A DNA stretch of 64,000 nucleotides from Xenophilus sp. L33 (lineage in GTDB: Bacteria > Pseudomonadota > Gammaproteobacteria > Burkholderiales > Burkholderiaceae_C), in the NCBI RefSeq assembly GCF_009765735.1, contig NZ_LMUW01000186.1, forward strand, positions 1 to 64,000, in the 5' to 3' direction. Made by a program: the position numbers and the translations under genes. Each line of letters begins with the position of its first letter. Position 1 is the first letter of the stretch. The notes under the pieces are model-generated. The model saw nothing but the letters and a program-made list of their open reading frames with translations. It was not told the DNA's origin and did no database searches. This document shows positions 1-64,000 of the stretch, piece after piece.

Positions 1-51
1 GTGGGGGAATTTACCTGTCGATAGGTGGGGGAGTTTGCGTGTCGTTCGGGG
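1..51 (-). mobile_element. Terminal end of an IS21-family element (IS-B copy 1, continues off-window)
   Basis: These 51 bases are the exact reverse complement of 29131-29181, the istA-side end of the complete IS-B in this window. A second IS-B copy therefore lies to the left, in the opposite orientation, with its end at base 51. The end reads GTGTCGTTCGGGG. The next bases belong to the istA gene of a different IS21 element. Confidence 0.93.
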
Positions 52-59
52 GATCCGGC
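52..59. repeat. 8-bp target-site duplication of IS-B, copy 1
   Basis: GATCCGGC abuts the IS-B end at base 51. Its reverse complement GCCGGATC abuts the other end of the complete IS-B at 31726-31733. The two copies form an 8-bp duplication, which fits the IS21 family, although they now lie about 31.7 kb apart in opposite orientation. Confidence 0.85.
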
Positions 60-733
60 ATCCCGAGCACAAGCAGTTCAGCGTGGCCGAGGTGCTCGAG
101 CACGAGCGGGTGCAGTTGATGCCGATGCCCGCCGCCTTCGACGGCTACGTCGAGGAGGTGGCGCGGGTGAGCAGCACCTGCCTGGTGTCGGTGGCGCGCA
201 ACCGCTACTCGGTGCCATGCGAGCTGGCCGGGCAGATGGTCAGCACGCACCTGTACCCGACGCGCGTGACGGTGGTGGCCGGCGATGTGGTCGTGGCCGA
301 GCATGAGCGGCTGACGGACAAGGGCAAGACGCGCTACGACTGGCAGCACTACATCCCGCTGGTGCAGAGGAAGCCTGGGGCGCTGCGCAATGGGGCGCCG
401 TTCGCGGATCTGCCTGAGCCCTTGCAGCGGCTGCGGCGCGCGCTGTTGCGCGAGAGCGGCGGCGACCGCCTGATGGCGCGGGTGCTGGCCCTGGTGCCGA
501 CGGCGGGACTGGAGGCGGTGCTGGTGGCCGTGGAACTGGCGCTGGACGGCGCGCCGCCCTCGGGGCGGGTGAGCGTGGAGCATGTCATCAACGTGCTCGC
601 GCGTCTGAACGCGGCGCCGCGGCCGGCCAATGTGGAAACGCCGCTGCAGGTGCTGACGCCGCCGACCGCTGACACGGCCCGCTACGACCGGCTGCGCGAC
701 CTGAGCAGCCTGAAGGAGACTGGCCATGCGTGA
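60..733 (+). pseudogene. istA: istA 3' fragment (IS-A transposase, C-terminal part)
   Basis: This encodes the C-terminal part of an IS21-type DDE transposase, starting in RHPEHKQFSVAEVLEHER and ending just inside istB. It has no start of its own, because the 5' part (31726-32584, minus strand) was separated from it by the IS-B insertion and a later rearrangement. Joining 859 nt from that fragment to the 674 nt here gives 1533 nt, exactly 511 codons, and the junction reads E-E-I-R-H-P-E without a gap. The catalytic core lies largely in the other fragment, so this piece cannot work alone. Confidence 0.9.
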
Positions 734-1526
734 CGTCATTGCCGAACTCAAGGCGCTGCGCCTGCACGGGATGGCCGGGACCTGGGCCGATCTGATCGAG
801 CAGAACAATGCCGAACTGGAGCGATCGCGCTGGCTGGTCGAGCAGATGCTGCGCGCTGAGACGACCGAGCGCGCCACGCGATCGGTGAGCCACCAGTTGA
901 ACGCGGCCAAGTTCCCGGTGCATCGGGATCTTGCAGGTTTCGACTTCGAGGTCTCGCCAGTCGATCGCAAGCTGGTACTGCAATTGGCGGAAATGAGCTT
1001 CACCGACGAAGCGCACAACGTCGTGTTGGTGGGCGGCCCTGGCACCGGAAAAAGCCATCTTGCGACGGCCATCGGCGTGGCAGGCATCGTGCAGCATGGC
1101 AAGCGCGTGCGCTTCTACTCGACGGTGGACCTAGTCAACGCGCTGGAGCAGGAGAAGGCCCAAGGCAAGGCCGGGCGCATTGCCGCGAGCATGCTTCGCC
1201 TGGACGCGGTGGTGCTCGACGAAATGGGATACCTGCCCTTCAGCCAGGCCGGTGGCGCGCTGCTGTTCCACCTGCTGTCCAAGCTTTACGAGCACACCAG
1301 CGTGGTGGTGACGACCAACCTGGACTTCGCCGAATGGTCCAGCGTGTTCGTGGATCCGAAGATGACCACCGCGTTGTTGGATCGGCTCACGCACCACTGC
1401 CATATCGTGGAGACCGGCAACGAGAGCTACCGCATCACGCATGCCACGGCCAACTCGAAGAAGCGCATCAGGGCTCGCGAACAGGAACGAAAGGAGGCCA
1501 AGGCGCCACCGGCAGACCTCGCCTGA
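726..1526 (+). CDS. istB: IstB-like ATP-binding transposition helper (IS-A)
   Basis: IstB is the AAA+ ATPase that directs the IstA transposase to target DNA. The 266-residue product has a Walker A motif GGPGTGKS near residue 103 and a Walker B stretch [11 protein letters not shown] near residue 160, and ends in a basic tail. Its start overlaps the istA stop by 8 nt, the normal coupled arrangement of the family. The gene looks intact, but its istA partner is split, so it could act only with an IstA supplied elsewhere. Confidence 0.95.
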
Positions 1527-1712
1527 TCAACGCTGCGAAGGGACAAGGCGCTGCGGGCTTCGCCCTCCGCGCCCCCTAAGACCGAACATCAAGAAAAGCA
1601 AGAAAGGAGGAAACAGCTACAGTTATCCACAGCCGGCAACCACGATGCCGGCTTCCATCCCCGGGTCAAAGTTCAACCGGCAGGGTGGGTCAAAGTTCAA
1701 CCGGCGCCGACA

Positions 1713-2983
1713 ATCATGAGCGGCCGCAAGATGCAACGGAGCAGCTGGAAGTCAGCTCGACCCTCGGGAATCAGAAGCGATGGCTGCATGAGCGCACTCA
1801 ACACATCGACGCGGCTGTGCTGGAAGAATTTTCGCTGCCAGTTTGGTGCTGCCGCCGGCAAAGGGGCTTCCAAGAATGGCTCGGCTGACATCGCACCATC
1901 GTGCTTCTTGAGGATCAGCACCGACGTCGGGTCTGCCATGCTCGCGACCAGTGGCGAATGCGTTGTGACGAAAGTCTGCGTCGACAAGGCTTGCACGCGT
2001 TGCACCAAGCGTTGCTGGGCCGAAGGCGGCAAATGAACCTCCGGCTCCTCCAAGGCCATCAAGAATTCACCGCCTGAAGCGGCTCGTGCACGGCCGAGCT
2101 CAAGAAGCAGCAGCAGCCCTTGCATAGACACCAGCCCACTTCCTTGTCTCCCGGCAGGGATGCTGAATCCATCGGATGACGCAAAGTGGGCGGAGACGGC
2201 CTCCATGACCGCGCGACTATCGGTGCCAGTCAATCGGAGTTGAACTTTCGGCGCGTTGGGGAACGAGAGCGCCAATTCATTGTTCAGGTTCTGAATCAGC
2301 GGGGCGATGCCAGGATCCTCATCAATCGGCTGCTCGGGCGCTCGCAGCCGGTCGCGCTCAGCAAGTAGTGCCGTGGCTGGCTGCGCCGCTGCGGCCAAAA
2401 CAGTTCGCTTGAAGAGTTCATTGCCGAAAGAAAACACCTTGTCCCACGTGCGGCTGGCTCTGACCAAATAGAAGCTCAGTTCCTGAATAAGCTTGCCCGG
2501 CACAGGAGCCGGCGGCTCCTCAGTGAAAGGGTCGATCGGCTCGTCGTGATCGTGGAAGTAGCGGAGCACTTCGACTGAAAGAGTCTCGGCGTCAAATCTC
2601 GCCTGCACCGCGATCTGGCAGCAAAGCTTCCAGGCAGGGTCGTCTCGCTGCGGATGCACCGTTCCGGATTCCTCATCCACCCATTTCACTACCGCCCTGC
2701 CGTCCCGGAACCATTGGCTGCTGTGCTCGGGATCGTCGTTCGGAAAATCCGTGATGGTGACCATCAGCCTGATCCGATCTGCTGGCTGCGGACAAGAACC
2801 GTAGAAGTCATGCTCCGTCAACTCTCGGACCAACCGATCTCGCCCGAGCAAGAGAGTCAGCGCTTCGATGAGCGTGGTCTTGCCGGTATTGTTGTCGCCG
2901 ACGAAGACAGGGTGCTTACCGAATCGAATGGAACCAGCACGCACGCCACGGAAGTTTTCGATCTTGAGGTTAGAGACTCGCAT
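1713..2983 (-). pseudogene. OLD-family ATPase/nuclease, C-terminally truncated by IS-A
   Basis: OLD-family proteins join an ABC-type ATPase to a Toprim nuclease and act in phage defence. The start at 2983 (MRVSNLKIENFRG) was chosen over an upstream ATG because the family's conserved N-terminus begins there. The Walker A motif GDNNTGKTT lies near residue 32, an ABC-like EEPEVHLPP near residue 308, and a switch histidine in TTHSPL. The Toprim domain has just begun (LLIPEGRADFQLL) when IS-A interrupts it at 1712, and the frame then stops inside the element at 1697. It lies 112 bp downstream of mcrC as the last gene of the defence string. The ATPase could still fold, but the nuclease is almost certainly lost. 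Confidence 0.85.
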
Positions 2984-3095
2984 TTTTGCTCTTGATTTCC
3001 TGCGTTTCCTGTCGTGGCTGCGCACTCCGATCCAAGTCGGAACGACTATCAAATCGTTCGGGCAGCCGTACTCGAACGATGCTTCTCTACGTCAC

Positions 3096-4448
3096 CTATG
3101 GCAGTGGCTCTAACGTGGGAGGACGAACGTGCGCGGTAAACGTTTTTAGCGGCCGACATTCATCAACAAAGACTGACTGAAGTGTCGAGGAAGCCGGCAA
3201 CTTCAGCGTTCGCTCTTTGAGGCAAAACGGCAGCACCCACAGCCGCATCCCGTTGGCCTTCGGAAAATCAAAGACGGTCAACGGTTCCATGAAGGCATCT
3301 GTCCTTGGGTAGATCAATACGATGTCCCCGGTGCCGTCCAGGTAGTGGTGACCGTAGGCGTACAACTGATAGAAGTTGGCCTGGCTGAGTTGGTATTTCT
3401 CGCGCCCGTTTTTCTTTGCCGCATCCAGCAGCTTCCACTTCGTATCCAGGACCAAGCGCGTGGTTTGCTTCTGCTTTACCAACAGATCGGGCTTCAAGCG
3501 GAACCATCGCTGGTCATCGTGCGCAACGAGGTGCTGGCTGCTTGCCTGTGCCTTCAGGACGAAGTCAGCGCGCAACTGCCTTGCCAAGTGCTTCTCGACA
3601 TAGGCCTCGAACACCGCTTCCATCGGAAACAACAGCGACGGGGCATGGTGACTTCCCATCCCAGAGATAGGGCTGAGACCCTGCAGGATCAGCTTGGCCC
3701 AGTCCAGTGCAGACTCGTAGTAGCCCATCCCTCGATCCAGCCTGATTCGCTGAATGTCTTGGGCAATATCGACTGACGGCGGAACCTCTGAAAAGACAAA
3801 ACTGAGTTCGCGCGCGACACGCTGGCTTTCCTGCGATCGGCACAGGGTCAGAACATGGCGAAGCGCCGTGTGAATCAGGCGGTTCTCTGCACGGTCCTGC
3901 GAAAACTCGTCATGCTCGGTAAAGAACCGGTCACGCCTGACCAGATTCTGGGAGATCTGCCGTGCCACCAACATCCGCCCACGAAGTGCAAAGAGGTTGT
4001 CCTGTCGCACGATATAGTCACTGCGCAGTCCGCGCTTGACGAGCGAACCGACGGCCAACAGGAACTGCTGGATGAACACCTCCAGGAGGGGCATGCGTTC
4101 AGCGACCAAGTCCGCGTTGGCTGTCTTGATGTGCCGAAACCCGGCCAGGCACTTCAACATCTCGATGAGGAGTGCGCGCGCTACTTCAGGCGACGTGTTC
4201 CTGCCGATCTTTGGTAGTACCTCGATCTGAAATCCGCATGGGGCACGAATGACGCCCACATAGCTGGTGACCTGAATCGCCCGCTGGCCGCTCAGTTGGG
4301 TCGGCTTGAGCCAGCCAGGGGCTTCATCGCCATTTCGCAGGGACTGCATGTCCAGCCAAGCGAAGACAAGCCTGGGAACAGCAAGCCCGACCGCTCCGGC
4401 CTTTGCTTCGACGACCTTGTCGAACTCAAAGATCGTCAGGGAATTCAT
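3096..4448 (-). CDS. mcrC: McrC, endonuclease subunit of an McrBC-type restriction system
   Basis: McrC supplies the PD-(D/E)XK nuclease that cuts DNA when McrB translocates on it. The 450-residue product has an N-terminal McrB-contact region and a C-terminal nuclease core with LKPDLL near residue 319 and LVLDTKWK near residue 331, which provide the D...D-x-K residues. Its start overlaps the mcrB stop in an ATGA arrangement, so the two are translationally coupled. Which DNA modification is restricted cannot be read from the sequence. Length and motifs suggest an intact protein. Confidence 0.93.
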   Translation of the reverse strand: MNSLTIFEFDKVVEAKAGAVGLAVPRLVFAWLDMQSLRNGDEAPGWLKPTQLSGQRAIQVTSYVGVIRAPCGFQIEVLPKIGRNTSPEVARALLIEMLKCLAGFRHIKTANADLVAERMPLLEVFIQQFLLAVGSLVKRGLRSDYIVRQDNLFALRGRMLVARQISQNLVRRDRFFTEHDEFSQDRAENRLIHTALRHVLTLCRSQESQRVARELSFVFSEVPPSVDIAQDIQRIRLDRGMGYYESALDWAKLILQGLSPISGMGSHHAPSLLFPMEAVFEAYVEKHLARQLRADFVLKAQASSQHLVAHDDQRWFRLKPDLLVKQKQTTRLVLDTKWKLLDAAKKNGREKYQLSQANFYQLYAYGHHYLDGTGDIVLIYPRTDAFMEPLTVFDFPKANGMRLWVLPFCLKERTLKLPASSTLQSVFVDECRPLKTFTAHVRPPTLEPLP

Positions 4449-6436
4449 CCAGCGGTCACGGCAGGCTTGGCCGCATAGATGCCTACGTAGGCGTCCGGCT
4501 GATCAAGTGCGGCCGCGTTCAACTGGTAGCGAGAACGAATCGCGTACTGATCTAGCTCGTGCTCGCGGCCGAAGAGGGCCAGCAGGTCCTCCTCGCGGCC
4601 GATTTCATGCACGAATTGATGGTCCTGCTTGGCCTTCTGGTTATCGCCCAGAACCAGTCGAATCTTCTGCCAGTCCTCGAAGAAGTATTCCTCCAAGAGC
4701 GGGATGATCTTGTTCCTGAAGACGGTCTTCAGCTCGCTGAACCGATCCGAATCTTTCAGGTCTTTGATCCGCGTGAAGTAGGCATGCCCCACCGTGTGGT
4801 CACGGTCGTACAAGGCCTCGATCCGCTTGTTCAGCATGGTCAGCAGCTGCTCGATGTTGATGTCCACGCCGTTGTGGGAGACGATGGTGCCTGCCAGAAC
4901 CGAGGGCTTGGGCATCGACTCGATGAACTCAAAGCGACGGCGAAGCGCGGTGTCGACCAGTGCCAACGAGCGGTCTGCCGTATTCATCGTCCCGATCACA
5001 TCAACGTTCAACGGCACGCTGAAGCTCTCTGTGGAGTACGGCAACGTCACGGCGACGGGATACTTCGCACCCTCGCGCTTGTCGACTTCTACGAGTGTGA
5101 TGAGCTCGCCGAAGACCTTGCTGATGTTCCCGCGATTGATCTCATCGATCACCATCGCGTACTGCCGCGACGGGTTCTTCCGCGCTCGGTCACACAGCCT
5201 CAAGAACGCGCCTGGTTTGATTTCGTAGCGCACCTCCCCGTTCGACGCGGAGGCTGCCTCGCTGTCCGCAGCACGCTTCTTGCCCCGCTTAGTGATGACG
5301 GGGCGCAGGCCTTCAACAAACTCCTCATACCCATAAGACTGGTGGAAGGTGACGAACTCGTAGCGCTCGCCATATTCGGCATCGGTGTAGTCAGACGCAA
5401 GTACGGCCTGCAAGTCGAACGTCTTTCCGGTGCCGGGCGGGCCGTAGTAGATGACGTTCTTCGGCGGCTTGTCGCTCTTGGTCTCGACCTCAATGTCGTA
5501 GTCGTCGGGCCAGTAGCCGTTGCGTCCAGAGCGCGCCCCAAGCTTGGCGGGCCAACTGCCCTCGTCCTTGTCGGCTGCCTCGAAGAGCTGAACAAGCTCG
5601 CTCGTGAGATCCGTTGGCTCAAGTTCATCCAATCCGGCAAAGGCGGACCAACTGACCCGGATGCCATCCTTGCGTAGGAACAGCCACCCGACTGGCCCGC
5701 CTTTCACCACACTCTTTTCCTTGCGTCCGAAGCGCAGCTGGCTGTTGGTGGCCCGGGTAAACCACCAGTCCAGCCCCATCTCGTTCACTGCGCGGGCAAG
5801 TCGGCCGAAAAGCTCAGTCGTGGTGCTGGTCCACAGCGGCTGTCGTTCAACGAAATCCTCGTGTCCCTTGAAGTGGGCCAACAAGCTCTTGTGGTCCTCT
5901 TCTGCGGACAGGCCCAGCTTATCGGCGACATCGTCGTAGCCGACCTGAAAATTGTTGATGGCTTCCGCGCTCCAATCCACCAGTGCTGTGAAGTCGAGTG
6001 CCAGACCATCCGCGATCGACTTGATGGCGACGATAGGAGACGCTGTGAAGCTGCCGCGAATCTCTTCGTACTTCTTGCGAAGACCGGGGTCGCTGACCTG
6101 GGTGTCGACGAGGTCAATCTTGACGATGAAGCCGAGTGCTGCATCAATGCCTACGGTGTATGCCAAACCCTTGTGGGATTTCTGCTCTGGGTAGATCCGT
6201 GCCCAGTTATAGGCCGTGAACTTCCCACTGCGGTCCGCTGGCTTGCGGACCGTCTTAGTCCACCCATCCTTGAACAGTTGATGTTGCAGCGCCTCGGCCC
6301 AATGCTTGGTGACGTCGTAGGCTTGGCCCAGCTCCTCATAGACGCGCTGTTGCTCCGGGTTGGTCTTGTCATAGACCGTCCCTTTCCATTTGTTCAGCAG
6401 CTTGAAATGGTCGTTGTTGAAATAGTTCTGTGCCAT
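4445..6436 (-). CDS. mcrB: McrB-like AAA+ GTPase of an McrBC-type restriction system
   Basis: McrB hexamers hydrolyse GTP and activate McrC after recognising modified DNA. The 663-residue protein has an N-terminal specificity region of about 300 residues and a C-terminal AAA+ domain with Walker A GPPGTGKT near residue 332, Walker B-like MVIDEINRGN near residue 430, and the McrB signature MNTADRS near residue 485. The N-terminal part does not visibly match the methylcytosine-binding domain of the Escherichia coli protein, so the modification it recognises may differ. It starts 4 bp after the metallopeptidase stop and overlaps mcrC. Confidence 0.92.
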   Translation of the reverse strand: MAQNYFNNDHFKLLNKWKGTVYDKTNPEQQRVYEELGQAYDVTKHWAEALQHQLFKDGWTKTVRKPADRSGKFTAYNWARIYPEQKSHKGLAYTVGIDAALGFIVKIDLVDTQVSDPGLRKKYEEIRGSFTASPIVAIKSIADGLALDFTALVDWSAEAINNFQVGYDDVADKLGLSAEEDHKSLLAHFKGHEDFVERQPLWTSTTTELFGRLARAVNEMGLDWWFTRATNSQLRFGRKEKSVVKGGPVGWLFLRKDGIRVSWSAFAGLDELEPTDLTSELVQLFEAADKDEGSWPAKLGARSGRNGYWPDDYDIEVETKSDKPPKNVIYYGPPGTGKTFDLQAVLASDYTDAEYGERYEFVTFHQSYGYEEFVEGLRPVITKRGKKRAADSEAASASNGEVRYEIKPGAFLRLCDRARKNPSRQYAMVIDEINRGNISKVFGELITLVEVDKREGAKYPVAVTLPYSTESFSVPLNVDVIGTMNTADRSLALVDTALRRRFEFIESMPKPSVLAGTIVSHNGVDINIEQLLTMLNKRIEALYDRDHTVGHAYFTRIKDLKDSDRFSELKTVFRNKIIPLLEEYFFEDWQKIRLVLGDNQKAKQDHQFVHEIGREEDLLALFGREHELDQYAIRSRYQLNAAALDQPDAYVGIYAAKPAVTAG

Positions 6437-6440
6437 CGCC

Positions 6441-7136
6441 TCAAATCCCTTCTACGTCCATGCCGTGTTCGGCCAGCCAGATCTTTCGCCGCTCGAAGTC
6501 AGGCAGTGCGCGTTCGACGCGCTGCCAGAACTCTGGTGTGTGATGCGGTTGATGGAGGTGTGCCAGTTCATGCACCACCACGTACTCGGCAATACGCGGC
6601 GGCAACAGGATGGTTTTCCAGTGGAAATACAGCCAGTCGCCTTTGCCGCATGAGCCCCAGCGGTAGCCCAGGTCCTGCACCTTCAGGCCCACGGGCTGGA
6701 CCTCCATGCGGGCCACGTAATCCTGCACCTTGTCCCACAGCCATGCCCTGGCCCGGGCGCTGTACCACTGAATCAGATTGCCACGCGCGGTATCGACTAG
6801 GTCGCTGCGCAACATGAAACGGCCGTTAAGCAGCTTCAAAGCTGCGTCCTGCTCATCCACCAAGCGCAGCCGGTAGCTTCGACCCAGGTACAGAAAACCC
6901 TCGCCATCGACATAGCTCTTCGTCGGTACTGCCTTCTGCAGGCGATCCTTCTCGGCCAGCTTGGTGTAGATCCAGAAGCGCTTTTCAAGAACGAACTCGC
7001 GCAAACGTTCCTCTTCGACATCAGGCGGTGCGGACAGCACCAGTTCACCGCTTCGATCAACAGTGATCTGCAGCGTTCTGCGCCGACTGCTGGGTTTCAG
7101 CTCGAATGAGAGGTCGTCTACGGTGAGCACGCTCAT
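6441..7136 (-). CDS. YgjP-like zinc metallopeptidase (DUF45) linked to type I restriction genes
   Basis: The 231-residue product has the gluzincin motif HELAHLHQPHH followed by PEFW near residue 190, and the family's YRWGSCG stretch before it, as in YgjP/SprT-like peptidases. Homologues often sit beside type I restriction genes, where their role is not established; turnover of restriction subunits or of DNA-bound proteins is a guess. Its start overlaps the hsdR stop (ATGA), and its stop lies 4 bp before mcrB, so it links the two restriction systems in one transcript. Confidence 0.88.
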   Translation of the reverse strand: MSVLTVDDLSFELKPSSRRRTLQITVDRSGELVLSAPPDVEEERLREFVLEKRFWIYTKLAEKDRLQKAVPTKSYVDGEGFLYLGRSYRLRLVDEQDAALKLLNGRFMLRSDLVDTARGNLIQWYSARARAWLWDKVQDYVARMEVQPVGLKVQDLGYRWGSCGKGDWLYFHWKTILLPPRIAEYVVVHELAHLHQPHHTPEFWQRVERALPDFERRKIWLAEHGMDVEGI

Positions 7137-10100
7137 GCCTTGGTCAACCTCTCATGGTTGGCGCGGGCCAGTTCCAGGATGCGATCTTTCAGGGCGGACA
7201 CATCACCGGGCCCAACCACGCGGGATGTGCGCAGCGTTCTGAAGATGCGTGCCCCTAGAGCGTCTTGTGCTGGCCGCTTGTGTGGCTCCCAGAACGTGTC
7301 GGTCAGTTCACCGGCAATCATGTCGACCAGTTCCACCGTCAGATCGCGAATCTTCAGCAATTGCTCGTCAGACGGGCGCTCGGTGCCCACCACGGCCTCC
7401 AGCAGCATGCGCAGGAACGGCACGTACTGTTCAGGCATGTCGGGCAGGCCAGCGTCATCGCTGGAGGCACCCGCGCGCATGTCGCTGATGATCTTTTGCA
7501 GCGCTGCGATCAGGTCATCCCACTGGTCCGCCAGCGTCTTCAGGATCTCGTTCAGTCGTTCGCTGAGCTTGCGGAACAGCACCGGGTCCTCATCCAGATG
7601 CTTGCGGATGTGCGAGCGGATGGCGTGTTCCATCTCGGACGCCTTAGCGCGGTCGTTCGCCTGGCGCGACAAATGCATGTCGAACTCAGCGTCGGTCAAT
7701 GCAATCGGCGGAATCTTGGGATCGACACCCAGCGAGATCACATGGTCATCGATCAGCTTGCGGACCTTGGCGCCTACATCCTTGCCCAGAACCGGCGTGT
7801 CCTTGTAGCGGTTGCGGGCCCGTGCATAGATGTACGAGAGTGTCTTGGCGTCCTTGGAGAAGGGCAGACCCTCCGGGCGCGGCAACACCATGTCCAGCGA
7901 ACTCAGAAACTGCTTGAGCTTGACGGTGAACTCCGCTCGTAGCCGTTCGTCTGCCAGCACTTCGACGCAGGTCTCCGCGTCATCCAGCAATTCGATGCCG
8001 CGGCTGCGAAACAGGTCCACCACACGCAGGTGCCGATCACGCAGCGCCGGTACTTCGTCTTTCAGGCTTTGCAGTGCCCCCTGAATGTCCTCGTCGGCGT
8101 AGGCCGCCAAGGCTTCCTTCAGGTGCTGGGCCACGCCGTAGTAGTCCACCACGATGCCGCAGCGCTTGCCGAACCCCGTGCGGTTCACCCGGGCAATGGC
8201 CTGCAGCAATTCGGCCTCGCGGATTGGGCGGTCGAGGTACATCACCCCTTCAATCGGCGCATCGAAGCCGGTCAACAGCATCGACTTCACGACCAGGAAG
8301 GCAAGTGCGTCGGTCTTCTCTGGCTTGGTGTGGAACAGCGGCTTCTTGAAGCGCTTAATCCTCGTCTCGTTGGCCGCCGCATCCGTCCATTGCTTCCAGG
8401 CCGGATCGTCGTTGTTGCTGCCGGAGATCACTGCCGCGAACTCGATGTTTTTCAGCGTGGCGCGGTAGCGCCAGGCCTGCACGATGGCCTGAACCTTGGG
8501 CGGCCGCTGGCACAGCGCCTCGTCGTCCAGCGCCTTATCTTCGGGCGGCAGCGCGTCAACCTCGGTGAGCAGTTCGGCGCGTGCGGCTTCAAACGCAGCT
8601 ACGTAACGCACCGCCGCCAGGCGGCTGTAGGCCACCACCTGCGCCTTGTAGCCGTTGGGCAGGATGCTGGTCACATAATGGCGCAGCATGTCGCGCGCCT
8701 TGTCCGCGATCAGCAGCGGGGCGTCGAAGATCGGGCCCCTGGTGGCGTACTTCTGCTTGATCGCCTCCAGTTCCTCGGCACTGCGATCGCGGAACAGGTC
8801 CTCAAACAGCTCGTCCAAGCTGGCCCCGTTTTTGACCGCACCTTGCGCCGTGCGTCCTTCATACAGCACGGGAACGGTCGCGCCGTCTTCCTCGGCCTCT
8901 TTGATCGTGTAGCGGTCGATGAACTCGCCGAAGATCTCGTGGGTGCGCTTCTTGTCACCCATGATGATCGGCGTGCCGGTAAAGCCGATGCGCGCGCAGT
9001 TGGGCAGCCCGGCCAGCAGGTTGGCGTGCAGGTCACCCGCCTGGGTGCGGTGCGCCTCATCGACGAGCACCAGGATGGTCTCGTCCTCGTTCAAAACTTC
9101 GAACGTCTTCGCCGCAGACTTGACCCCATAGGCTGCCGCCGCAGGCTCTTTCACGCCCATCTGCCCGTCTTGCCAGCCGTCCGGAATGTCGTCCTCGGTC
9201 AAGCCCGGTTCACCGGCGGTGTCCGGGTCACGGTACTTCTGGATTGTGGCGAACAGCAGCCCAGGTCCCTTGCGGCGCGCAAGCTTCTGCACGGCCACCG
9301 TCGACGTAGCCACTTCCACGACCTCACCGGTCAAGGTCGCCGTGGCACTGAGCTGGTCCTGCAGGTCTTTGCGGTCGGTGACCACCACCACTTTGAAACG
9401 GCGCAAGGCGGCGTTGGTCCGCAACTTGCGCACCAGGAACACCATGGTCAGCGACTTGCCCGAACCCTGGGTGTGCCAGATCACGCCACCGCGTCGGTCG
9501 TGCTCGCCATCTTGCAGGCGGGTCTGTCCGCTTTGCAGGCGCTCAATCGCCTTATTGACCGCGCGGAACTGCTGATAGCGGCATGCCACCTTGATGGTCT
9601 GCCCACCGGCCTGCATGAACAGGGTGAAGTGGCGAATGATGTCCAGCAGGTTTGCCTTGTTGAGCATGCCCGCCACCATCCGCTGCTGCTCGGACAGCGC
9701 GGCCAGCCCCAGGCTGGCGGCAACGTCCTCTTCGCGCGCCGGGGTCACGGTCTTCCAACTGGCGAAGTGCTCGAACAGGCCGCCGATAGTGCCCACCCGC
9801 GCCTCGTCGAAGCTAGATGCAATCAGCAGCTGGTTGGTGAAGAACAGCGGCTCGTTGCCCTCGTTGTCTTCCACCTCGTAGTTGGCATGCCGCTGGTTGC
9901 TGTAGCGGCGCAACTGGTCGATGGCTTCAGCCAACGACTCGGGGACGGACGGGCTCTTGCACTCCACCACCACCAGCGGAATGCCGTTCACCAGCAACAC
10001 CAGGTCCGGCACGATGAAGGCCTTGCCGCTGTTGTAACCCGGCGGGCAATCTACGCGGTACTGGTTGACGACCGTGAAGGTGTTGTTCTCGGGCGTATCC

Positions 10101-10471
10101 CAGTCGACGAAGCGGATGGTCTGGCCACGCCCGCCGTCCCAGCCTGGCAGACCGTCGACGGTGATGCCCAGCAGCAGCAGCTCCGTCGCGGCTTGGTTAG
10201 CCTCGATGAGCTTGGGTCGCGCAATGCGCGTGATCGCCGCAACCGCCTCAGAGATGCGGCCCTCGTCCAGCCAGGGCACGAATGCCCCATCCACCTCGCG
10301 CAAATTAATTTCTGCCAGCTTGGCGCGCAACACGCCTTCCTGGATCACCTCGGTGAAAGTCGTGCGGCCCGTGGCAGCGGGCTCGTCGAGGCTGCCTGAG
10401 ATATGCGTCCAGCCCAGGACTTCCAGTTGCTCGACGAACGGCTTTTCGACGTCTTTGAGTTCCCATCCCAT
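7133..10471 (-). CDS. hsdR: Type I restriction enzyme R subunit
   Basis: HsdR is the motor and nuclease of type I restriction: it translocates DNA by ATP hydrolysis and cuts it at a distance. The 1112-residue protein has an N-terminal PD-(D/E)XK nuclease (PDLVLLVNG, then VVVECKSP near residue 172), a superfamily 2 helicase with HTQGSGKSLTM near residue 340, VLVDEAHRTQ near residue 470 and GFTGTPI, and a long C-terminal region for HsdM contact. It follows hsdS by 16 bp and overlaps the downstream metallopeptidase gene. Length and motifs indicate an intact subunit. Confidence 0.96.
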   Translation of the reverse strand: MGWELKDVEKPFVEQLEVLGWTHISGSLDEPAATGRTTFTEVIQEGVLRAKLAEINLREVDGAFVPWLDEGRISEAVAAITRIARPKLIEANQAATELLLLGITVDGLPGWDGGRGQTIRFVDWDTPENNTFTVVNQYRVDCPPGYNSGKAFIVPDLVLLVNGIPLVVVECKSPSVPESLAEAIDQLRRYSNQRHANYEVEDNEGNEPLFFTNQLLIASSFDEARVGTIGGLFEHFASWKTVTPAREEDVAASLGLAALSEQQRMVAGMLNKANLLDIIRHFTLFMQAGGQTIKVACRYQQFRAVNKAIERLQSGQTRLQDGEHDRRGGVIWHTQGSGKSLTMVFLVRKLRTNAALRRFKVVVVTDRKDLQDQLSATATLTGEVVEVATSTVAVQKLARRKGPGLLFATIQKYRDPDTAGEPGLTEDDIPDGWQDGQMGVKEPAAAAYGVKSAAKTFEVLNEDETILVLVDEAHRTQAGDLHANLLAGLPNCARIGFTGTPIIMGDKKRTHEIFGEFIDRYTIKEAEEDGATVPVLYEGRTAQGAVKNGASLDELFEDLFRDRSAEELEAIKQKYATRGPIFDAPLLIADKARDMLRHYVTSILPNGYKAQVVAYSRLAAVRYVAAFEAARAELLTEVDALPPEDKALDDEALCQRPPKVQAIVQAWRYRATLKNIEFAAVISGSNNDDPAWKQWTDAAANETRIKRFKKPLFHTKPEKTDALAFLVVKSMLLTGFDAPIEGVMYLDRPIREAELLQAIARVNRTGFGKRCGIVVDYYGVAQHLKEALAAYADEDIQGALQSLKDEVPALRDRHLRVVDLFRSRGIELLDDAETCVEVLADERLRAEFTVKLKQFLSSLDMVLPRPEGLPFSKDAKTLSYIYARARNRYKDTPVLGKDVGAKVRKLIDDHVISLGVDPKIPPIALTDAEFDMHLSRQANDRAKASEMEHAIRSHIRKHLDEDPVLFRKLSERLNEILKTLADQWDDLIAALQKIISDMRAGASSDDAGLPDMPEQYVPFLRMLLEAVVGTERPSDEQLLKIRDLTVELVDMIAGELTDTFWEPHKRPAQDALGARIFRTLRTSRVVGPGDVSALKDRILELARANHERLTKA

Positions 10472-10487
10472 GGTCTGGCCCTTCTGT

Positions 10488-11798
10488 TTATTGCGCCAAC
10501 AAGGGCGTGACGCGGATGCGGCCAGTGAGGAGGTCGTCCATCAAGCCAGCCTTTAGCTGCTGAAGCTTTTGCAGATCAATCTCTTCCAGCGCCTGCTCGC
10601 GATCTGCTTGCTCCATAAAGCCAGCGATCAGCTTCTGCTCATCACTACTGGGCCAGCCCATAGAGAATTCGGCCATTTCATTCCGATTGATTTTTGGAAA
10701 GCCGCTTCTCATGGAAACCGACTCTGCGAAGCGCGAGTAGATGTGCCCCAAGATCACAGCCAAAATGAACCTTGGTGCAACGCCATCATTTGGTCTTAGG
10801 GGGTACATGTCGGCACTACACAAACCAAAATGATCTGCCAACACAGCCTTCCGGAGATATGGACGAATCTTGCTATAGATGATGTCGTTTGGAGCGAAAA
10901 CGTATTTACCGGATATGGCGTTTTGGTCAGCTGCGCTGACCTTGGCGATAAGGCGTCCGGTTTGAGCCTCAATATGGTCGGGCGCGACGAGCGTCCAATC
11001 TCTATATGGAGTCCTTCGAGGGTCAACTTGCCCTTCAGGAAAGCTGATCTTGCTTACCAGAGGAGCGACTTCCCATTCCCTTGGAATCCAGCCGCCAGGC
11101 GTCTGTTTGTATAGATCAGGCGCCTGGTTGTAGCAAGGGCGCAGCTCGCCATTGGCCCCCACACCTCGCGTCAGCAGGTCATACAGCAAGCCTTGTTTGA
11201 CCTGCTTCAGCTTTTCGACGATAGCGTCGGTCTGATGGATCGCGGTGTCGAGGGCATCCAGCAACTCGGCGATCTTCAGCTTCTCGGCAGCCGATGGGCT
11301 GGGCACCTTGATGGAGCCAAACTCCGCGCCTGAAATCTCCAAGAAGGTCGTTCCGGACGCGCGACGTACCAGCTCGGGCTTTACCTTTTCGAAGAGGTGG
11401 TAGTAGTAGCTGGCTTCCTCAGGCTTGTTGAAGACGATCGACTTAAAACCTTGGTTTGTCGTCATGGGCACCGCATTGATCACTCGGGCGCCCAGCGTTG
11501 CGCGAGTCGTCACCAGAAGAGATCCGGCTGGGAGCAGATTCGCGCCGCTCCCTGCCCGACCCGATGCGCTGATGTGGTCGATGGTGTCGTGAAGCAGCTT
11601 GGCCGCTTCGCCGCTGACCTCGCCCGGCGTGACCCAGGGTATTGATCCCCGCCAGAAGGAGGGCACCGCACGCGATGGCGTTCCGCCGCCCACCACGGCC
11701 CCGACTTGGGTGATTTCCTTCTGCTCCCAGTCGGCAGGCAACTGCCGCAGGAAGGCTTCGTACTGGTGGCGCGGTGCTACGTTGGGTGTCTCAGACAT
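10488..11798 (-). CDS. hsdS: Type I restriction specificity subunit
   Basis: HsdS sets the split target sequence for both methylation and cutting. The 436-residue protein has two target-recognition domains (about residues 20-175 and 225-390), each followed by a helical spacer. The first spacer ends in [16 protein letters not shown] and the second in [16 protein letters not shown], the paired signature of the family. It starts 8 bp before the hsdM stop. The local base composition (10700-11060) is more AT-rich than the neighbouring genes, as expected for a variable domain acquired by exchange. The recognition site cannot be deduced. Confidence 0.95.
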
Positions 11799-14532
11799 AC
11801 TTGAGCCCCTTTAGAAACTGTTGGAGCTGGCTGGCGGCAGCGTCGCGGTCACGCTCGATCTCGGTCAGCGTCACCTTGTACTTGTCCCACCAGTTCTCGA
11901 AGGCCGCCACGATGAGTTGACGCTGGCCGGTGACGTAGCGCTCCACGATCCGCTTCATGTCGTCGTGCAGGATGGTGAGCAGCAACTTGGCTGCGTCCTC
12001 GGGCGCCAGGCCGTCCACGGCCAAGTTGAGGTGGTCGGCGAAAACCTTCTTGTGGTCCGCCAGCTCCTTCTTCACGTCCTTGAGAGCGTTGCGCAGTTCA
12101 TCGAACACGGCGAGCTGGTCCAGGATGGGCTGTAGCGTCGCCACGATGGCTTGCTGCTTCTGAGCCTGGACGAGCAGTTCTGCGTCCTGCGCGGCAATTT
12201 CGGCTTGCAGGGCGGCGATCTCGGACGCATTTGTTTGCTGGATCTTGGGCTTGTCGAGCTTCTTCAGGGCGCTGGCGGTGGCCTTTTTGTCTTTCTCGAT
12301 CGCCTTCACGACCCGGACGATCTCTTTGATCTTGGTCTCAAGGTCCTTCTTCTTGGCCTTGAGCTGGGCTTCATCTACGGCGTCGTCGTCCTCAGCCTCG
12401 GCGGTTTCAGCGTCATCGCCACCTTCTTCTTCACTCGCGTCGCTGGCCTTGATCTGCGCCTCGAGCTCGACCTTCTTGGCTTCCAGTTCCTCGATCTCAT
12501 TGACGAAGTTGCCCATCAGGAACTTGACCAGCTTGTGTTCCAGGGGGCTTTCCTTCTTGGCCTTGTCTTCGAGCGCGGTGACGATGCTGGTGCGCCACGC
12601 ATCGACCACGCCGTGTGAGCCGCGTGCCATCAGGGTGAGGAAGTCGTACTTGGTCTGGTTCCAGAAACCGGCCACGATGCCACGCACCTGGAATGGGTCG
12701 AGCAGCCCAATCTGTTCCAGTGAGCCGCTGAAGCTAGCGAGTAGCTCGTTGCGCAGGGCCACGAAGCTCTGTGCGCCCGCCAGGTCGGTGATGCGCTGGC
12801 TATGGGCTCTCCACCAGGCTTCGAAGGCTGCGCGAATGGCGGCTTCCTTAGCTTGCAGCCCAGCGTTGGACTCGATGGCCGGCTTGAGCTCGGTCTTCGC
12901 GGTGAAGCGGGACTTGAATTCGTAGTAGGCGCTGTCCCGCTCGATGAAGATGTCCGTCGGATTCAGTCCGTGGGCGTCGAACAGGGATTTCTTGTCGGAG
13001 TGCGCCACCTCGGCCTTGGGGACGCCACCCAGCAAATGGGCGCGCACGTCATGCGGCTCGGGCGGTGGAGCGTTGTCGGCATAACGGCGGATGTTGAGGT
13101 TGTAGCCGCTGGCCTTGAGCGTGGTGTTGTCTACGATGGCCGAGAAGCCCGGCTCCTCCTTGTAGGCCTCAAAGGTGGTGACAATCTTCTCGATATGCTC
13201 GGGCATCAAAAAGTTCTGGGCCCGCCCTTGCAAGAACTCGCGATCGGCGTTGATGAATAGCACCTTGCCCTGGCGCTCTTTCGGCTTGCCGCTGACACGC
13301 TCGGCGCCGTTTTGCACTCGTTGGCGCAACACAAGGATGCACGCCGGAATGCCCGTTCCATAGAACAGGAAGGGGGCCACACCGATGACGGCTTCCAAAA
13401 GGTCGTCCTCGATCATGCCGGCACGGATCGTTCGCTCTTCGCCGCCGCGGAATAAAACCCCATGCGGCATGACAGTGGCGATCTGCCCGCCGTCGGCCAG
13501 CACCGCGACCATGTGCTGCAAGAACATTAGATCGGCCTTCTTGGCTCCCAGAGGCACCTCACCGTAGTTGAAGCGCTCCGCGCGGAACTCCGGAGCCCAC
13601 GCGGACTGGCCACTCTGGTCTTTGTCGGGCGTGCCCCATGGTTGTGAAAAGGGAGGGTTTGCCAAGATCCGATCAAAGCGTCGCAATTCCCCGCCCTTGA
13701 CGTGCTGTGGCTTGGCCAAGGTGTCTTCGTTGTGCAGGTCGGCCGTGCTGATGCCATGCAGCAGCATGTTCATTTTGGCAATAGACCAAACAGTGCCACT
13801 GTCTTCTTGGCCGTAAAGGTTCGCTTTGCGGCCTTCCTGTCCTGCCTCGTCGATGTATTCCTTGGCGCAGATCAGCATGCCACCGGAGCCGCAACAAGGG
13901 TCGTAGATGTGATGTTTCAGCTCGGGCTTTACTAGCCGCACCATCATTCGTACCACCGAGCGCGGCGTGTAGAACTCGCCGCCTTTCTTGCCGGCAGAGT
14001 CGGCAAAGTCGCCGATCAGGAACTCGTAGGCGGCACCAAGCAGGTCGGGGAACTCGAAGTCTTCATTGCGTAGACGGTGCAAGCCAAAGTGGTTGATCAG
14101 CGAACGCAGCTTGATGTCGGGAATTTTGCTCTGGCCCACCTTCTTCGTGAAGTTGATGTGCTCCAGCACGTCATAGAGACTGGTGTTGCCTGTTTCCAGC
14201 CCAGCCAAGGCTTTGTTCAGGAAGTCACCGACATTCTGGTGGGCCTCGTTCAGAAGATATTCGTAGCGCGATTGAGGTGGCACCCAGAAGGAACCCTCCT
14301 CCATGTACCAGTCCTTTTGGTTGGCGCTCTCGATGGCTTCAGCTTCGCTCAAGCCCGCCGCCAGTTCCTCCTTGAGGATCTTCTCGCGATGCTGGTTGAA
14401 CACGTCGGAGCAGCGCTTGAGGAACAGCATCCCGAAGATGTATTCCTTGAACTCGGAGGCGTCCATCTTTCCGCGCAGGATGTCGGCGGCTTTGAAGAGG
14501 TGGCGTTCCAGCTGTGGGAGGGTTAAAGGCAT
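11791..14532 (-). CDS. hsdM: Type I modification methyltransferase with long C-terminal coiled-coil extension
   Basis: HsdM methylates adenine in the site chosen by HsdS and protects the host DNA. AdoMet-binding motif I appears as [10 protein letters not shown] near residue 214 and catalytic motif NPPF near residue 290. At 913 residues the protein is several hundred residues longer than a typical HsdM. The extra part contains an acidic stretch ([17 protein letters not shown]) and long lysine/glutamate-rich helices that look like coiled coil. The core resembles N6-adenine methylases of the larger type I subfamilies. It is first of the hsdM-S-R set, 56 bp downstream of the dprA-like gene. Confidence 0.95.
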
Positions 14533-14588
14533 TCAGGAAATCCGGTCTTGTTCGTTCAATCAATCGTGCTGGGGCTTGCAGTCGTCGC

Positions 14589-15992
14589 CTACCCGAAGAG
14601 GCTGGAGGGCTTAACGATGTAGCCCGCTGGCTTCTTCTGTTTTTCGATCGCGCCTTCGTCGACAAGGCGCTGCAGCCACGCCTTGGCTTGCGCGTTGGAA
14701 ACGTCCAGAGCAGCGGCAACCTCGGCGTCCTTCATTGGGGCCTTCAGCAGCAACTGGACGACTTCCCGGACAGCGGCAAACAGCGTATCGGCGGGTGTTG
14801 ATGCTGACGTCAGCAATGGGCTGGCTGCTTGAGGCTTGGCCTCAGCTACCTGCGAGACCAACGGAGCAGCATCTGGCGTTGGATCATCAGGTGCTTCGCT
14901 GGGTGCGGAAATCGGTGGCGGCATTGGCTCAGTCGGCGACTCTTTCGCCGGTGGGGTCTCCGGAACCGCGGGCGGCGTGGGCGCGACCTCGGACGGTCCA
15001 TCACCGGGAAACAGCGCAAGGCCTGACTGTGGCGGCGCCGTCGGAACCAGCGTGGCGACATCGAACACGCCCTCAAAGGAGTCGGCGTCCAGCGGGTTCG
15101 GCCAGGGGAGCGCTCCTTTGCTGCGCAGGGCGTCGAGTCCGGGAGACGACCCGCTCGTCGATCGAACGTACACGGGCACGAACTTGAGCTTGTCCAGCTG
15201 CTCGACAGCACCAGTCCAGGTGCCGCCCTTGTTCAGATCGGAGCTGACAACCAGGGATGCATCGGCAAGAGCGTAGATCAGCTTGTTACGCTGCATCGCA
15301 TTGCCGACGTTGAACCCCGCGCTTGGGTCGTAGGGAGAAAGCAGCACCAGTTGGCCATCGAGCAGCAGGTTGCGGTGCTCGCGGTTCATGGTCGTTTTTT
15401 CCAGGCTGTCCGCGAGGACGCCACTGACCTTGCCGCCCGCTTCGAGCGCACCGCGCATGGCAGCCTGGTCGATACCCTTGGCGCCGCCGGACACGAGCGT
15501 TCTTCCGGCTCGCGCAGCCAATCGGCCCACGGCCATCGTGTAGTCGATCAGCGAATCGTCCACGTGACGAGATCCGACCACGGCGAGACCACCCGACTCC
15601 AGCAGACTCATGTCGCCGCAGCCGTAGATCACTGCCGGGGCGTCTTCGCGCAGGCGCGCCTTCAAGCGGCGCGGGTACTCGGCATCAGCGCGGCTGACCA
15701 CCCAGATGGCGCGCGCTTGCCAGCGTTCGATGACTTGGCTGAGGAGGAAGCCTCGCCCCAGCAAACGCTGCAGACGGGCTTCATCAATCACTGGCTGGCA
15801 GGCACGCAGTAGATCGGCCGCGTCTGGCGACACGAGATCCGCAGGTTGGCGTTGAATTTCCCGCAGATGGCGGGCAAGGCGCTTGTATTCACCGGGCGAC
15901 AAGAGCTCCGATGACGACGTGCCGCGTCCAGCGATCAGCGGCGCCGTCAACAGCAGGATCGCCTGGGTGTTGGGGGACAGGGTGGCAGTCAT
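14589..15992 (-). CDS. DprA-like Rossmann-fold protein with winged-helix C-terminus
   Basis: DprA proteins bind single-stranded DNA and load RecA in transformation; divergent members occur in defence loci. Residues about 110-290 carry the DprA fold, with [17 protein letters not shown] and a nucleotide-contact-like region around [19 protein letters not shown] proline-rich linker (about 315-395) follows, then a winged helix ending [13 protein letters not shown]. At 467 residues it is longer than housekeeping DprA. Its start overlaps the stop of the RecQ-fusion gene (ATGA), so the two are co-translated and probably act together. Partnership of DprA-like and phosphoribosyltransferase proteins is known from the ShosTA defence system; the similarity here is inferred from domain content. 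Confidence 0.88.
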
Positions 15993-18070
15993 TCGTCGTG
16001 CCCCGTCTGAGAGAGTGCCATCGGCCAGACCTCACCACTTCCGCTCTGGCGCAGCAGCCACGCGGCTACGGTCAGCGTCCAGCGTGAGTCAACCATGTCA
16101 TCGACCAAGATCACCGGCCCCTGCGGGATCGGCTGACCGTTGAGTGCCAGCGAGCCGTCGATGTTGCGCGCCTGCTGTGTACTGTTTGCCATCGTCTTCT
16201 GTTCGGGCCTGTCGTCTGTCTTCGCAATTACCATATGAAACGGCAGACCCAGCGCCGCAGCCAAGCGCTCCGCAAAACTCGGGACGAGATCAGGATGACG
16301 GAGCGATGGAACGCACGTCACCCAGGTCGGCTTGGGCTGAGGGTTCCACTCGCAAATCATCTTCACGCAGGCGCCAATCAGGTCGTCGGCGAACTTGCCG
16401 TCGTGATACTTGCCTTGCCGGACCAGTCCGCCCCAGCCGGCGTCACCCCATACGCACAGAGCCTTGCCGGGCTTTGCTTGGTGGCCGGGGGCAATAAATC
16501 CCTTGACGCCGTACTGGGGCATCCCCCCATCAGGCCACTTCTTGCGGGGTTCGATGGGCAGGCTGGTGCGCCGAAGAAACGCAATGGCGTCGCGAACCAG
16601 CGCCTCATTCACTCCAGTGGGCAGCGGGGGAAGCGCGGGCTGGGTGACAACACTTGGATCACCGTCGAGTGCGCCGATCAGGAAACCCATGTGTTCACCG
16701 AAGGGCAGACTAACGTAGTCCTGCATCTGCTGATGTTCGTCACGTCGCAAGGCCGTCAGTCGCTCGGCGCGCGCCCAGAACCCCTCGCTCAGCGTGGCTG
16801 CCGTGAGCTGCCACTTGGTACCTTGTTTGGCGATGGGCGCTGGTGCTTCCAGGGAGAGCAGCGCGATCGTCTTGTCGACGCGCCCCTTGCTCAGGTTGAC
16901 GCGACTCAGCAGCTCGGGGACGGACAGGCCGTTCTCTTCTTCCTCAAGTGCGCCCAAGACGTCGGCGACTTCCTGCCGGGTCGGGAACGCGCTTCGGATG
17001 AACCAGTCGGTGATGTCTGACTCTTCTTGGCCGCTGAGCAGCACGCCGTAGGCGGAGTCCAGCGCGCGCCCGGCACGGCCCACCTGCTGGTAGTACGCAA
17101 CGACGGAACCAGGCATCTGGTAGTGGATGACAAACGCGAGGTCGGGCTTGTCGTAGCCCATGCCCAGCGCCGTCGTTGCGACCAGAGCTTTGACTTCGTT
17201 GTTGAGCAGCGCCTGTTCCAGCGCCTCTCGACGGTCGCCCGTTTCGCCCGTGTAGGCCTCGACATTGAAACCCCGGGTCTTGAGCCAGTCAGCGACTTGG
17301 TTGGCGTCGCGCACCGTCAGCGTGTAGATGATCCCGTGGCCCTGCAGTGTGGCCAGTTGCTCCGCCAGCCAGGCGAGGCGCTCGGCCTGGCTAGGCAAGC
17401 GGATGGTTTGCAGGGAAAGCGAGGTCCGATTCAAGTCGCCTCGCGTCGAGACGTCCAGCTTGGGACCGAGCACGGCAGCAAGGTCCTCCATCACGCGGTT
17501 GTTCGCTGTTGCCGTGGTGGCGAGCAGTCGCAGGTTGGGCGGCAGCGTTTTGACGATCCGCTCCAACAGGCGATAGTGAGGGCGGAAGTCGTGGCCCCAG
17601 TCGGAGATGCAATGTGCCTCGTCGATGACCAGCATCGAAATCTGTGCAGCGATGCCAGCCAGAACCTGCGTGCGGAAGCGCTCGTTCGCCAGGCGCTCGG
17701 GCGAGATCAAGAGAATGTCGATTTCCCCACGAGCCAGCTTGGCCTCGACTTGGGTCCAGTCGTCGACGTTGTCGGAGTTGATCGTGGCAGCGCGAACGCC
17801 CATGCGCTCTGCTGCGGCGATCTGATTCCGCATAAGCGCCAGCAGCGGGGAGATCAGTAGGGCCGGACCGTTGCCGTCGTCGCGCAGAAGCTTCGTCGCG
17901 ATGAAGTAGACGAAGCTCTTTCCCCATCCGGTCTTCTGAACGACCAGCAGGCGGCCACGGCCATCGACGATGTGGCGAATCGCATCTTCTTGGTCTTCAC
18001 GGAAATTGGCGTCGGCGCGTCCCGAGCCGATCCGGAGCAAGTCCAGCGCGCGTTGTGGGTTGTACGTCAT
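15989..18070 (-). CDS. RecQ-type helicase fused to a C-terminal phosphoribosyltransferase-like domain
   Basis: The N-terminal half is a RecQ-family superfamily 2 helicase: Walker A KTGWGKS near residue 46, [19 protein letters not shown] near residue 150, TTATANN, and [10 protein letters not shown] near residue 330. A winged-helix-like segment follows. The cysteines of the usual RecQ zinc module are absent; the corresponding stretch reads [16 protein letters not shown]. The last 150 residues look like a phosphoribosyltransferase, with the PRPP-loop-like sequence [13 protein letters not shown] near residue 655. The 693-residue gene begins just after a 49-residue ORF and overlaps the dprA-like gene, so it heads the operon's enzymatic part. 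Its molecular role is unknown; phage sensing or nucleotide-based immunity is an inference from context. Confidence 0.88.
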
Positions 18071-18074
18071 GTCA

Positions 18075-18224
18075 TCACGCTCCTATATCGACGATTTCCT
18101 GGGTCGGCGTTTTCAATCGCGTGACCGCGTCAGCTTCTTGTTCGTCAATTGATGACTGGGCAAGAAAGCCGACGAGATCCAAGACCTCGTCAAACGCATT
18201 CGGTGCTGTGATCTCTAGTGCCAT
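18075..18224 (-). CDS. 49-residue protein upstream of the RecQ fusion
   Basis: This short frame encodes an acidic 49-residue product (MALEITAPNAFDEVLDLVGF at its start, EIVDIGA at its end). Its stop lies 4 bp before the RecQ-fusion start, and its last codons (GGAGCG) can serve as that gene's ribosome-binding site, so the two are probably coupled. I do not recognise the family. Spacing and codon choice support a real gene, and it could be a small regulator or inhibitor of the helicase/DprA pair, which is a guess. Confidence 0.6.
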   Translation of the reverse strand: MALEITAPNAFDEVLDLVGFLAQSSIDEQEADAVTRLKTPTQEIVDIGA

Positions 18225-18241
18225 TCAGTTTGGTCCCTTAT

Positions 18242-18613
18242 TCATTTCGCAGGCTTCGAGGACTTCCGCGCAGCCTTAGGCAGCTTTCCAGCCTTCATTA
18301 AGGCGGATCGTTCGGGTTGCGCTGCGCGCAGTCGGCCTGGCAAGTAATTGCTGACATCGACCTCGAAGCGCGGATGCCCAAGGCGCTGCATCAGCACCGC
18401 AACTGTCGAGAGGGATGCGAAAGTTCTCGCTCCACCACGAGAGCTTGCGAGTACCGCCTTCCGCTCTCCAAAGTGAACTTCCAGAACGAATCCACCTGTT
18501 TGACCAAGAGCGATCACGTGCGAGATCACGCGGGCTGCAATCAGCTCGCGCAGTGGCGCTTCTTGCAAAAGCGCTATTGCTTGATCGTGAGATTCGCTTG
18601 TAGGCTTTTCCAT
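18242..18613 (-). CDS. Small plasmid protein, possibly ParC-like partition-associated
   Basis: The 123-residue product starts MEKPTSESHDQ at 18613, preceded by GAGG with good spacing; a start at 18643 is also open but lacks such a site. It has a helical N-terminal half, a beta-rich middle (GGFVLEVHFGERKAVLASSR) and a basic tail. It resembles small proteins annotated on betaproteobacterial plasmids as partition-associated ParC-type proteins, recalled from memory and not tested. It appears to be the first gene of the leftward defence string; an AT-rich stretch near 18670-18690 is the nearest promoter candidate. Confidence 0.6.
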   Translation of the reverse strand: MEKPTSESHDQAIALLQEAPLRELIAARVISHVIALGQTGGFVLEVHFGERKAVLASSRGGARTFASLSTVAVLMQRLGHPRFEVDVSNYLPGRLRAAQPERSALMKAGKLPKAARKSSKPAK

Positions 18614-18825
18614 GAATTCCTCAACCTGGAAGGCGAGCCACATATTTTGACCCCTGTACCCACAGGATAGGTCATCATTTTATATGAAGTGATTTACCGA
18701 AAACGCGATAGTGCCGCAGGCCGTGCGTTCGGCTTGGCGCTACTGGGGGCGGGCGCGGAAGGTAGCGCTGACTCATCGATCGGGGGAAAAACCCGGTTCT
18801 TGCTCGTGGTCCGGTGCGAGGAGGC

Positions 18826-19239
18826 TTACGACAGGTCCCAGACTTCGATCACAAGGGAATCCGTCGGCTTGCAAGAGGCAATGCGTTCGACGTAAGCCGT
18901 GAAGTCGCCAATCCAACCGGCAGGCATGAAGTAGTCGTCACCGTGGACGGGGAAGTCACTGTGCGCTGGGGGCTTGCCATTGGCGATGAGCGGGAGCGCC
19001 GCTGCCGCGATCGTGCTGAATCGAGTCGGGTAGCCGTTGCCCGACTCGAATTTCGCTAGTCTGCGCTCGACCAGACGATCAATCCAATCCACACCACCAA
19101 TGCTGCTGCGCCAGGTCGCAAGCGTCCGTACGTCGCCAACCTTCATTGGCTCGTCACCGCCAGCGATCGAAATAACAATGAACCAGCCCAACATTGCCGC
19201 AACCCTCCTCGCCATCGGAAGTGCGACACCGATGGTCAA
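18826..19239 (-). CDS. Hypothetical protein with N-terminal hydrophobic segment
   Basis: The frame encodes up to 137 residues. An internal methionine at 19194 (MLGWFIVISIAGGDEPM) is the more likely start, because the downstream part looks coherent. The N-terminus is hydrophobic; the rest is a mixed soluble domain with LATWRSSIGGVDWIDRLVERRLAKFE in its first half, ending in VIEVWDLS. I do not recognise the family. It is separated from the defence string by about 200 bp and reads in the same direction. Confidence 0.55.
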   Translation of the reverse strand: MTIGVALPMARRVAAMLGWFIVISIAGGDEPMKVGDVRTLATWRSSIGGVDWIDRLVERRLAKFESGNGYPTRFSTIAAAALPLIANGKPPAHSDFPVHGDDYFMPAGWIGDFTAYVERIASCKPTDSLVIEVWDLS

Positions 19240-19283
19240 TGCCTACCCGCACATCAAGGCAGGAGACGTGCTATTTTCTTCCT

Positions 19284-19487
19284 ATGAAGCCGGACAAGAA
19301 ATTCCCAGGGCAAGCAGCTCAATCTGAGCCATCAAGTGGCCGCGGGCAGAGCCCTCTGCTCAACACGAAGTTGCACATGCGTTTGATGCTTGAAGGCGGT
19401 GCAAGGCCGTCGACACTTGCGTCAGCGATGGAGGCACTGGCACGCATCCGTGAGAAGCGAGATGCGCAGGCCCGGAGCAGCAGGTAG
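19284..19487 (+). CDS. Small basic hypothetical protein
   Basis: The 67-residue frame begins MKPDKKFPGQ and ends in a helical segment rich in alanine, glutamate and arginine (ASAMEALARIREKRDAQ). Its codon usage is GC-rich like the surroundings, but no family is recognised and the start is not supported by a strong ribosome-binding site. It may be the first gene of a short rightward unit with the next frame at 19583. Confidence 0.4.
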   Translation: MKPDKKFPGQAAQSEPSSGRGQSPLLNTKLHMRLMLEGGARPSTLASAMEALARIREKRDAQARSSR

Positions 19488-19582
19488 TGAAATCAACAAC
19501 TTACATCAGCCGCAATTGCGGGACTTCGCCGCAATTCACCGCAAAGCGCGGTGCCTTGTGAGAGCTTGAGGTTTTTGAAACC

Positions 19583-19918
19583 ATGTTTTCGCCCCGCGAT
19601 CTCGACCTGAAGAGTTTGGCGCTACACAAGCTGGTCGCGCAGAAAATGCGCTCGGACCCGTCGCTGTTCTTGAAGGCGCGGAACAACCTCGAACGCCTGG
19701 CAGATCGGCACTGCGGTAGTCCCGATCTGTACGCAACAGCTTGGCTTGCTGTATTCGATCAAGGCCTCGACGAGGCCCTCGCTGTCGCGACGTCGGACAC
19801 AGAGCGGGGGCAGTCCATGCGGTCGAGCTCCCCATTTGCGAGCATTTTGAGTGAGAGTGAGCGTCTTGGTTTTCTCAAGGCGTGGGCATCTCGAACCCCG
19901 CGAGGATGCGCCCTGTAA
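19583..19918 (+). CDS. Hypothetical protein, possibly antitoxin-like
   Basis: The 111-residue product begins MFSPRDLDLKSLALHKLVAQ and has a conserved-looking C-terminal block, RSSSPFASILSESERLGFL. Proteins of this size and pattern are found beside toxin-like genes in many bacteria, but I cannot name the family with certainty and no convincing partner gene is visible on either side. The next 280 bp (19919-20198) hold no recognisable gene. Confidence 0.5.
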   Translation: MFSPRDLDLKSLALHKLVAQKMRSDPSLFLKARNNLERLADRHCGSPDLYATAWLAVFDQGLDEALAVATSDTERGQSMRSSSPFASILSESERLGFLKAWASRTPRGCAL

Positions 19919-20198
19919 GAGCGTCGTGCCGCCAAGTCCTCAAATTCCGGAGTTACAAGTAAGCGACGCCAGGGGAATTCGCGACGGAGTTTATTTCTGC
20001 TCGACGGACCTTATTCCCCCCGATCAAGGAATGGGACACGACCATCAGTTCGGTCGATCGTCACGCTCTTTGCACGATTGCAAATCTTGTCCACGTACTC
20101 CCGAGTAGCACGTCTACCCAGCGGCGTTTGATTGGGGACGGTAAGCGCGCGTTATGGTGATTGAATGTGGCGATTGCTAAAGCGTTGGGCGTCTGGCC

Positions 20199-22130
20199 CT
20201 ATCTTTTCCAAAACCCTCGCATCGCCCGCAACCTCTCATCGCGCTCGGTGGTCAAGTAAAGCGAGGTGGTCCCGATTGATGCATGCCCCAAATTGTTCTG
20301 CACCACCTGGATCGGGACAGGGCGCTGCCCTCCCCTGCCCTGCAGCGCATGGGAGGCATGCGTGTGGCGAAGCCAATGGGAGCTGGCCTTTCGAAGGCGC
20401 TCGCCATCCTCCCCTCCGACGCCGTCGGCCACCTGCGCAAGAAAACTCTTCATGGCCTGGTAGAGCCCCGAGGCCGACCAGGCCGAGGGCCGCTCGAGCC
20501 CCGCTTCAAACCGTGCCATCACGTGGATGCCTCGATTGCTCGGCGCAGTGACCGCCTGCTCCCAGCCGAATCGGCCTAGCTCATCAGCGAGCTCATCCAC
20601 CAGCTCGTGCGGCACCGGCACTTGCCGGACCCTCGCGCCCTTGCCCAACACCGTGAGCATCCAATCGATCGCGGTCGAGCCATCGACATCGCGGTACGCG
20701 ACCCGCTCGAGGTCCTCGCACTTCACATGCGTGATTTCGGCGAGTCGCAGCCCGGTGGCATACAGCCACCGCATGCCGCGCCGAAGTCGCCGCGCGGCCT
20801 CCGCGTCCACTTGGCGCTCGAGCACTGCGTCGAGGTGGTCCCATTGAGCGAAGGTCAAGGTTCGGTTGGAGCCCAGCGGCCGTAGGGGTTGGACCGGCAT
20901 CGCCAGGGCCGCGAACGGGTTGCCCGTCACATAGCCCTGGCTCGCCAGGAAGCCGAAAAGGCTTCTGAGGATGTTCAGCGCATGCCGCAGCGCGGCGGGT
21001 GCCAACGGTCCTTCGAGGGGCCGCCACAGGGGTGACCAGCGCTGACGATGTCGCGGCCCGCACCAGGACACTGGCGGGTTCTGCAGGAAGTCCCGGAACG
21101 CCTCGGCGTCCTCCAGGGCCAACGAAGACAGCGCCTTGTTCCGCTCGAGGACGACCCACAACAACAGCCGCTCCGCTTCCCGGCGATACGCCCGCTGCGT
21201 GGCGGTGAGCTCGCCGTCTTTCGCCCCTCGCCCTTTTGAAGTCAGCCAGGCACCGATGGCGGCATAGTCGTCGGCAGCCACGAGCAGACATTTGTCGGGC
21301 GGGGCACGGAAGCGGCCGGCCGAGCCGTCGAGCTCCGCGGGCACCACGAATTTTTCCAAGGGCCGAAGAGCCATCGCCGCCGGCAGCACTTCGGTCAGCG
21401 AATCAAACGTCAATTCCGATCGCCGCTGCGCCGCATGGGCACTGACCCGCAGGCCCAACACCGTCTCGTGGGTCTGCAGCCATTCGAGGATGCGCGAGGC
21501 CTTGCGCTCCCCCACGCCGGGCACCTGAACCCACCAGCGAGCGCCGACGCCATTCATGCGCTCCACGAGATCGAACAGCGTGTTCAATTTCGCACGCTCC
21601 AGGCGCCCCGCAAGCCGAGGGTTCAGCCAAGCTCCCACCCGATCGCCCGGTCGGGGGTCTTGAGCGACAAGGTTTTGAAGCCACTGCAGTGCCTCTAGTT
21701 GCCGCGCGATGATGCGCCCGCGACGCGTGAGGGACGAAGCGCCCTGCCCTGCCCTGCCTCCGCCAGCTTTGCCAGTGCGCGGGTACGCCTCTTCATAGGC
21801 CTGGAGCTGCTCGTCTTCGGAGAACTCTTCCATCCCCTGCGCGAGCGCGAACTCCGCCAAGGTCGGCTGCGCAGGTGCTGCGCTGAAGCGCTCCGGATCG
21901 AGCCGCAGCAGCCGGGCGGTGCCCGGCTTGTTTTGGCGTTCGGCGGCAGCCGCGAACGCATCCTGGATCCAGGCGATCGTCCGGCGGACAGTCCGCAAAT
22001 CCGTGTGTTCACCTTCGACGCGCAGATACCGGTCCCAGCTCGCGCGCTCGTTGACGCCCTGGGCCAGCGCCCGCATGAAGGCGAAGTGGCTGCTGTCGAG
22101 TTTCCGAGGAGGCGTCGGGGGCTTGCGCAT
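20199..22130 (-). CDS. Large tyrosine recombinase (phage-integrase family)
   Basis: The 643-residue protein has the catalytic signature of tyrosine recombinases in its C-terminal third: arginine in ATGLRLAEITHV near residue 458, lysine in VLGKGARVRQVPV, HWLRHTHASHA near residue 588, and LGHASIGTTSLYL near residue 615 with the nucleophilic tyrosine. The N-terminal half holds an unusual helical region with a helix-hairpin-helix-like segment (VPGVGERKASRILEWL). Proteins of this long type are typical of large plasmids of Burkholderiales, where they may resolve multimers or move elements. It lies about 10 bp downstream of a small companion gene on the same strand. Confidence 0.9.
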   Translation of the reverse strand: MRKPPTPPRKLDSSHFAFMRALAQGVNERASWDRYLRVEGEHTDLRTVRRTIAWIQDAFAAAAERQNKPGTARLLRLDPERFSAAPAQPTLAEFALAQGMEEFSEDEQLQAYEEAYPRTGKAGGGRAGQGASSLTRRGRIIARQLEALQWLQNLVAQDPRPGDRVGAWLNPRLAGRLERAKLNTLFDLVERMNGVGARWWVQVPGVGERKASRILEWLQTHETVLGLRVSAHAAQRRSELTFDSLTEVLPAAMALRPLEKFVVPAELDGSAGRFRAPPDKCLLVAADDYAAIGAWLTSKGRGAKDGELTATQRAYRREAERLLLWVVLERNKALSSLALEDAEAFRDFLQNPPVSWCGPRHRQRWSPLWRPLEGPLAPAALRHALNILRSLFGFLASQGYVTGNPFAALAMPVQPLRPLGSNRTLTFAQWDHLDAVLERQVDAEAARRLRRGMRWLYATGLRLAEITHVKCEDLERVAYRDVDGSTAIDWMLTVLGKGARVRQVPVPHELVDELADELGRFGWEQAVTAPSNRGIHVMARFEAGLERPSAWSASGLYQAMKSFLAQVADGVGGEDGERLRKASSHWLRHTHASHALQGRGGQRPVPIQVVQNNLGHASIGTTSLYLTTERDERLRAMRGFWKR

Positions 22131-22139
22131 GGCGCGGGA

Positions 22140-22397
22140 TCAGGTCATGGTGCGCGGCGTTTTTGAAGCTGCCCAGAACTTCCACCGGGGCCGCGACGGC
22201 GTCTCGGACTCCGGCAGCTGCACGACCTGGCTGGCCCGCAGGCGTTGGCGGTGCGCCACCTCCAGGGCATGCGCGATGCCGTGGGCCTTCCGATCGCCGC
22301 GCAAGGCCTGGGCTCGCCAGGACACCGCCAGCTGCTCTAGCTCACCGTCATTGAGGCGTCCGAGCTGCGACGAGTTGGGTGGGTCGGTAGGTGCCAT
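22140..22397 (-). CDS. Small protein preceding the recombinase
   Basis: The 85-residue frame begins MAPTDPPNSSQLGRLNDGEL and continues with a helical segment containing HGIAHALEVAHRQRLR. It ends 9 bp before the recombinase start on the same strand, which suggests co-transcription and a possible accessory role. The ATG at 22397 was preferred to an upstream one at 22472, because the upstream extension is low-complexity and proline-rich. The family is not known to me. Confidence 0.55.
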   Translation of the reverse strand: MAPTDPPNSSQLGRLNDGELEQLAVSWRAQALRGDRKAHGIAHALEVAHRQRLRASQVVQLPESETPSRPRWKFWAASKTPRTMT

Positions 22398-22919
22398 CGG
22401 ATATGGGCGGTCGATTAAATGCTGGACATAAGGCGCTGTAACCCGTCCGGGCGGGTCGGTCTGCGGTAGCACCGAAATCCTATCTTACTAAATTTACTTA
22501 TCATCAATGCGATTTTGTGATGATCTAAGTCGGACTTTGCGAGAAGCTCTTTTTAAGTTGTTGATTTTGTTGATTGTTTCTGCTGCCGAGCCGGACAGAT
22601 GGTGGCGTGTAGTCTGCCTTTGGGCACTTCCCCGTTCCCTGCTTCAACATGTCGGCAAGCGTGGCGGTCGCTCCTAAAATTTTCCGTGGCAGTTGGTTAG
22701 AAGCGAACTCCTGATTACTAGCGGGGGCGCCCCAATCGGCGAGCGAGTCCGCCCTTTGCTCAACCTGAATTGAATGTAAGTGCTTGCTTAGAAATGGCAA
22801 CATTGGAGCCATCCTTCTGAGCTGATGCGCGCTTGCCCTATCAAATACCGCCAGTAGCCTTCGCCCTCCAAATGGCGCGTTACGGAGGTTAGCGCCCAGT
22901 CTGGACGACCTCATCCCAC
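22398..22919. other. Intergenic region with an AT-rich patch
   Basis: About 520 bp lie between parB and the small recombinase companion. An AT-rich patch at 22478-22570 contains TCATCAATGCGATTTTGTGATGA-type near-dyads and a repeated TTGTTGATT pattern, and may hold the leftward promoter. A 129-codon frame at 22525-22914 begins 5 bp after the parB stop, but its composition does not convince me that it is coding. Confidence 0.4.
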
Positions 22920-23933
22920 TTAGCCAATGATCCCGTCAATTGCACCCGTGAGCTTTTTGAAGGCTGCATCCGACAGCGGTTTGGCAAACTTGATGTTCAC
23001 CCTCCCCTTCAGATCGACTTCGAGCTTGGCGGCGCTTTTGCCGGTACTGTCGGTCCATTCACGCCCAACTCGGCTTGGCTTGGAAGCTTCGGTCGTAAGG
23101 AGACGCAGGACCTCGGCGGGCGCAGGCCGCTTCGGCAGCGCGGCGATCTCCCGTGCCCGTTGAAGCACCTTTTCAGGATCCTTCTGCACGGCGTCCCGGA
23201 GCACATTCGCCCAACGAAATTGCAGGTCGAGCGGTGAGCCAAAGGCGCGCACGATGTCTTCCGGCAGTTTGGCCACCACTATTGCCCTCGAGACCTGCGA
23301 GAGGTCGGCACCGAGCTTGGCGGCGAGTTGCCGAAGCGACGGGAACAGTCCGGAGTCGAGTGCGCGTTGGTAGTGCATCCCCTGCTCCCACGCCGACAGA
23401 TCCGCCCTGCCGCGGTTCTCGCGTTCCATCTCTATGAAAAGCGTCTGATCGTCCAGGTCGTCCACAACCAGTGCCAAGACGGGCAGCCCGAGCTCCAAAC
23501 AAGCGCGATGTCGACGGTGACCGAAGACAATTTGCATTTGGCCATCTCGCGTCCGGCGCACTTTGATCGGTTGAACGTTCCCGCCAGCGCTCGCGATTTC
23601 TTCTTTCAACGCGGCGAATGACGGTGATAGATACGAGGCGTCGTTGCGATTTGCGAACGGGCTCGGCTCAATTTGATTGGGGTCGATTTGACGTGCGACC
23701 ACTGCGTCATCGAACTCCGCCAATCGCTCCCGAGCCGCCTCCAGATCCTTGTGCGCATCCGACTGCTCGCGCATGAAATTGAGCATCGCGCTGGGTGCAG
23801 TCGTCGAAGACTTCTGGACGGGGAACGGCTGTGACGGAGGCGCAACGGCGGGCGCTTCGGTCGGCGCAGTGGCAGTTACACCCTCGAACTTTGGCACCTG
23901 GAGTGCGCGGCTGAGAAAGTCTTTTCTAGACAT
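22920..23933 (-). CDS. parB: ParB-family centromere-binding partition protein
   Basis: ParB binds parS sites and drives plasmid segregation with ParA. The start at 23933 (MSRKDFLSRALQVPKFEG) has GGAAGGAG just upstream, so the longer frame to 24062 is rejected. The 337-residue protein has a proline/alanine-rich N-terminus, the ParB/Srx nuclease-like domain with GHRRHRACLELGLPV near residue 140, and a helix-turn-helix (SLRQLAAKLGADLSQVSRAI) near residue 205. It lies downstream of parA, separated by a 136-bp region with three palindromic repeats that are likely its binding sites. Confidence 0.93.
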   Translation of the reverse strand: MSRKDFLSRALQVPKFEGVTATAPTEAPAVAPPSQPFPVQKSSTTAPSAMLNFMREQSDAHKDLEAARERLAEFDDAVVARQIDPNQIEPSPFANRNDASYLSPSFAALKEEIASAGGNVQPIKVRRTRDGQMQIVFGHRRHRACLELGLPVLALVVDDLDDQTLFIEMERENRGRADLSAWEQGMHYQRALDSGLFPSLRQLAAKLGADLSQVSRAIVVAKLPEDIVRAFGSPLDLQFRWANVLRDAVQKDPEKVLQRAREIAALPKRPAPAEVLRLLTTEASKPSRVGREWTDSTGKSAAKLEVDLKGRVNIKFAKPLSDAAFKKLTGAIDGIIG

Positions 23934-23950
23934 TTTTTGCTCCTTCCGGT

Positions 23951-24070
23951 GGTGTTGGTTCATCCAACACCCCTGATTTGAAATGCTGGCGCCCGGCCAA
24001 CATCGAAAGATTTTCAGGGTGTTGGATGAACCAACACCTGACTTACAGCGGTGTTGGTTCATCCAACACT
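23951..24070. promoter_or_regulatory. Three parS-like palindromes between parA and parB
   Basis: The near-perfect palindrome GTGTTGGTTCATCCAACAC occurs at 23952-23970 and 24051-24069, and its inverse GTGTTGGATGAACCAACAC at 24019-24037. Each has 7-bp inverted arms around a 5-bp centre. Placement in the parA-parB gap and triple occurrence suggest a centromere (parS) and possibly an operator for parB. The third copy lies against the parA stop codon. Confidence 0.82.
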
Positions 24071-25260
24071 CACCCTAGTTGGCGCCTCCAAGCGTGCATC
24101 AGCTGACGCTCAATATGTTCGACGAACTGGTCGTAGGCCTCACGGGCTCTCTTGTACGTACGGTCCTTGCTCTCGTCGGGATCCGAATCGTAGACTGTGC
24201 CGAACTCCGCCGACTTCATGGACGTGGTTGCGGTACGTGGAATCTCCAACGGCAAAACCTTCTCTTGATAGGTGTTGCTGATCCACTGACGAACAACGTC
24301 CGTCGTCACCGACTTTGAAACTCGCGACAGAAGGACGTCGATGAAATCAAACGTCTTGGTGGAACCGCGTTCCTTCAGAAGGTCGGTCGTCAGGCTGCTG
24401 AACAAGTCCCAGAATTGCGCCGAGCTGGCGAAGTCCAGCGTCTCCGGCGGCAGCGGAATGATGATGCCGTTTGCTGCGAACAGCGAGTTGATCGTCACGT
24501 AAGAGAGGGCAGGGGGGCTGTCAATGACGATCACGTCATAGTCGGCTCGGACATCGTCGATGCCCAGATCGAGCACGCTCCAGAATTCGAACTTCGGGTT
24601 CTTGCTTTGCTTCGACGGAAGCATGAACTCTGCGGCGAAGAGAGAGGTGGATGACGGTACCAGGTCCAGGCCGTCCCAGTAGGTTTTTCGAATGAGCGGG
24701 CCCACGCCGCTTTGCGTCCCGTCGACCAGCGCCATAATCGTCTCGTGGTCTTGAACCTCCACATCCGGCAAGATGCCAAAGAGCGTCGTGAGAGATGCCT
24801 GCGGATCGGTATCGATCACCAAGACCTTGTGCCCCAGCATGGACAAGCCCTGAGCCAGTGTCATTGCAGTCGTCGTCTTTGTGGTGCCACCCTTGAAATT
24901 TGCGATGGTGATAGTCACAGCCTCCGCGCCCGCGGGTCGCAGGAAAACCTGACGAAATTCACGCACCCACGCGCGCGCCTCCGCCAGCCCAAAATGACGC
25001 TTTCGGCCCGACTGGCTCAACGTGCCGGAGGGGAGATCCGAACGAACGGTCATCTGATGATTCACCCAGCCCCGACCCCCTGTCTGTCCGCACAAAATCG
25101 CCAAGTCCTCAGCGCTGAAGGTAGGTTCTTCTTTCGCTGTCCGAGGCGCCAACATCGTCGATCGAATGTTGGACATCATCCCCGTCGCCATCTCCGCTTG
25201 CTTGACGATGTCATCCAGGCTTACGACTGGCGGTAATGAGAACTGTGCAGCGAGTTCCAT
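24070..25260 (-). CDS. parA: ParA-family partition ATPase (type Ia, with N-terminal DNA-binding region)
   Basis: ParA forms dynamic ATP-bound complexes on the nucleoid that move ParB-parS. The 396-residue protein carries the deviant Walker A motif KGGTTKTTT near residue 124, VIDTDPQASLT near residue 150, and a Walker B stretch VIVIDSPPALSY near residue 243. The first 110 residues form an extra region with a likely helix-turn-helix (HFGLAEARAWVREFRQ), as in ParA proteins that repress their own operon. Divergent from rep, with the presumed origin between them. Confidence 0.94.
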   Translation of the reverse strand: MELAAQFSLPPVVSLDDIVKQAEMATGMMSNIRSTMLAPRTAKEEPTFSAEDLAILCGQTGGRGWVNHQMTVRSDLPSGTLSQSGRKRHFGLAEARAWVREFRQVFLRPAGAEAVTITIANFKGGTTKTTTAMTLAQGLSMLGHKVLVIDTDPQASLTTLFGILPDVEVQDHETIMALVDGTQSGVGPLIRKTYWDGLDLVPSSTSLFAAEFMLPSKQSKNPKFEFWSVLDLGIDDVRADYDVIVIDSPPALSYVTINSLFAANGIIIPLPPETLDFASSAQFWDLFSSLTTDLLKERGSTKTFDFIDVLLSRVSKSVTTDVVRQWISNTYQEKVLPLEIPRTATTSMKSAEFGTVYDSDPDESKDRTYKRAREAYDQFVEHIERQLMHAWRRQLG

Positions 25261-25782
25261 GTGGTCAGACTTTCAAAATCCGCGCGTGTTTGCGCAAGTT
25301 GAACGAATCGTACAACATCCGTAGAACTAAACGAAATACGTCTGCGGTATTGCTTGAGTTGACCAATCGAACTCCGCGAAGCGAAGGAGTTTCTAAGTCC
25401 TTCAACCCCTTTAATTCCTTCAGCACTGATTTCCTGAATGCTGACAACTACTTAGCGGAAAAGATGGAGCCGCAATGGGCCGTTCCGGAGCTTTTCTGGT
25501 CATCTTCGGCGTGGATCTGGGCTTGGCCGGAGCCCCCTTGGGTGACCATATCCACTCCGTCTCTCAACGGGGCGTGGTCTACCTGGTGTGGCCGCCAGTA
25601 CGGCCGTGCAACAGGGGAGGCCGCTGTGTCGAAAGGACGTCTCGTCACTTGGCTTGGCGCCAGATGTGAGCCTTTTTGGTCATTCTCGTTGACCTTCACG
25701 TGAGCCTTTTGGTCATTCTGCCGGGCGACTTCGAACTGTGAGACACGTTTCACATGAATTGACTTCGTGTAGAGTTCCCGTC
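25261..25782. repeat. Presumed replication origin region with iteron-like repeats
   Basis: The 522 bp between parA and rep contain TGAGCCTTTTTGGTCATTCT at 25667-25686 and the near copy TGAGCCTTTTGGTCATTCT at 25701-25719. A weaker relative, GGAGCTTTTCTGGTCATCTT, lies at 25487-25506. The first two start 34 bp apart, about three helical turns. Placement just upstream of a Rep gene suggests Rep-binding iterons and/or rep autoregulation. The left part (25265-25450) is less GC-rich and may be the melting region. Confidence 0.55.
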
Positions 25783-27108
25783 ATGACATTTGCTCGTCCG
25801 CAGCAACCCGCGATCGTGCGCAAGCCCGTTGAGACGCTGTCGCTCGTGCCCACCTCCGGCAAGGTCACAGTTCTTGGCCGCAAGACGTGGAACGTACTGC
25901 TTCATCTGGCTCAGGATCAAGCCATCGAGGGCCAGGACACGTACAGGGCGACTTTGGCAGACGTCGTTGCGGGCATCGACTTCAATTCCCGCAACCTGTC
26001 GATCATCAAGGGGCACCTACGCGCCCTCATGGCTACGACGGTCGAGTGGCAGTCCCCGACAGCTGGCGAGGGCGAGCGGTGGGACGGTTGCAGCATGCTT
26101 GCGCATGCCTCACTCGAGACTGTGCGGGGCCAGACTTGGGTGGAGTGGAGCTATGCACCTAACGTCCGCGGCGAGTTGCTCAACCCGAATATCTTTGCGC
26201 GGCTCAACTTGAACGTGATCTCAGAACTTCGAACGATCGCGGCAGTCGCCCTCTACGAGTCGTGCGCCAGGTACAAGGCAGTGGGGCAGACCGGGCGCAA
26301 GCCATGGCGATGGTGGGCGCCCGTTCTCCTAGGGCGACCGGACGACGATTTGCAAAAGCTGGACTACCGATTCTTCAAGCGCGACACGCTCCGTCCTGCA
26401 ATCGCTGAGATCAACGCGGTGTCGGACATCGAAGTGGACCTGCTCGAACACAAGCAAGGACGCTTCGTGAATGAGCTGCAGTTCACCGTCAAAGAGAAGC
26501 GACGCCATGCAGCGCGCGATTTGGCTTCTACCAAGCCGGTCAATCTTGCCTTGGTTGGACGCGCAGCTGCCATTGACATCGATCAAGCCAAGTTCGAGCG
26601 CCTGTTGGATGAATATGGAGAGGATTTGGTCACCCACGCCCTGGAAGCGGTGGAGCGCCGAATGCAGTCGGCGTTTCCGGAGCCATTGCGGGACCCGCAT
26701 CGCTTCTTGAAGACGGTCCTCGCCAATACAGGTAGCATCCAGGTTGAGCCCATGCCAGCCATTCGCGAGGAGAAGGCCATCGCAGTTGAGTCTGCCCCGT
26801 CTCCGCCGCCGCTGCGCGCGATCGAGGCGCAGGACGACCGTGAGCGTCGCAACTGGATCGAAGCTCGTCGTCGCACTGTTGCGGCCCAATTGGAGCTTCT
26901 GAACGAGCAGGCTCAGGCGGACCTCCAAGAAGCATTCGCGCAGGAGCTCATCCGAACAGACACACACCCAAGCATCCTCAAGCGGCTGAAGCAGAGTGGT
27001 TGGCGTCATCAAATTGTCCGCCACCTGATGGTCGACTTCTACGCGTCTCAGACACTTGGGCCGGACTGGGATCAGCCGACTGCTAATCAGTTGCTGGTGA
27101 CGGACTAG
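25783..27108 (+). CDS. rep: Plasmid replication initiator (RepB/Rep_3-like winged-helix protein)
   Basis: The 441-residue protein begins MTFARPQQPAIVRKPVETLS at 25783; an upstream ATG at 25738 is open but would cross the likely promoter. It has two winged-helix-like parts, with RKTWNVLLHLAQ early and ISELRTIAAVALYESCARYK, RPAIAEINAVSDIEVDL in the middle, the pattern of Rep_3-type initiators that bind iterons. The C-terminal 150 residues are helical and charged. Position beside parAB and repeat sequences supports the role. It is divergent from parA. Confidence 0.85.
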   Translation: MTFARPQQPAIVRKPVETLSLVPTSGKVTVLGRKTWNVLLHLAQDQAIEGQDTYRATLADVVAGIDFNSRNLSIIKGHLRALMATTVEWQSPTAGEGERWDGCSMLAHASLETVRGQTWVEWSYAPNVRGELLNPNIFARLNLNVISELRTIAAVALYESCARYKAVGQTGRKPWRWWAPVLLGRPDDDLQKLDYRFFKRDTLRPAIAEINAVSDIEVDLLEHKQGRFVNELQFTVKEKRRHAARDLASTKPVNLALVGRAAAIDIDQAKFERLLDEYGEDLVTHALEAVERRMQSAFPEPLRDPHRFLKTVLANTGSIQVEPMPAIREEKAIAVESAPSPPPLRAIEAQDDRERRNWIEARRRTVAAQLELLNEQAQADLQEAFAQELIRTDTHPSILKRLKQSGWRHQIVRHLMVDFYASQTLGPDWDQPTANQLLVTD

Positions 27109-27348
27109 ATCGAAGCCCTAAGGGCCATCCAAACCAAGTTGTGGGCTTGGCTCCTGCGTACACGGGTTGGGAGGAGGGCAGGGCACTCGTCGGAGCGGCT
27201 TGCAAGCGAAGCCGAAGTAAAGCATGCTGGACCGAGGTGGATCCGAGGCTAAAACGTGTTTAATATGTGGTTCAAACTTGTGACAGAGGCGTCTTGAGGT
27301 TAAACTTTCCGGCTCAGGGAAGAAGCCCCTTTGCAAGAGGAGTGCGCG
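27109..27348. other. Gap between rep and the toxin-antitoxin pair
   Basis: The 240 bp show no convincing gene. A 223-codon frame on the opposite strand crosses this gap, but it is mostly an antisense shadow of the antitoxin gene. The stretch 27255-27300 (TGTTTAATATGTGG and nearby) is relatively AT-rich and may carry the promoter of the next gene. Confidence 0.4.
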
Positions 27349-27762
27349 ATGCCAACCCCCAGTGGACTTTTTGACTCCGTGCCTCAGGACGCCTTTCAGT
27401 TTGGCTATGGCCCGTACTTCGACGCGCGCAAGGTGTCGGATGCACTGCGCTTGAAGAAGGAAGACGTGTCGCATTTGGCCTCGGTGTCCGTCAAGTCCGT
27501 GCGCTATGACGATGCCATCCCAGAGCAGATGCGCGAAAGATTGGCCGAGATCGCCAACACCATGAACATGGTCGCAGCGACTTTCGACGGCGACGTCGCC
27601 AAGGCGGCGACCTGGTTCTTGACGCGCAATCCCCTCCTGGGCGACATCTCGCCACGGGACATGATTCGCCTTGGGCGCTATGAACGGCTGCGGCGCTTCA
27701 TCGTGTCTGCCATGCGCGAGCGCGACACGCCGCAACGTTACGAACACACAGCGGCTGCCTGA
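27349..27762 (+). CDS. Xre/MbcA/ParS-type antitoxin (DUF2384-like)
   Basis: The 137-residue product starts at 27349 behind AAGAGGAG. It has an N-terminal helical HTH-like part (LRLKKEDVSHLASVSVKSVRY) and a C-terminal block with AATWFLTRNPLLGDISPRDMIR, the pattern of antitoxins that pair with RES-domain toxins. Such proteins bind their toxin and repress the operon. The toxin gene follows 20 bp downstream. The antitoxin appears intact. Confidence 0.88.
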   Translation: MPTPSGLFDSVPQDAFQFGYGPYFDARKVSDALRLKKEDVSHLASVSVKSVRYDDAIPEQMRERLAEIANTMNMVAATFDGDVAKAATWFLTRNPLLGDISPRDMIRLGRYERLRRFIVSAMRERDTPQRYEHTAAA

Positions 27763-27782
27763 CGTCTCGCCGACCCCGAGAC

Positions 27783-28744
27783 GTGCCAAAGAGAAAAATA
27801 CCGTTCCCTGTCCCAGCTCCGGCTCCCGGCTTACCGGGGCTGCTCGAACTTGACCGTTTTACGCCGCCACGCTCGAGAAGTGGACCGAAGCGTCCCGCGA
27901 CATCGACCAGCTCAGCGCCTCGCTGTTCTTCGAAACGGAACCTGAACGCAGGCGATATCGCGAGGATTTGATAGAGGTCCTTCGACAAGCCCCAGGTGCA
28001 TCGCTGGAGTTGCGCGACTGGGCGAGGATCGTCACCTATCGCTACAGCCTTGCACCCCTGTCGAGCGCCGGCAGTCTTCACAGCATTGGTGGACGTTTCA
28101 ATGCGGGCATCGACCTAGATGACGGCACTCTTTCGGCTTGGCCGGCGCTTTATATGGCCGAGGACTACGAGACTGCCTTCCGAGAAAAATTCCAGCTGGC
28201 GTCCGACCACGTGAACAACGGCTTGAGTGCTCAGGACCTGGCCTTGACACCCGGCGCCAGCCACGCCGCGGTAATGTTGCGCGGCAGGCTGACGAACGTC
28301 TTCTCACTGAACGATGATGAATGTCTGAAGGGCATCTGCAGCGTCTTCAGGCGCATCAAGATGCCCGCAACCGCCAAGCGACTGCAGAAGAAGCTCAGGA
28401 TTCCGAACAGGGATAACTTCATGATCCGCTCGCCGTTTCAACTGAGGCGGGCAGTGTTGGCAAGCAACTGGCGGCTGCAGCCCGTGCAGTTCGGAATGCC
28501 TGCGCCCAGCCAAATCCTCGCTGAGTTGATTCGCGCGGCCGGCTTCGAAGGCGTGCTGTACGAGAGCACCAAGGGCCCGTGCCGCTGCCTTGCACTTTTT
28601 CCTGACGTTCTCCTTGACGGATCGTTTGTGGAACTGGCGGACCCCGCGCCCGCCGCGATTCAACATACTCGGCTGGATTGCACGACGGCCGACGCACTTT
28701 GCGGGTGGGATGACATCGCCAAGCAGATGCGTCCGAGCGCATAG
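27783..28744 (+). pseudogene. RES-domain toxin gene with a -1 frameshift
   Basis: RES toxins degrade NAD+ and are neutralised by Xre/MbcA antitoxins. A GTG start at 27783 opens PKRKIPFPVPAPAPG and runs to LLELDRF. The frame then shifts at the TTTT run (27857-27860), and coding continues as FYAATLEKWTEASRDIDQL through RYREDLIEVLRQ into the RES domain (YRYSLAP, GGRFNAG, ALYMAEDYETAFREKF). One extra T would give a single 320-residue frame. As written, the only continuous frame containing the RES core starts at TTG 27968 (258 residues). It may be inactivated, may use the inner start, or the base may be a sequencing error. Confidence 0.85.
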
Positions 28745-29130
28745 CCTTGTCTCGCTTGCAAACGGGCAAGCGACACCCGAGAGGCCTTGGGCGCCAATGC
28801 GGTCCTTCACCTTGAATTGGCGAAAGAAAGACTGCTGGCGCAACGTGCCTCTGCCATCGAGCGTCTCTTCGCGCGGCGCTGACGTCGACCCGCCCGACCC
28901 AGTGCTCAATTTGCAGGCAACTTGGCAGAAATGACCGGCGGGCGCCAGGTGCGGCGCGGCGTCCCCAACTTATCCAAATGCCTGGCAAAACTTCGGGCGT
29001 GCGCACGAGTTATTGCCCGGCTTCAGTGGCGCAGTTCAGCGAATTACGTCGCCAATGGTGTGTTCATTGTTTCGGTGCTCCCGAAATCGGTCGGCGATCG
29101 CCGCACTGGCGTCGACCGCCGACATCCTGG
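28745..29130. other. Non-coding stretch between the toxin gene and IS-B
   Basis: I see no recognisable gene in these 386 bp. Short frames on the plus strand (for example 28978-29208) run into IS-B and have no recognisable motifs. The last eight bases before the element, CATCCTGG at 29123-29130, would be one half of a target duplication whose partner should lie beside the off-window IS-B copy. Confidence 0.5.
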
Positions 29131-29284
29131 CCCCGAACGACACGCAAACTCCCCCACCTATCGACAGGTAAATTCCCCCACCCCAGCCGTCAGGCTGTGA
29201 TGGTGTAGGCGGCGCCGGTTCTACCGGCAGTCGCCTCGGGCAGGACGTTACTTTCTATCCCCTCGGCCACGAGGGGAGTACGGA

Positions 29285-30898
29285 GTGAATGTCTTGAAGC
29301 CGCATTTGCAGACGACCATTTGGACCCTGTTGGCCGCGAAGGCCAGCCAGAGGGAGATCGAGCGTGTCACGGGCATCGATCGCAAGACGATCCGGGGATA
29401 CCAGAAGCGGTTTGCTGCTGCGGCAGCAAATTCCCCCGGGGTGTCTACCGGCCCTCAGGCGCAAATTCCCCCACCCTGTCTACCGGCTCCGTTGCCGCCG
29501 AGATCACCCGGAGCGATCTCGGCGTGCGAGCCGCACCGCGGCTTCATCGAAGCGCAACTGCGGCTTCGGCGCAACGCCATGGCCATCTACCAGGATCTGG
29601 TCGACCAGCACGGCTTCACCGCCGGCTACGAGTCGGTGATGCGCTTCGCACGCAAGCTTCGAGATCACGAGCCCGAGCAATTCGATCGACTGGAGTTTCT
29701 CCCAGGAGAGGAGATGCAGGTCGACTACGGCGAGGGCGCGCCCACGCGCGTGCCGGGCACCGACCGGTATCGCAAACCGCGGCTGTTCGTGGCGACTCTG
29801 CGCTATTCCCGGCGCAGCTTCCGGCGCGTCGTATGGAAGTCCAGCCAGGAGACCTGGGCTCGGTTGCACGAGCAGGCGTGGCGCTACTTCGGCGGCAGTT
29901 GCCGATACGTCGTGCTGGACAACCTCAAGGAGGGCGTCATCAAGCCCGATTTGTATGAGCCGCAATTGAACTCCGTCTACGCGACCACGCTGGCCCACTA
30001 CGGCGTGGTCGCCGACCCGGCCAGGGTCCGAGACCCCAATCGCAAGGGAACCGTGGAGAACGCGATCGGCCACACACAGGCCACCGCCTTGAAGGGGCGG
30101 CGCTTCGAGTCGCTACAGGAGCAGAACGACTTCCTGGAGCACTGGGAGAGCAGGTGGGCCGCCTTGCGCATCCATGGCAGCGCGCGTCGCCAAGTGCAGG
30201 CAATGTACGAGGAGGAGCGGCCGCTGCTGCAGCCGGTGCCACCGCAGGGCATGCAGTACTTTACCGAGTCGCAGCGCACCGTGTGCGACGACAGCTGCGT
30301 GCGCGTCGATCACAGCAGCTACGCCGCGCGGCCGGCGCCCATCGGAAGCCATGTGCTGGTGCGCGTGTTCGAGCACCGCATCGAGATCCGTGACCTGAGG
30401 ACGCAGGCGCTGCTTCGCAGCCACGCCCGCGTTGATCGCCCTGGCACCGTCGTCTTGCCGATGGCCGAGCGCGTGTTCAATCCTTCGCGCGAGACTCGGC
30501 GCATCCTGATGCAGGCCAAGGCGATCGGCAACGATGCCGAGCGTCTGTGCGAGTTGCTGTTCGCCGTCGAAGGCCGCGTGGGACAGCGCAAGCTCTGGGG
30601 CATCGTTCGCCTGGCCGATCGCTACCCGCGCCGCCTCGTCGACCGCGCCTGCGCGCAGGCGATGGTCGATGGCATCCACAGCTACAGCTACGTCAAGAAG
30701 CTGACCGAGAAGATCGTCGCCGACGCGCTGGCGGCGATCGACTGTGCCGAAGGATCGCGCCAGATGGAGCTCACGCTGACCCAGGAGCATCCGCTGATCC
30801 GGCCCGCCGACATCTACGCCGAGTTGTTCTCCCGCTGTGCCGCAACACAGCCTTCCTTGCCCCTGACCCATGGAGGTACCGAGCATGACCATCACTGA
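29285..30898 (+). CDS. istA: IstA-like transposase (IS-B)
   Basis: The 537-residue protein starts at a GTG behind GGGGAG. It has an N-terminal helix-turn-helix (SQREIERVTGIDRKTIRGYQ) and an RNase H-like DDE core: aspartate in EMQVDYGEGAP near residue 145, aspartate in VVLDNLKEG near residue 215, and glutamate in RKGTVENAIGH near residue 257. It catalyses strand cutting and joining at the element's ends. The stop lies just after the istB start, so translation is coupled. Confidence 0.96.
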   Translation: MNVLKPHLQTTIWTLLAAKASQREIERVTGIDRKTIRGYQKRFAAAAANSPGVSTGPQAQIPPPCLPAPLPPRSPGAISACEPHRGFIEAQLRLRRNAMAIYQDLVDQHGFTAGYESVMRFARKLRDHEPEQFDRLEFLPGEEMQVDYGEGAPTRVPGTDRYRKPRLFVATLRYSRRSFRRVVWKSSQETWARLHEQAWRYFGGSCRYVVLDNLKEGVIKPDLYEPQLNSVYATTLAHYGVVADPARVRDPNRKGTVENAIGHTQATALKGRRFESLQEQNDFLEHWESRWAALRIHGSARRQVQAMYEEERPLLQPVPPQGMQYFTESQRTVCDDSCVRVDHSSYAARPAPIGSHVLVRVFEHRIEIRDLRTQALLRSHARVDRPGTVVLPMAERVFNPSRETRRILMQAKAIGNDAERLCELLFAVEGRVGQRKLWGIVRLADRYPRRLVDRACAQAMVDGIHSYSYVKKLTEKIVADALAAIDCAEGSRQMELTLTQEHPLIRPADIYAELFSRCAATQPSLPLTHGGTEHDHH

Positions 30899-31646
30899 GA
30901 TCGAACGCGCGCTGCGCGAACTGCGCCTGTCGGGCATCGCCGCGACCCTGAACACCCGGGTCATGCAGGCACAGTCCTCCCAGCAGCCGCTGCTGGAGAC
31001 ACTTGCCGGATTGCTGCAAGACGAACTCGACCGGCGCCATTCGCGCTTGACCGAACGTCGCTTCAAACAGTCGCGCCTGGACGAGCGGCCCACGCTGGGC
31101 GACTTCGACTGGCGCTTCAACCCCAAGCTGCCGCGTCAGGCCTGCTTCGAGCTGCACACGCTGAAGTTCATCGCTGACGGCGCCAACGCGCTGATCATTG
31201 GCAAACCCGGCACGGGTAAAAGCCACATCGCCAAGGCCGTGGCCTACCAGGCCACGCTCCAGGGCCACGACGTCCGATACGTCGAGGCTGACACCGAGTT
31301 CGCCCACTTCGCACTGGCCAGCCCAAAGGAGCAGACGGCGATGATGCGCGCCTACATCGAATCCGATCTGCTTGTACTCGACGACCTGTTCCTGGCGCGA
31401 CGCATCTCGGACACCGCCGCCGAGCTGCTGCAGGCCGTCGTGCATCGGCGCTACAAGCGTCGCGGCAGCATCGTCGTGACCTCCAACCGCGTCGTTCAGG
31501 ACTGGGGCAAATACCTCGGCGACGCAACCATGGGAACGACGATCCTTGATCGACTGATGCATCGCGCCGTCATGCTCGAGTTCGAAGGAAAGAGCTACCG
31601 ACTGAAGGAGGCCGCCGCACGCCTGGCGATCGCAGCCGAGGCTTGA
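30885..31646 (+). CDS. istB: IstB-like ATP-binding transposition helper (IS-B)
   Basis: The 253-residue AAA+ protein starts at 30885 behind GGAGGT; an in-frame ATG 15 bp upstream lies within that site and is less likely. The Walker A motif GKPGTGKSHIA lies near residue 103 and Walker B LLVLDDLFLARR near residue 162. It selects and prepares target DNA for IstA. The gene overlaps istA by 14 nt and looks functional. Confidence 0.95.
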   Translation: MTITEIERALRELRLSGIAATLNTRVMQAQSSQQPLLETLAGLLQDELDRRHSRLTERRFKQSRLDERPTLGDFDWRFNPKLPRQACFELHTLKFIADGANALIIGKPGTGKSHIAKAVAYQATLQGHDVRYVEADTEFAHFALASPKEQTAMMRAYIESDLLVLDDLFLARRISDTAAELLQAVVHRRYKRRGSIVVTSNRVVQDWGKYLGDATMGTTILDRLMHRAVMLEFEGKSYRLKEAAARLAIAAEA

Positions 31647-31725
31647 TCGATCAATAATGCAATCCTCTCCCTGCCGGAGGAATTTACGTGCCTACAGGTG
31701 GAGGAGTTTGAAGTGTCGTTCGGGG

Positions 31726-31733
31726 GCCGGATC
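31726..31733. repeat. 8-bp target-site duplication of IS-B, copy 2
   Basis: GCCGGATC abuts the right end of IS-B. It matches, in reverse complement, the eight bases at 52-59 next to the other IS-B copy. The bases belong to the istA coding sequence of IS-A. Confidence 0.85.
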
Positions 31734-32584
31734 TCCTCCCACAGCGCCCGGCAGCGTTCGCCCAGCCAGGCATTGAGCTCGTCGAAGCTGGCGAAGCGCC
31801 GCTCACGCGCGTCGATCCAGATGCGCCGGCGACTGTCCTGCACGTTCTTCTCGACCACCCCCTTCTCCCAACCAGAGGCCACGTTGCAGAAGTCGGGGTC
31901 GTACAGGTAGTGCGCGCACATCACCGAGAAGCGGGCGTTGACGGTGCGACCCTTGCCCTTGTGGACCTTGTCCACAGCCGTCTTCATGTTGTCGTAGATG
32001 CCGCGGCGCGCCACCCCGCCCAGCGCCGCGAAGGATCTCGTATGGGCGTCGAACAGCATCTCGTGCCCCTGGCTCGGATACGCCACAAGGAAGAACGCGC
32101 GGCTCGCACACAGCTTCAGATGGGCGACCTGCAGCTTGCGGTAGATCCCCCCGATCACCAGCGCCTCCTCGCTCCAGTCGAACTGGAATGCCTCGCCCAA
32201 CTCGAAGGCCAGCGGCACGAACGCCTTGCCAACCGCAACGCCGCCCTGGCCAGCGCGCCAGGCACGGATGAAGTCGGTCAGTTGGGTGTAGCCGCCTTCG
32301 TAGCCGGCTTCGGCAAGCTGCAGCAGCAGCGCCCGCGCCGTTCGCCGCTCCTTCTTCGGGCGGCGCGCATCGGCCAACAATGCCAGCTCCACCATCTCGA
32401 CGAAGGGCGTCAGCTTCACCGGCGCCGCGCGGCGCTCGTACTTCGGCACCTGCGCCACCGGCGCTCGCAGGTACTTTCTCACCGTGTTGCGCGACAGGCT
32501 CGTCGCCCTCGCAATCTCTCGCACCGATTTGCTCTCGCGGTGGTGCATCCGCAGGACCTTGCCAATCATGGCCATGGTGATCAT
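31726..32584 (-). pseudogene. istA: istA 5' fragment (IS-A transposase, N-terminal part)
   Basis: The fragment encodes about 286 residues of an IS21 transposase: a helix-turn-helix (SVREIARATSLSRNTVRKYL), the first DDE aspartate in FQFDWSEEA near residue 140, a second in IYDNMKTAVDKV, and a glutamate in KGVVEKNVQDSRR. It is cut after WEEIR by IS-B, and the frame then runs into that element. The C-terminal remainder is at 60-733; together they make one 510-residue frame. Confidence 0.92.
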
Positions 32585-32692
32585 TCCTGGTATCCCGCCG
32601 CTTAAAAAAGCAGCAGGGTAGGCTGAACACCCGGGTCAAATTTGAACCGGCACAACCCTCACAGGTGGGTCAATTTTCGGCCGGCGCCAACA

Positions 32693-32941
32693 CCCGTCAA
32701 GCGCTCCTTCGACACGGAGGCCGAATGCACGGCGAACCTGCGCCAACTCATCGAGAACAAGCTGGCCGGCCACATGGTCGACAGCGTCAACCGCACGGGA
32801 ACGGACGCGATCCTGTGCCAGCCGATGCAGATCGACGCTCCCTACACATCGGCGGACAACTGGGCCTACCGACAGCAGAAGTTCGCCCAGCTCCGCGCGG
32901 CGGTCAACGGCGACAACGTGCTCAAGGACTACGTCAAGTGA
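32693..32941 (+). pseudogene. Hypothetical gene, 5' end removed by IS-A
   Basis: About 82 residues remain, from PVKRSFDTEAECTANLRQL to NVLKDYVK. The frame runs unbroken out of IS-A, so the original start is lost. It is not recognised. The stop overlaps the GTG start of the following small gene, which suggests that both belonged to one operon. Confidence 0.6.
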
Positions 32942-33141
32942 GCGTCACCATCCGCGACATCGTTTCGCTGGCCATTTGCCTGGGCCTCTTGGTTGTCGTG
33001 TTCCGCGTGGTGCGTTGGCTCTGGCGACGGCGGCCATCGGTGGAGCAGGTGGCCCGCGCCGCGGGTTCCGCATCGGCCCGGGTCGAGGACAAGGCTTCTG
33101 CCGCGCGCAAGGCGTTCCAAGAAGGTCATCGCAAGCCCTGA
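32938..33141 (+). CDS. Small single-pass membrane protein
   Basis: A GTG at 32938 overlaps the preceding stop (GTGA) and opens a 67-residue frame. One hydrophobic segment (IVSLAICLGLLVVVFRVV) is followed by a basic cytoplasmic-type tail with an alanine-rich helix. The family is unknown. Confidence 0.6.
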   Translation: MSVTIRDIVSLAICLGLLVVVFRVVRWLWRRRPSVEQVARAAGSASARVEDKASAARKAFQEGHRKP

Positions 33142-33209
33142 GCCGCGGGCATCCCAGGCCGAGAACTCAGCCCGGCACCTACAAGCATCGAAACACAGAG
33201 AGGGCGCGA

Positions 33210-33572
33210 ATGAAGAAACTGGTCATCGCCGCGGTCGCGGCGGCTGCAGCATGCCTGGCCCACGCCGAGCGAATCGAAGACAACCAGCTGGGCGCCGCGG
33301 GCTACCGATGCTCGGATCTCAATCCGCTCTTCGATGACCCGGCCAAGCGGGACGCCGACTACGCCACAGCCGTCAGCATGGAGTCGTTTGCGCTTGGCTA
33401 TCTCCAGGGCGCCAATGCGATCGCGAACAAGGGCACGCCGATCGTCATCCCAAAGAAGGATAGCGCCTTCAAGTTCCTGGTGGCGCACTGCAAGACCCGG
33501 CCCTCCATGACGCTGATGGGCGCGACGATGGATCTCTACAAGTTCCTGCTGGAGATCGCACCGGCGAAGTAG
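33210..33572 (+). CDS. Small secreted or periplasmic protein
   Basis: The 120-residue product has a clear signal peptide (MKKLVIAAVAAAAACLAHA, with cleavage expected after the last alanine) and a mature part with two cysteines (YRCSDLNPLF and VAHCKTRPS) that could form a disulphide. Its size and cysteine spacing recall small acid-stress-type periplasmic proteins, but I cannot assign a family. The start follows GAGAGGG. Confidence 0.65.
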   Translation: MKKLVIAAVAAAAACLAHAERIEDNQLGAAGYRCSDLNPLFDDPAKRDADYATAVSMESFALGYLQGANAIANKGTPIVIPKKDSAFKFLVAHCKTRPSMTLMGATMDLYKFLLEIAPAK

Positions 33573-33609
33573 CAGGCAAAGGCAGCACCGAGAGGCGGGC
33601 AGCAGTCAG

Positions 33610-33669
33610 GCCTCAGGGTCCGCTTACCTCACGTGTTTGCCGCGTGAGAACCTCGGCCGGGCCTGAGGC
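33610..33669. repeat. Nested inverted repeat, cruciform-like
   Basis: GCCTCAGG (33610-33617) pairs with CCTGAGGC (33662-33669), and inside it CTCACG (33628-33633) pairs with CGTGAG (33643-33648). The 60-nt unit could fold like a two-stem RNA or cruciform. It lies just after the secreted-protein gene and may be a terminator or part of the tRNA-like tract beside it. Confidence 0.45.
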
Positions 33670-33705
33670 ACCCGCGGCCTTCGCGACACCGAGCCGCACC
33701 AGGCT

Positions 33706-33781
33706 AAGCCAAGGTCGACGCCGATCGCGACCATCTAAGGGGCAGCACGCGGCGACGCTCTACCGCTGAGCTAAGGGTCCC
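33706..33781 (-). other. Degenerate tRNA-like sequence (5' half)
   Basis: On the minus strand the sequence starts GGGACCCTTAGCTCAGCGGTAGAGCG, a canonical tRNA 5' half: acceptor strand, T8-A9, and a D-arm with GCTC/GAGC. The expected T-arm and complementary 3' acceptor strand are not found, so this looks like a tRNA relic. Confidence 0.45.
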
Positions 33782-33844
33782 GAGTGGATGGTCCCGCGCT
33801 ACAGGGACCACAACCAGCGGCTCTGCCATTGAGCTACGAACGCC
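33782..33844 (-). other. Degenerate tRNA-like sequence (His-type anticodon loop, 5' half)
   Basis: The minus strand reads GGCGTTCGTAGCTCAATGGC, then AGAGCCGCTGGTTGTGGTCC. It has an acceptor strand with an extra 5' G, a D-arm GCTC/GAGC and an anticodon loop TTGTGGT, whose GTG triplet would read histidine codons. The 3' side of the anticodon stem and the T-arm do not fit, so a functional tRNA is doubtful. Confidence 0.45.
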
Positions 33845-33864
33845 ATAGAAACTGCGAACCTGCT

Positions 33865-33900
33865 GATCACTGTTGGGCTTGAACCAACGACCTTTGCCAC
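33865..33900 (-). other. Degenerate tRNA-like sequence (3' half)
   Basis: The minus strand contains GTTGGTTCAAGCCCAAC, a good tRNA T-arm (5-bp stem, loop TTCAAGC), followed by AGTGATCA. No matching 5' half is found upstream on that strand. With the two neighbouring relics this suggests the remains of a small tRNA array. Confidence 0.45.
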
Positions 33901-34039
33901 GTGTCTTGCTTGCTTGTTTCAGCGCCGCTTCGCTGGCGCATCATGGATACCGATGACCGCCAGGGGGCGGCTCTTGTTGTTAGCGCCGATGTAAAACTGA
34001 CCCACTGTACCGAAGTAAAACTGACCCACCTGAGGGAGG

Positions 34040-35856
<1,817 letters not shown>

Positions 35857-35988
35857 TCGGCCGCGCTGCTCGGCCGCTTCGGCCTCCGGCCTGCGCGCCC
35901 GAGCAGCGCGATCAAAGGGCCCCAGGGTGGGTCAGATTTACTTCGGTGGATTCGCCAGAAGTGGGTCAGATTTAAATCGGTGTTGACA

Positions 35989-36624
35989 ACCAGTTCTCAG
36001 ATCTGCGACGGCTGTGGCCTCGATACGCCGTTTGGCGCGAAGGTCAAAGGCTTCTTCCTCTGCGACTCCAAGTGCAACAAGAGCGATCAAGCCAGGGCGG
36101 ATGCTCTGTTCGCGATCGCGGAGCGGCGCTCTGCGGCGCAGCGGGCTCGCGTTGGCGTTCCTGCTGTTGCCGCTGCACCGTTCGTAGCCGAGCAGCCAGC
36201 CGCACCGGCACACGCCTTTCGCCCCGTCCAGCACCAGCAGATGAACCAGGCTCGCTACTACTGCAACTCCTGCCAGAACTACTCGTCGACCGCGCTGATG
36301 CGTGGGAGCGGCTGGATCGAGCTGGCCTGCTATCTCATCTTCTTTTGGCCCGGCATCCTCTATTCGATCTGGCGCCGCCAGGGAACCCCGAACGTGTGCC
36401 CGCTGTGCCGCCAGGAAGGGCTTGTCCCGGCCCAGGCAGCGATGCCCGGCTATGTGGCTCCGCCAGGGCACGCGCAGCCTCCGATGGGGGTTGTGGCGCC
36501 CGCGGCGCCGGTGATCCGCAACGAGATCGAATGCCCGAGCTGCGCCGAGCCGATCCTGGCCAAGGCGAAGGTCTGCAAGCACTGCGGGAACCCGGTGGCG
36601 ATCGTCTCGCCGGGGGCTGCGTAG
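35989..36624 (+). pseudogene. Zinc-ribbon membrane-associated protein, 5' end cut by IS-C
   Basis: About 211 residues remain. An N-terminal cluster (ICDGCGLDTPF and FFLCDSKC), a central YYCNSCQNY, and a C-terminal zinc ribbon (IECPSCAEPILAKAKVCKHC) supply several cysteine pairs. One hydrophobic segment (ELACYLIFFWPGILYSIW) may cross the membrane. The open frame enters from inside IS-C, so the native start is lost or lies close to the junction. The function is unknown. Confidence 0.6.
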
Positions 36625-36675
36625 GCCGTCCGGTCCGGTCAAGGCGCGCCGGCGGCGCGCTCGTTCACCACTGGC

Positions 36676-36796
36676 TTACCACTCGCCGATCTCGCGCACC
36701 TGCTGGTCGAAGTCCAGGGCCTCGAAGCGTTCGCGCTTGCGCTCGGCCGATTCGACCGGCTGGTGGGCATGGCCGCGCATCCATGGTGCCAGGCCC
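36676..36796 (-). pseudogene. 3' fragment of an unknown gene
   Basis: The minus strand encodes a protein-like end, HQPVESAERKRERFEALDFD then QQVREIGEW and a stop. Upstream the frame becomes arginine-rich and unconvincing. It is probably the end of a decayed plasmid-backbone gene. Confidence 0.35.
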
Positions 36797-36897
36797 CGCG
36801 AACGCGCGCGAGAAGCGGGCATTGCGATCGGAGCTTCTCGAATGCCTGAAGGCGCTGTCGTCGCGTTGAGCCGCTGGCCGCGGCACCGGCCGACGGC

Positions 36898-37135
36898 TAC
36901 TGCGCCATCTTGTCGGCTTCGGCGTTGCGCGCGCGCTGGTCGGCGCGCATATGCTCCAGCTTGGCTTCGGTGACTTCCTCGGTGGCCGCCAGCGTCTTCA
37001 AGTGCGCGAGCATGGTCTGGCAAGATCGGCGTTGCGAGCGAAGACCACCGTATCGCCCTGGGCCGTTATGAAGTCCGGTCGCTGCGCGATGAAGTCGAGT
37101 ATGGCTTCGAAGCCCTGCAGGACTTGACGCGGGCG
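36898..37135 (-). pseudogene. 3' fragment of an unknown gene with internal frameshift
   Basis: Two coding-like pieces lie in adjacent frames on the minus strand: RQVLQGFEAILDFIAQRPDF to VVFARNADL, then QTMLAHLKTLAATEEVTEAK to ARNAEADKMAQ and a stop. They join with a one-base shift near 37020. The upstream end abuts the truncated cupin gene at about 37135, a likely recombination junction. I do not recognise the protein; the helical end would suit a plasmid transfer protein, which is a guess. Confidence 0.4.
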
Positions 37136-37138
37136 GCT

Positions 37139-37492
37139 TCCCCGCGATTGCGGCGTCCAGAAGGGGAGATCATCCACATTTTGAGCGGGCGATTCGTCTT
37201 CGAGGTGGGCGACCGGTCCTTCGTCGCCCGCAAGGGCGACGTCGTGATGATCCCGGGCGGAAGCGCGCGGTCATACGCGAACGTGACGGGGACGGGTGCG
37301 CACCAATTGGTCACGATGGTGCCGGGCATCGACGTCGCCGCCTTCTTTTGCGATCTGGCAGAGGCGACCGATCCGGGGGAAGGCTTCGACGCCAACGAGC
37401 GCGCCAAGCGGCTGCAGCATTTCGAGCAGCGCTGGGCCATCGATTTTTTGGGCCCGGCTCCCACGCACATGGTGCTGGGCATTGAGCCCTGA
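37139..37492 (+). pseudogene. Cupin-domain protein, 5' truncated
   Basis: From about 37155 the frame reads EGEIIHILSGRFVFEVGDRS, then KGDVVMIPGGSAR, the second half of a cupin barrel, and continues to a normal C-terminus (APTHMVLGIEP). The first cupin motif with its HxH metal ligands is missing, and the sequence before it belongs to another gene on the opposite strand. The product would lack its metal site. It precedes the hydrolase gene by 25 bp. Confidence 0.7.
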
Positions 37493-37517
37493 ATCGATCA
37501 GAATTCTGAAAGAACCT

Positions 37518-38333
37518 ATGCAAGTTCATTTCACGCCGTCCCGGGTGCGTATGCGCCTTCATGCCGAGCGCGACGGCCCGCTCAATTGGCTGTTGCTCCC
37601 CGGAGGTCCCGGCATTGGCTCGGAATCGCTCAAAGGGTTGACCGACGCGCTCGATGTGCCAGGCGCAATCTGGTTGATAGATCTGCCCGGCGACGGGTCG
37701 AACATCGTCGAAGGTGACCTCTACGCCAAGTGGCCGAGCGTGCTGGTCGAGTCCGCGGCGGAAGTGTCGGATGCGGTTTACGTCGGGCATTTGACTGGCG
37801 GTGCTTACCTCTTGTCATGCCCCGAGCTTCGTGAGCGTGTCCGGGGAATTACGCTGCTGGATACAGCGCCCAACGGTGACTGGTACGCCAAGTATGTGCT
37901 GATGACCAAGGACAACCCGTTGCCCGGATTCAACGCGGCGTTGAGCCTTTATATGGCCGATCAGACGCAAGTCAACCTCGCAGCGCTTTGCGTCGCTTCT
38001 GCCGAATGGAACTTCAACCCCCGCGGAGTACAGGCCGGGCGGGAGCTGTTGGCGGCAATGCCCTACAACGCTGCTGCCGTGGAATGGTCGGACAAGAACT
38101 TCGATCACACCTATCGCGCCGCCTGGTGGCCTGACGTTCCAACGTTGCGCATGGCAGGAGTGGATGGTCGAATCGTCTCGCAAGACGACTGGAACAACCC
38201 AGCGTACCACACGCCGAATGCCTTGCATTGCCTGATTCCTGGTGCTGGGCATTTTCCGTGGATCGAGAACCCGAAGACCGTGGCCGAAGGATTTCACCGC
38301 TTTGCTCGCTTGATTCAAGCGACTATTTCATAG
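37518..38333 (+). CDS. Alpha/beta-hydrolase-fold protein with altered nucleophile elbow
   Basis: The 271-residue product has the oxyanion-type segment LLLPGGPGIGSESL near residue 27 and a late histidine in IPGAGHFPWIENP near residue 250, as in prolyl-iminopeptidase-like hydrolases. The nucleophile elbow, normally G-H-S-x-G-G, reads VGHLTGGAYLL near residue 95, so leucine (TTG) replaces the expected serine (TCG). It may be inactive, or the base may be an error. It starts 25 bp after the cupin remnant and is convergent with the catabolic operon. Confidence 0.8.
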   Translation: MQVHFTPSRVRMRLHAERDGPLNWLLLPGGPGIGSESLKGLTDALDVPGAIWLIDLPGDGSNIVEGDLYAKWPSVLVESAAEVSDAVYVGHLTGGAYLLSCPELRERVRGITLLDTAPNGDWYAKYVLMTKDNPLPGFNAALSLYMADQTQVNLAALCVASAEWNFNPRGVQAGRELLAAMPYNAAAVEWSDKNFDHTYRAAWWPDVPTLRMAGVDGRIVSQDDWNNPAYHTPNALHCLIPGAGHFPWIENPKTVAEGFHRFARLIQATIS

Positions 38334-38837
38334 CACGAGCGCCCGCTAAAGACTGGTTGCAGCCGGTCGCAGTTGTTCGCTGAACGGCGGCTCTCACTGA
38401 AAGCTGCCGCATGGCGTTCAAGCACGCGCGCGACGGCATCGGCAATGGATCGGCCGCCAAGCTCTTCGTCGGCAAGGTCCATGCGGCCCAGGACGTCATC
38501 CTCCGGTAGGCGCCTGCCCGCTTCTCGCTCGACGCGACATTCGTCGGTGCCGACAGTGTCACCACCGTCTCCGAGGACGATGTCGACGAGATGTCCTAGG
38601 CGTCCACCGGGAGCTTAAGCGCTTGATCGTGGTGCTGGAGCCGGATGAGCTGAATGTCGGTCTATAGGCCGAACGTAAGGAAATCGTCTCAAAGGCCGTC
38701 ATGGGAAGCCACTGAGCGCAGCCACGTCAACGCGGCGGCACTCCGTGCAGCATTGAAGCCCTGAGTTCACTTCGATCGAAGCCCTCGATGCGTACACGAG
38801 CCCTCGGATCGTCCTCCTGGCCGTTCTAGCCAGCAGG
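38334..38837. other. Non-coding or decayed stretch
   Basis: No intact gene is visible in these 504 bp. Short plus-strand pieces look coding-like (MAFKHARDGIGNGSAAKLFV at 38411, FSLDATFVGADSVTTVSEDD at about 38521, LKRLIVVLEPDELNVGL at about 38612) but lie in broken frames and are not recognised. It may be the remains of one gene. Confidence 0.35.
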
Positions 38838-39236
38838 CTAGCTGCCCGGGGGCACGCTAGTCCTCGCCCACTTGAATGTCCCCGTTGAACTGGAACACAG
38901 CAAGCCCTCTTCGTTGCGCAGCCATGCTTCGACAAATACCAGGCTGCGTGTCGCAAAAATGATCTTGCCAATGCACGCGGCCTTGCCACGCAAGGGCTGC
39001 ATAAAAGTCGACTTCATCTCGACCGTCATGGCGTTGCTTCCGAGCTCGTTCCCGCTTTGCGCTGCCAACGACATCGCCACATCGAGCAGGGTCATGCAAA
39101 CACCGCCGTGCACCGTACCAAAGGTATTGAGGTGCTCAGGCCTAGGGTCAAGAGTCAATTCGGCTTCCCCGGAGTCCGCGCGGAGAAGCCGAATTCCAAG
39201 GTGCTGGACGAATGGTGTCTGAAGATTGATATTCAT
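38838..39236 (-). CDS. PaaI-family acyl-CoA thioesterase
   Basis: The 132-residue hotdog-fold protein carries the family pattern NTFGTVHGGVCMTLLDVAMS near residue 37, with the HGG turn and the acidic residue of the thioesterase site, and a second strand pair ending in FVEAWLRNEEGLL. Such enzymes release CoA from arylacetyl- or stalled acyl-CoA esters. It is the last gene of the operon, 9 bp after the racemase stop, and probably frees CoA trapped in dead-end intermediates. Confidence 0.85.
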   Translation of the reverse strand: MNINLQTPFVQHLGIRLLRADSGEAELTLDPRPEHLNTFGTVHGGVCMTLLDVAMSLAAQSGNELGSNAMTVEMKSTFMQPLRGKAACIGKIIFATRSLVFVEAWLRNEEGLLCSSSTGTFKWARTSVPPGS

Positions 39237-39245
39237 GTCGATGGC

Positions 39246-40361
39246 CTAGCAGTCAGGAGGAATCGAGTGAGGCGGCCGTTGAGCACTCGAATTCCAGCGC
39301 CGGAGCACATCGTTCGGATCTGCCACGACGTGTGCAACTATTTCTCTGCAAGGTGTTCTCGAAAATCGAGGTGCGGGCGAAGGTTGCAGCACTCCATCTA
39401 GGCTTGTGAACGTTCGTCGAGCCAAGTTGTGCGGATGTCGGGGCGCTTCGTCCCAGTCGAGAATGGGTGCGACACAGGCATCACTCCCTTCGAACAAGGA
39501 GCACCATTCATCTCTACTCCGCTCCAGAAAGATTCTCGCAAGCCTTGCCTTCAACGCGGGCCAGCGAGCCGCATCATGTTGCTCCTCCGGGACGAATTCG
39601 ACGTACCCGCAGGTCTCGCACAGCTGACGATAGAACTCGGGCTCGATCGCTCCGACTGCTACATACTTGCCGTCGGCACAGATGTAGCTGCTATAGAAGT
39701 GCGCACCTCCGTCGAGCAAGTTGTCGCCACGGCTATTGCTCCACTGATCCGCCGACTTCATTCCATACATCGTTGCCGAGAGTAGGGCCGCGCCGTCGGA
39801 CATGGCTGCGTCGACGACCTGGCCCCTACCGGATTGACGCGCTTCGTGAAGTGCTGCCAAGACCCCGGACAGCAGGAGCATCGCACCCCCGCCGTAGTCG
39901 CCCACATAGTTCAGGGGCGGTACAGGCGCTTCACCTGCGGCACCGATCGCATGCAGTGCCCCGCTGATCGCGATGTAGTTGATGTCGTGTCCGGCGCGCG
40001 CAGCGAGCGGACCCGTCTGTCCCCACCCGGTCATTTGTCCGTAAATCAATTTCGGATTGACGGATTCGAGGGACTCGGGACCTAGCCCCAGGCGCTCCAT
40101 AACCCCGGGCCTGAAGCCTTCAAGCATAAGGTCAGCCGTGCATGCCAACTCGACGACAAGGTCCTTCGATCCTGGCGCCCTCAGGTCGAGCTGCAGGGTT
40201 TCACGACTTCGGCAAGTAACGTCGAAACGGCTGATCTTGCGACCCGGGCGCTCGATCCTTACGACCTTGGCGCCCATGTCCGCCAGGAGCATGGCGCAAA
40301 AAGGTACGGGACCGAGGCCGGCCATCTCGATCACCTTCAGACCTTCAAGCGGGCCGCCCAT
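39246..40361 (-). CDS. Alpha-methylacyl-CoA racemase-like protein (family III CoA-transferase fold)
   Basis: The 371-residue protein starts at 40361 ([20 protein letters not shown]) behind AAAGGAG; the longer frame upstream is the overlapping ligase gene. The sequence matches alpha-methylacyl-CoA racemases more than CoA-transferases: [20 protein letters not shown] near residue 113 supplies the catalytic histidine and [13 protein letters not shown] near residue 150 the aspartate. These enzymes epimerise 2-methyl or 2-aryl acyl-CoA esters. It overlaps the acyl-CoA synthetase gene by 17 bp, so ligation and epimerisation are likely coupled steps. Confidence 0.88.
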
Positions 40362-41949
40362 TGGAGGCTCCTTTCGAAGCGTCAAGTGTCTTGCGGTCGA
40401 ACGCGTCAATATTGGGTCGCTTGCGAAGACCGGAGCGATCGATTTCCATCTTCGTCGTCGACCTCGGCAGGGTATCGATGAACTCGATGTAACGGGGTAC
40501 CTTGAACGCGGCCATGTGATCGGCAGACCAATCCCAGATTTGCTTGGCGGCCTGTGCCCCGGGGAGGTCGACAACGATAAAGGCCTTGACGTCGTCCTCG
40601 CCAACTTCCGACGGCACGGCTACCACGGCCACGTCCCTCACCGCCGGACAGTCGCTGAGGATGGTCTCGACCTCAACAGCGGAAATGTTCTCGCCGCGGC
40701 GGCGCAACCATTGCGCCTCTCTGCCTACGAACCGGAATTCTCCGTCGGCGTCGAGGCACCCAAGGTCCCCGGTGCGCAACCAATAGTCGTTGCATACCTC
40801 TGCCGTGCGCTCCGGATCGAGGTAGTAGCCTGACATGAACATCAGGGGAAAGGTCGGTCGAAGCAGCACCTGTCCGATCTCGCCGGGGTCTACCGGCATC
40901 CCCGCGCTATCGGCGACGCGAATCTCTACCCAGCCATGGGCTTTACCGTTGGCCGTGCTGCGCGACGATCGGTCCGCGGTCAGCATTGCTCCGCCGCCTT
41001 CAGTCAAACCGTAGAGGCGAATCAACGGAATGCCGAATCGCTCGCTGAATTCGCTCGGAATATGAGGCGCCAATCCATGTGTCGCGCCAATGGCAACCCG
41101 AACGTCGTGCTGCCGATCGAGCTCTGATTTGGGCTGATTGCAAAGCATGGTCAGCACCACGCCGAACGGATCAATAACGTTCGCCCGAGTTTCACGCAGA
41201 CGATCGAAGTAGCGGCTGGCGCTGAACTGCTTCTCGACCACAGTCGTCATGTCGTTCACGAGAGGGCCCATGACACCCCATTGGAGTGCCCCAGCGTGAA
41301 AGAGAGGCATCGTGGTGAGGTGTTTTTCCCCCGGACTGACCGAGAATGTCTCGCCGTATCGAATGCCTGCCAGGATGAAAGAAAACTGCGGGAGGACGAC
41401 GCCCTTGGGGAACCCTGTCGTGCCGCCGGTGTAGAGAACTGCGCCTGGATCCGCCGCTGCGGTAGCCGGGAGAGGACCGTCCGGGAACTGCTCCAGCGCG
41501 GCGATTGGCAACACGCCCTCACCGGCTTCGCCGGTGGTGTAAATCTTGACCGATTGAAGGTCGTCCTTCACGCGCTGAAATTTGGCAACACCTTCGTCGT
41601 CGGCAACCAGCACAGTGGATCCGGAGTTTCGCAGCGTATAGACGAGATCATTGCCCACCAAGCCGGCATTCAACGGCACCCATATCAGTCCTGCCCGCAC
41701 GCTGCCGAACCACACCAGCAACTGCGCCAGATCGTTGGTCATGAAAGAGGCGACGCGATCCCCGCGTGTAAGACCGGAACCGAGCAGCCCGCAGGCGACC
41801 TTTCGTGACCGTGCTTCCAGTTCTGCATACGTGATGTGCTGCCCTGCTACCTCCGCGAACGGTGCCTCGCCGTGCCGCGCTGCTTTGTCGCACAGCAAAG
41901 CATCCAGTGTGAGCCAAGGAATATCTCTGTCGTTGATCTTCATGCTCAA
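40345..41949 (-). CDS. AMP-forming acyl-CoA synthetase
   Basis: The 534-residue enzyme activates a carboxylic acid to its CoA thioester through an acyl-adenylate. Motifs in order are [11 protein letters not shown] near residue 172, YGLTEGGG near residue 305, WLRTGDLG near residue 395, [12 protein letters not shown] near residue 418, and a C-terminal lysine in TTKMEIDR. The spacing is typical of medium or aromatic acyl-CoA ligases; the substrate is not evident. It overlaps the CoA-transferase gene upstream (ATGA) and the racemase gene downstream. Confidence 0.93.
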
Positions 41950-43286
41950 ACTCCTGCTTGCAGGACATCGCCGATCACGTGCAATTCGTCCCGTGCGGCG
42001 CGCTCCAGTGACTCGCGAAAAGAGGGATGTGCGATTGAGATGAGGAGCTTGGCGCGTTCATCGAGGGGTTTGCCGCGCAGATCGGCGATCCCCCACTCCG
42101 TCACGACATAGTGGATGTCGTTGCGTGTGATGCTTACTGCAGTGCCCGCAGCCAATGTCGGGACGATGCGCGAAACCGTGCCTTGCTTTGCAGTTGAAGG
42201 CAGAGCGATGATGCCTTTGCCGCCATCGGCCAGCCCGCTGCCATAGTGAAAATTCCATTGCCCTCCGATCCCGCCGTGATGGCTGGAGCCGAAGCCTTCG
42301 GACGCGCATTGACCCTGCAGGTCAATCTGCAAGGTGGCATTGATGGACACTGGCTTGTGCCCCCTTGCGATGATGCGCGGCTCGTTCACATAGGAGAAAG
42401 GTCTGATCTGCGCGCCGGGATTGCGATCGACAAAGTCGTACAGACGTCGACTCCCGATCGCCATCGCTGCCACCATTCGACCGACGTCGAGATTCTTGCG
42501 GGAATTGGTGATGATGCCGGCCTCGGTCAAGGTGACAACCCAATCAAAGAAGGACTCGGTGTGAACTCCAAGATCCTTGATTCCGGACGCGGCCAACTGG
42601 TTGACGATGGCCTCTGGGAGGCCGCCCGCACCCACTTGGAGGGTAGCGCCGTCCTCGACCAGGCTCACCACGTTCGCGGCGATCCTTTGCTCGATCTCGC
42701 TCGGTGCTCCGCTGGACTGGGGCAGCTCGACGATGTCATAGTCCGCTTCGATCACGCCGTCGACCCGGGAGACATGGACGTAGTTTTCACCGAAAACGTG
42801 AGGCTGTTTCGGGTTGACCTCAAGGACCAGTTTTCGCGCGCGTGGGATGAAATCGGAGATCCAGCCACCAAACGCGCCAAGATTGAAATAGCCATGCCTG
42901 TCCATTGGCGCTGCCGCAGCGACGAGCAGATCGATCGCATGCGGAAATCGGCGTCCCCCGTCGCTTGAATGCGTAGGCCGATAGGACGCACGACCTTCGT
43001 GGATCGCTTTGCGAACCGAGGCGTCGTAGGTGAAGTCGGAGACGTGAAAAATGTGACCGGCCAGATCTGGTGAAGTTGGATCCGGGTCAAGCGTCGCTGT
43101 TTCGCGGCGCATCGGGTGGAACAGCCTGACGTCGTGCAGGCCGGTGGCTGCGGCTGCCATTTGCTGCATAAAGCGATTGGGAAATCCGGTCGCGCCGTTG
43201 ACGTAGATCAATTGCCCGTCCTTGACGTAGCGCAGAACGTCCTCGCCGAGCAGCCGCGCGCGAAATTGCGAATCAAAGTCAGTCAT
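41946..43286 (-). CDS. Acetyl-CoA hydrolase/transferase-family protein
   Basis: The 446-residue protein starts at 43286 (MTDFDSQFRARLLGEDVLRY). It has the family's glycine-rich LQVGAGGLPEAIV near residue 220, a catalytic-type glutamate in LGVHTESFFDW near residue 240, and SSHHGGIGGQWNF near residue 345. Members move CoA between short acids, for example 4-hydroxybutyrate CoA-transferases. It overlaps the lactonase gene by four bases (ATGA) and the ligase gene in the same way, and may recycle CoA to the imported acid. Confidence 0.88.
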   Translation of the reverse strand: MTDFDSQFRARLLGEDVLRYVKDGQLIYVNGATGFPNRFMQQMAAAATGLHDVRLFHPMRRETATLDPDPTSPDLAGHIFHVSDFTYDASVRKAIHEGRASYRPTHSSDGGRRFPHAIDLLVAAAAPMDRHGYFNLGAFGGWISDFIPRARKLVLEVNPKQPHVFGENYVHVSRVDGVIEADYDIVELPQSSGAPSEIEQRIAANVVSLVEDGATLQVGAGGLPEAIVNQLAASGIKDLGVHTESFFDWVVTLTEAGIITNSRKNLDVGRMVAAMAIGSRRLYDFVDRNPGAQIRPFSYVNEPRIIARGHKPVSINATLQIDLQGQCASEGFGSSHHGGIGGQWNFHYGSGLADGGKGIIALPSTAKQGTVSRIVPTLAAGTAVSITRNDIHYVVTEWGIADLRGKPLDERAKLLISIAHPSFRESLERAARDELHVIGDVLQAGV

Positions 43287-44239
43287 GCGTGGTCGTTCCA
43301 ATGAAGCTGGAGTCCAGACCGAGGCCACTGTGTGGTCAGCAAACGGCCGGTCGACGACGCCGTGACAAACGCAGTCTTCATGTTTGAGCCTCCGAAACAG
43401 ATGTTTGTGGTGATCGGGTCGCCGGTGTGGACCTGTGCCAGGCGACGGCCCTGCGGGGAAATTACAGTGATGCAGCCAGTGGGGATGTCCGCGACGCACA
43501 CGTTCCCATCGCCATCAACCGCGAGCGAGTCGAGCGTGCAGTAGTAGTCAGGCGCCCAGAGCAGCCTTCCCTTCTCCCATGCGGGCGCCGCGGCGTGACG
43601 CTCAACTACTCCAGGCGCAACGACCCGAAAGGCCCAGACTCGACCAGTCGTGCTTTCCGCAACGTACAGCGTTGCACCGTCGGGCGAAAGGCCGATGCCA
43701 TTTGGCCCCTCCAAAGGGAAGATGACACGGGAAATGGACCGCCCGTCAGGTCGTGCGTAGTAGACGGCACCCCGGTCACGCTGCGCGGCGCCCTTGAAGG
43801 TCTTGCCAAGGTCAGTAAACCAGAAGCCACCGTCGGCGTCGAAAACGAGGTCATTGGGTCCGCGGATCTGGTGCGTGCCGCAGACCGTGTACATGTGCTC
43901 GACTTCCGCGGTATGCAAATCGACAGCGTCAATCCAGCCGCCCGCATAGTCCGGGCTCGCGAGACCAGGGAGGATTCGATCTCCATCGCGCATGAAGCCC
44001 ATGCCGCCGTTGTTGCACACATAGCACCGTCCATCGGGTCCGAGCGCTGCGCCATTGGGTCCGCCGCCGAGCTTGGCTACGACGCTGGTCGAGCCGTCGG
44101 AGGCGACCCTGCTTAGGGCTTGTCGTTCCATTTCCACCAGCAGAACGCTGCCATCGGGCATCGCCACCGGTCCTTCCGGAAAGCGCAGTCCGCGCGCCAT
44201 CTCATGCAAACCGCTAGGCAGGGAATCAGTGCCGATCAT
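43283..44239 (-). CDS. SMP-30/gluconolactonase-family lactonase
   Basis: The 318-residue protein is a six-bladed propeller of the SMP-30 type. It has metal-ligand regions GLRFPEGPV near residue 17, IRGPNDLVFDADGGFWFTD near residue 125, GPNGIGLSPDG near residue 180, and LDSLAVDGDGNVCVAD near residue 238. Such enzymes open lactones formed in sugar or ring-cleavage pathways. It lies between livF and the CoA-transferase with one-base or overlapping junctions, so it belongs to the operon and suggests a lactone intermediate. Confidence 0.88.
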   Translation of the reverse strand: MIGTDSLPSGLHEMARGLRFPEGPVAMPDGSVLLVEMERQALSRVASDGSTSVVAKLGGGPNGAALGPDGRCYVCNNGGMGFMRDGDRILPGLASPDYAGGWIDAVDLHTAEVEHMYTVCGTHQIRGPNDLVFDADGGFWFTDLGKTFKGAAQRDRGAVYYARPDGRSISRVIFPLEGPNGIGLSPDGATLYVAESTTGRVWAFRVVAPGVVERHAAAPAWEKGRLLWAPDYYCTLDSLAVDGDGNVCVADIPTGCITVISPQGRRLAQVHTGDPITTNICFGGSNMKTAFVTASSTGRLLTTQWPRSGLQLHWNDHA

Positions 44240-44240
44240 C

Positions 44241-44957
44241 TCAGTCGACCCCCAGATATCGGTTCATGAGCAGCGGATCCGCCAGTAATTTCGCCGGGAC
44301 CGATTCGTGAACGATCCGGCCGTTGGCAAGGATGTAGACGCGATCGGCCACCTGCAGCACCTGATGGATGTTCTGGTCAACGAGCAAGATGCTGGCGCCG
44401 GCGTCCCGCAAATCCGCAAGCCGAGGCATCAGCTCTGCCGTTGTCCTGGGTGAAAGCCCAAGCGAGAGTTCGTCGATGAGGATCAGCCGAGGTCCACCGA
44501 GCACAGCCCGTGCGATCGCGAGCATCTGCTGTTGTCCACCCGAGAGCATGCCGGCAGCCTCCTTGAGACGGGTGAAGATTTGCGGAAACCAGGCCTGAAC
44601 CTTTGCTTGCAGGTTCGGATCAAGCCGTCCGCGGACCCGGGCTCCGAGCCGGAGGTTCTCTCCGACAGTAAGCGTCGGCAGCATTCCACGTCCCTCTGGG
44701 ATATGGGAAACGCCTCGTTCGACGATGCGGTGCACGGGCGTCCTGCCAATGTCCGCTCCGTCGTATCGCACCACGCCAGAGGCAGGCCTTACCAGCCCTG
44801 ATATGCAGCGCAGCAGGGTCGACTTTCCTGCACCGTTTGCACCGACCACCGCGACAATCTCCTGTACGCCCACGACAATTGATGCGCCGTGCAGTGCCTG
44901 CGCCTGTCCGTAGCGCACCACGAGGTCCTCGACCAACAAGAGAGGCGATGGCGTCAT
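44241..44957 (-). CDS. livF: ABC transporter ATPase, LivF type
   Basis: The 238-residue protein has Walker A GANGAGKSTLL near residue 38, the ABC signature LSGGQQQMLAIARAV near residue 138, and Walker B LILIDELSLGL. It is one of two ATPases that energise a branched-chain-amino-acid-type importer. In catabolic clusters of Burkholderiales such importers often carry aromatic or other organic acids. It overlaps livG by four bases. Confidence 0.94.
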   Translation of the reverse strand: MTPSPLLLVEDLVVRYGQAQALHGASIVVGVQEIVAVVGANGAGKSTLLRCISGLVRPASGVVRYDGADIGRTPVHRIVERGVSHIPEGRGMLPTLTVGENLRLGARVRGRLDPNLQAKVQAWFPQIFTRLKEAAGMLSGGQQQMLAIARAVLGGPRLILIDELSLGLSPRTTAELMPRLADLRDAGASILLVDQNIHQVLQVADRVYILANGRIVHESVPAKLLADPLLMNRYLGVD

Positions 44958-45715
44958 GCAGTCCCCAGGTAGGAGTTGCGGACCCGCTCGTCGGTCTGCA
45001 CAAGTTCCGGAGGCCCCTCCGCGATAACCCTGCCGAGTTCGAGGACGGTGACCCGGTCCGCCACGCGCAGCAGGAACTCCAGATGATGTGTGATCAAGAG
45101 AATCGTCAGGACCGAGCCGCTTCGGATGTTGGCCAAGGCGACCGCCAGATCAGCCATCTCGCGGCCATTCAAACCAGCAGTCGGCTCGTCCAGCATCAAC
45201 AGTCGCGGCCGGGCGCAGAGCGCGCGGGCGATCTCGATCGACTTACGCACCCCATAAGGCAGGCCGTCGATGCGCTCGTCGGCGTGGCGAGCCAAGCCCA
45301 GTTGCGACAGCGCTTCCATCGCGACATGCGTCGCAGACGTCTGCAACAGCGATCGCCGGCGACCAGGAAAGAAGTCGCTCCAGCGTGCAGTGTGAGCGCC
45401 AGGCTCGTGGCCGACGCAAACGTTCTCCAGCACAGTCGCTCCTTCGATCAGCGCCAGATTCTGAAAGGTCCGCGTGATGCCCCGACTGGCGATCGCATGC
45501 GGAGGCAAAGTCAGCAGATCGTGGCCATCGAAGACTATGCGGCCCCGATCCGGGCTCACTGCTCGTCCGACGCAGTTCAGCAGCGTGGTCTTGCCGGCAC
45601 CGTTTCCCCCGATGAGACCGTGCACCGTTCCCGTGTCGACGCTCAGGCTCACGTCGGTCAGTGCCTGCACTCCGCCGAAGGTAACCCCGAGATCCTGCAC
45701 TTGAAGTAACGTCAT
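44954..45715 (-). CDS. livG: ABC transporter ATPase, LivG type
   Basis: The 253-residue protein starts at 45715 (MTLLQVQDLGVTFGGVQALT); the longer upstream frame is livM. Walker A GGNGAGKTTLLN lies near residue 38, the LivG-type signature LPYGVRKSIEIARAL near residue 157, and Walker B LLMLDEPTAGLN after it. It pairs with LivF. The start overlaps the livM stop (ATGA). Confidence 0.94.
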   Translation of the reverse strand: MTLLQVQDLGVTFGGVQALTDVSLSVDTGTVHGLIGGNGAGKTTLLNCVGRAVSPDRGRIVFDGHDLLTLPPHAIASRGITRTFQNLALIEGATVLENVCVGHEPGAHTARWSDFFPGRRRSLLQTSATHVAMEALSQLGLARHADERIDGLPYGVRKSIEIARALCARPRLLMLDEPTAGLNGREMADLAVALANIRSGSVLTILLITHHLEFLLRVADRVTVLELGRVIAEGPPELVQTDERVRNSYLGTA

Positions 45716-46644
45716 CGCGTGCTCGCGGTCTTGCGCATGCCGAGCGATGAGGCGAATTGCTGTATGCCCCCCGGATACAAGGTCGAGATCGCGAGGAACA
45801 ACGCTGCGTAGACGATAGCGCCGAGGTTCTGCGTTGCTTGCGTCAACTCGGGGATCATCACAACGAACATTGCACCGAGGACAGGTCCCCACCAGCGCGC
45901 CGCCCCGCCAATCATTACGGCGGCGAACATATCGATCGACAGGGAAGGGCCATATGCGTCAGGAGAGATGTATCCGACACTCAACGCCAGTAAGCTACCG
46001 GCAATTGATCCATAGATCGCGCTCAGGACAAACCCCAGCGTACGAATCCTTAGCAGATTGACGCCAAAGCTTTGGGCCATCAGCGCATTCGCCGCCGAGG
46101 CTCGCAAGGCGCGGCCGATCCTGCCTTGCGCCACGCAATTCGAAACCACTGCGCCGATGACCGTCAAGGCAAGGACCAAGAGGTAGAACACGCGACCATC
46201 GAACCACTTGACCAATTCGAGCTGGGGCAGGAATAGTCCTTGCGGACCACCCGTGAACTCGAAAGACTTGACGGCTTGGAAGAGCAGCGAGGCGGCTCCT
46301 ATCGTCACGATGGCGAGCGCGAAACTTGACAACCGAAGCGAAGTCAATGCCAGCGCTGCGCCGACAATCATCGAACTCGCCACGCCGATCAGCACGCCCA
46401 GCGGTATCGCCCAGCCCACCGGCACGTGACCGACAGTGATGAGCAGCCCGAGACTGTATGCTCCAATCAGCATGAAGGCGCCATGTCCGAAGGAGTAAAG
46501 CGACGCCAGGCCGATCGGGATCTGCAGGCCGACGCCGGAGATTGCATAGATCAGCCACAACGTCGCCACGTAACGGGCGTATCCGCCCACCAGCAGGGGC
46601 ACGCTGGCCAACAGCAGGAGCAGTAAGCGAGAACGCCACGCCAT
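45712..46644 (-). CDS. livM: ABC transporter permease, LivM type
   Basis: The 310-residue integral membrane protein has about eight to nine hydrophobic segments, including LIYAISGVGLQIPIGLASLY and the family's FGHGAFMLIGAY near residue 52. The coupling region GRIGRALRASAANALMAQSF near residue 175 contacts the ATPases. It is two bases downstream of livH. Confidence 0.93.
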   Translation of the reverse strand: MAWRSRLLLLLLASVPLLVGGYARYVATLWLIYAISGVGLQIPIGLASLYSFGHGAFMLIGAYSLGLLITVGHVPVGWAIPLGVLIGVASSMIVGAALALTSLRLSSFALAIVTIGAASLLFQAVKSFEFTGGPQGLFLPQLELVKWFDGRVFYLLVLALTVIGAVVSNCVAQGRIGRALRASAANALMAQSFGVNLLRIRTLGFVLSAIYGSIAGSLLALSVGYISPDAYGPSLSIDMFAAVMIGGAARWWGPVLGAMFVVMIPELTQATQNLGAIVYAALFLAISTLYPGGIQQFASSLGMRKTASTR

Positions 46645-46646
46645 GA

Positions 46647-47534
46647 TCAGACGCGCTCCCGAGATCTGCCGCTGACGAACAATCCTTTGGGCCGCAGCAA
46701 CAAGACTAGTAGCAGAACGGCGAAGGAGACAGGTTCGCGAATCTGCGGTGAGCTACCTGCAACCGCGAGCGACTCAACAATGCCGAGCAAGAGGCCGCCG
46801 GCAACGACGCCGGGAAAGCTGCGCATGCCGCCGATCACCGCGGCGGTGAAGGCCTTGAGAATGTAGAACGACATCAAGCTGGTTTCGAGGAAAGCGATCG
46901 GCGCGACCAGAAGACCAACGATCGCGCTGATGGCTGCTGCCACTACCCAGGCGATCAGATTCATACGGTTGACATTCACGCCCAACAGCGAGGCCACTTC
47001 CCGATTGACGGCGACTGCGCGCATTGCCAAGCCGGTCGCGGTGTAGCGAAAGAAGCAGAAGAACGCAGTCGCTACCACGAACGCCACGACCAGCGTGCCG
47101 ACCTGGTCGCGGCTGACGGATGCGCTACCGAACTGCACGCTGCCCACGCCGAACAGGGTCGGAAACTTGTACGGCTCGTTGGCGCCCCACCAGAAAACGG
47201 CCAACGCGTTGAGTAAGCTGGACAGCCCCAGTGTGCGCACGGTCAGGTTCAAATGGTCTCGTGCCCTCGGCCGGATCAGGCACACGTAGATCAGACCGCC
47301 GAACACGGCCACCGTCGCAATGGTCGACAACCAGGCAAGCGGCAGATTCAGACCGCCATGCTGAACCATGAGGAGCAGAAGGATCGCGGCACCCAAGGTG
47401 GCGATTTCACCCTGGGCAAAGTTGGCAACGCCTGTCGTGCTGAAGATCAGCACGATGGCCAGCCCGAGCAAGGCGTACAGCCCACCGTTCAGGCAGCCGG
47501 TGATCGCTGTCGCGATCAAGGTTTCGAAGCTCAT
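46647..47534 (-). CDS. livH: ABC transporter permease, LivH type
   Basis: The 295-residue permease starts at 47534 (MSFETLIATAITGCLNGGLY); the upstream extension overlaps livK and is rejected. It shows the LivH pattern GLAIVLIFSTTGVANFAQGE near residue 24 and the coupling segment TGLAMRAVAVNREVASLLGV near residue 165. It forms the membrane channel with LivM. Confidence 0.93.
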   Translation of the reverse strand: MSFETLIATAITGCLNGGLYALLGLAIVLIFSTTGVANFAQGEIATLGAAILLLLMVQHGGLNLPLAWLSTIATVAVFGGLIYVCLIRPRARDHLNLTVRTLGLSSLLNALAVFWWGANEPYKFPTLFGVGSVQFGSASVSRDQVGTLVVAFVVATAFFCFFRYTATGLAMRAVAVNREVASLLGVNVNRMNLIAWVVAAAISAIVGLLVAPIAFLETSLMSFYILKAFTAAVIGGMRSFPGVVAGGLLLGIVESLAVAGSSPQIREPVSFAVLLLVLLLRPKGLFVSGRSRERV

Positions 47535-47538
47535 CGTG

Positions 47539-48711
47539 TCACTGCAGGGGAATCGCTGGCCCCAATACCTTGAAGCTGCCGTTCGCCATGCCAAGCGGGT
47601 AGATCTGTGACAGGCCCTGGCGGATAGTTGGACCGAAGGTGACCGCTCCACTGACGCCCGTGTCGTAGGCCTTCAGCTTCTCGATGGCGTCGATCAGCGA
47701 TTCGCGCGTCGGCTCCTGGCCGGCGCGCCGCAACGCCTCTACGAAGACCTTTGCGCTCATGCAACCGAACATTGAGAGACTGCTGGGGGTCAGCGACTTG
47801 TCGAGATCCGCCAGCGCATCCGTGCACTCGCGCGTGCGCGGATCAGTAGAAGGCAGCACGACGCCTGGAGCATAGGTGATCTCGGACATGGGTCCAGCGC
47901 TGCGAAGGAAGACTTCGTCCGCCAAGGTATTGAAGCCCGTGATCGCCTTGGGCTTCCAGCTCTGGCGCTGCATCTCGATTTCGACCCGGGCGGCGCCCGC
48001 GGCTGAATCCAGCAACACGAAGAGGTCGGGATTCTTTCCCTTCATGGTGGTCACCATCGCCGACTTGTCGGGTGATGCCACGTCGATCAACTCTTCGTCA
48101 AGCACAGTGATGTTCTGTTCGGCGAGTTTGGCGCGAATGATCTTCAGCCAGCCGTCGTGACCCGCGATGTTCAGCACGCCGACGGTCGCCGTCTTGTAGC
48201 CCTTTCCCTTTGCCACGTAGTCGATCATTGCTGCCGTCTGTGCGCCATAGAGCGGCAACAACGAGAAGACGTTTTTCTTCGGGGGCTGCGTCAATTCGTC
48301 GATTCCTGCGTACGGAAAGACCCACGGAACGTCGGTGTGCTCGATCAGGCCCAGAGCGGCAGCGCTGGTGGCCGTTCCGCAGCCTGAAACCAGAGCGAAG
48401 ATGTGCTCTTGATCGATCAGTCGGCGAACGTTGCCAATCGTGCGTTGCGCGGAATAAGCGTCGTCCAACACCTGGTAGTCGATCTTGCGGCCATTGACGC
48501 CGCCGGCGTCGTTGACCTTCTTGAAGTAAGCCCTGGCCCCGTCAGTCACCGCCGCACAGGCGGCGATTGGGCCGGTTAGCGCGTTCGATGCGCCGATCGT
48601 GACCGTTGTCTTGGTAATCCCGTCTGTGGCGGCCGCGCCGACCGCCGCGACCATCGCCCCCAGAACGATGGCGGACTTTGTCGTAGTTGCGAGCTTGTGC
48701 AAGCGCGGCAT
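47539..48711 (-). CDS. livK: ABC transporter substrate-binding protein, LivK type
   Basis: The 390-residue protein has an N-terminal signal peptide (LATTTKSAIVLGAMVAAVGA) and a type I periplasmic-binding fold with TVTIGASNALTGPIAACAAV and RTIGNVRRLIDQEHIFALVS. It captures the substrate in the periplasm for LivHMGF. It is the first gene of the operon, with AAGGAG before the start and the shared palindromic motif 49-65 bp upstream of its ATG. Confidence 0.93.
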   Translation of the reverse strand: MPRLHKLATTTKSAIVLGAMVAAVGAAATDGITKTTVTIGASNALTGPIAACAAVTDGARAYFKKVNDAGGVNGRKIDYQVLDDAYSAQRTIGNVRRLIDQEHIFALVSGCGTATSAAALGLIEHTDVPWVFPYAGIDELTQPPKKNVFSLLPLYGAQTAAMIDYVAKGKGYKTATVGVLNIAGHDGWLKIIRAKLAEQNITVLDEELIDVASPDKSAMVTTMKGKNPDLFVLLDSAAGAARVEIEMQRQSWKPKAITGFNTLADEVFLRSAGPMSEITYAPGVVLPSTDPRTRECTDALADLDKSLTPSSLSMFGCMSAKVFVEALRRAGQEPTRESLIDAIEKLKAYDTGVSGAVTFGPTIRQGLSQIYPLGMANGSFKVLGPAIPLQ

Positions 48712-48759
48712 AAGTGTTGTCTCCTTGTGGTTCGTGATCTGCCTGTTTGAAAATTCACT

Positions 48760-48776
48760 TTAGCATATCTGCTATG
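48760..48776. promoter_or_regulatory. Palindromic operator candidate upstream of livK
   Basis: TTAGCATATCTGCTATG contains the dyad TAGCA-N4-TGCTA (48761-48774). The identical 17 bp recur at 54860-54876 in the other divergent control region of the cluster. It lies 49-65 bp upstream of livK and about 172 bp upstream of the first LysR gene. Confidence 0.8.
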
Positions 48777-48947
48777 CGTAGTAGTAAGTGGCAACCCTAT
48801 ACGATGGTGCCCACCTGGTGGGCTAGAAGATTGATCTCGAGGAATATTAGATATGCGTTATGGCAAGACAACTCAGGTGGGGAGGCGTGCATGCGATGTC
48901 ACGCGTGCATGGTCGCTAGGATGTCTGTTCCGTGGCAGGTACTCGCC

Positions 48948-49913
48948 ATGACAGCGCGAGCCCTGTCCGCCAGCAAGCGCGTGCCCAGCGCAATCGCTCA
49001 GATGGCGACCCGAGGTCTCATCGACTCGCGGCGCCTCTTCTACTTCTTCCACGTTGCCAAGCATGGAAGCTTCTCCGTTGCTGAAGCCCGGCTCGATGTG
49101 GCTCAGCCCGTCATGACGCGGCAGATTCAGCAACTCGAGGCCGACATCGGCGCACGACTTCTTGAGCGCACCGGGCGAGGCGTCACCCTCACCGTCCAGG
49201 GTCAGATCCTGAATCGCCACGCTGAGTCGATCTTCAATGGCATGGCCGCTGCGATGGAGGAAGTCGAGCTCAGTCGCCGCCGGCCCACCGCTCGACTATC
49301 GATTGCCGCGTCGGCGGTCTTTTCGAGCATGGTGATGCCGGAGGTGATTCGCAGGCTCTTGACCAGAATGCCCGATATCGAATTGACCGTGTTGGAAGCC
49401 TCGACCGGCCAGGTCCACGAGTATTTGTCGTCCGGTCAAGTCGATCTCGCTGTGGTGCTTCACGCACCGAAGATCGTCCACGCGAACCATGTCCTCGCAC
49501 GCGCGTCGTTCGTGAGCCGCGATCAAGTTGCTCAGCTTGAACTGATTATGCCTTCGGGCAGTCACGGCTCGCGCCGCCTGATGGATGAGTATTTTGACGA
49601 AGCCGCGCTCGCACCGGTCGCCTCGCTCAAGATTGACAGTCTGGTGATCACCAAGGCGTTGATCGGACAGGGTCCGCGATTTGCCTCCATGCTGCCGGAA
49701 CGCTCGGTTCGAGAAGAGGTGGCTGCCGGGCATCTGGTCGCGATTGCCATGAGGCCGGCACTGCACCGTACGCTTTACCTGGCTCGCCTCAGAGATCGGC
49801 CTCTGACGCCCTGCATCCAAGAGATGACCGAGCAGATCGCAAGTGTCGTGCGTGACCGGCAGATTGCGTCACTTCAGGCGAGGCACGGGCGTGAGAACGC
49901 AAGTCCTGGCTAA
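48948..49913 (+). CDS. LysR-family transcriptional regulator 1
   Basis: The 321-residue start at 48948 is preferred; the frame is open to 48747, but that would cover the shared palindrome. The N-terminal winged helix (LFYFFHVAKHGSFSVAEARL, then RQIQQLEADIGARLLERTGR) is followed by an effector-binding domain. It is divergent from livK and close in sequence to the second regulator at 50051. It probably controls the catabolic operons in response to the imported acid or an intermediate. Confidence 0.9.
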   Translation: MTARALSASKRVPSAIAQMATRGLIDSRRLFYFFHVAKHGSFSVAEARLDVAQPVMTRQIQQLEADIGARLLERTGRGVTLTVQGQILNRHAESIFNGMAAAMEEVELSRRRPTARLSIAASAVFSSMVMPEVIRRLLTRMPDIELTVLEASTGQVHEYLSSGQVDLAVVLHAPKIVHANHVLARASFVSRDQVAQLELIMPSGSHGSRRLMDEYFDEAALAPVASLKIDSLVITKALIGQGPRFASMLPERSVREEVAAGHLVAIAMRPALHRTLYLARLRDRPLTPCIQEMTEQIASVVRDRQIASLQARHGRENASPG

Positions 49914-49916
49914 GAC

Positions 49917-49959
49917 CCGCTTGGAAGGCAAGTTTTCTGCCCGCAGAGCAGGCAAGCGG
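49917..49959. terminator. Possible hairpin after the first LysR gene
   Basis: CCGCTTG (49917-49923) pairs with CAAGCGG (49953-49959), with a small CTGC/GCAG pair inside. No T-run follows, so it may be a weak terminator or attenuating structure between the two regulator genes. Confidence 0.35.
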
Positions 49960-50050
49960 TTGAACCGAGCAGCCCCTGCAGGCGTCGGGGTCGACGTTGA
50001 GTGGTGACGTAAACTACAGCGTTTCGCCTTGGTCTATTTCAAATCTCAGG

Positions 50051-51022
50051 ATGGCTGCCGACAACAAAGCTACCGCACGGAAGAGGAGCTCGATCGCCGA
50101 GATATCTTCACGAAATCTCTTGGATTCCCGTCGGCTCTTTTATTTCTTTCACGTTGCGCGTCTCGGTAGTCTGAGTACGGCTGAGGCCGTACTCGGCGTA
50201 GGGCAATCAGGCATCAGTCGTCAGTTGCAGCAGCTGGAAACGGAGATCGGCGAGCAGTTGCTCCAGAGAACAGGACGCGGCGTCACGCTGACACCGGCCG
50301 GCGAAGTCCTCTTCAAGCAGGCCGAGACGATATTGCAGGAAATGTCGGGCACGATGGAGATGCTCGACCAGCTCAAGCGTCGTCCCGGGGCAGGCCACAT
50401 TACGATCGCTTCTCCGCCGACCTTTTCGAATGTCTACATGCCGGAAGTGGTCCAGCACTTCGTGGACATGTTCCCAAACGTGCACTTGGTCGCCTACGAA
50501 GCATCGACTGGGCAGGTATATGACTATCTGGCTTCGGGACAGGTGGATCTCGCGATTGTCTTGCACGAGTCCACTTCGCAGAAATTGTCCCTGCACAAGC
50601 TTGCGGTCGAACCGTTGATGCTGATCGCAGGCGCCACACATCCTATTGCCGGAGAGAAGAGCGTCTCGAGGGAGCGCCTCGCCGACTTGGAAATCGTCTT
50701 GCCCGTAGCCTCGCACGGATCGCGTGCCTTGGTGGAGGCCTATTGCGACGAAGGTGGGATTGTCCTGGATCCGAAGGTTCGTCTGGACAGCCTGGGAATG
50801 ACCAAGGCGGTGCTGAAGAACGGCCGCTACTGCGCCATTCTGCCGTTGATCGCATGCGGCAACGAGGTGGCGAGCGGCGAACTGGTGGCCATTCCGCTTT
50901 TGCCGACGCTCAAGCGCACCCTTTATCTCGCCAGCCTGCGTGATCGACCGCAGTCATCCTTCATGAAGGCGATGACTCGCGAGATCACGCAGATCGTGCG
51001 CTCAAAGATAGAAAGTCGTTAG
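50051..51022 (+). CDS. LysR-family transcriptional regulator 2
   Basis: The 323-residue product (from MAADNKATARKRSSIAEISS) has the LysR winged helix LFYFFHVARLGSLSTAEAVL and RQLQQLETEIGEQLLQRTGR, and an effector domain with EASTGQVYDYLASGQVDLAI. It is clearly a paralogue of regulator 1, with the same DSRRLFYFFHVA entry and the same EASTGQV-Y/L-SGQVDLA region. Its stop overlaps the convergent flavin reductase stop by a few bases. Confidence 0.9.
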   Translation: MAADNKATARKRSSIAEISSRNLLDSRRLFYFFHVARLGSLSTAEAVLGVGQSGISRQLQQLETEIGEQLLQRTGRGVTLTPAGEVLFKQAETILQEMSGTMEMLDQLKRRPGAGHITIASPPTFSNVYMPEVVQHFVDMFPNVHLVAYEASTGQVYDYLASGQVDLAIVLHESTSQKLSLHKLAVEPLMLIAGATHPIAGEKSVSRERLADLEIVLPVASHGSRALVEAYCDEGGIVLDPKVRLDSLGMTKAVLKNGRYCAILPLIACGNEVASGELVAIPLLPTLKRTLYLASLRDRPQSSFMKAMTREITQIVRSKIESR

Positions 51023-52059
51023 CGCGCATGGGCATGCCCGAGTTGCTTGGAAAGTGCGAGTGAGGTCGCTCTCAATTCGGACTCGAGTCGACGCGTTTCC
51101 TCGGTCTCCTCGGAACTCCCGATCACGCCGCAAAGCGCAAGCACCATGCGGTTCTCCGAGTCGAAAACAGGAGTTGCCAGGCCGTAGCGGCCCCGCTTGG
51201 TCGTCCTCAGAGACGTAGCAAGTCCGCGTTCTCGTGTACGCGCAAGCACTTGGTCGTATTCGATGGCCGAATCTGCCTCGACCTTGGATGTCATGGACGC
51301 TTCCTGGACGATGGCCTGCGTGAGTTCCGCCGGCAGGTATGCGCCGAACAGGATCCCAACCGCCGAGGTGAGCGGCGACATGACGACCCCCGTACGCAGC
51401 TCGGGGCTCGCGCTGCGCGCCGCCGGTTCCCACCGAATGATGGTGGCTCCGCGATTTCCCCAGACAGCAACGCCGACGGTGCAGCCGCTGCGTTTGGCAA
51501 GCTCCGGAAGAGCCGCACAGGCAAGACGGACCGCGTCGTTGTGTGCGAGATGCGGAGCGTCGCCTGGCGGTAACGCAAAATCCATCTCGTGCTCGAACGC
51601 AAGCATGTATTTGCCGCGTGCGAACGCCAACGGTCTCCTGTCGTTTCGCTCGACATTGACAACTTCGCCAAGGAAGACAACATGGTCGCCGCCGGGATAC
51701 ATGGCGACCTTTCGGCATTCGACCCAGGCACAACATTCGGGTAGCCCTGGCATCGCTGCATGCCTGCGCTCAACCTGAATGCCGGCGAACTTATCCGAGC
51801 CTGGCGTGGCGAATCGTTGGGAAAGATCGCGCTGGTGCTCTGCCAGGATGTTGACGATGAAATGATCGGCGTCTCGAAAGGCTGGAAAGCTACGAGCAGA
51901 TCGGGCCTGTGACCAAAGCACCAAAGGCGGATCCAGAGACACCGAGCTGAACGAATTTGCAGTCACTCCCTGGTCCTGCCCCTGCTCGTCGACGGTCGTT
52001 ACAACCGTGACGCCGGTCACGAATGTGCCGAATACGTTGCGCAGCTCTTTGGTGTCCAT
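51019..52059 (-). CDS. Flavin reductase fused to an IclR-type effector-binding domain
   Basis: The start at 52059 (MDTKELRNVFGTFVTGVTVV) gives 346 residues. Residues 1-165 are a flavin reductase of two-component monooxygenases, with GVTANSFSSVSLDPPLVLWS and DHVVFLGEVVNVER. Residues about 185-340 resemble the ligand-binding domain of IclR regulators (SGCTVGVAVWGNRG, TSAVGILFGAYLP, RERGLATSLRTTKRG) without a DNA-binding domain. Comparable reductases with an extra C-terminal ligand-sensing domain occur in phenol-type hydroxylase systems. No oxygenase partner is in this window. It is 1 bp downstream of the CoA-transferase gene. Confidence 0.85.
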   Translation of the reverse strand: MDTKELRNVFGTFVTGVTVVTTVDEQGQDQGVTANSFSSVSLDPPLVLWSQARSARSFPAFRDADHFIVNILAEHQRDLSQRFATPGSDKFAGIQVERRHAAMPGLPECCAWVECRKVAMYPGGDHVVFLGEVVNVERNDRRPLAFARGKYMLAFEHEMDFALPPGDAPHLAHNDAVRLACAALPELAKRSGCTVGVAVWGNRGATIIRWEPAARSASPELRTGVVMSPLTSAVGILFGAYLPAELTQAIVQEASMTSKVEADSAIEYDQVLARTRERGLATSLRTTKRGRYGLATPVFDSENRMVLALCGVIGSSEETEETRRLESELRATSLALSKQLGHAHAR

Positions 52060-52060
52060 G

Positions 52061-53329
52061 TCAGAGTTCCTTGCCCAACACACCTTCGGACCGCAAGCGT
52101 CGGATGTCATCGCTCGAGAGTTGCAGCAGGCCGCTCAAGACCTCATCGGTGTGTTCTCCAAGAGCGGGCGCAGCCACCGGATCTGCCATCGGGGTGTCCC
52201 GCAGGCGCAAGGGCAATGCCAGGTTCGGAAGCCAGCCTGCCTTGGCATGAGGTATGCGGGACACCAACTGGCGATCCTTCACCTCAGCGGAGTTCAATCC
52301 CTCGGCCAAGGATCGCACTTCTCCGGCTGGAATGCCTGCATCCTTGAGCAATACCTTCCATTCGGAAAAAGGCCGCGTGATGAAGTGTTCCTGAGCGATC
52401 CGCTCAATGGTTGGCCGCGCTGCGACGCGCTGGACCGCGGTTTGGAGCGCCGGATCTTCAGCGATGTCCGACCGGCCAAAGAGCCGGAAAAGCTTCTGAA
52501 ACATGCCTGTGGTGCCGCAATTGATGACGAACAGCTTGTCGCTGGCGCGAAACATCCCCGCTGGCGAAGCTTCCAGGTTGAGGTTGGCACAGCGCTCGCG
52601 CTCGACGCCAGAACACATCACCTGCATTGCTGCGTAGCCGGTCATCGTCATCGCGCTGTCGATCATCGCCACTTCGACGAATTGGCCGCGACCGGTGCTG
52701 GTTCGTGCGAACAAGGCTGCCAGGATGGCGTTGCCTGCCATCAACCCGGTCGAGATGTCGATCACAGCGGAGCCGCTGCGCACCGGATCGCGGTCGGGGT
52801 AACCGTTCATCGAGGTGAAGCCACTTTCGGCCATGACGATGCTGTCGAAGCCGAGGCGATCCGCGAAGCGCCCCTCTCGACCGTAGGCCGAGACGGCACA
52901 GTAGATCAGCCGCGGATTCTCCTTTGCACACACTTCGTAGCCAAGACCCAGCCGGTCCATGACACCCGTTGAGAAGTTCTCAACCAGGACGTCCGCCTCG
53001 GCGACCAGCCTTTTGACCAGTTCGACCCCAGCCTCGGTCTTCAGGTCAATCGCGACGCTGCGCTTGTTCCGGTTGGTCCACAGAAAGGGTGCGCCTTGCG
53101 TAGGCAGATCGGGATCAATGGGCGGGTACTTGCGGAAGCTGTCACCGCCGGCTGGCGATTCGATCTTGATCACATCGGCACCGAGGTCGGCCAAGATCAA
53201 GGTACCCATGGGACCTGAAACGAACTGGGTGAAGTCGATGACACGGATTCCGCCAAGCGGCAAGGGCTTGCCCTCGGGACGCGCGACGTGCGGCGGAAAG
53301 TTTTCTTGGATGCGTTCGCGTTGCAACAT
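52061..53329 (-). CDS. Family III (CaiB/BaiF) CoA-transferase
   Basis: The 422-residue protein has the family pattern GIRVIDFTQFVSGPMGTLIL near residue 27, RNKRSVAIDLKTEAGVELVK near residue 87, VENFSTGVMDRLGLGYE near residue 115, and an aspartate in ESPAGGDSFRK. It moves CoA from a donor acyl-CoA to the free acid. It lies between the aldehyde dehydrogenase and the flavin reductase in a three-gene operon with junctions of one or two bases. Confidence 0.9.
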   Translation of the reverse strand: MLQRERIQENFPPHVARPEGKPLPLGGIRVIDFTQFVSGPMGTLILADLGADVIKIESPAGGDSFRKYPPIDPDLPTQGAPFLWTNRNKRSVAIDLKTEAGVELVKRLVAEADVLVENFSTGVMDRLGLGYEVCAKENPRLIYCAVSAYGREGRFADRLGFDSIVMAESGFTSMNGYPDRDPVRSGSAVIDISTGLMAGNAILAALFARTSTGRGQFVEVAMIDSAMTMTGYAAMQVMCSGVERERCANLNLEASPAGMFRASDKLFVINCGTTGMFQKLFRLFGRSDIAEDPALQTAVQRVAARPTIERIAQEHFITRPFSEWKVLLKDAGIPAGEVRSLAEGLNSAEVKDRQLVSRIPHAKAGWLPNLALPLRLRDTPMADPVAAPALGEHTDEVLSGLLQLSSDDIRRLRSEGVLGKEL

Positions 53330-53331
53330 GG

Positions 53332-54822
53332 TCAGCCGTGGAAGTGAACAATGGTCTTGGTGGTGCTCATCTCATCGAGTGCGAGCAGGCCCTTCTCGCG
53401 GCCATGGCCGCTTCGCTTGGTGCCTCCGAAAGGGAGTTCGACGCCCCCGCCTGCGCCGTAACAGTTGATGAAGCACTGTCCGGTCACCAGTCGGTTGGCC
53501 AGGCGCGCAAACCGATCGCCATCACGAGTCCAGATGCCCGCGGCCAATCCGTAGGGTGTGTTGTTGGCAAGCGCCACGGCTTCGTCTTCGGTGTCGAAGA
53601 CCAGCGCAGCGAGTACTGGGCCGAACACTTCTTCCTGAGCCAGCGGATGATCTGCGGGAACGGGACCGAAGACGGCCGGAGCGACAAAGTGCCCCTGCTT
53701 GCGCAACTCATCGCGCAACGGGGCACGCCCCAGAAGCGCGATTCCATCCTGCTCTGCCTGCGCGACATAGCGTTCAACGGTCTGACGCTGGCGGGCATTG
53801 ATCACCGGGCCCAGATCGGCATCTTCCTCCGGCACGCCGATGCGCAGCTGTTCGAAGCCTGCAGCGACCTTGCGCATGAAGCTGTCGAAGATCGATCGCT
53901 CGACCAGGACACGGCTGCCGGCCGAGCAGGTTTGACCGGTGTTCTGGGTGATGGCCTTTACGACCGTAGTTGCCGCGCGATCGAGGTCCGCATCCGCAAA
54001 AACCAGCTGCGGCGACTTCCCGCCCAGCTCCAGGCACACCGGAACGCTGTTCAATGCGGCTGCCTGTTGTACCAAGGCGCCGACACGCGGCGATCCGGTG
54101 AACGAGATGTAGTTGACGCCGGGGTGCGCGGACAGCGCGGCGCCGGCCTGGGCGCCCCATCCAGTCACAACGTTGAGCGCCCCCGCCGGGAAGCCGGCCT
54201 CCAACGCAAGTACTGCGACTTCGAGTGAACTTAGGGAAGCGTCTTCGGCCGGTTTGACCACACACGCGTTGCCCATGGCCAATGCTGGCGCGATCGACCG
54301 ACCGAGCATCTGTACCGGATAGTTCCAGGGAATGATGTGCGCCGTCACGCCATGCGGTTCGCGCACAACCTTGACCGAGTAGCCCGGCTCGAAAGGGATG
54401 ACGTCACCCAAGACTTTGTCTGCCGCGCCGCCGTAGTACTCAAAGTAGCGCGCCAGGACCTTAATGTCGTTTCGAGCCGTAGTGATCGGCTTGCCTGTGT
54501 CCAGCGCCTCGATCCAGGCCAAGCGCTCCAAATCGCGAAGCACCAGTTCCGACAACTTCAAAAGCAAGCGCCCACGAGCCGTCGCGTGAACTCGACCCCA
54601 GGCACCGTCCAAGGCCTCGCGCGCTGCTGCGACTGCTTCGTCGATATCTGCCTCGTCGCCCGCTGCGATATGACCAAGCAGCGATCCGTCGGCGGGCGAC
54701 AGAACTTCGATCGGAGCGTGCCTGGAAGCGCGCCAGCCACCGCCAATGAAGTGCCGTGCCCCGACGGCCCTGAGGTCGAGCCGCAGTTGTGACGCCTCGG
54801 ATGCGAATGTTGTCTCTGACAT
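53332..54822 (-). CDS. NAD(P)-dependent aldehyde dehydrogenase
   Basis: The start at 54822 (MSETTFASEASQLRLDLRAV) gives 496 residues. Motifs are IIPWNYPVQMLGRSIAPAL near residue 160, FTGSPRVGALVQQAA near residue 237, the glutamate in LELGGKSPQLVFADAD near residue 262, and the nucleophilic cysteine in NTGQTCSAGSRVLVE near residue 297. It oxidises an aldehyde to an acid. The gene is divergent from the amidohydrolase, with the shared palindrome between them. Confidence 0.93.
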   Translation of the reverse strand: MSETTFASEASQLRLDLRAVGARHFIGGGWRASRHAPIEVLSPADGSLLGHIAAGDEADIDEAVAAAREALDGAWGRVHATARGRLLLKLSELVLRDLERLAWIEALDTGKPITTARNDIKVLARYFEYYGGAADKVLGDVIPFEPGYSVKVVREPHGVTAHIIPWNYPVQMLGRSIAPALAMGNACVVKPAEDASLSSLEVAVLALEAGFPAGALNVVTGWGAQAGAALSAHPGVNYISFTGSPRVGALVQQAAALNSVPVCLELGGKSPQLVFADADLDRAATTVVKAITQNTGQTCSAGSRVLVERSIFDSFMRKVAAGFEQLRIGVPEEDADLGPVINARQRQTVERYVAQAEQDGIALLGRAPLRDELRKQGHFVAPAVFGPVPADHPLAQEEVFGPVLAALVFDTEDEAVALANNTPYGLAAGIWTRDGDRFARLANRLVTGQCFINCYGAGGGVELPFGGTKRSGHGREKGLLALDEMSTTKTIVHFHG

Positions 54823-54859
54823 AGGTAAAAAGGCCTTGCGTGGTTTGATGCTTTCTATG

Positions 54860-54876
54860 TTAGCATATCTGCTATG
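54860..54876. promoter_or_regulatory. Palindromic operator candidate between the aldehyde dehydrogenase and amidohydrolase genes
   Basis: TTAGCATATCTGCTATG is identical over 17 bp to the motif at 48760-48776, with the dyad at 54861-54874. It sits 38-54 bp upstream of the aldehyde dehydrogenase start and 40-56 bp upstream of the amidohydrolase start, where it could control both promoters. Confidence 0.8.
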
Positions 54877-54915
54877 TGATGTACGAATATCAACGCGACA
54901 AATCAAGAGACCCAC

Positions 54916-56118
54916 ATGGACGCAACAACTACCCCGATCCAAGCACCTCCTGCACGAAAGCAGGCTCTCAAGGACTACTTCGTCGTCTCCGCCGACAGTC
55001 ATGTCAACGAGCCGCACGACCTCTGGCTGAAGCGCATCGACGAGAAATTTCGCGATCGTGTGCCGCATATCAAGGTTGACGAGAAAGGTCGCAAGTGGTT
55101 CGTTGTCGAGGGCTTCCGCAGTTCGATGATTCGCGAGGCACCGCGTGACGAACAGGTGACCATTGATGAGTTCAAGCGCCAGAGCGAGGCTGCTGGCAAG
55201 CGAATGGAGCTCGACCGAACAAAGGGCGCCATGTTTCAGCAGCGAGGCAATCCAAACTTGGATCGCTACGCGGACATGGACTATGACGGCATTGATGCCG
55301 AAGTACTGTTTCCGAACAAGGGGCTCGCCAATTGGTCATCGCCCGATTCGGCACTGCACGTCGCGATGTGCAGCGTCTACAACGATTGGGCTCACGAGAC
55401 CTTCGGAAACAGCACGCGCAGCTTTCCGACGGCTTGCGTAGCGCCGGGCGACATCGACGCATGCGTTGCAGAGATCGAGCGCGTAGCGAAGCTTGGCTTT
55501 CACAGCGTGACGATGCCGCCGCTGGTACAGGGCACCGGCTACAACCTGCCCGAGTTCGATCGCGTCTGGTCCGCTTTAGAAGAGACCGGCATGCCGGTCT
55601 GCTTCCATGCAGGCACAGGCAAGGATCCGCGTACCGCGAGCGGCAATGGCGGCGCGATCATCAACTACGTCGTACATGCTATGAACACGGTACTCGAACC
55701 CTGCGTGCAGCTGTGCTCGTCAGGTGTATTCGAGCGACATCCGGGCCTCAATTTCGCGACCATCGAGGCCGGCGTCGGATGGGTGCCCTATGCGCTTTGG
55801 GCGATGGATCAGGGATTCGACAAGCACGCGTTTTGGGTGTCACCGAAGATTAAGCGCAAGCCAAGCGAGTACTTCAGGGAACACGGTCATGCCAGCTTTC
55901 AAGAGGACCCGATCGGGATCGCGCTGCGCGACTGGGTCGGCATTGATAGCATCCTGTGGGGCAATGACTACCCACACATCGAAGGTACGTGGCCATACTC
56001 CGAAGAGGTGACCAGTCGGCTGACCAAGGATCTGAGTCGTGAGGAGCGAGCCAAGATCATCGGACTGAACGCTGCGCGGCTCTTCAAGATTGAAGTTCCT
56101 CAAGATAAGCGGGTCTGA
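54916..56118 (+). CDS. Amidohydrolase_2-family metal-dependent hydrolase or decarboxylase
   Basis: The 400-residue TIM-barrel protein has an entry motif VVSADSHVNEPHDLW near residue 24, a histidine in MPVCFHAGTGKDP near residue 230, and a late aspartate in LWGNDYPHIEGTWP near residue 357, the ligand pattern of ACMSD/5-carboxyvanillate-decarboxylase relatives. The family does non-oxidative decarboxylation or C-C/C-O hydrolysis. It heads the rightward operon, 5 bp before the thiolase gene. Confidence 0.87.
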   Translation: MDATTTPIQAPPARKQALKDYFVVSADSHVNEPHDLWLKRIDEKFRDRVPHIKVDEKGRKWFVVEGFRSSMIREAPRDEQVTIDEFKRQSEAAGKRMELDRTKGAMFQQRGNPNLDRYADMDYDGIDAEVLFPNKGLANWSSPDSALHVAMCSVYNDWAHETFGNSTRSFPTACVAPGDIDACVAEIERVAKLGFHSVTMPPLVQGTGYNLPEFDRVWSALEETGMPVCFHAGTGKDPRTASGNGGAIINYVVHAMNTVLEPCVQLCSSGVFERHPGLNFATIEAGVGWVPYALWAMDQGFDKHAFWVSPKIKRKPSEYFREHGHASFQEDPIGIALRDWVGIDSILWGNDYPHIEGTWPYSEEVTSRLTKDLSREERAKIIGLNAARLFKIEVPQDKRV

Positions 56119-56123
56119 CAGCC

Positions 56124-57296
56124 ATGCAAGTCAGAGACGCATATATCGCCGGCGTGGGGCAAACCGAGTTCACCCGGCACGGCGGCATCATGAACCGCAG
56201 CCAGTTTCAGGTCGCCGCCGAAGCGATATTGGCCGCACTGGCCGATGCAGGCATGCAGCCAGAGGAAGTCGATGGCTTTGCCTCCTACTCCAATGACGCC
56301 AACGAAGCGGCATTGATGCAGGTGACGCTCGGAGTGCCGCAGATGCGCTGGTCTTCGATGGTATGGGGTGGGGGCGGCGGCGGTTCCTGCGCCGCAATCG
56401 CGCAAGCAGCTGCGGCGATCGAAGCAGGCCATGCAAGCACCGTCGTCGTCTATCGTGGGCTCTGCCAAGGGCAATCCAGACGATTCGGGCGCTTCGGCGA
56501 CGGCCGTACGCATGGCAACTTCGTCCATCCCTTCGGCCTTTTCGCCCCGGCGCAGATGTTAGCGCTGCTGGTGCGCCGACATATGCATCTGCACCCGCAG
56601 ATCGAGGAAAAGCACCTGGGGATGATCGCCGTGAATGCGCGCGCCAATGCCAATCGCAACCCCGCTGCGGTCATGCACGGTAGACCGATGACGATGGAGG
56701 ACTATTTCGCCTCGCGCTACATCGCCGAGCCGCTGCGCCTGTTCGACTGCTGCCTGGAAACCGATGGCGCTTGCGCCATCGTGGTCACCACAAAGGAGCG
56801 AGCGCTTGATGGGCGCAAGTCTCCTGTGAGGATTCTGGCCAGCAAGCATGGCAGTGGACCGGGTTGGGGTTCCGGGCCGCTTGGCAGCCAGAACATGCCG
56901 GACGAAGACTACGACAGCACCAATTCGCGCCGGATGGCACGCGAACTCTTCGCCAGTGCCGGCGTGACGCCAGCCGACATCGACGTCGCGCAAATCTACG
57001 ATCACTTCTCGGGGATGGTACTCATGGCGCTCGAGGAGTTCGGGTTTTGCGATCCAGGCGGCAGTGGCGACTTTGTCGAGCGTGGAAACATTGCCTGGCC
57101 GAACGGCAAGCTGCCGATCAATACCTCAGGCGGCCAGCTCTCCGAAGCCTATGTACATGGGCTCAACGTCGCGATCGAGGGGGTCAGACAGATGCGCGGC
57201 GAATCGACCTCTCAGGTGAACGACGCCAAGCTGTGCCTGGTCACTGGTGGCCTCGGGGTATCACCGACCAGCTCGATCATCATCGGAAAGGATTGA
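56124..57296 (+). CDS. SCP2-type thiolase-like acyltransferase/aldolase subunit
   Basis: The 390-residue protein has the thiolase fold of the lipid-transfer (SCP2) branch: AYIAGVGQTEFTRHGG at the start, a cysteine in GGGGGGSCAAIAQAAAA near residue 88, ASAGVTPADIDVAQIYDHF near residue 275, and NTSGGQLSEAYVHGLNVAIE near residue 333. It lies directly before a DUF35 protein. In known systems such pairs act as retro-aldolases or thiolases that remove a side chain from a CoA ester. The product here is inferred to do the C-C cleavage step. Confidence 0.9.
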   Translation: MQVRDAYIAGVGQTEFTRHGGIMNRSQFQVAAEAILAALADAGMQPEEVDGFASYSNDANEAALMQVTLGVPQMRWSSMVWGGGGGGSCAAIAQAAAAIEAGHASTVVVYRGLCQGQSRRFGRFGDGRTHGNFVHPFGLFAPAQMLALLVRRHMHLHPQIEEKHLGMIAVNARANANRNPAAVMHGRPMTMEDYFASRYIAEPLRLFDCCLETDGACAIVVTTKERALDGRKSPVRILASKHGSGPGWGSGPLGSQNMPDEDYDSTNSRRMARELFASAGVTPADIDVAQIYDHFSGMVLMALEEFGFCDPGGSGDFVERGNIAWPNGKLPINTSGGQLSEAYVHGLNVAIEGVRQMRGESTSQVNDAKLCLVTGGLGVSPTSSIIIGKD

Positions 57297-57297
57297 C

Positions 57298-57735
57298 ATG
57301 GCCTACTTCCCAGAAGGCATGCCGGCGCCGAGTCCGAATTTCGACGATCGCGAATTCTGGCGTCACTGCGACGACCGCGAGTTGCGCTTTCAATGCTGCG
57401 CGGCTTGCGGCAACGCCCGCCATCCTCCTTCGCCGGTTTGTCCGAAGTGCAGATCCCTGCAGGCCAAGTGGCAAGCGGTGCAAGGAGAAGGCAAAGTGTT
57501 TTCCTTCACGGTGATCCACCATGCCAGCCATGAAGCGGTCAAGCCCAACCTGCCCTACGTCGTTGCTGTCGTGACGTTCGACGACCTGCCGGGCGTGCGA
57601 TTGGTGAGCAACGTCACGGATATCCCGCCGTCCGCTGTCCACATCGGCATGCGGGTGAAACTCTGGTGGGACGAAATCTCAGACGGACATTGTTTGCCGC
57701 GATTTCGGGCGTCCGGCCCGAAGAACGAGCGGTAA
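57298..57735 (+). CDS. DUF35 zinc-ribbon/OB-fold partner of the thiolase
   Basis: The 145-residue protein has an N-terminal rubredoxin-like zinc ribbon (CAACGNARHPPSPVCPKC) near residue 37 and an OB fold after it (GKVFSFTVIHHASHE). DUF35 proteins bind SCP2-type thiolases and hold the acyl-CoA substrate. The start follows the thiolase stop by one base, which supports a complex of the two. Confidence 0.92.
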   Translation: MAYFPEGMPAPSPNFDDREFWRHCDDRELRFQCCAACGNARHPPSPVCPKCRSLQAKWQAVQGEGKVFSFTVIHHASHEAVKPNLPYVVAVVTFDDLPGVRLVSNVTDIPPSAVHIGMRVKLWWDEISDGHCLPRFRASGPKNER

Positions 57736-57781
57736 ATGGCGCCCACGTTGGCAACCTGAAACTTCAACGGAGACAAGAAAA

Positions 57782-58777
57782 GTGACTGAACTCTCGACCA
57801 CGCTTCCCCCTGCATCCCGGCGCCGGCTGTTGCTGGCGGCGGCCGCTATGGGCCTCGCAAACTTTCCCGCGTTCGCGCAAAACGGTACGGCCGCGATGCC
57901 GAAGTTCATTGTTGCGGCCGCTGCCGGCGGCGCCACGGATCTTGTCACCCGCCTGTACGCCCAGTGGCTCACGGAAGCTTGGGGTCGCCCAATCGTGGTC
58001 GACAACCGGCCGGGTGCGGGGGGCGTTATCGCAACGCAGATTGTCCAGAAGGCACCACCGGACGGTTCGACCTTGATGCTGGCCGCGTTGAGCCATGTCG
58101 CGAACCTGGCGATGATGGACAACGTCAACTACGACCCCGTCAAGGACTTCACGCCAATCGCCAAGCTGGTGACATTCGGCTCGGTGCTGGTGGTCAATCC
58201 GGCCGTTCCTGCGAACGACATGAAGCAATTCATCGCCTATGCGAAAGCCAATCCTGGCAAGCTCAATTGGGCGTTGGGAGCCACAGGAACATCTCAGCAT
58301 CTTGCGGGCGTTCAGCTCGCACACGACGCAGGCATCAGCTTTGCCACCATACCGTACAAGGGTGAAGGGCCGGCGATGAACGACCTGCTCTCCGGCCAGG
58401 TGCAGTTCATGATCGAGAGCATTCCCACCGCCGTGCCGCATATCCAGTCGGGCAGCATCCGTGCGCTCGGCGTCACCGGTATCCAGCGCTCGTCGGGGCT
58501 GCCGAACGTTCCGACAATCGCGGAAGCCGCTCTGCCCGGCTTCAACGTCGAATCGTGGTTTGCACTGATGGGTCCAGCCGGCATTCCCGACAGCTTTTCC
58601 CAGTCCACCTACGCGAGCCTGCAGAAGATCATGGCCCGCAAGGAGGTGACTGACAAGCTGCTTCTCCTTGGAGCTCGTCCGGACCTACTCAATCCGGCAC
58701 AGACGCGCGCCTTCTTCGAAGCCGAACAGAAGCGTTGGGTGCCTTTCATACGCGAAGCCGGAATTAAGATTGGCTGA
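57782..58777 (+). CDS. Bug-family (TctC-like) periplasmic solute-binding protein
   Basis: A GTG start behind GGAGACAAG gives 331 residues. A twin-arginine-like signal (SRRRLLLAAAAMGLANFPAF) precedes the Bug fold, with AAAAGGATDLVTRLYAQWLT and VVDNRPGAGGVIATQIV. Such proteins capture carboxylates for tripartite tricarboxylate transporters; no tctA or tctB is present here. Orphan receptors of this type are abundant in Burkholderiales. It may offer a second uptake or sensing route for the cluster's substrate. Confidence 0.92.
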   Translation: MTELSTTLPPASRRRLLLAAAAMGLANFPAFAQNGTAAMPKFIVAAAAGGATDLVTRLYAQWLTEAWGRPIVVDNRPGAGGVIATQIVQKAPPDGSTLMLAALSHVANLAMMDNVNYDPVKDFTPIAKLVTFGSVLVVNPAVPANDMKQFIAYAKANPGKLNWALGATGTSQHLAGVQLAHDAGISFATIPYKGEGPAMNDLLSGQVQFMIESIPTAVPHIQSGSIRALGVTGIQRSSGLPNVPTIAEAALPGFNVESWFALMGPAGIPDSFSQSTYASLQKIMARKEVTDKLLLLGARPDLLNPAQTRAFFEAEQKRWVPFIREAGIKIG

Positions 58778-58830
58778 ATGACCGCGAGACCTACCGAGGC
58801 ACATCAATCTTTGACAAAGGCGAGCGCGAC

Positions 58831-60012
58831 ATGCCAGGACCCTTGAACGCCATCACGGTCGTATCTCTGGAACACGCGATAGCAGCGCCATTCTGTACGC
58901 GCCAACTCGCTGATCTAGGTGCACGCGTGATCAAGGTGGAGCGTCCTGGGGTCGGCGACTTCGCTCGTCAATACGATCACCGTACCCAAGGACTGGCCTC
59001 TCACTTCGTCTGGGTGAACCGCTCCAAGGAAAGCCTTTCGCTAGACCTGAAACAGATCGAGGCGCAGGTAGTGCTCGCAGAAGTGGTGGCTAAGGCGGAC
59101 GTGCTAGTGCAGAACCTCGCGCCGGGCGCTGCTGGACGCATAGGAATGGGCTACGAGGAACTGAGTAGGAAACATCCGCGCCTGATCGTGTGTGATATCT
59201 CAGGCTATGGCGGGGACGGTCCTTATCGTCAAAAAAAGGCCTATGACCTCATGGTGCAAAGCGAATCTGGTTTCCTCTCCATCACTGGTGGCCCCGATTC
59301 GCCGAGCAGGGCGGGAATATCACTCGCCGACATAGCCGCCGGCATGTACGCCTACAGCGGAATCTTGGCTGCCTTGCTGCAGCGCGAGCAGACTGGCTGC
59401 GGCTCGCGCATCGACGTCTCAATGCTGGAGGCAATGGGCGAATGGATGGGGTTTCCCATGTACTACGCGTATGGGCGGCAAGCGGCGCCCCCGCGTAGTG
59501 GTGCTTCACACGCCACCATATATCCCTACGGGCCCTTCCGGGCCGGCGACGGCAATACCGTCATGCTGGGATTGCAGAACGAGCGTGAATGGAAAGTGTT
59601 CTGCGAGAGAGTACTCCGAATGCCGGACCTTGCGGTCGACCCACGCTTTAATGCCAACGCCGGGCGTAGTGAGAACCGCGCTGCACTTAAAGCGTTGATA
59701 GAGGAAGTCTTTGGTCCGCTCCGCGCGCAGCAGGTCATCGAGCGGTTGGAAGACGCACAGATCGCCAATGCGCGCCTTAACGAAGTAAGCGAGTTGTGGA
59801 CGCACCCACAGTTCGAGGCACGTGGGCGCTTTCGCAAAATCGGCTCGCCTGTGGGCGAGCTCGCCGCCATGCTGCCGCCGGGGGTCAACAGTAGTTTCGA
59901 GTACCGCATGGGTCCGGTGCCTGAGGTAGGGGAGCACAGTGAGGCAATTCTTCGCGAATTGGGCTGTAGCGAGGCCCGGATCGCGGCGATGCGTGCCAGT
60001 GGGGCGATCTGA
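58831..60012 (+). CDS. Family III (CaiB/BaiF) CoA-transferase
   Basis: The 393-residue protein has NAITVVSLEHAIAAPFCTRQ at the start, RSKESLSLDLKQIEAQVVLA near residue 70, VQNLAPGAAGRIGMGYEEL near residue 97, and SLADIAAGMYAYSGILAALL near residue 165, all typical of formyl-CoA-transferase relatives. It differs from the other two family III proteins in this window, so each probably acts on a different acid. It is the last clear gene of the rightward operon. Confidence 0.9.
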   Translation: MPGPLNAITVVSLEHAIAAPFCTRQLADLGARVIKVERPGVGDFARQYDHRTQGLASHFVWVNRSKESLSLDLKQIEAQVVLAEVVAKADVLVQNLAPGAAGRIGMGYEELSRKHPRLIVCDISGYGGDGPYRQKKAYDLMVQSESGFLSITGGPDSPSRAGISLADIAAGMYAYSGILAALLQREQTGCGSRIDVSMLEAMGEWMGFPMYYAYGRQAAPPRSGASHATIYPYGPFRAGDGNTVMLGLQNEREWKVFCERVLRMPDLAVDPRFNANAGRSENRAALKALIEEVFGPLRAQQVIERLEDAQIANARLNEVSELWTHPQFEARGRFRKIGSPVGELAAMLPPGVNSSFEYRMGPVPEVGEHSEAILRELGCSEARIAAMRASGAI

Positions 60013-60034
60013 TTTCGTTCGTCGGAGGTTCCAC

Positions 60035-60268
60035 ATGATGGAGGAGCCGGGCAACATCGCCACGAGCTTTGGCTACTCGTTTTGCGCCGCCCACATTGCT
60101 GGATACCTCGGTGCGGTGCATCTGAAGGCGCGCATCGGTAACCGGGCGATGATCTCGTTCGATATGCGATTTGGCGGCTCCTTCGCGCTCGGCATGTCGT
60201 TCGCCGTGTCCAGCCAGATTGCGGTCCTGGCGGGTGTGTACTTGTCGTTATTTTTGAATGGCACCTAG
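60035..60268 (+). CDS. Small hydrophobic hypothetical protein, possible remnant
   Basis: The 77-residue frame (MMEEPGNIATSFGYSFCAAH at its start, LAGVYLSLFLNGT at its end) contains one or two hydrophobic stretches. It follows the CoA-transferase by 22 bp, with GGAGG before the ATG. No family is recognised. It may be the truncated end of a membrane protein. Confidence 0.35.
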   Translation: MMEEPGNIATSFGYSFCAAHIAGYLGAVHLKARIGNRAMISFDMRFGGSFALGMSFAVSSQIAVLAGVYLSLFLNGT

Positions 60269-61090
60269 GCCGTTCTCGACGTCGATCCACACGACCGACG
60301 GCACTCCGTATCCTCGGTCGGTCGGATCGGTGCCATCATCGTGGCGATCCTAGTGGTCTCAGTATCTGACTATTGTTTTTCTGGGCATCCTCGGTTTCAT
60401 CACCGGGGTGTTGCTGGAAGACGCCGCGACCGTCATCGTTAGGCGTTCTGACTCGTAGCCACTCGTTGGAAGAGACTGCGCCGACCCCGCTCGACGGAAA
60501 TCGCCCGGAACAAGCGACGATTGATGTTTTGCTTTGAATGCTCCCGAAGTGCCTGCGCCCGATGAATACTGGTCTGGTGGAGGAGTGGTGTTTTGTCTTC
60601 TAATCCGAAGAAGACTCCGGCCGCGAGCTTTAGGCACATGACTTTGCCTTTTTCTACGTGGTGGCCCAGCGGGCGGCGAAGAGGTGCTAGCCTGGGTTAC
60701 ACAACTGCATTGCTCCAGCAACCCGCGGCACGCACTTCGCCTTTCGGACCGAACTCGACATCTGACCTAGCCTGGAGTGGGGCGATGCCAATGACAGGAA
60801 GGCGCCGGATAGCAGGTGCTCGCGACCCGCAGGTGAAGGGCAGGAACCGCTGCGTACCGGCCGAGCGAGGTTCGCTGGCAAGAGGCGAGTAGATCCTTGC
60901 CGACTTCCGCCGCCTAAAGTTGGGGAGATGCTCCATTCACATGCGCCGATCGCTTCCGCCAGCGCGGTCTGCTACCTGTGTGAAGTGCGCCCGCCAGCAC
61001 CTCAAAGGTATGCGCTCAAAGGGAGTTGGGTCGCGGCCAGCCTAGAAAGACGCGCCGCCTCTGCTTGCCCTCTACGAAGCGTCCGCAGAT
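60269..61090. other. Region without recognisable genes
   Basis: About 820 bp separate the catabolic cluster from the DUF2130 gene. Frames of 60-120 codons exist on both strands (for example 60439-60639, minus), but none has a recognisable motif or clear ribosome-binding site. The sequence probably contains decayed material. Confidence 0.5.
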
Positions 61091-62482
61091 TCATCCTTTT
61101 TTGAGCATGGCAAACTTTTCTGCCATCGTCGGATTCGCACGTGTCAGCCGTTTGATGGTCACATCCTGCGCCTTGTCGTTCGCCAAGCGCAGATTGCGAT
61201 CGGCGCCCTGCAGCGCCTCCTTGGTCTTGTGGAGGTGATCAATCGACTTATCGATTTCGTCAATCGCTGTCTGAAACCTCCGTGACGCCAGATCGTAGTT
61301 TTTCGCGAACGCCGTTTTGAACGATTCGAGCTCAGTCTCAAAATTCGTAATGTCGATGTGCTGCGCCTTCACCAGCGCCAGTTCCGACTTGTACTTGAGT
61401 GAATTCATCGCAGCATTTCGCAGCAGAGTGATCATCGGCAGAAAGAACTGCGGTCGGATCACGTACATCTTTGGGTAGCGATGGAACACATCAACGATTC
61501 CCGTGTTGTAGAGCTCGCTCTCCGGCTCCAGCAAAGACACTAGCACTCCGTACTCACAACCCTTCTCGGCGCGGTCCTTGTCCAGCTCCTTCAGAAAGTC
61601 TTCGTTTCTGTTCTTTGACGCGGTGCGATCGCTCTCGTTCTTCATCTCGAACATGATCGAGACAATCTCGTTTCCCGCCTCGTCCGAGTCCCTGAAGATG
61701 TAGTCGCCCTTGCTGCCGCTTCGCGCGTCGTTGTCCTTCTCGAAGTAGGCTGTAGGGAACGCCATCGACCGGATACGATTGAATTCGATCTCGCAATGCT
61801 GCTCCAGCGTCTCGCCCACCATCTTGGTCGACAGTTTGGCCTTCATGTCGCGTAGACGTTCGATCGCATCGTCACGATCCTTTATCTGCGTCTCATACTT
61901 TTCCCGGAGCGCGCGCTCGGAAAGTTGCTTCTCGAGTTCTACCTCTCGGAGCCCGCTCTTCAACTCGTCGCGCTCCCTTGCGACAACGCCAACTGCCTCG
62001 GTGATCGCTAGCTTTTGCTTCACGCCTGTGGTCTCGGCCTCAGCCCGCAGGCGATGGATCTCAGCGTCCTTCGCGGCCGTCGCAGCCTGGAGCTCGTTTG
62101 CGAGCCTGGCTTCCGCCAGCATCGCAGCGCTCTCCTTGTCTTGCGTGACCTTCGCGAGCTGAGCCGCAATGCCATCGCGTTGCTTCTCAACTGCACTCAA
62201 TGCTTGAGTCACAGCAAGCTCCTGCGAGACGCCGGTAGCATCGAGCCTGGATCTCAAGTCTTGGATTTCCCTGTCTTTCTCTGATGCTGCGCGCTGGGCC
62301 TCGCTCGCGACCTTGGTTTCCGCGAGTTCCACTGCCCTTAGCTTGTCTTGATCGGCCAGTTCCAGGCGCTCGTGAAGTTGCCTGTCGAAATCGCTGTCCC
62401 TAACCTGCTTCAGGATGTCCGCATATCCGGCTTCGTCGATCTTGAACGCCTTCGCGCAACGCGGGCAAATGATTTCATGCAT
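61091..62482 (-). CDS. DUF2130 (RmuC-like) coiled-coil nuclease-family protein
   Basis: The start at 62482 ([20 protein letters not shown]) follows GGAAGAGG. A short zinc-ribbon-like start (CPRC) is followed by about 190 residues of charged coiled coil, then a DUF2130 core with [19 protein letters not shown] near residue 230, [10 protein letters not shown], and [12 protein letters not shown] near residue 280, which resembles a PD-(D/E)XK nuclease. The 463-residue length suits the family. Its cell role is not established. The frame is intact. Confidence 0.85.
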
Positions 62483-62689
62483 GACCGTTTCCTCTTCCTT
62501 ATTGTTCAACTATCTGTCTTGGTCGCAAGGCACCGCCTGCAAAGGCCTCCTGCTGCCCGGCATTGTGCATTGCCATTCACTGAAACGCCTTGGATAGGAG
62601 CATTCGAATGCATCTCCGCACTACGACTTTTTCCTCTGTGGAATGCTTCAACGGTTTTGCGCACGCAGATCGCCAATTTTGCGATCTCG

Positions 62690-63361
62690 TCAACTTGATC
62701 CAGTTCTAGCGAGCATTGATTGCACCAACAGGGACGGGTCCGTCGCTTCGTGCCGCCAGCTCGCGATTGCCGGATGAGTCGCGGTTACCACCACGAGGCC
62801 ATCGGCCGCGGAATGCGCAGTCGAAGTCCAGCCGCGCTCGTTCTTCTCGACGAACTGGTCGACCAGAGTGGCTGCTCCAAGCCGCTTACAGACCCAATTC
62901 CCGGCATCCTTGCCCATACACAGAATGACCCGCACGCCAAGCTTCTGAATAACTGCAGCATGAACAGGCCAACACTGGTCCGCAAGATCGTTCATGCGGA
63001 ATTTCAGATCTGCAGCGGATCTGGTGCGTTCGAAGATCAGGTTGCTGGTGGGTACCTCATGCGCCTCGAATCCGAGGCGCTCCAACAGATGCACGATTCT
63101 CGGCTGCATGCCGGTGGCACCCGGTGGACGGCCCTTCCATGATTCATCGCGGAACGCCGCCCATGCGCGTGGCTTCGCAAGAACGGCTGTCATTTGAGAG
63201 CCGACCGTCTCGTGCTGATGTGCCTCGGGATCACCACCCGGGTTCAATCCGAGAAGGTACAGCGCTGCGGGCTTGCTGAATGCGTGAGATCCGGTATTGA
63301 AGACAGCGCCAGACTTGGCAAGCAGGGATTCTGGTATCAGTTCTCCAAACTCGGTCAGCAC
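62690..63361 (-). CDS. Uracil-DNA-glycosylase-superfamily-like protein
   Basis: The 223-residue product has LYLLGLNPGGDPEAH near residue 35 and VVTATHPAIASWRHE near residue 200, positions that match motif 1 and the late histidine motif of uracil-DNA-glycosylase-like folds. The catalytic activity is uncertain, as the key aspartate or asparagine is not in the usual place. It lies about 200 bp upstream of the DUF2130 gene on the same strand. Confidence 0.6.
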   Translation of the reverse strand: MLTEFGELIPESLLAKSGAVFNTGSHAFSKPAALYLLGLNPGGDPEAHQHETVGSQMTAVLAKPRAWAAFRDESWKGRPPGATGMQPRIVHLLERLGFEAHEVPTSNLIFERTRSAADLKFRMNDLADQCWPVHAAVIQKLGVRVILCMGKDAGNWVCKRLGAATLVDQFVEKNERGWTSTAHSAADGLVVVTATHPAIASWRHEATDPSLLVQSMLARTGSS

Positions 63362-63395
63362 AGCCCCTCCCCGCCTGCTGGCGATGTCACTGGGT

Positions 63396-63436
63396 CGAAG
63401 TCAGAAGCTCAAGAGATCCTTGAGCTTCTGACTTCG
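63396..63436. repeat. Perfect 18-bp inverted repeat
   Basis: CGAAGTCAGAAGCTCAAG (63396-63413) is separated by AGATC from its exact reverse complement (63419-63436). It lies 35 bp beyond the start of the uracil-glycosylase-like gene. It has no T-run, so a protein-binding site or mobile-element remnant is as likely as a terminator. Confidence 0.7.
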
Positions 63437-63585
63437 TCACTGCCGTTTCGTCATTGTTCGTCACTATCGTGGCAACGGGCGCTGTCGGCACCGCACCACT
63501 TCGCGGATGTTTCTGCTTTTTCATGGGTGAGCTAGAGACTAATTGCGGCTGTCGAAATCCTCTCATCAATATTGATGATAACTAG

Positions 63586-64000
63586 AGCATTGCGCCTATC
63601 AACGCATCAAACGCCGAGTCCTTGGCGGGCTTTTTGCACGATTTGGCTCCAAATTGCCAAGGAGACTTGGAAAAGCTTCCCTATGCCGCGCCTACGATGC
63701 TAGACGAGCGAGGAATCTATGAAAAAGAAGGCAACGCAAGGCGCGGTCGTGTGGTACTGCCTGCGAACACAGGTGATGTCGTGACACGCATCTATCGTGA
63801 CGCCACGGACAAGACGCCATTCGGCTATAGCTGGCTTGAGCGGTGGGGCGGTCCTGACGGCGGCCTGGTCTGTTCATGGCTGCGCGGAATCCAGAAAGCG
63901 CAGGAGTTGCCAAGCCTGTCTGAGGCGGCGCGCCGCGGGGAACTTCCTCCGCTGGCCTGGAAGGGCGGGTCGGACAAGCCTCTGAAGGCAGGCAGGCGCT
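63586..64000 (+). CDS. Partial open frame running off the right edge
   Basis: From the stop at 63583 the frame stays open to the window's end. Its sequence includes NAESLAGFLHDLAPNCQGDL, RRGRVVLPANTGDVVTRIYR and DKTPFGYSWLERWGGPDGGL. Candidate starts are ATG 63697 and TTG 63622; the upstream part also reads like protein. It is not recognised. An overlapping 21-codon frame at 63720 is less convincing. Confidence 0.55.

Follow-up and report, generated by a model that had tools for sequence, protein, structure and literature searches.

A draft join through an IS21-family element most likely accounts for an apparent 29-kb inversion in Xenophilus sp. L33

Introduction

The part of PMC5771137 that deals with short-read bacterial assemblies describes contigs that break at repeats, including IS elements, and long repeats that lead to misassembled loci; it also tells of a finished reference genome in which three of four rrn operons had been wrongly assembled, large sections being shifted and turned round once it was re-sequenced. 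Inversion at inverted repeats is itself well established (PMC7478630). For nested IS elements a close parallel is found in Variovorax sp. WDL1 plasmid 4, where a relative of one of the elements studied here has an annotated IS3 transposase lying between the N-terminal part of istA and the remaining istA and istB. Searches of the literature found nothing on the present plasmid by name and nothing on inversion involving IS21/IstB.

Here, we analyse a 64,000-nucleotide stretch (the window) of Xenophilus sp. L33, in which an initial annotation had proposed that recombination between two IS-B copies inverted positions 52-29130 and split an IS21 element, IS-A, into distant halves. The window is C99:1-64000, and its base 1 is base 1 of that 96,108-bp contig, one of 224 in a draft assembly. 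We propose instead, with a probability of about 0.77, that an ordinary nested insertion was accompanied by a second, inverted IS-B copy, and that C99 was misjoined through the collapsed repeat. The claimed 29-kb inversion, which rests on a draft join through a repeat that short reads could not resolve, is thus most likely not real. We draw a distinction from the repeat-induced misjoins in the part of PMC5771137 cited above: those were recognised by re-sequencing, whereas the present case is built on target-duplication pairing and contig stubs.

Results

Table 1. Features of the window, with coordinates from base 1 of C99
Feature	Position	Strand	Remarks
IS-B left (istA-side) end stub	1..51	-	100% inverted match to 29131-29181; C99 starts here
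IS-A, istB-side part	52..1712	+	istA C-terminal half to 733, istB 726-1526, terminal repeat ends 1712
IS-B copy 1 target duplication, one copy	52..59	+	GATCCGGC; reverse complement of 31726-31733, 8/8
AAA_15/OLD-like ATPase gene, truncated by IS-A	1713..3052	-	Pfam AAA_15; ORF listed from 1697, within IS-A
Defence-type genes	3096..18070	-	McrC-like, AAA_5, YgjP-like, HsdR, HsdS, HsdM, DprA-like, DEAD helicase (Pfam)
Phage-integrase-family tyrosine recombinase	20199..22130	-	with DUF3701 (Pfam)
parB, parA	22920..25260	-	parB 22920-24062, parA 24070-25260; Pfam ParB_N, AAA_31
Rep3-type replication initiator	25738..27108	+	Pfam Rep3_C / Rep3_N
IS-B copy 2 target duplication	29123..29130	+	CATCCTGG; partner on C111, 8/8 against flank of right-end stub
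IS-B	29131..31725	+	2,595 bp; sole fully assembled copy among at least four
IS-B istA and istB	29285-30898 and 30870-31646		NCBIfam transpos_IS21 and IS21_help_AAA, both over cut-off
IS-A, istA-side part	31726..32692	-	istA N-terminal half 31726-32584, terminal repeat ends 32692
IS-B copy 1 target duplication, other copy	31726..31733	-	8/8 partner of 52-59

Both elements belong to the IS21 family. IS-B has istA and istB, inverted terminal repeats (both ends start CCCCGAACGACAC, with 19 of 30 bases alike ungapped) and short target duplications of 7-8 bp, all as in IS21-family elements, and nothing unusual was found in it; its IstA scores 254.8 bits against NF033546 (cut-off 160) and its IstB 218.7 bits against NF038214 (cut-off 200). 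Its closest relative among plasmid records lies on plasmid 3 of Variovorax sp. WDL1 and matches 99% of the length of IS-B at 82.8%. IS-A likewise has istA, istB and terminal repeats, and its IstB reaches 269.9 bits against NF038214, over the NCBI cut-off for IS21.

Much of what had been claimed for the split element stands. The two istA pieces, of 859 nt (31726-32584) and 674 nt (60-733), add up to 1,533 nt or 511 codons with the stop, a total that is arithmetic alone, the halves having been kept apart in the alignments. Against an intact Cupriavidus IstA (507 aa) they cover residues 1-283 and 282-505, and against a Methylibium IstA (506 aa) residues 1-283 and 282-493; as the alignments meet at 282-283, the two halves abut. 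Together with the perfect 8-bp duplication at the split, which had also been noted, this bears out the insertion of IS-B into the istA of IS-A. The ends of IS-A itself fall at 1712 and 32692, the second in agreement with the end coordinate first given. Each IS-B end adjoins the expected half, the stub at 1-51 lying by the C-terminal one and the end at 31725 by the N-terminal one, and the second IS-B end does lie in the opposite orientation, seen as the 51-base stub at the start of C99 only. Compared with other nested IS elements, the sole difference is the order of the IS-A halves, and this is the order as drawn only.

No target duplication was found at the outer ends of IS-A (flanks ...TTGACGGG before and ATCATGAG after). 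A homologue of the truncated ATPase, in L038, extends about 169 aa beyond the truncation, and a search of the organism's own assembly for the missing C-terminal part returned one match, the known junction itself. The absent outer duplication and the roughly 169 residues not found in the assembly point to an older deletion at IS-A. For the same two reasons, its outer flanks gave no help in orienting the segment. The assembly yielded no second IS-A: besides the query itself, one search gave six partial matches (68-85%) among the best 40 of 292 candidates and another two (81-82%) among the best 40 of 227.

The segment between the IS-A halves carries the genes of a replicon that looks like a plasmid of a soil bacterium. 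A homologue of rep in Variovorax ginsengisoli is 74% identical, and homologues of the recombinase, 67-68% identical, adjoin parAB in WDL1 plasmid 4 and in SRS16 plasmid 3. Within the defence-type genes, the AAA_5 gene is McrB-like by its position.

How many IS-B copies does the genome hold? When the best 40 of 369 first-look candidates were scored, at least eight IS-B ends were found, hence at least four copies; one copy is whole, and six of the eight ends are stubs, 51-52 bases long, where a contig ends or a scaffold gap lies. All eight pair off one-to-one by target duplication, with common runs of 8, 8, 7 and 7 bases in the four pairs (the two 7-base runs with the element edge shifted by one base), against at most 2 bases in the other 12 left/right combinations; under the same rule a run of at least 7 arises in about 0.02% of random 8-mer pairs. 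Paired in this way, the four copies give four ordinary insertions. The one join whose flanking duplications mismatch is the join that C99 makes through IS-B. The remaining copies sit on C75/C123 and C158/C120; the C123 flank of copy 3 matches an annotated istB of WDL1 plasmid 4 (72%).

The assembly bears the marks of short reads. In 784,385 assembly bases examined there are 16 runs of N, 11 of them 10-11 long and five 243-362 long, and scaffold gaps of this size, 10-362 N, point to a library with short inserts. A self-comparison of these bases at 98% identity or above gave 15 matches, of which 14 are exact, 51-52 bases long and, without exception, touch a scaffold gap or the end of a contig, the pattern that a de Bruijn assembly would leave; the remaining one is 272 bp at 98.5% identity. 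The SSU rRNA has a single match in the assembly. The self-comparison of the draft also picked out a repeat in C169.

Would such reads tell the two layouts apart? Inverted and non-inverted layouts contain the same multisets of subsequences at all eight lengths tested from 53 to 2,596 bases, and differ at all five tested from 2,597 to 3,000 bases. In the non-inverted layout both IS-B copies have a duplication pair that matches, with no rearrangement needed, whereas in the inverted layout, as drawn in C99, the duplications are swapped between the copies.

Gene order in a relative also bears on the question. In WDL1 plasmid 4, after the homologues of the integrase, parB, parA and rep genes of C99 come those of C111:5198-6532 (74%) and C111:9.7-12.3 kb (57-81%), with the relative strand unchanged. 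This order agrees with the non-inverted layout and differs from the drawn one, although it is that of a relative rather than of the present molecule, and the synteny ends at about C111:12.3 kb. A V. ginsengisoli contig has rep-parA-parB in common, and over the 21 kb examined nothing in it matched C111. Searching three flanks in 101 genomes (its own included) gave matches in 8, 15 and 37 of them and in no relative the junction adjacency; among these genomes the best other match was 74%, in one fragmented genome, for 27900-29130, 75% in one genome for 1709-3100, and about 220 bases at 84% for 32692-34200.

Discussion

On the reading that we favour, nested insertion with a misjoin, IS-B would have transposed four times or more, always by simple insertion and with 7-8 bp of the target duplicated. 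Copy 1 would have entered the istA of IS-A, and copy 2 a site some 29 kb away in the opposite orientation. The draft assembly would have collapsed the four IS-B copies into one, and the path written as C99 would enter the collapsed IS-B by the left flank of copy 2 and leave it by the right flank of copy 1, so that 52-29130 would be wrongly oriented relative to 31726 onwards. The true order would probably be the far end of C99 to 31726 (reverse complement), IS-B copy 1, C99:52-29130, IS-B copy 2 and C111, and we infer that the present molecule keeps this non-inverted order.

A true inversion, in which recombination between inverted IS-B copies flipped 52-29130, either fixed or in a mixed population and with C111 to the left of base 1, is unlikely. 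It accords with the assembled path and with the IS-B ends at the left, which are inverted and identical over 51 assembled bases, and the far flank that it predicts, CCAGGATG, is indeed present on C111, next to a stub of the right end of IS-B. That much of the original prediction held, but the non-inverted layout predicts the same flank; as both histories give the same contig ends, the far flank cannot separate an inversion from a misjoin, and we have dropped it as a discriminator. The rest of the sequence evidence is likewise predicted equally without an inversion, which requires one more event and runs counter to the order in the related plasmid, and the claim that 52-29130 is now inverted is not supported. 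Still less probable is that in living cells the segment flips, and with it the rep, par, recombinase and restriction genes, giving a plasmid mixture of two orientations in which IS-A is alternately split and rejoined.

Against the misjoin reading stands the unbroken path that the assembler wrote through IS-B. Paths through repeats are not always wrong, since an IS-B relative in C199 has assembled flanks that match over 5-6 bp (ACTGG/ACTGGC, by reading); apart from this copy, the only end of it found was a right-end stub at C199:1. For an IS1182-family element in C111, which has two additional stubs, no pairing of the ends gave a duplication, and it favours neither layout.

For IS26-type elements, replicative transposition would yield the same final structure as an inversion by recombination. 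A one-step intramolecular event of this kind, taking IS-B from IS-A to the CATCCTGG site, inverting the segment and splitting both duplications, is very improbable: it draws no more support than the inversion itself, its mode is an assumption for the IS21 family, and the flanks of copies 3 and 4 match, as they do in simple insertions. Least probable of all is that the C99 and C111 flanks lie on separate molecules, with the duplications arising from IS-B-mediated cointegrate formation or replicon exchange, as the spread of IS-B over several contigs (C75/C123 and C158/C120 as well) might allow, for the homologues of C111 and C99 genes stand in corresponding order on one record, WDL1 plasmid 4.

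With C99 read as a misjoin, the structure reduces to an ordinary nested insertion. Pairing by target duplication, along with one related plasmid, indicates the likely contig neighbours C99-C111, C75-C123 and C158-C120. The significance of the locus is mainly one of caution: when a gene is split and its target duplications match in opposite orientation, an inversion seems well proven, but a misjoin gives the same pattern where a window begins at a contig end within a multi-copy element.

Results and discussion

By our own estimates, the chances are roughly three in four that C99, a 96,108-bp contig whose bases 1-64000 form the window (in a draft genome of 6.92 Mb and 224 contigs), is misjoined through the IS21-family element IS-B, and this is likelier than a present inversion of the ~29-kb segment 52-29130, which we consider improbable. 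As the initial annotation accurately observed, IS-B lies within a second, split IS21-family element, IS-A, whose istA pieces (674 + 859 nt) make 511 codons, stop counted. Against an intact IstA of 507 aa from Cupriavidus, the 674-nt half aligns to residues 282-505 and the 859-nt half to 1-283 when each is used alone. Bases 52-59, the flank of the IS-B stub (an IS-B end left at a contig end or scaffold gap), are the exact reverse complement of 31726-31733, so positions 52 and 31726 were once the two sides of one IS-B insertion. IS-B is thus nested in IS-A by insertion, and IS-B ends bound the segment on both sides in inverted orientation.

Elements, IS-B end stubs and homologues on Variovorax sp. 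WDL1 plasmid 4
Feature	Position	Remarks
IS-B	29131-31725	2,595 bp; istA and istB reading frames score above NCBI's IS21 cut-offs
IS-A, C-terminal istA half, istB, one terminus	52-1712	
IS-A, N-terminal istA half, other terminus	31726-32692	minus strand
IS-B left-end stubs	C99:1, C158:1, C75:1	51-52 element bases
IS-B right-end stubs	C111:1, C123:1, C120:327891-327941 (then 312 N)	51-52 element bases
C99 integrase, parB, parA homologues	WDL1 plasmid 4, 16-6056	
C99 rep homologue	WDL1 plasmid 4, 206059-207333	
C111:5198-6532 homologue, ArdC-like zincin protein	WDL1 plasmid 4, 200885-202192	74% identity
C111:9.7-12.3 kb homologues	WDL1 plasmid 4, 190412-198436	57-81%

The segment carries Rep3, ParA, ParB, tyrosine recombinase and restriction genes, and to its right lie CoA-transferase, AMP-ligase, thiolase and transport genes (Pfam, 30 proteins selected from the window's ORF list); no drug-resistance family is named among the matches listed for these proteins. 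A compact defence-type stretch on this plasmid-like, rep/par-bearing segment (3096-18070) holds a McrC-like and AAA_5 pair, type I restriction HsdR/S/M, a DprA-like protein and a DEAD helicase. The closest named relatives of the window are plasmids of Variovorax and other Comamonadaceae, and one Variovorax ginsengisoli contig, which makes Variovorax or a near relative the probable host.

Copies of IS-B

Of 369 first-look candidates in a genome search with IS-B, the best 40 were scored, giving 18 matches: the full copy in C99, a 78% relative in C199, six end stubs and 10 short or weak cross-matches. We compared the 8-base flank of each of the four left ends of IS-B with that of each of the four right ends (4 x 4), permitting a shift of one base. 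C99:52 shares a run of 8 with C99:31726 (copy 1), as does C99:29130 with C111 (copy 2); C75 with C123 (copy 3) and C158 with C120 (copy 4) share 7, and the remaining 12 combinations 2 or fewer. Given this one-to-one pairing, all four copies look, from their flanks, like simple insertions. The IS-B assembled in C99 is a mismatched join, with the left flank of copy 2 on one side and copy 1's right flank on the other.

Copy 4 lies within a virB11-like gene (C120:327891-328578 and C158:52-260); in separate scans with the VirB11 model TIGR02788, the C158 and C120 flanks give matches at positions 1-39 and 42-222, each under the model's whole-protein cut-off, as expected for gene pieces. The C120 scaffold resumes with what we read as VirB10-like fragments 312 N past the stub, where a full IS-B would need more than 2.5 kb; this short gap could come from cells in the sequenced culture whose allele carries no IS, or from faulty scaffolding. 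C75 (4,055 bp), with an IS-B stub at one end, an IS1182-family stub at the other and a stretch matching IS-A's istB-side end at 85%, is another IS nest.

Inverted and non-inverted layouts

The inverted layout runs from the reverse complement of C111 through that of IS-B to C99:52..29130, IS-B and C99:31726 onwards; the non-inverted layout differs in having 52..29130 reversed, and restores both target duplications. We constructed both from C99:52-70000 and C111:53-40000 and compared their multisets of subsequences on both strands, which are identical at lengths 53, 150, 300, 600, 1000, 2000, 2595 and 2596; at 2597, 2598, 2605, 2613 and 3000 they are not. The initial annotation had claimed an IS-B-mediated inversion and predicted a copy of IS-B to the left of base 1 with CCAGGATG next to its far end. 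That flank is found, but since the layouts share their subsequences at every length tested up to 2596 it cannot choose between them, and it supports a present inversion no more than the non-inverted layout.

The assembly itself probably cannot know which layout is right. De Bruijn assembly that breaks at a repeat leaves a near-constant overlap. In 784,385 bases of the 6.92 Mb (two contigs reading as all N excluded), we counted 16 N runs, 11 of length 10-11 and five of 243-362, and none of kilobase size. Self-comparison of these bases (BLAST, at least 98% identity) gave 15 matches, of which 14 are exact, 51-52 bases long and each at a contig end or scaffold gap; the other is 272 bp at 98.5%. 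SSU rRNA has a single match in the assembly. It lies at C18:22218-23982, 1,765 bases against a 1,533-position model, with two 10-N gaps inside. Large repeat-associated misassemblies, inverted sections included, are known from finished bacterial genomes (PMC5771137), and in 88 of 1,295 complete ESKAPE genomes the arrangement around rRNA operons was judged biologically invalid, likely through misassembly (PMC7478630).

Two observations weaken the view that the assembly could not know the layout. The flanks of the assembled C199 relative of IS-B match over 5-6 bp, so the assembler's repeat paths are not all wrong. The view is also weakened by an IS1182-family element in C111 (NF033551), which, like IS-B, is whole at one place with stubs elsewhere, yet has no target duplication in any flank pairing. 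The C199 relative (C199:1-52 and 22697-22748) has one left end and two right ends, in the C199 interior and at its start, possibly because the element occurs in tandem or as a circle, or because a small contig was lost.

Gene order on relatives

Variovorax sp. WDL1 plasmid 4 (207,894 bp) is labelled linear, with parA at its opening and rep at its close; taking these as neighbours assumes a circular record. With the best ORF retained per place, the integrase/par/rep homologues are followed by the C111 homologues on one relative strand throughout, although the C111 homology is patchy, ends at about C111:12.3 kb and gives the order of one relative. This rep-to-C111 neighbourhood is what the non-inverted layout predicts, whereas the inverted one would put C111 on the other side of the 29-kb segment. 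Matches elsewhere involve C111's type IV secretion genes (24-38%) and an H-NS-like ORF (64%). The V. ginsengisoli contig has rep-parA-parB in common with C99, and none of the C111 genes in the 21 kb compared. WDL1 plasmid 4 also holds a close IS-A relative (NZ_LR594692.1, 34188-37962; IstB 97% identical) with an annotated IS3-family transposase inside.

A probable older deletion at IS-A

Comparison of both flanks of IS-A, the second from 32693 onwards, finds no target duplication at its own ends. At 1713 it cuts an AAA_15/OLD-like ATPase gene (1697-3052), whose homologue in one relative is ~169 residues longer, and a search of the assembly for the missing part returned only the junction. Since IS-A lacks a duplication and this part was not found in the assembly, the older REARRANGEMENT is likely an IS-A-associated deletion, the sole rearrangement beyond insertion with support here.
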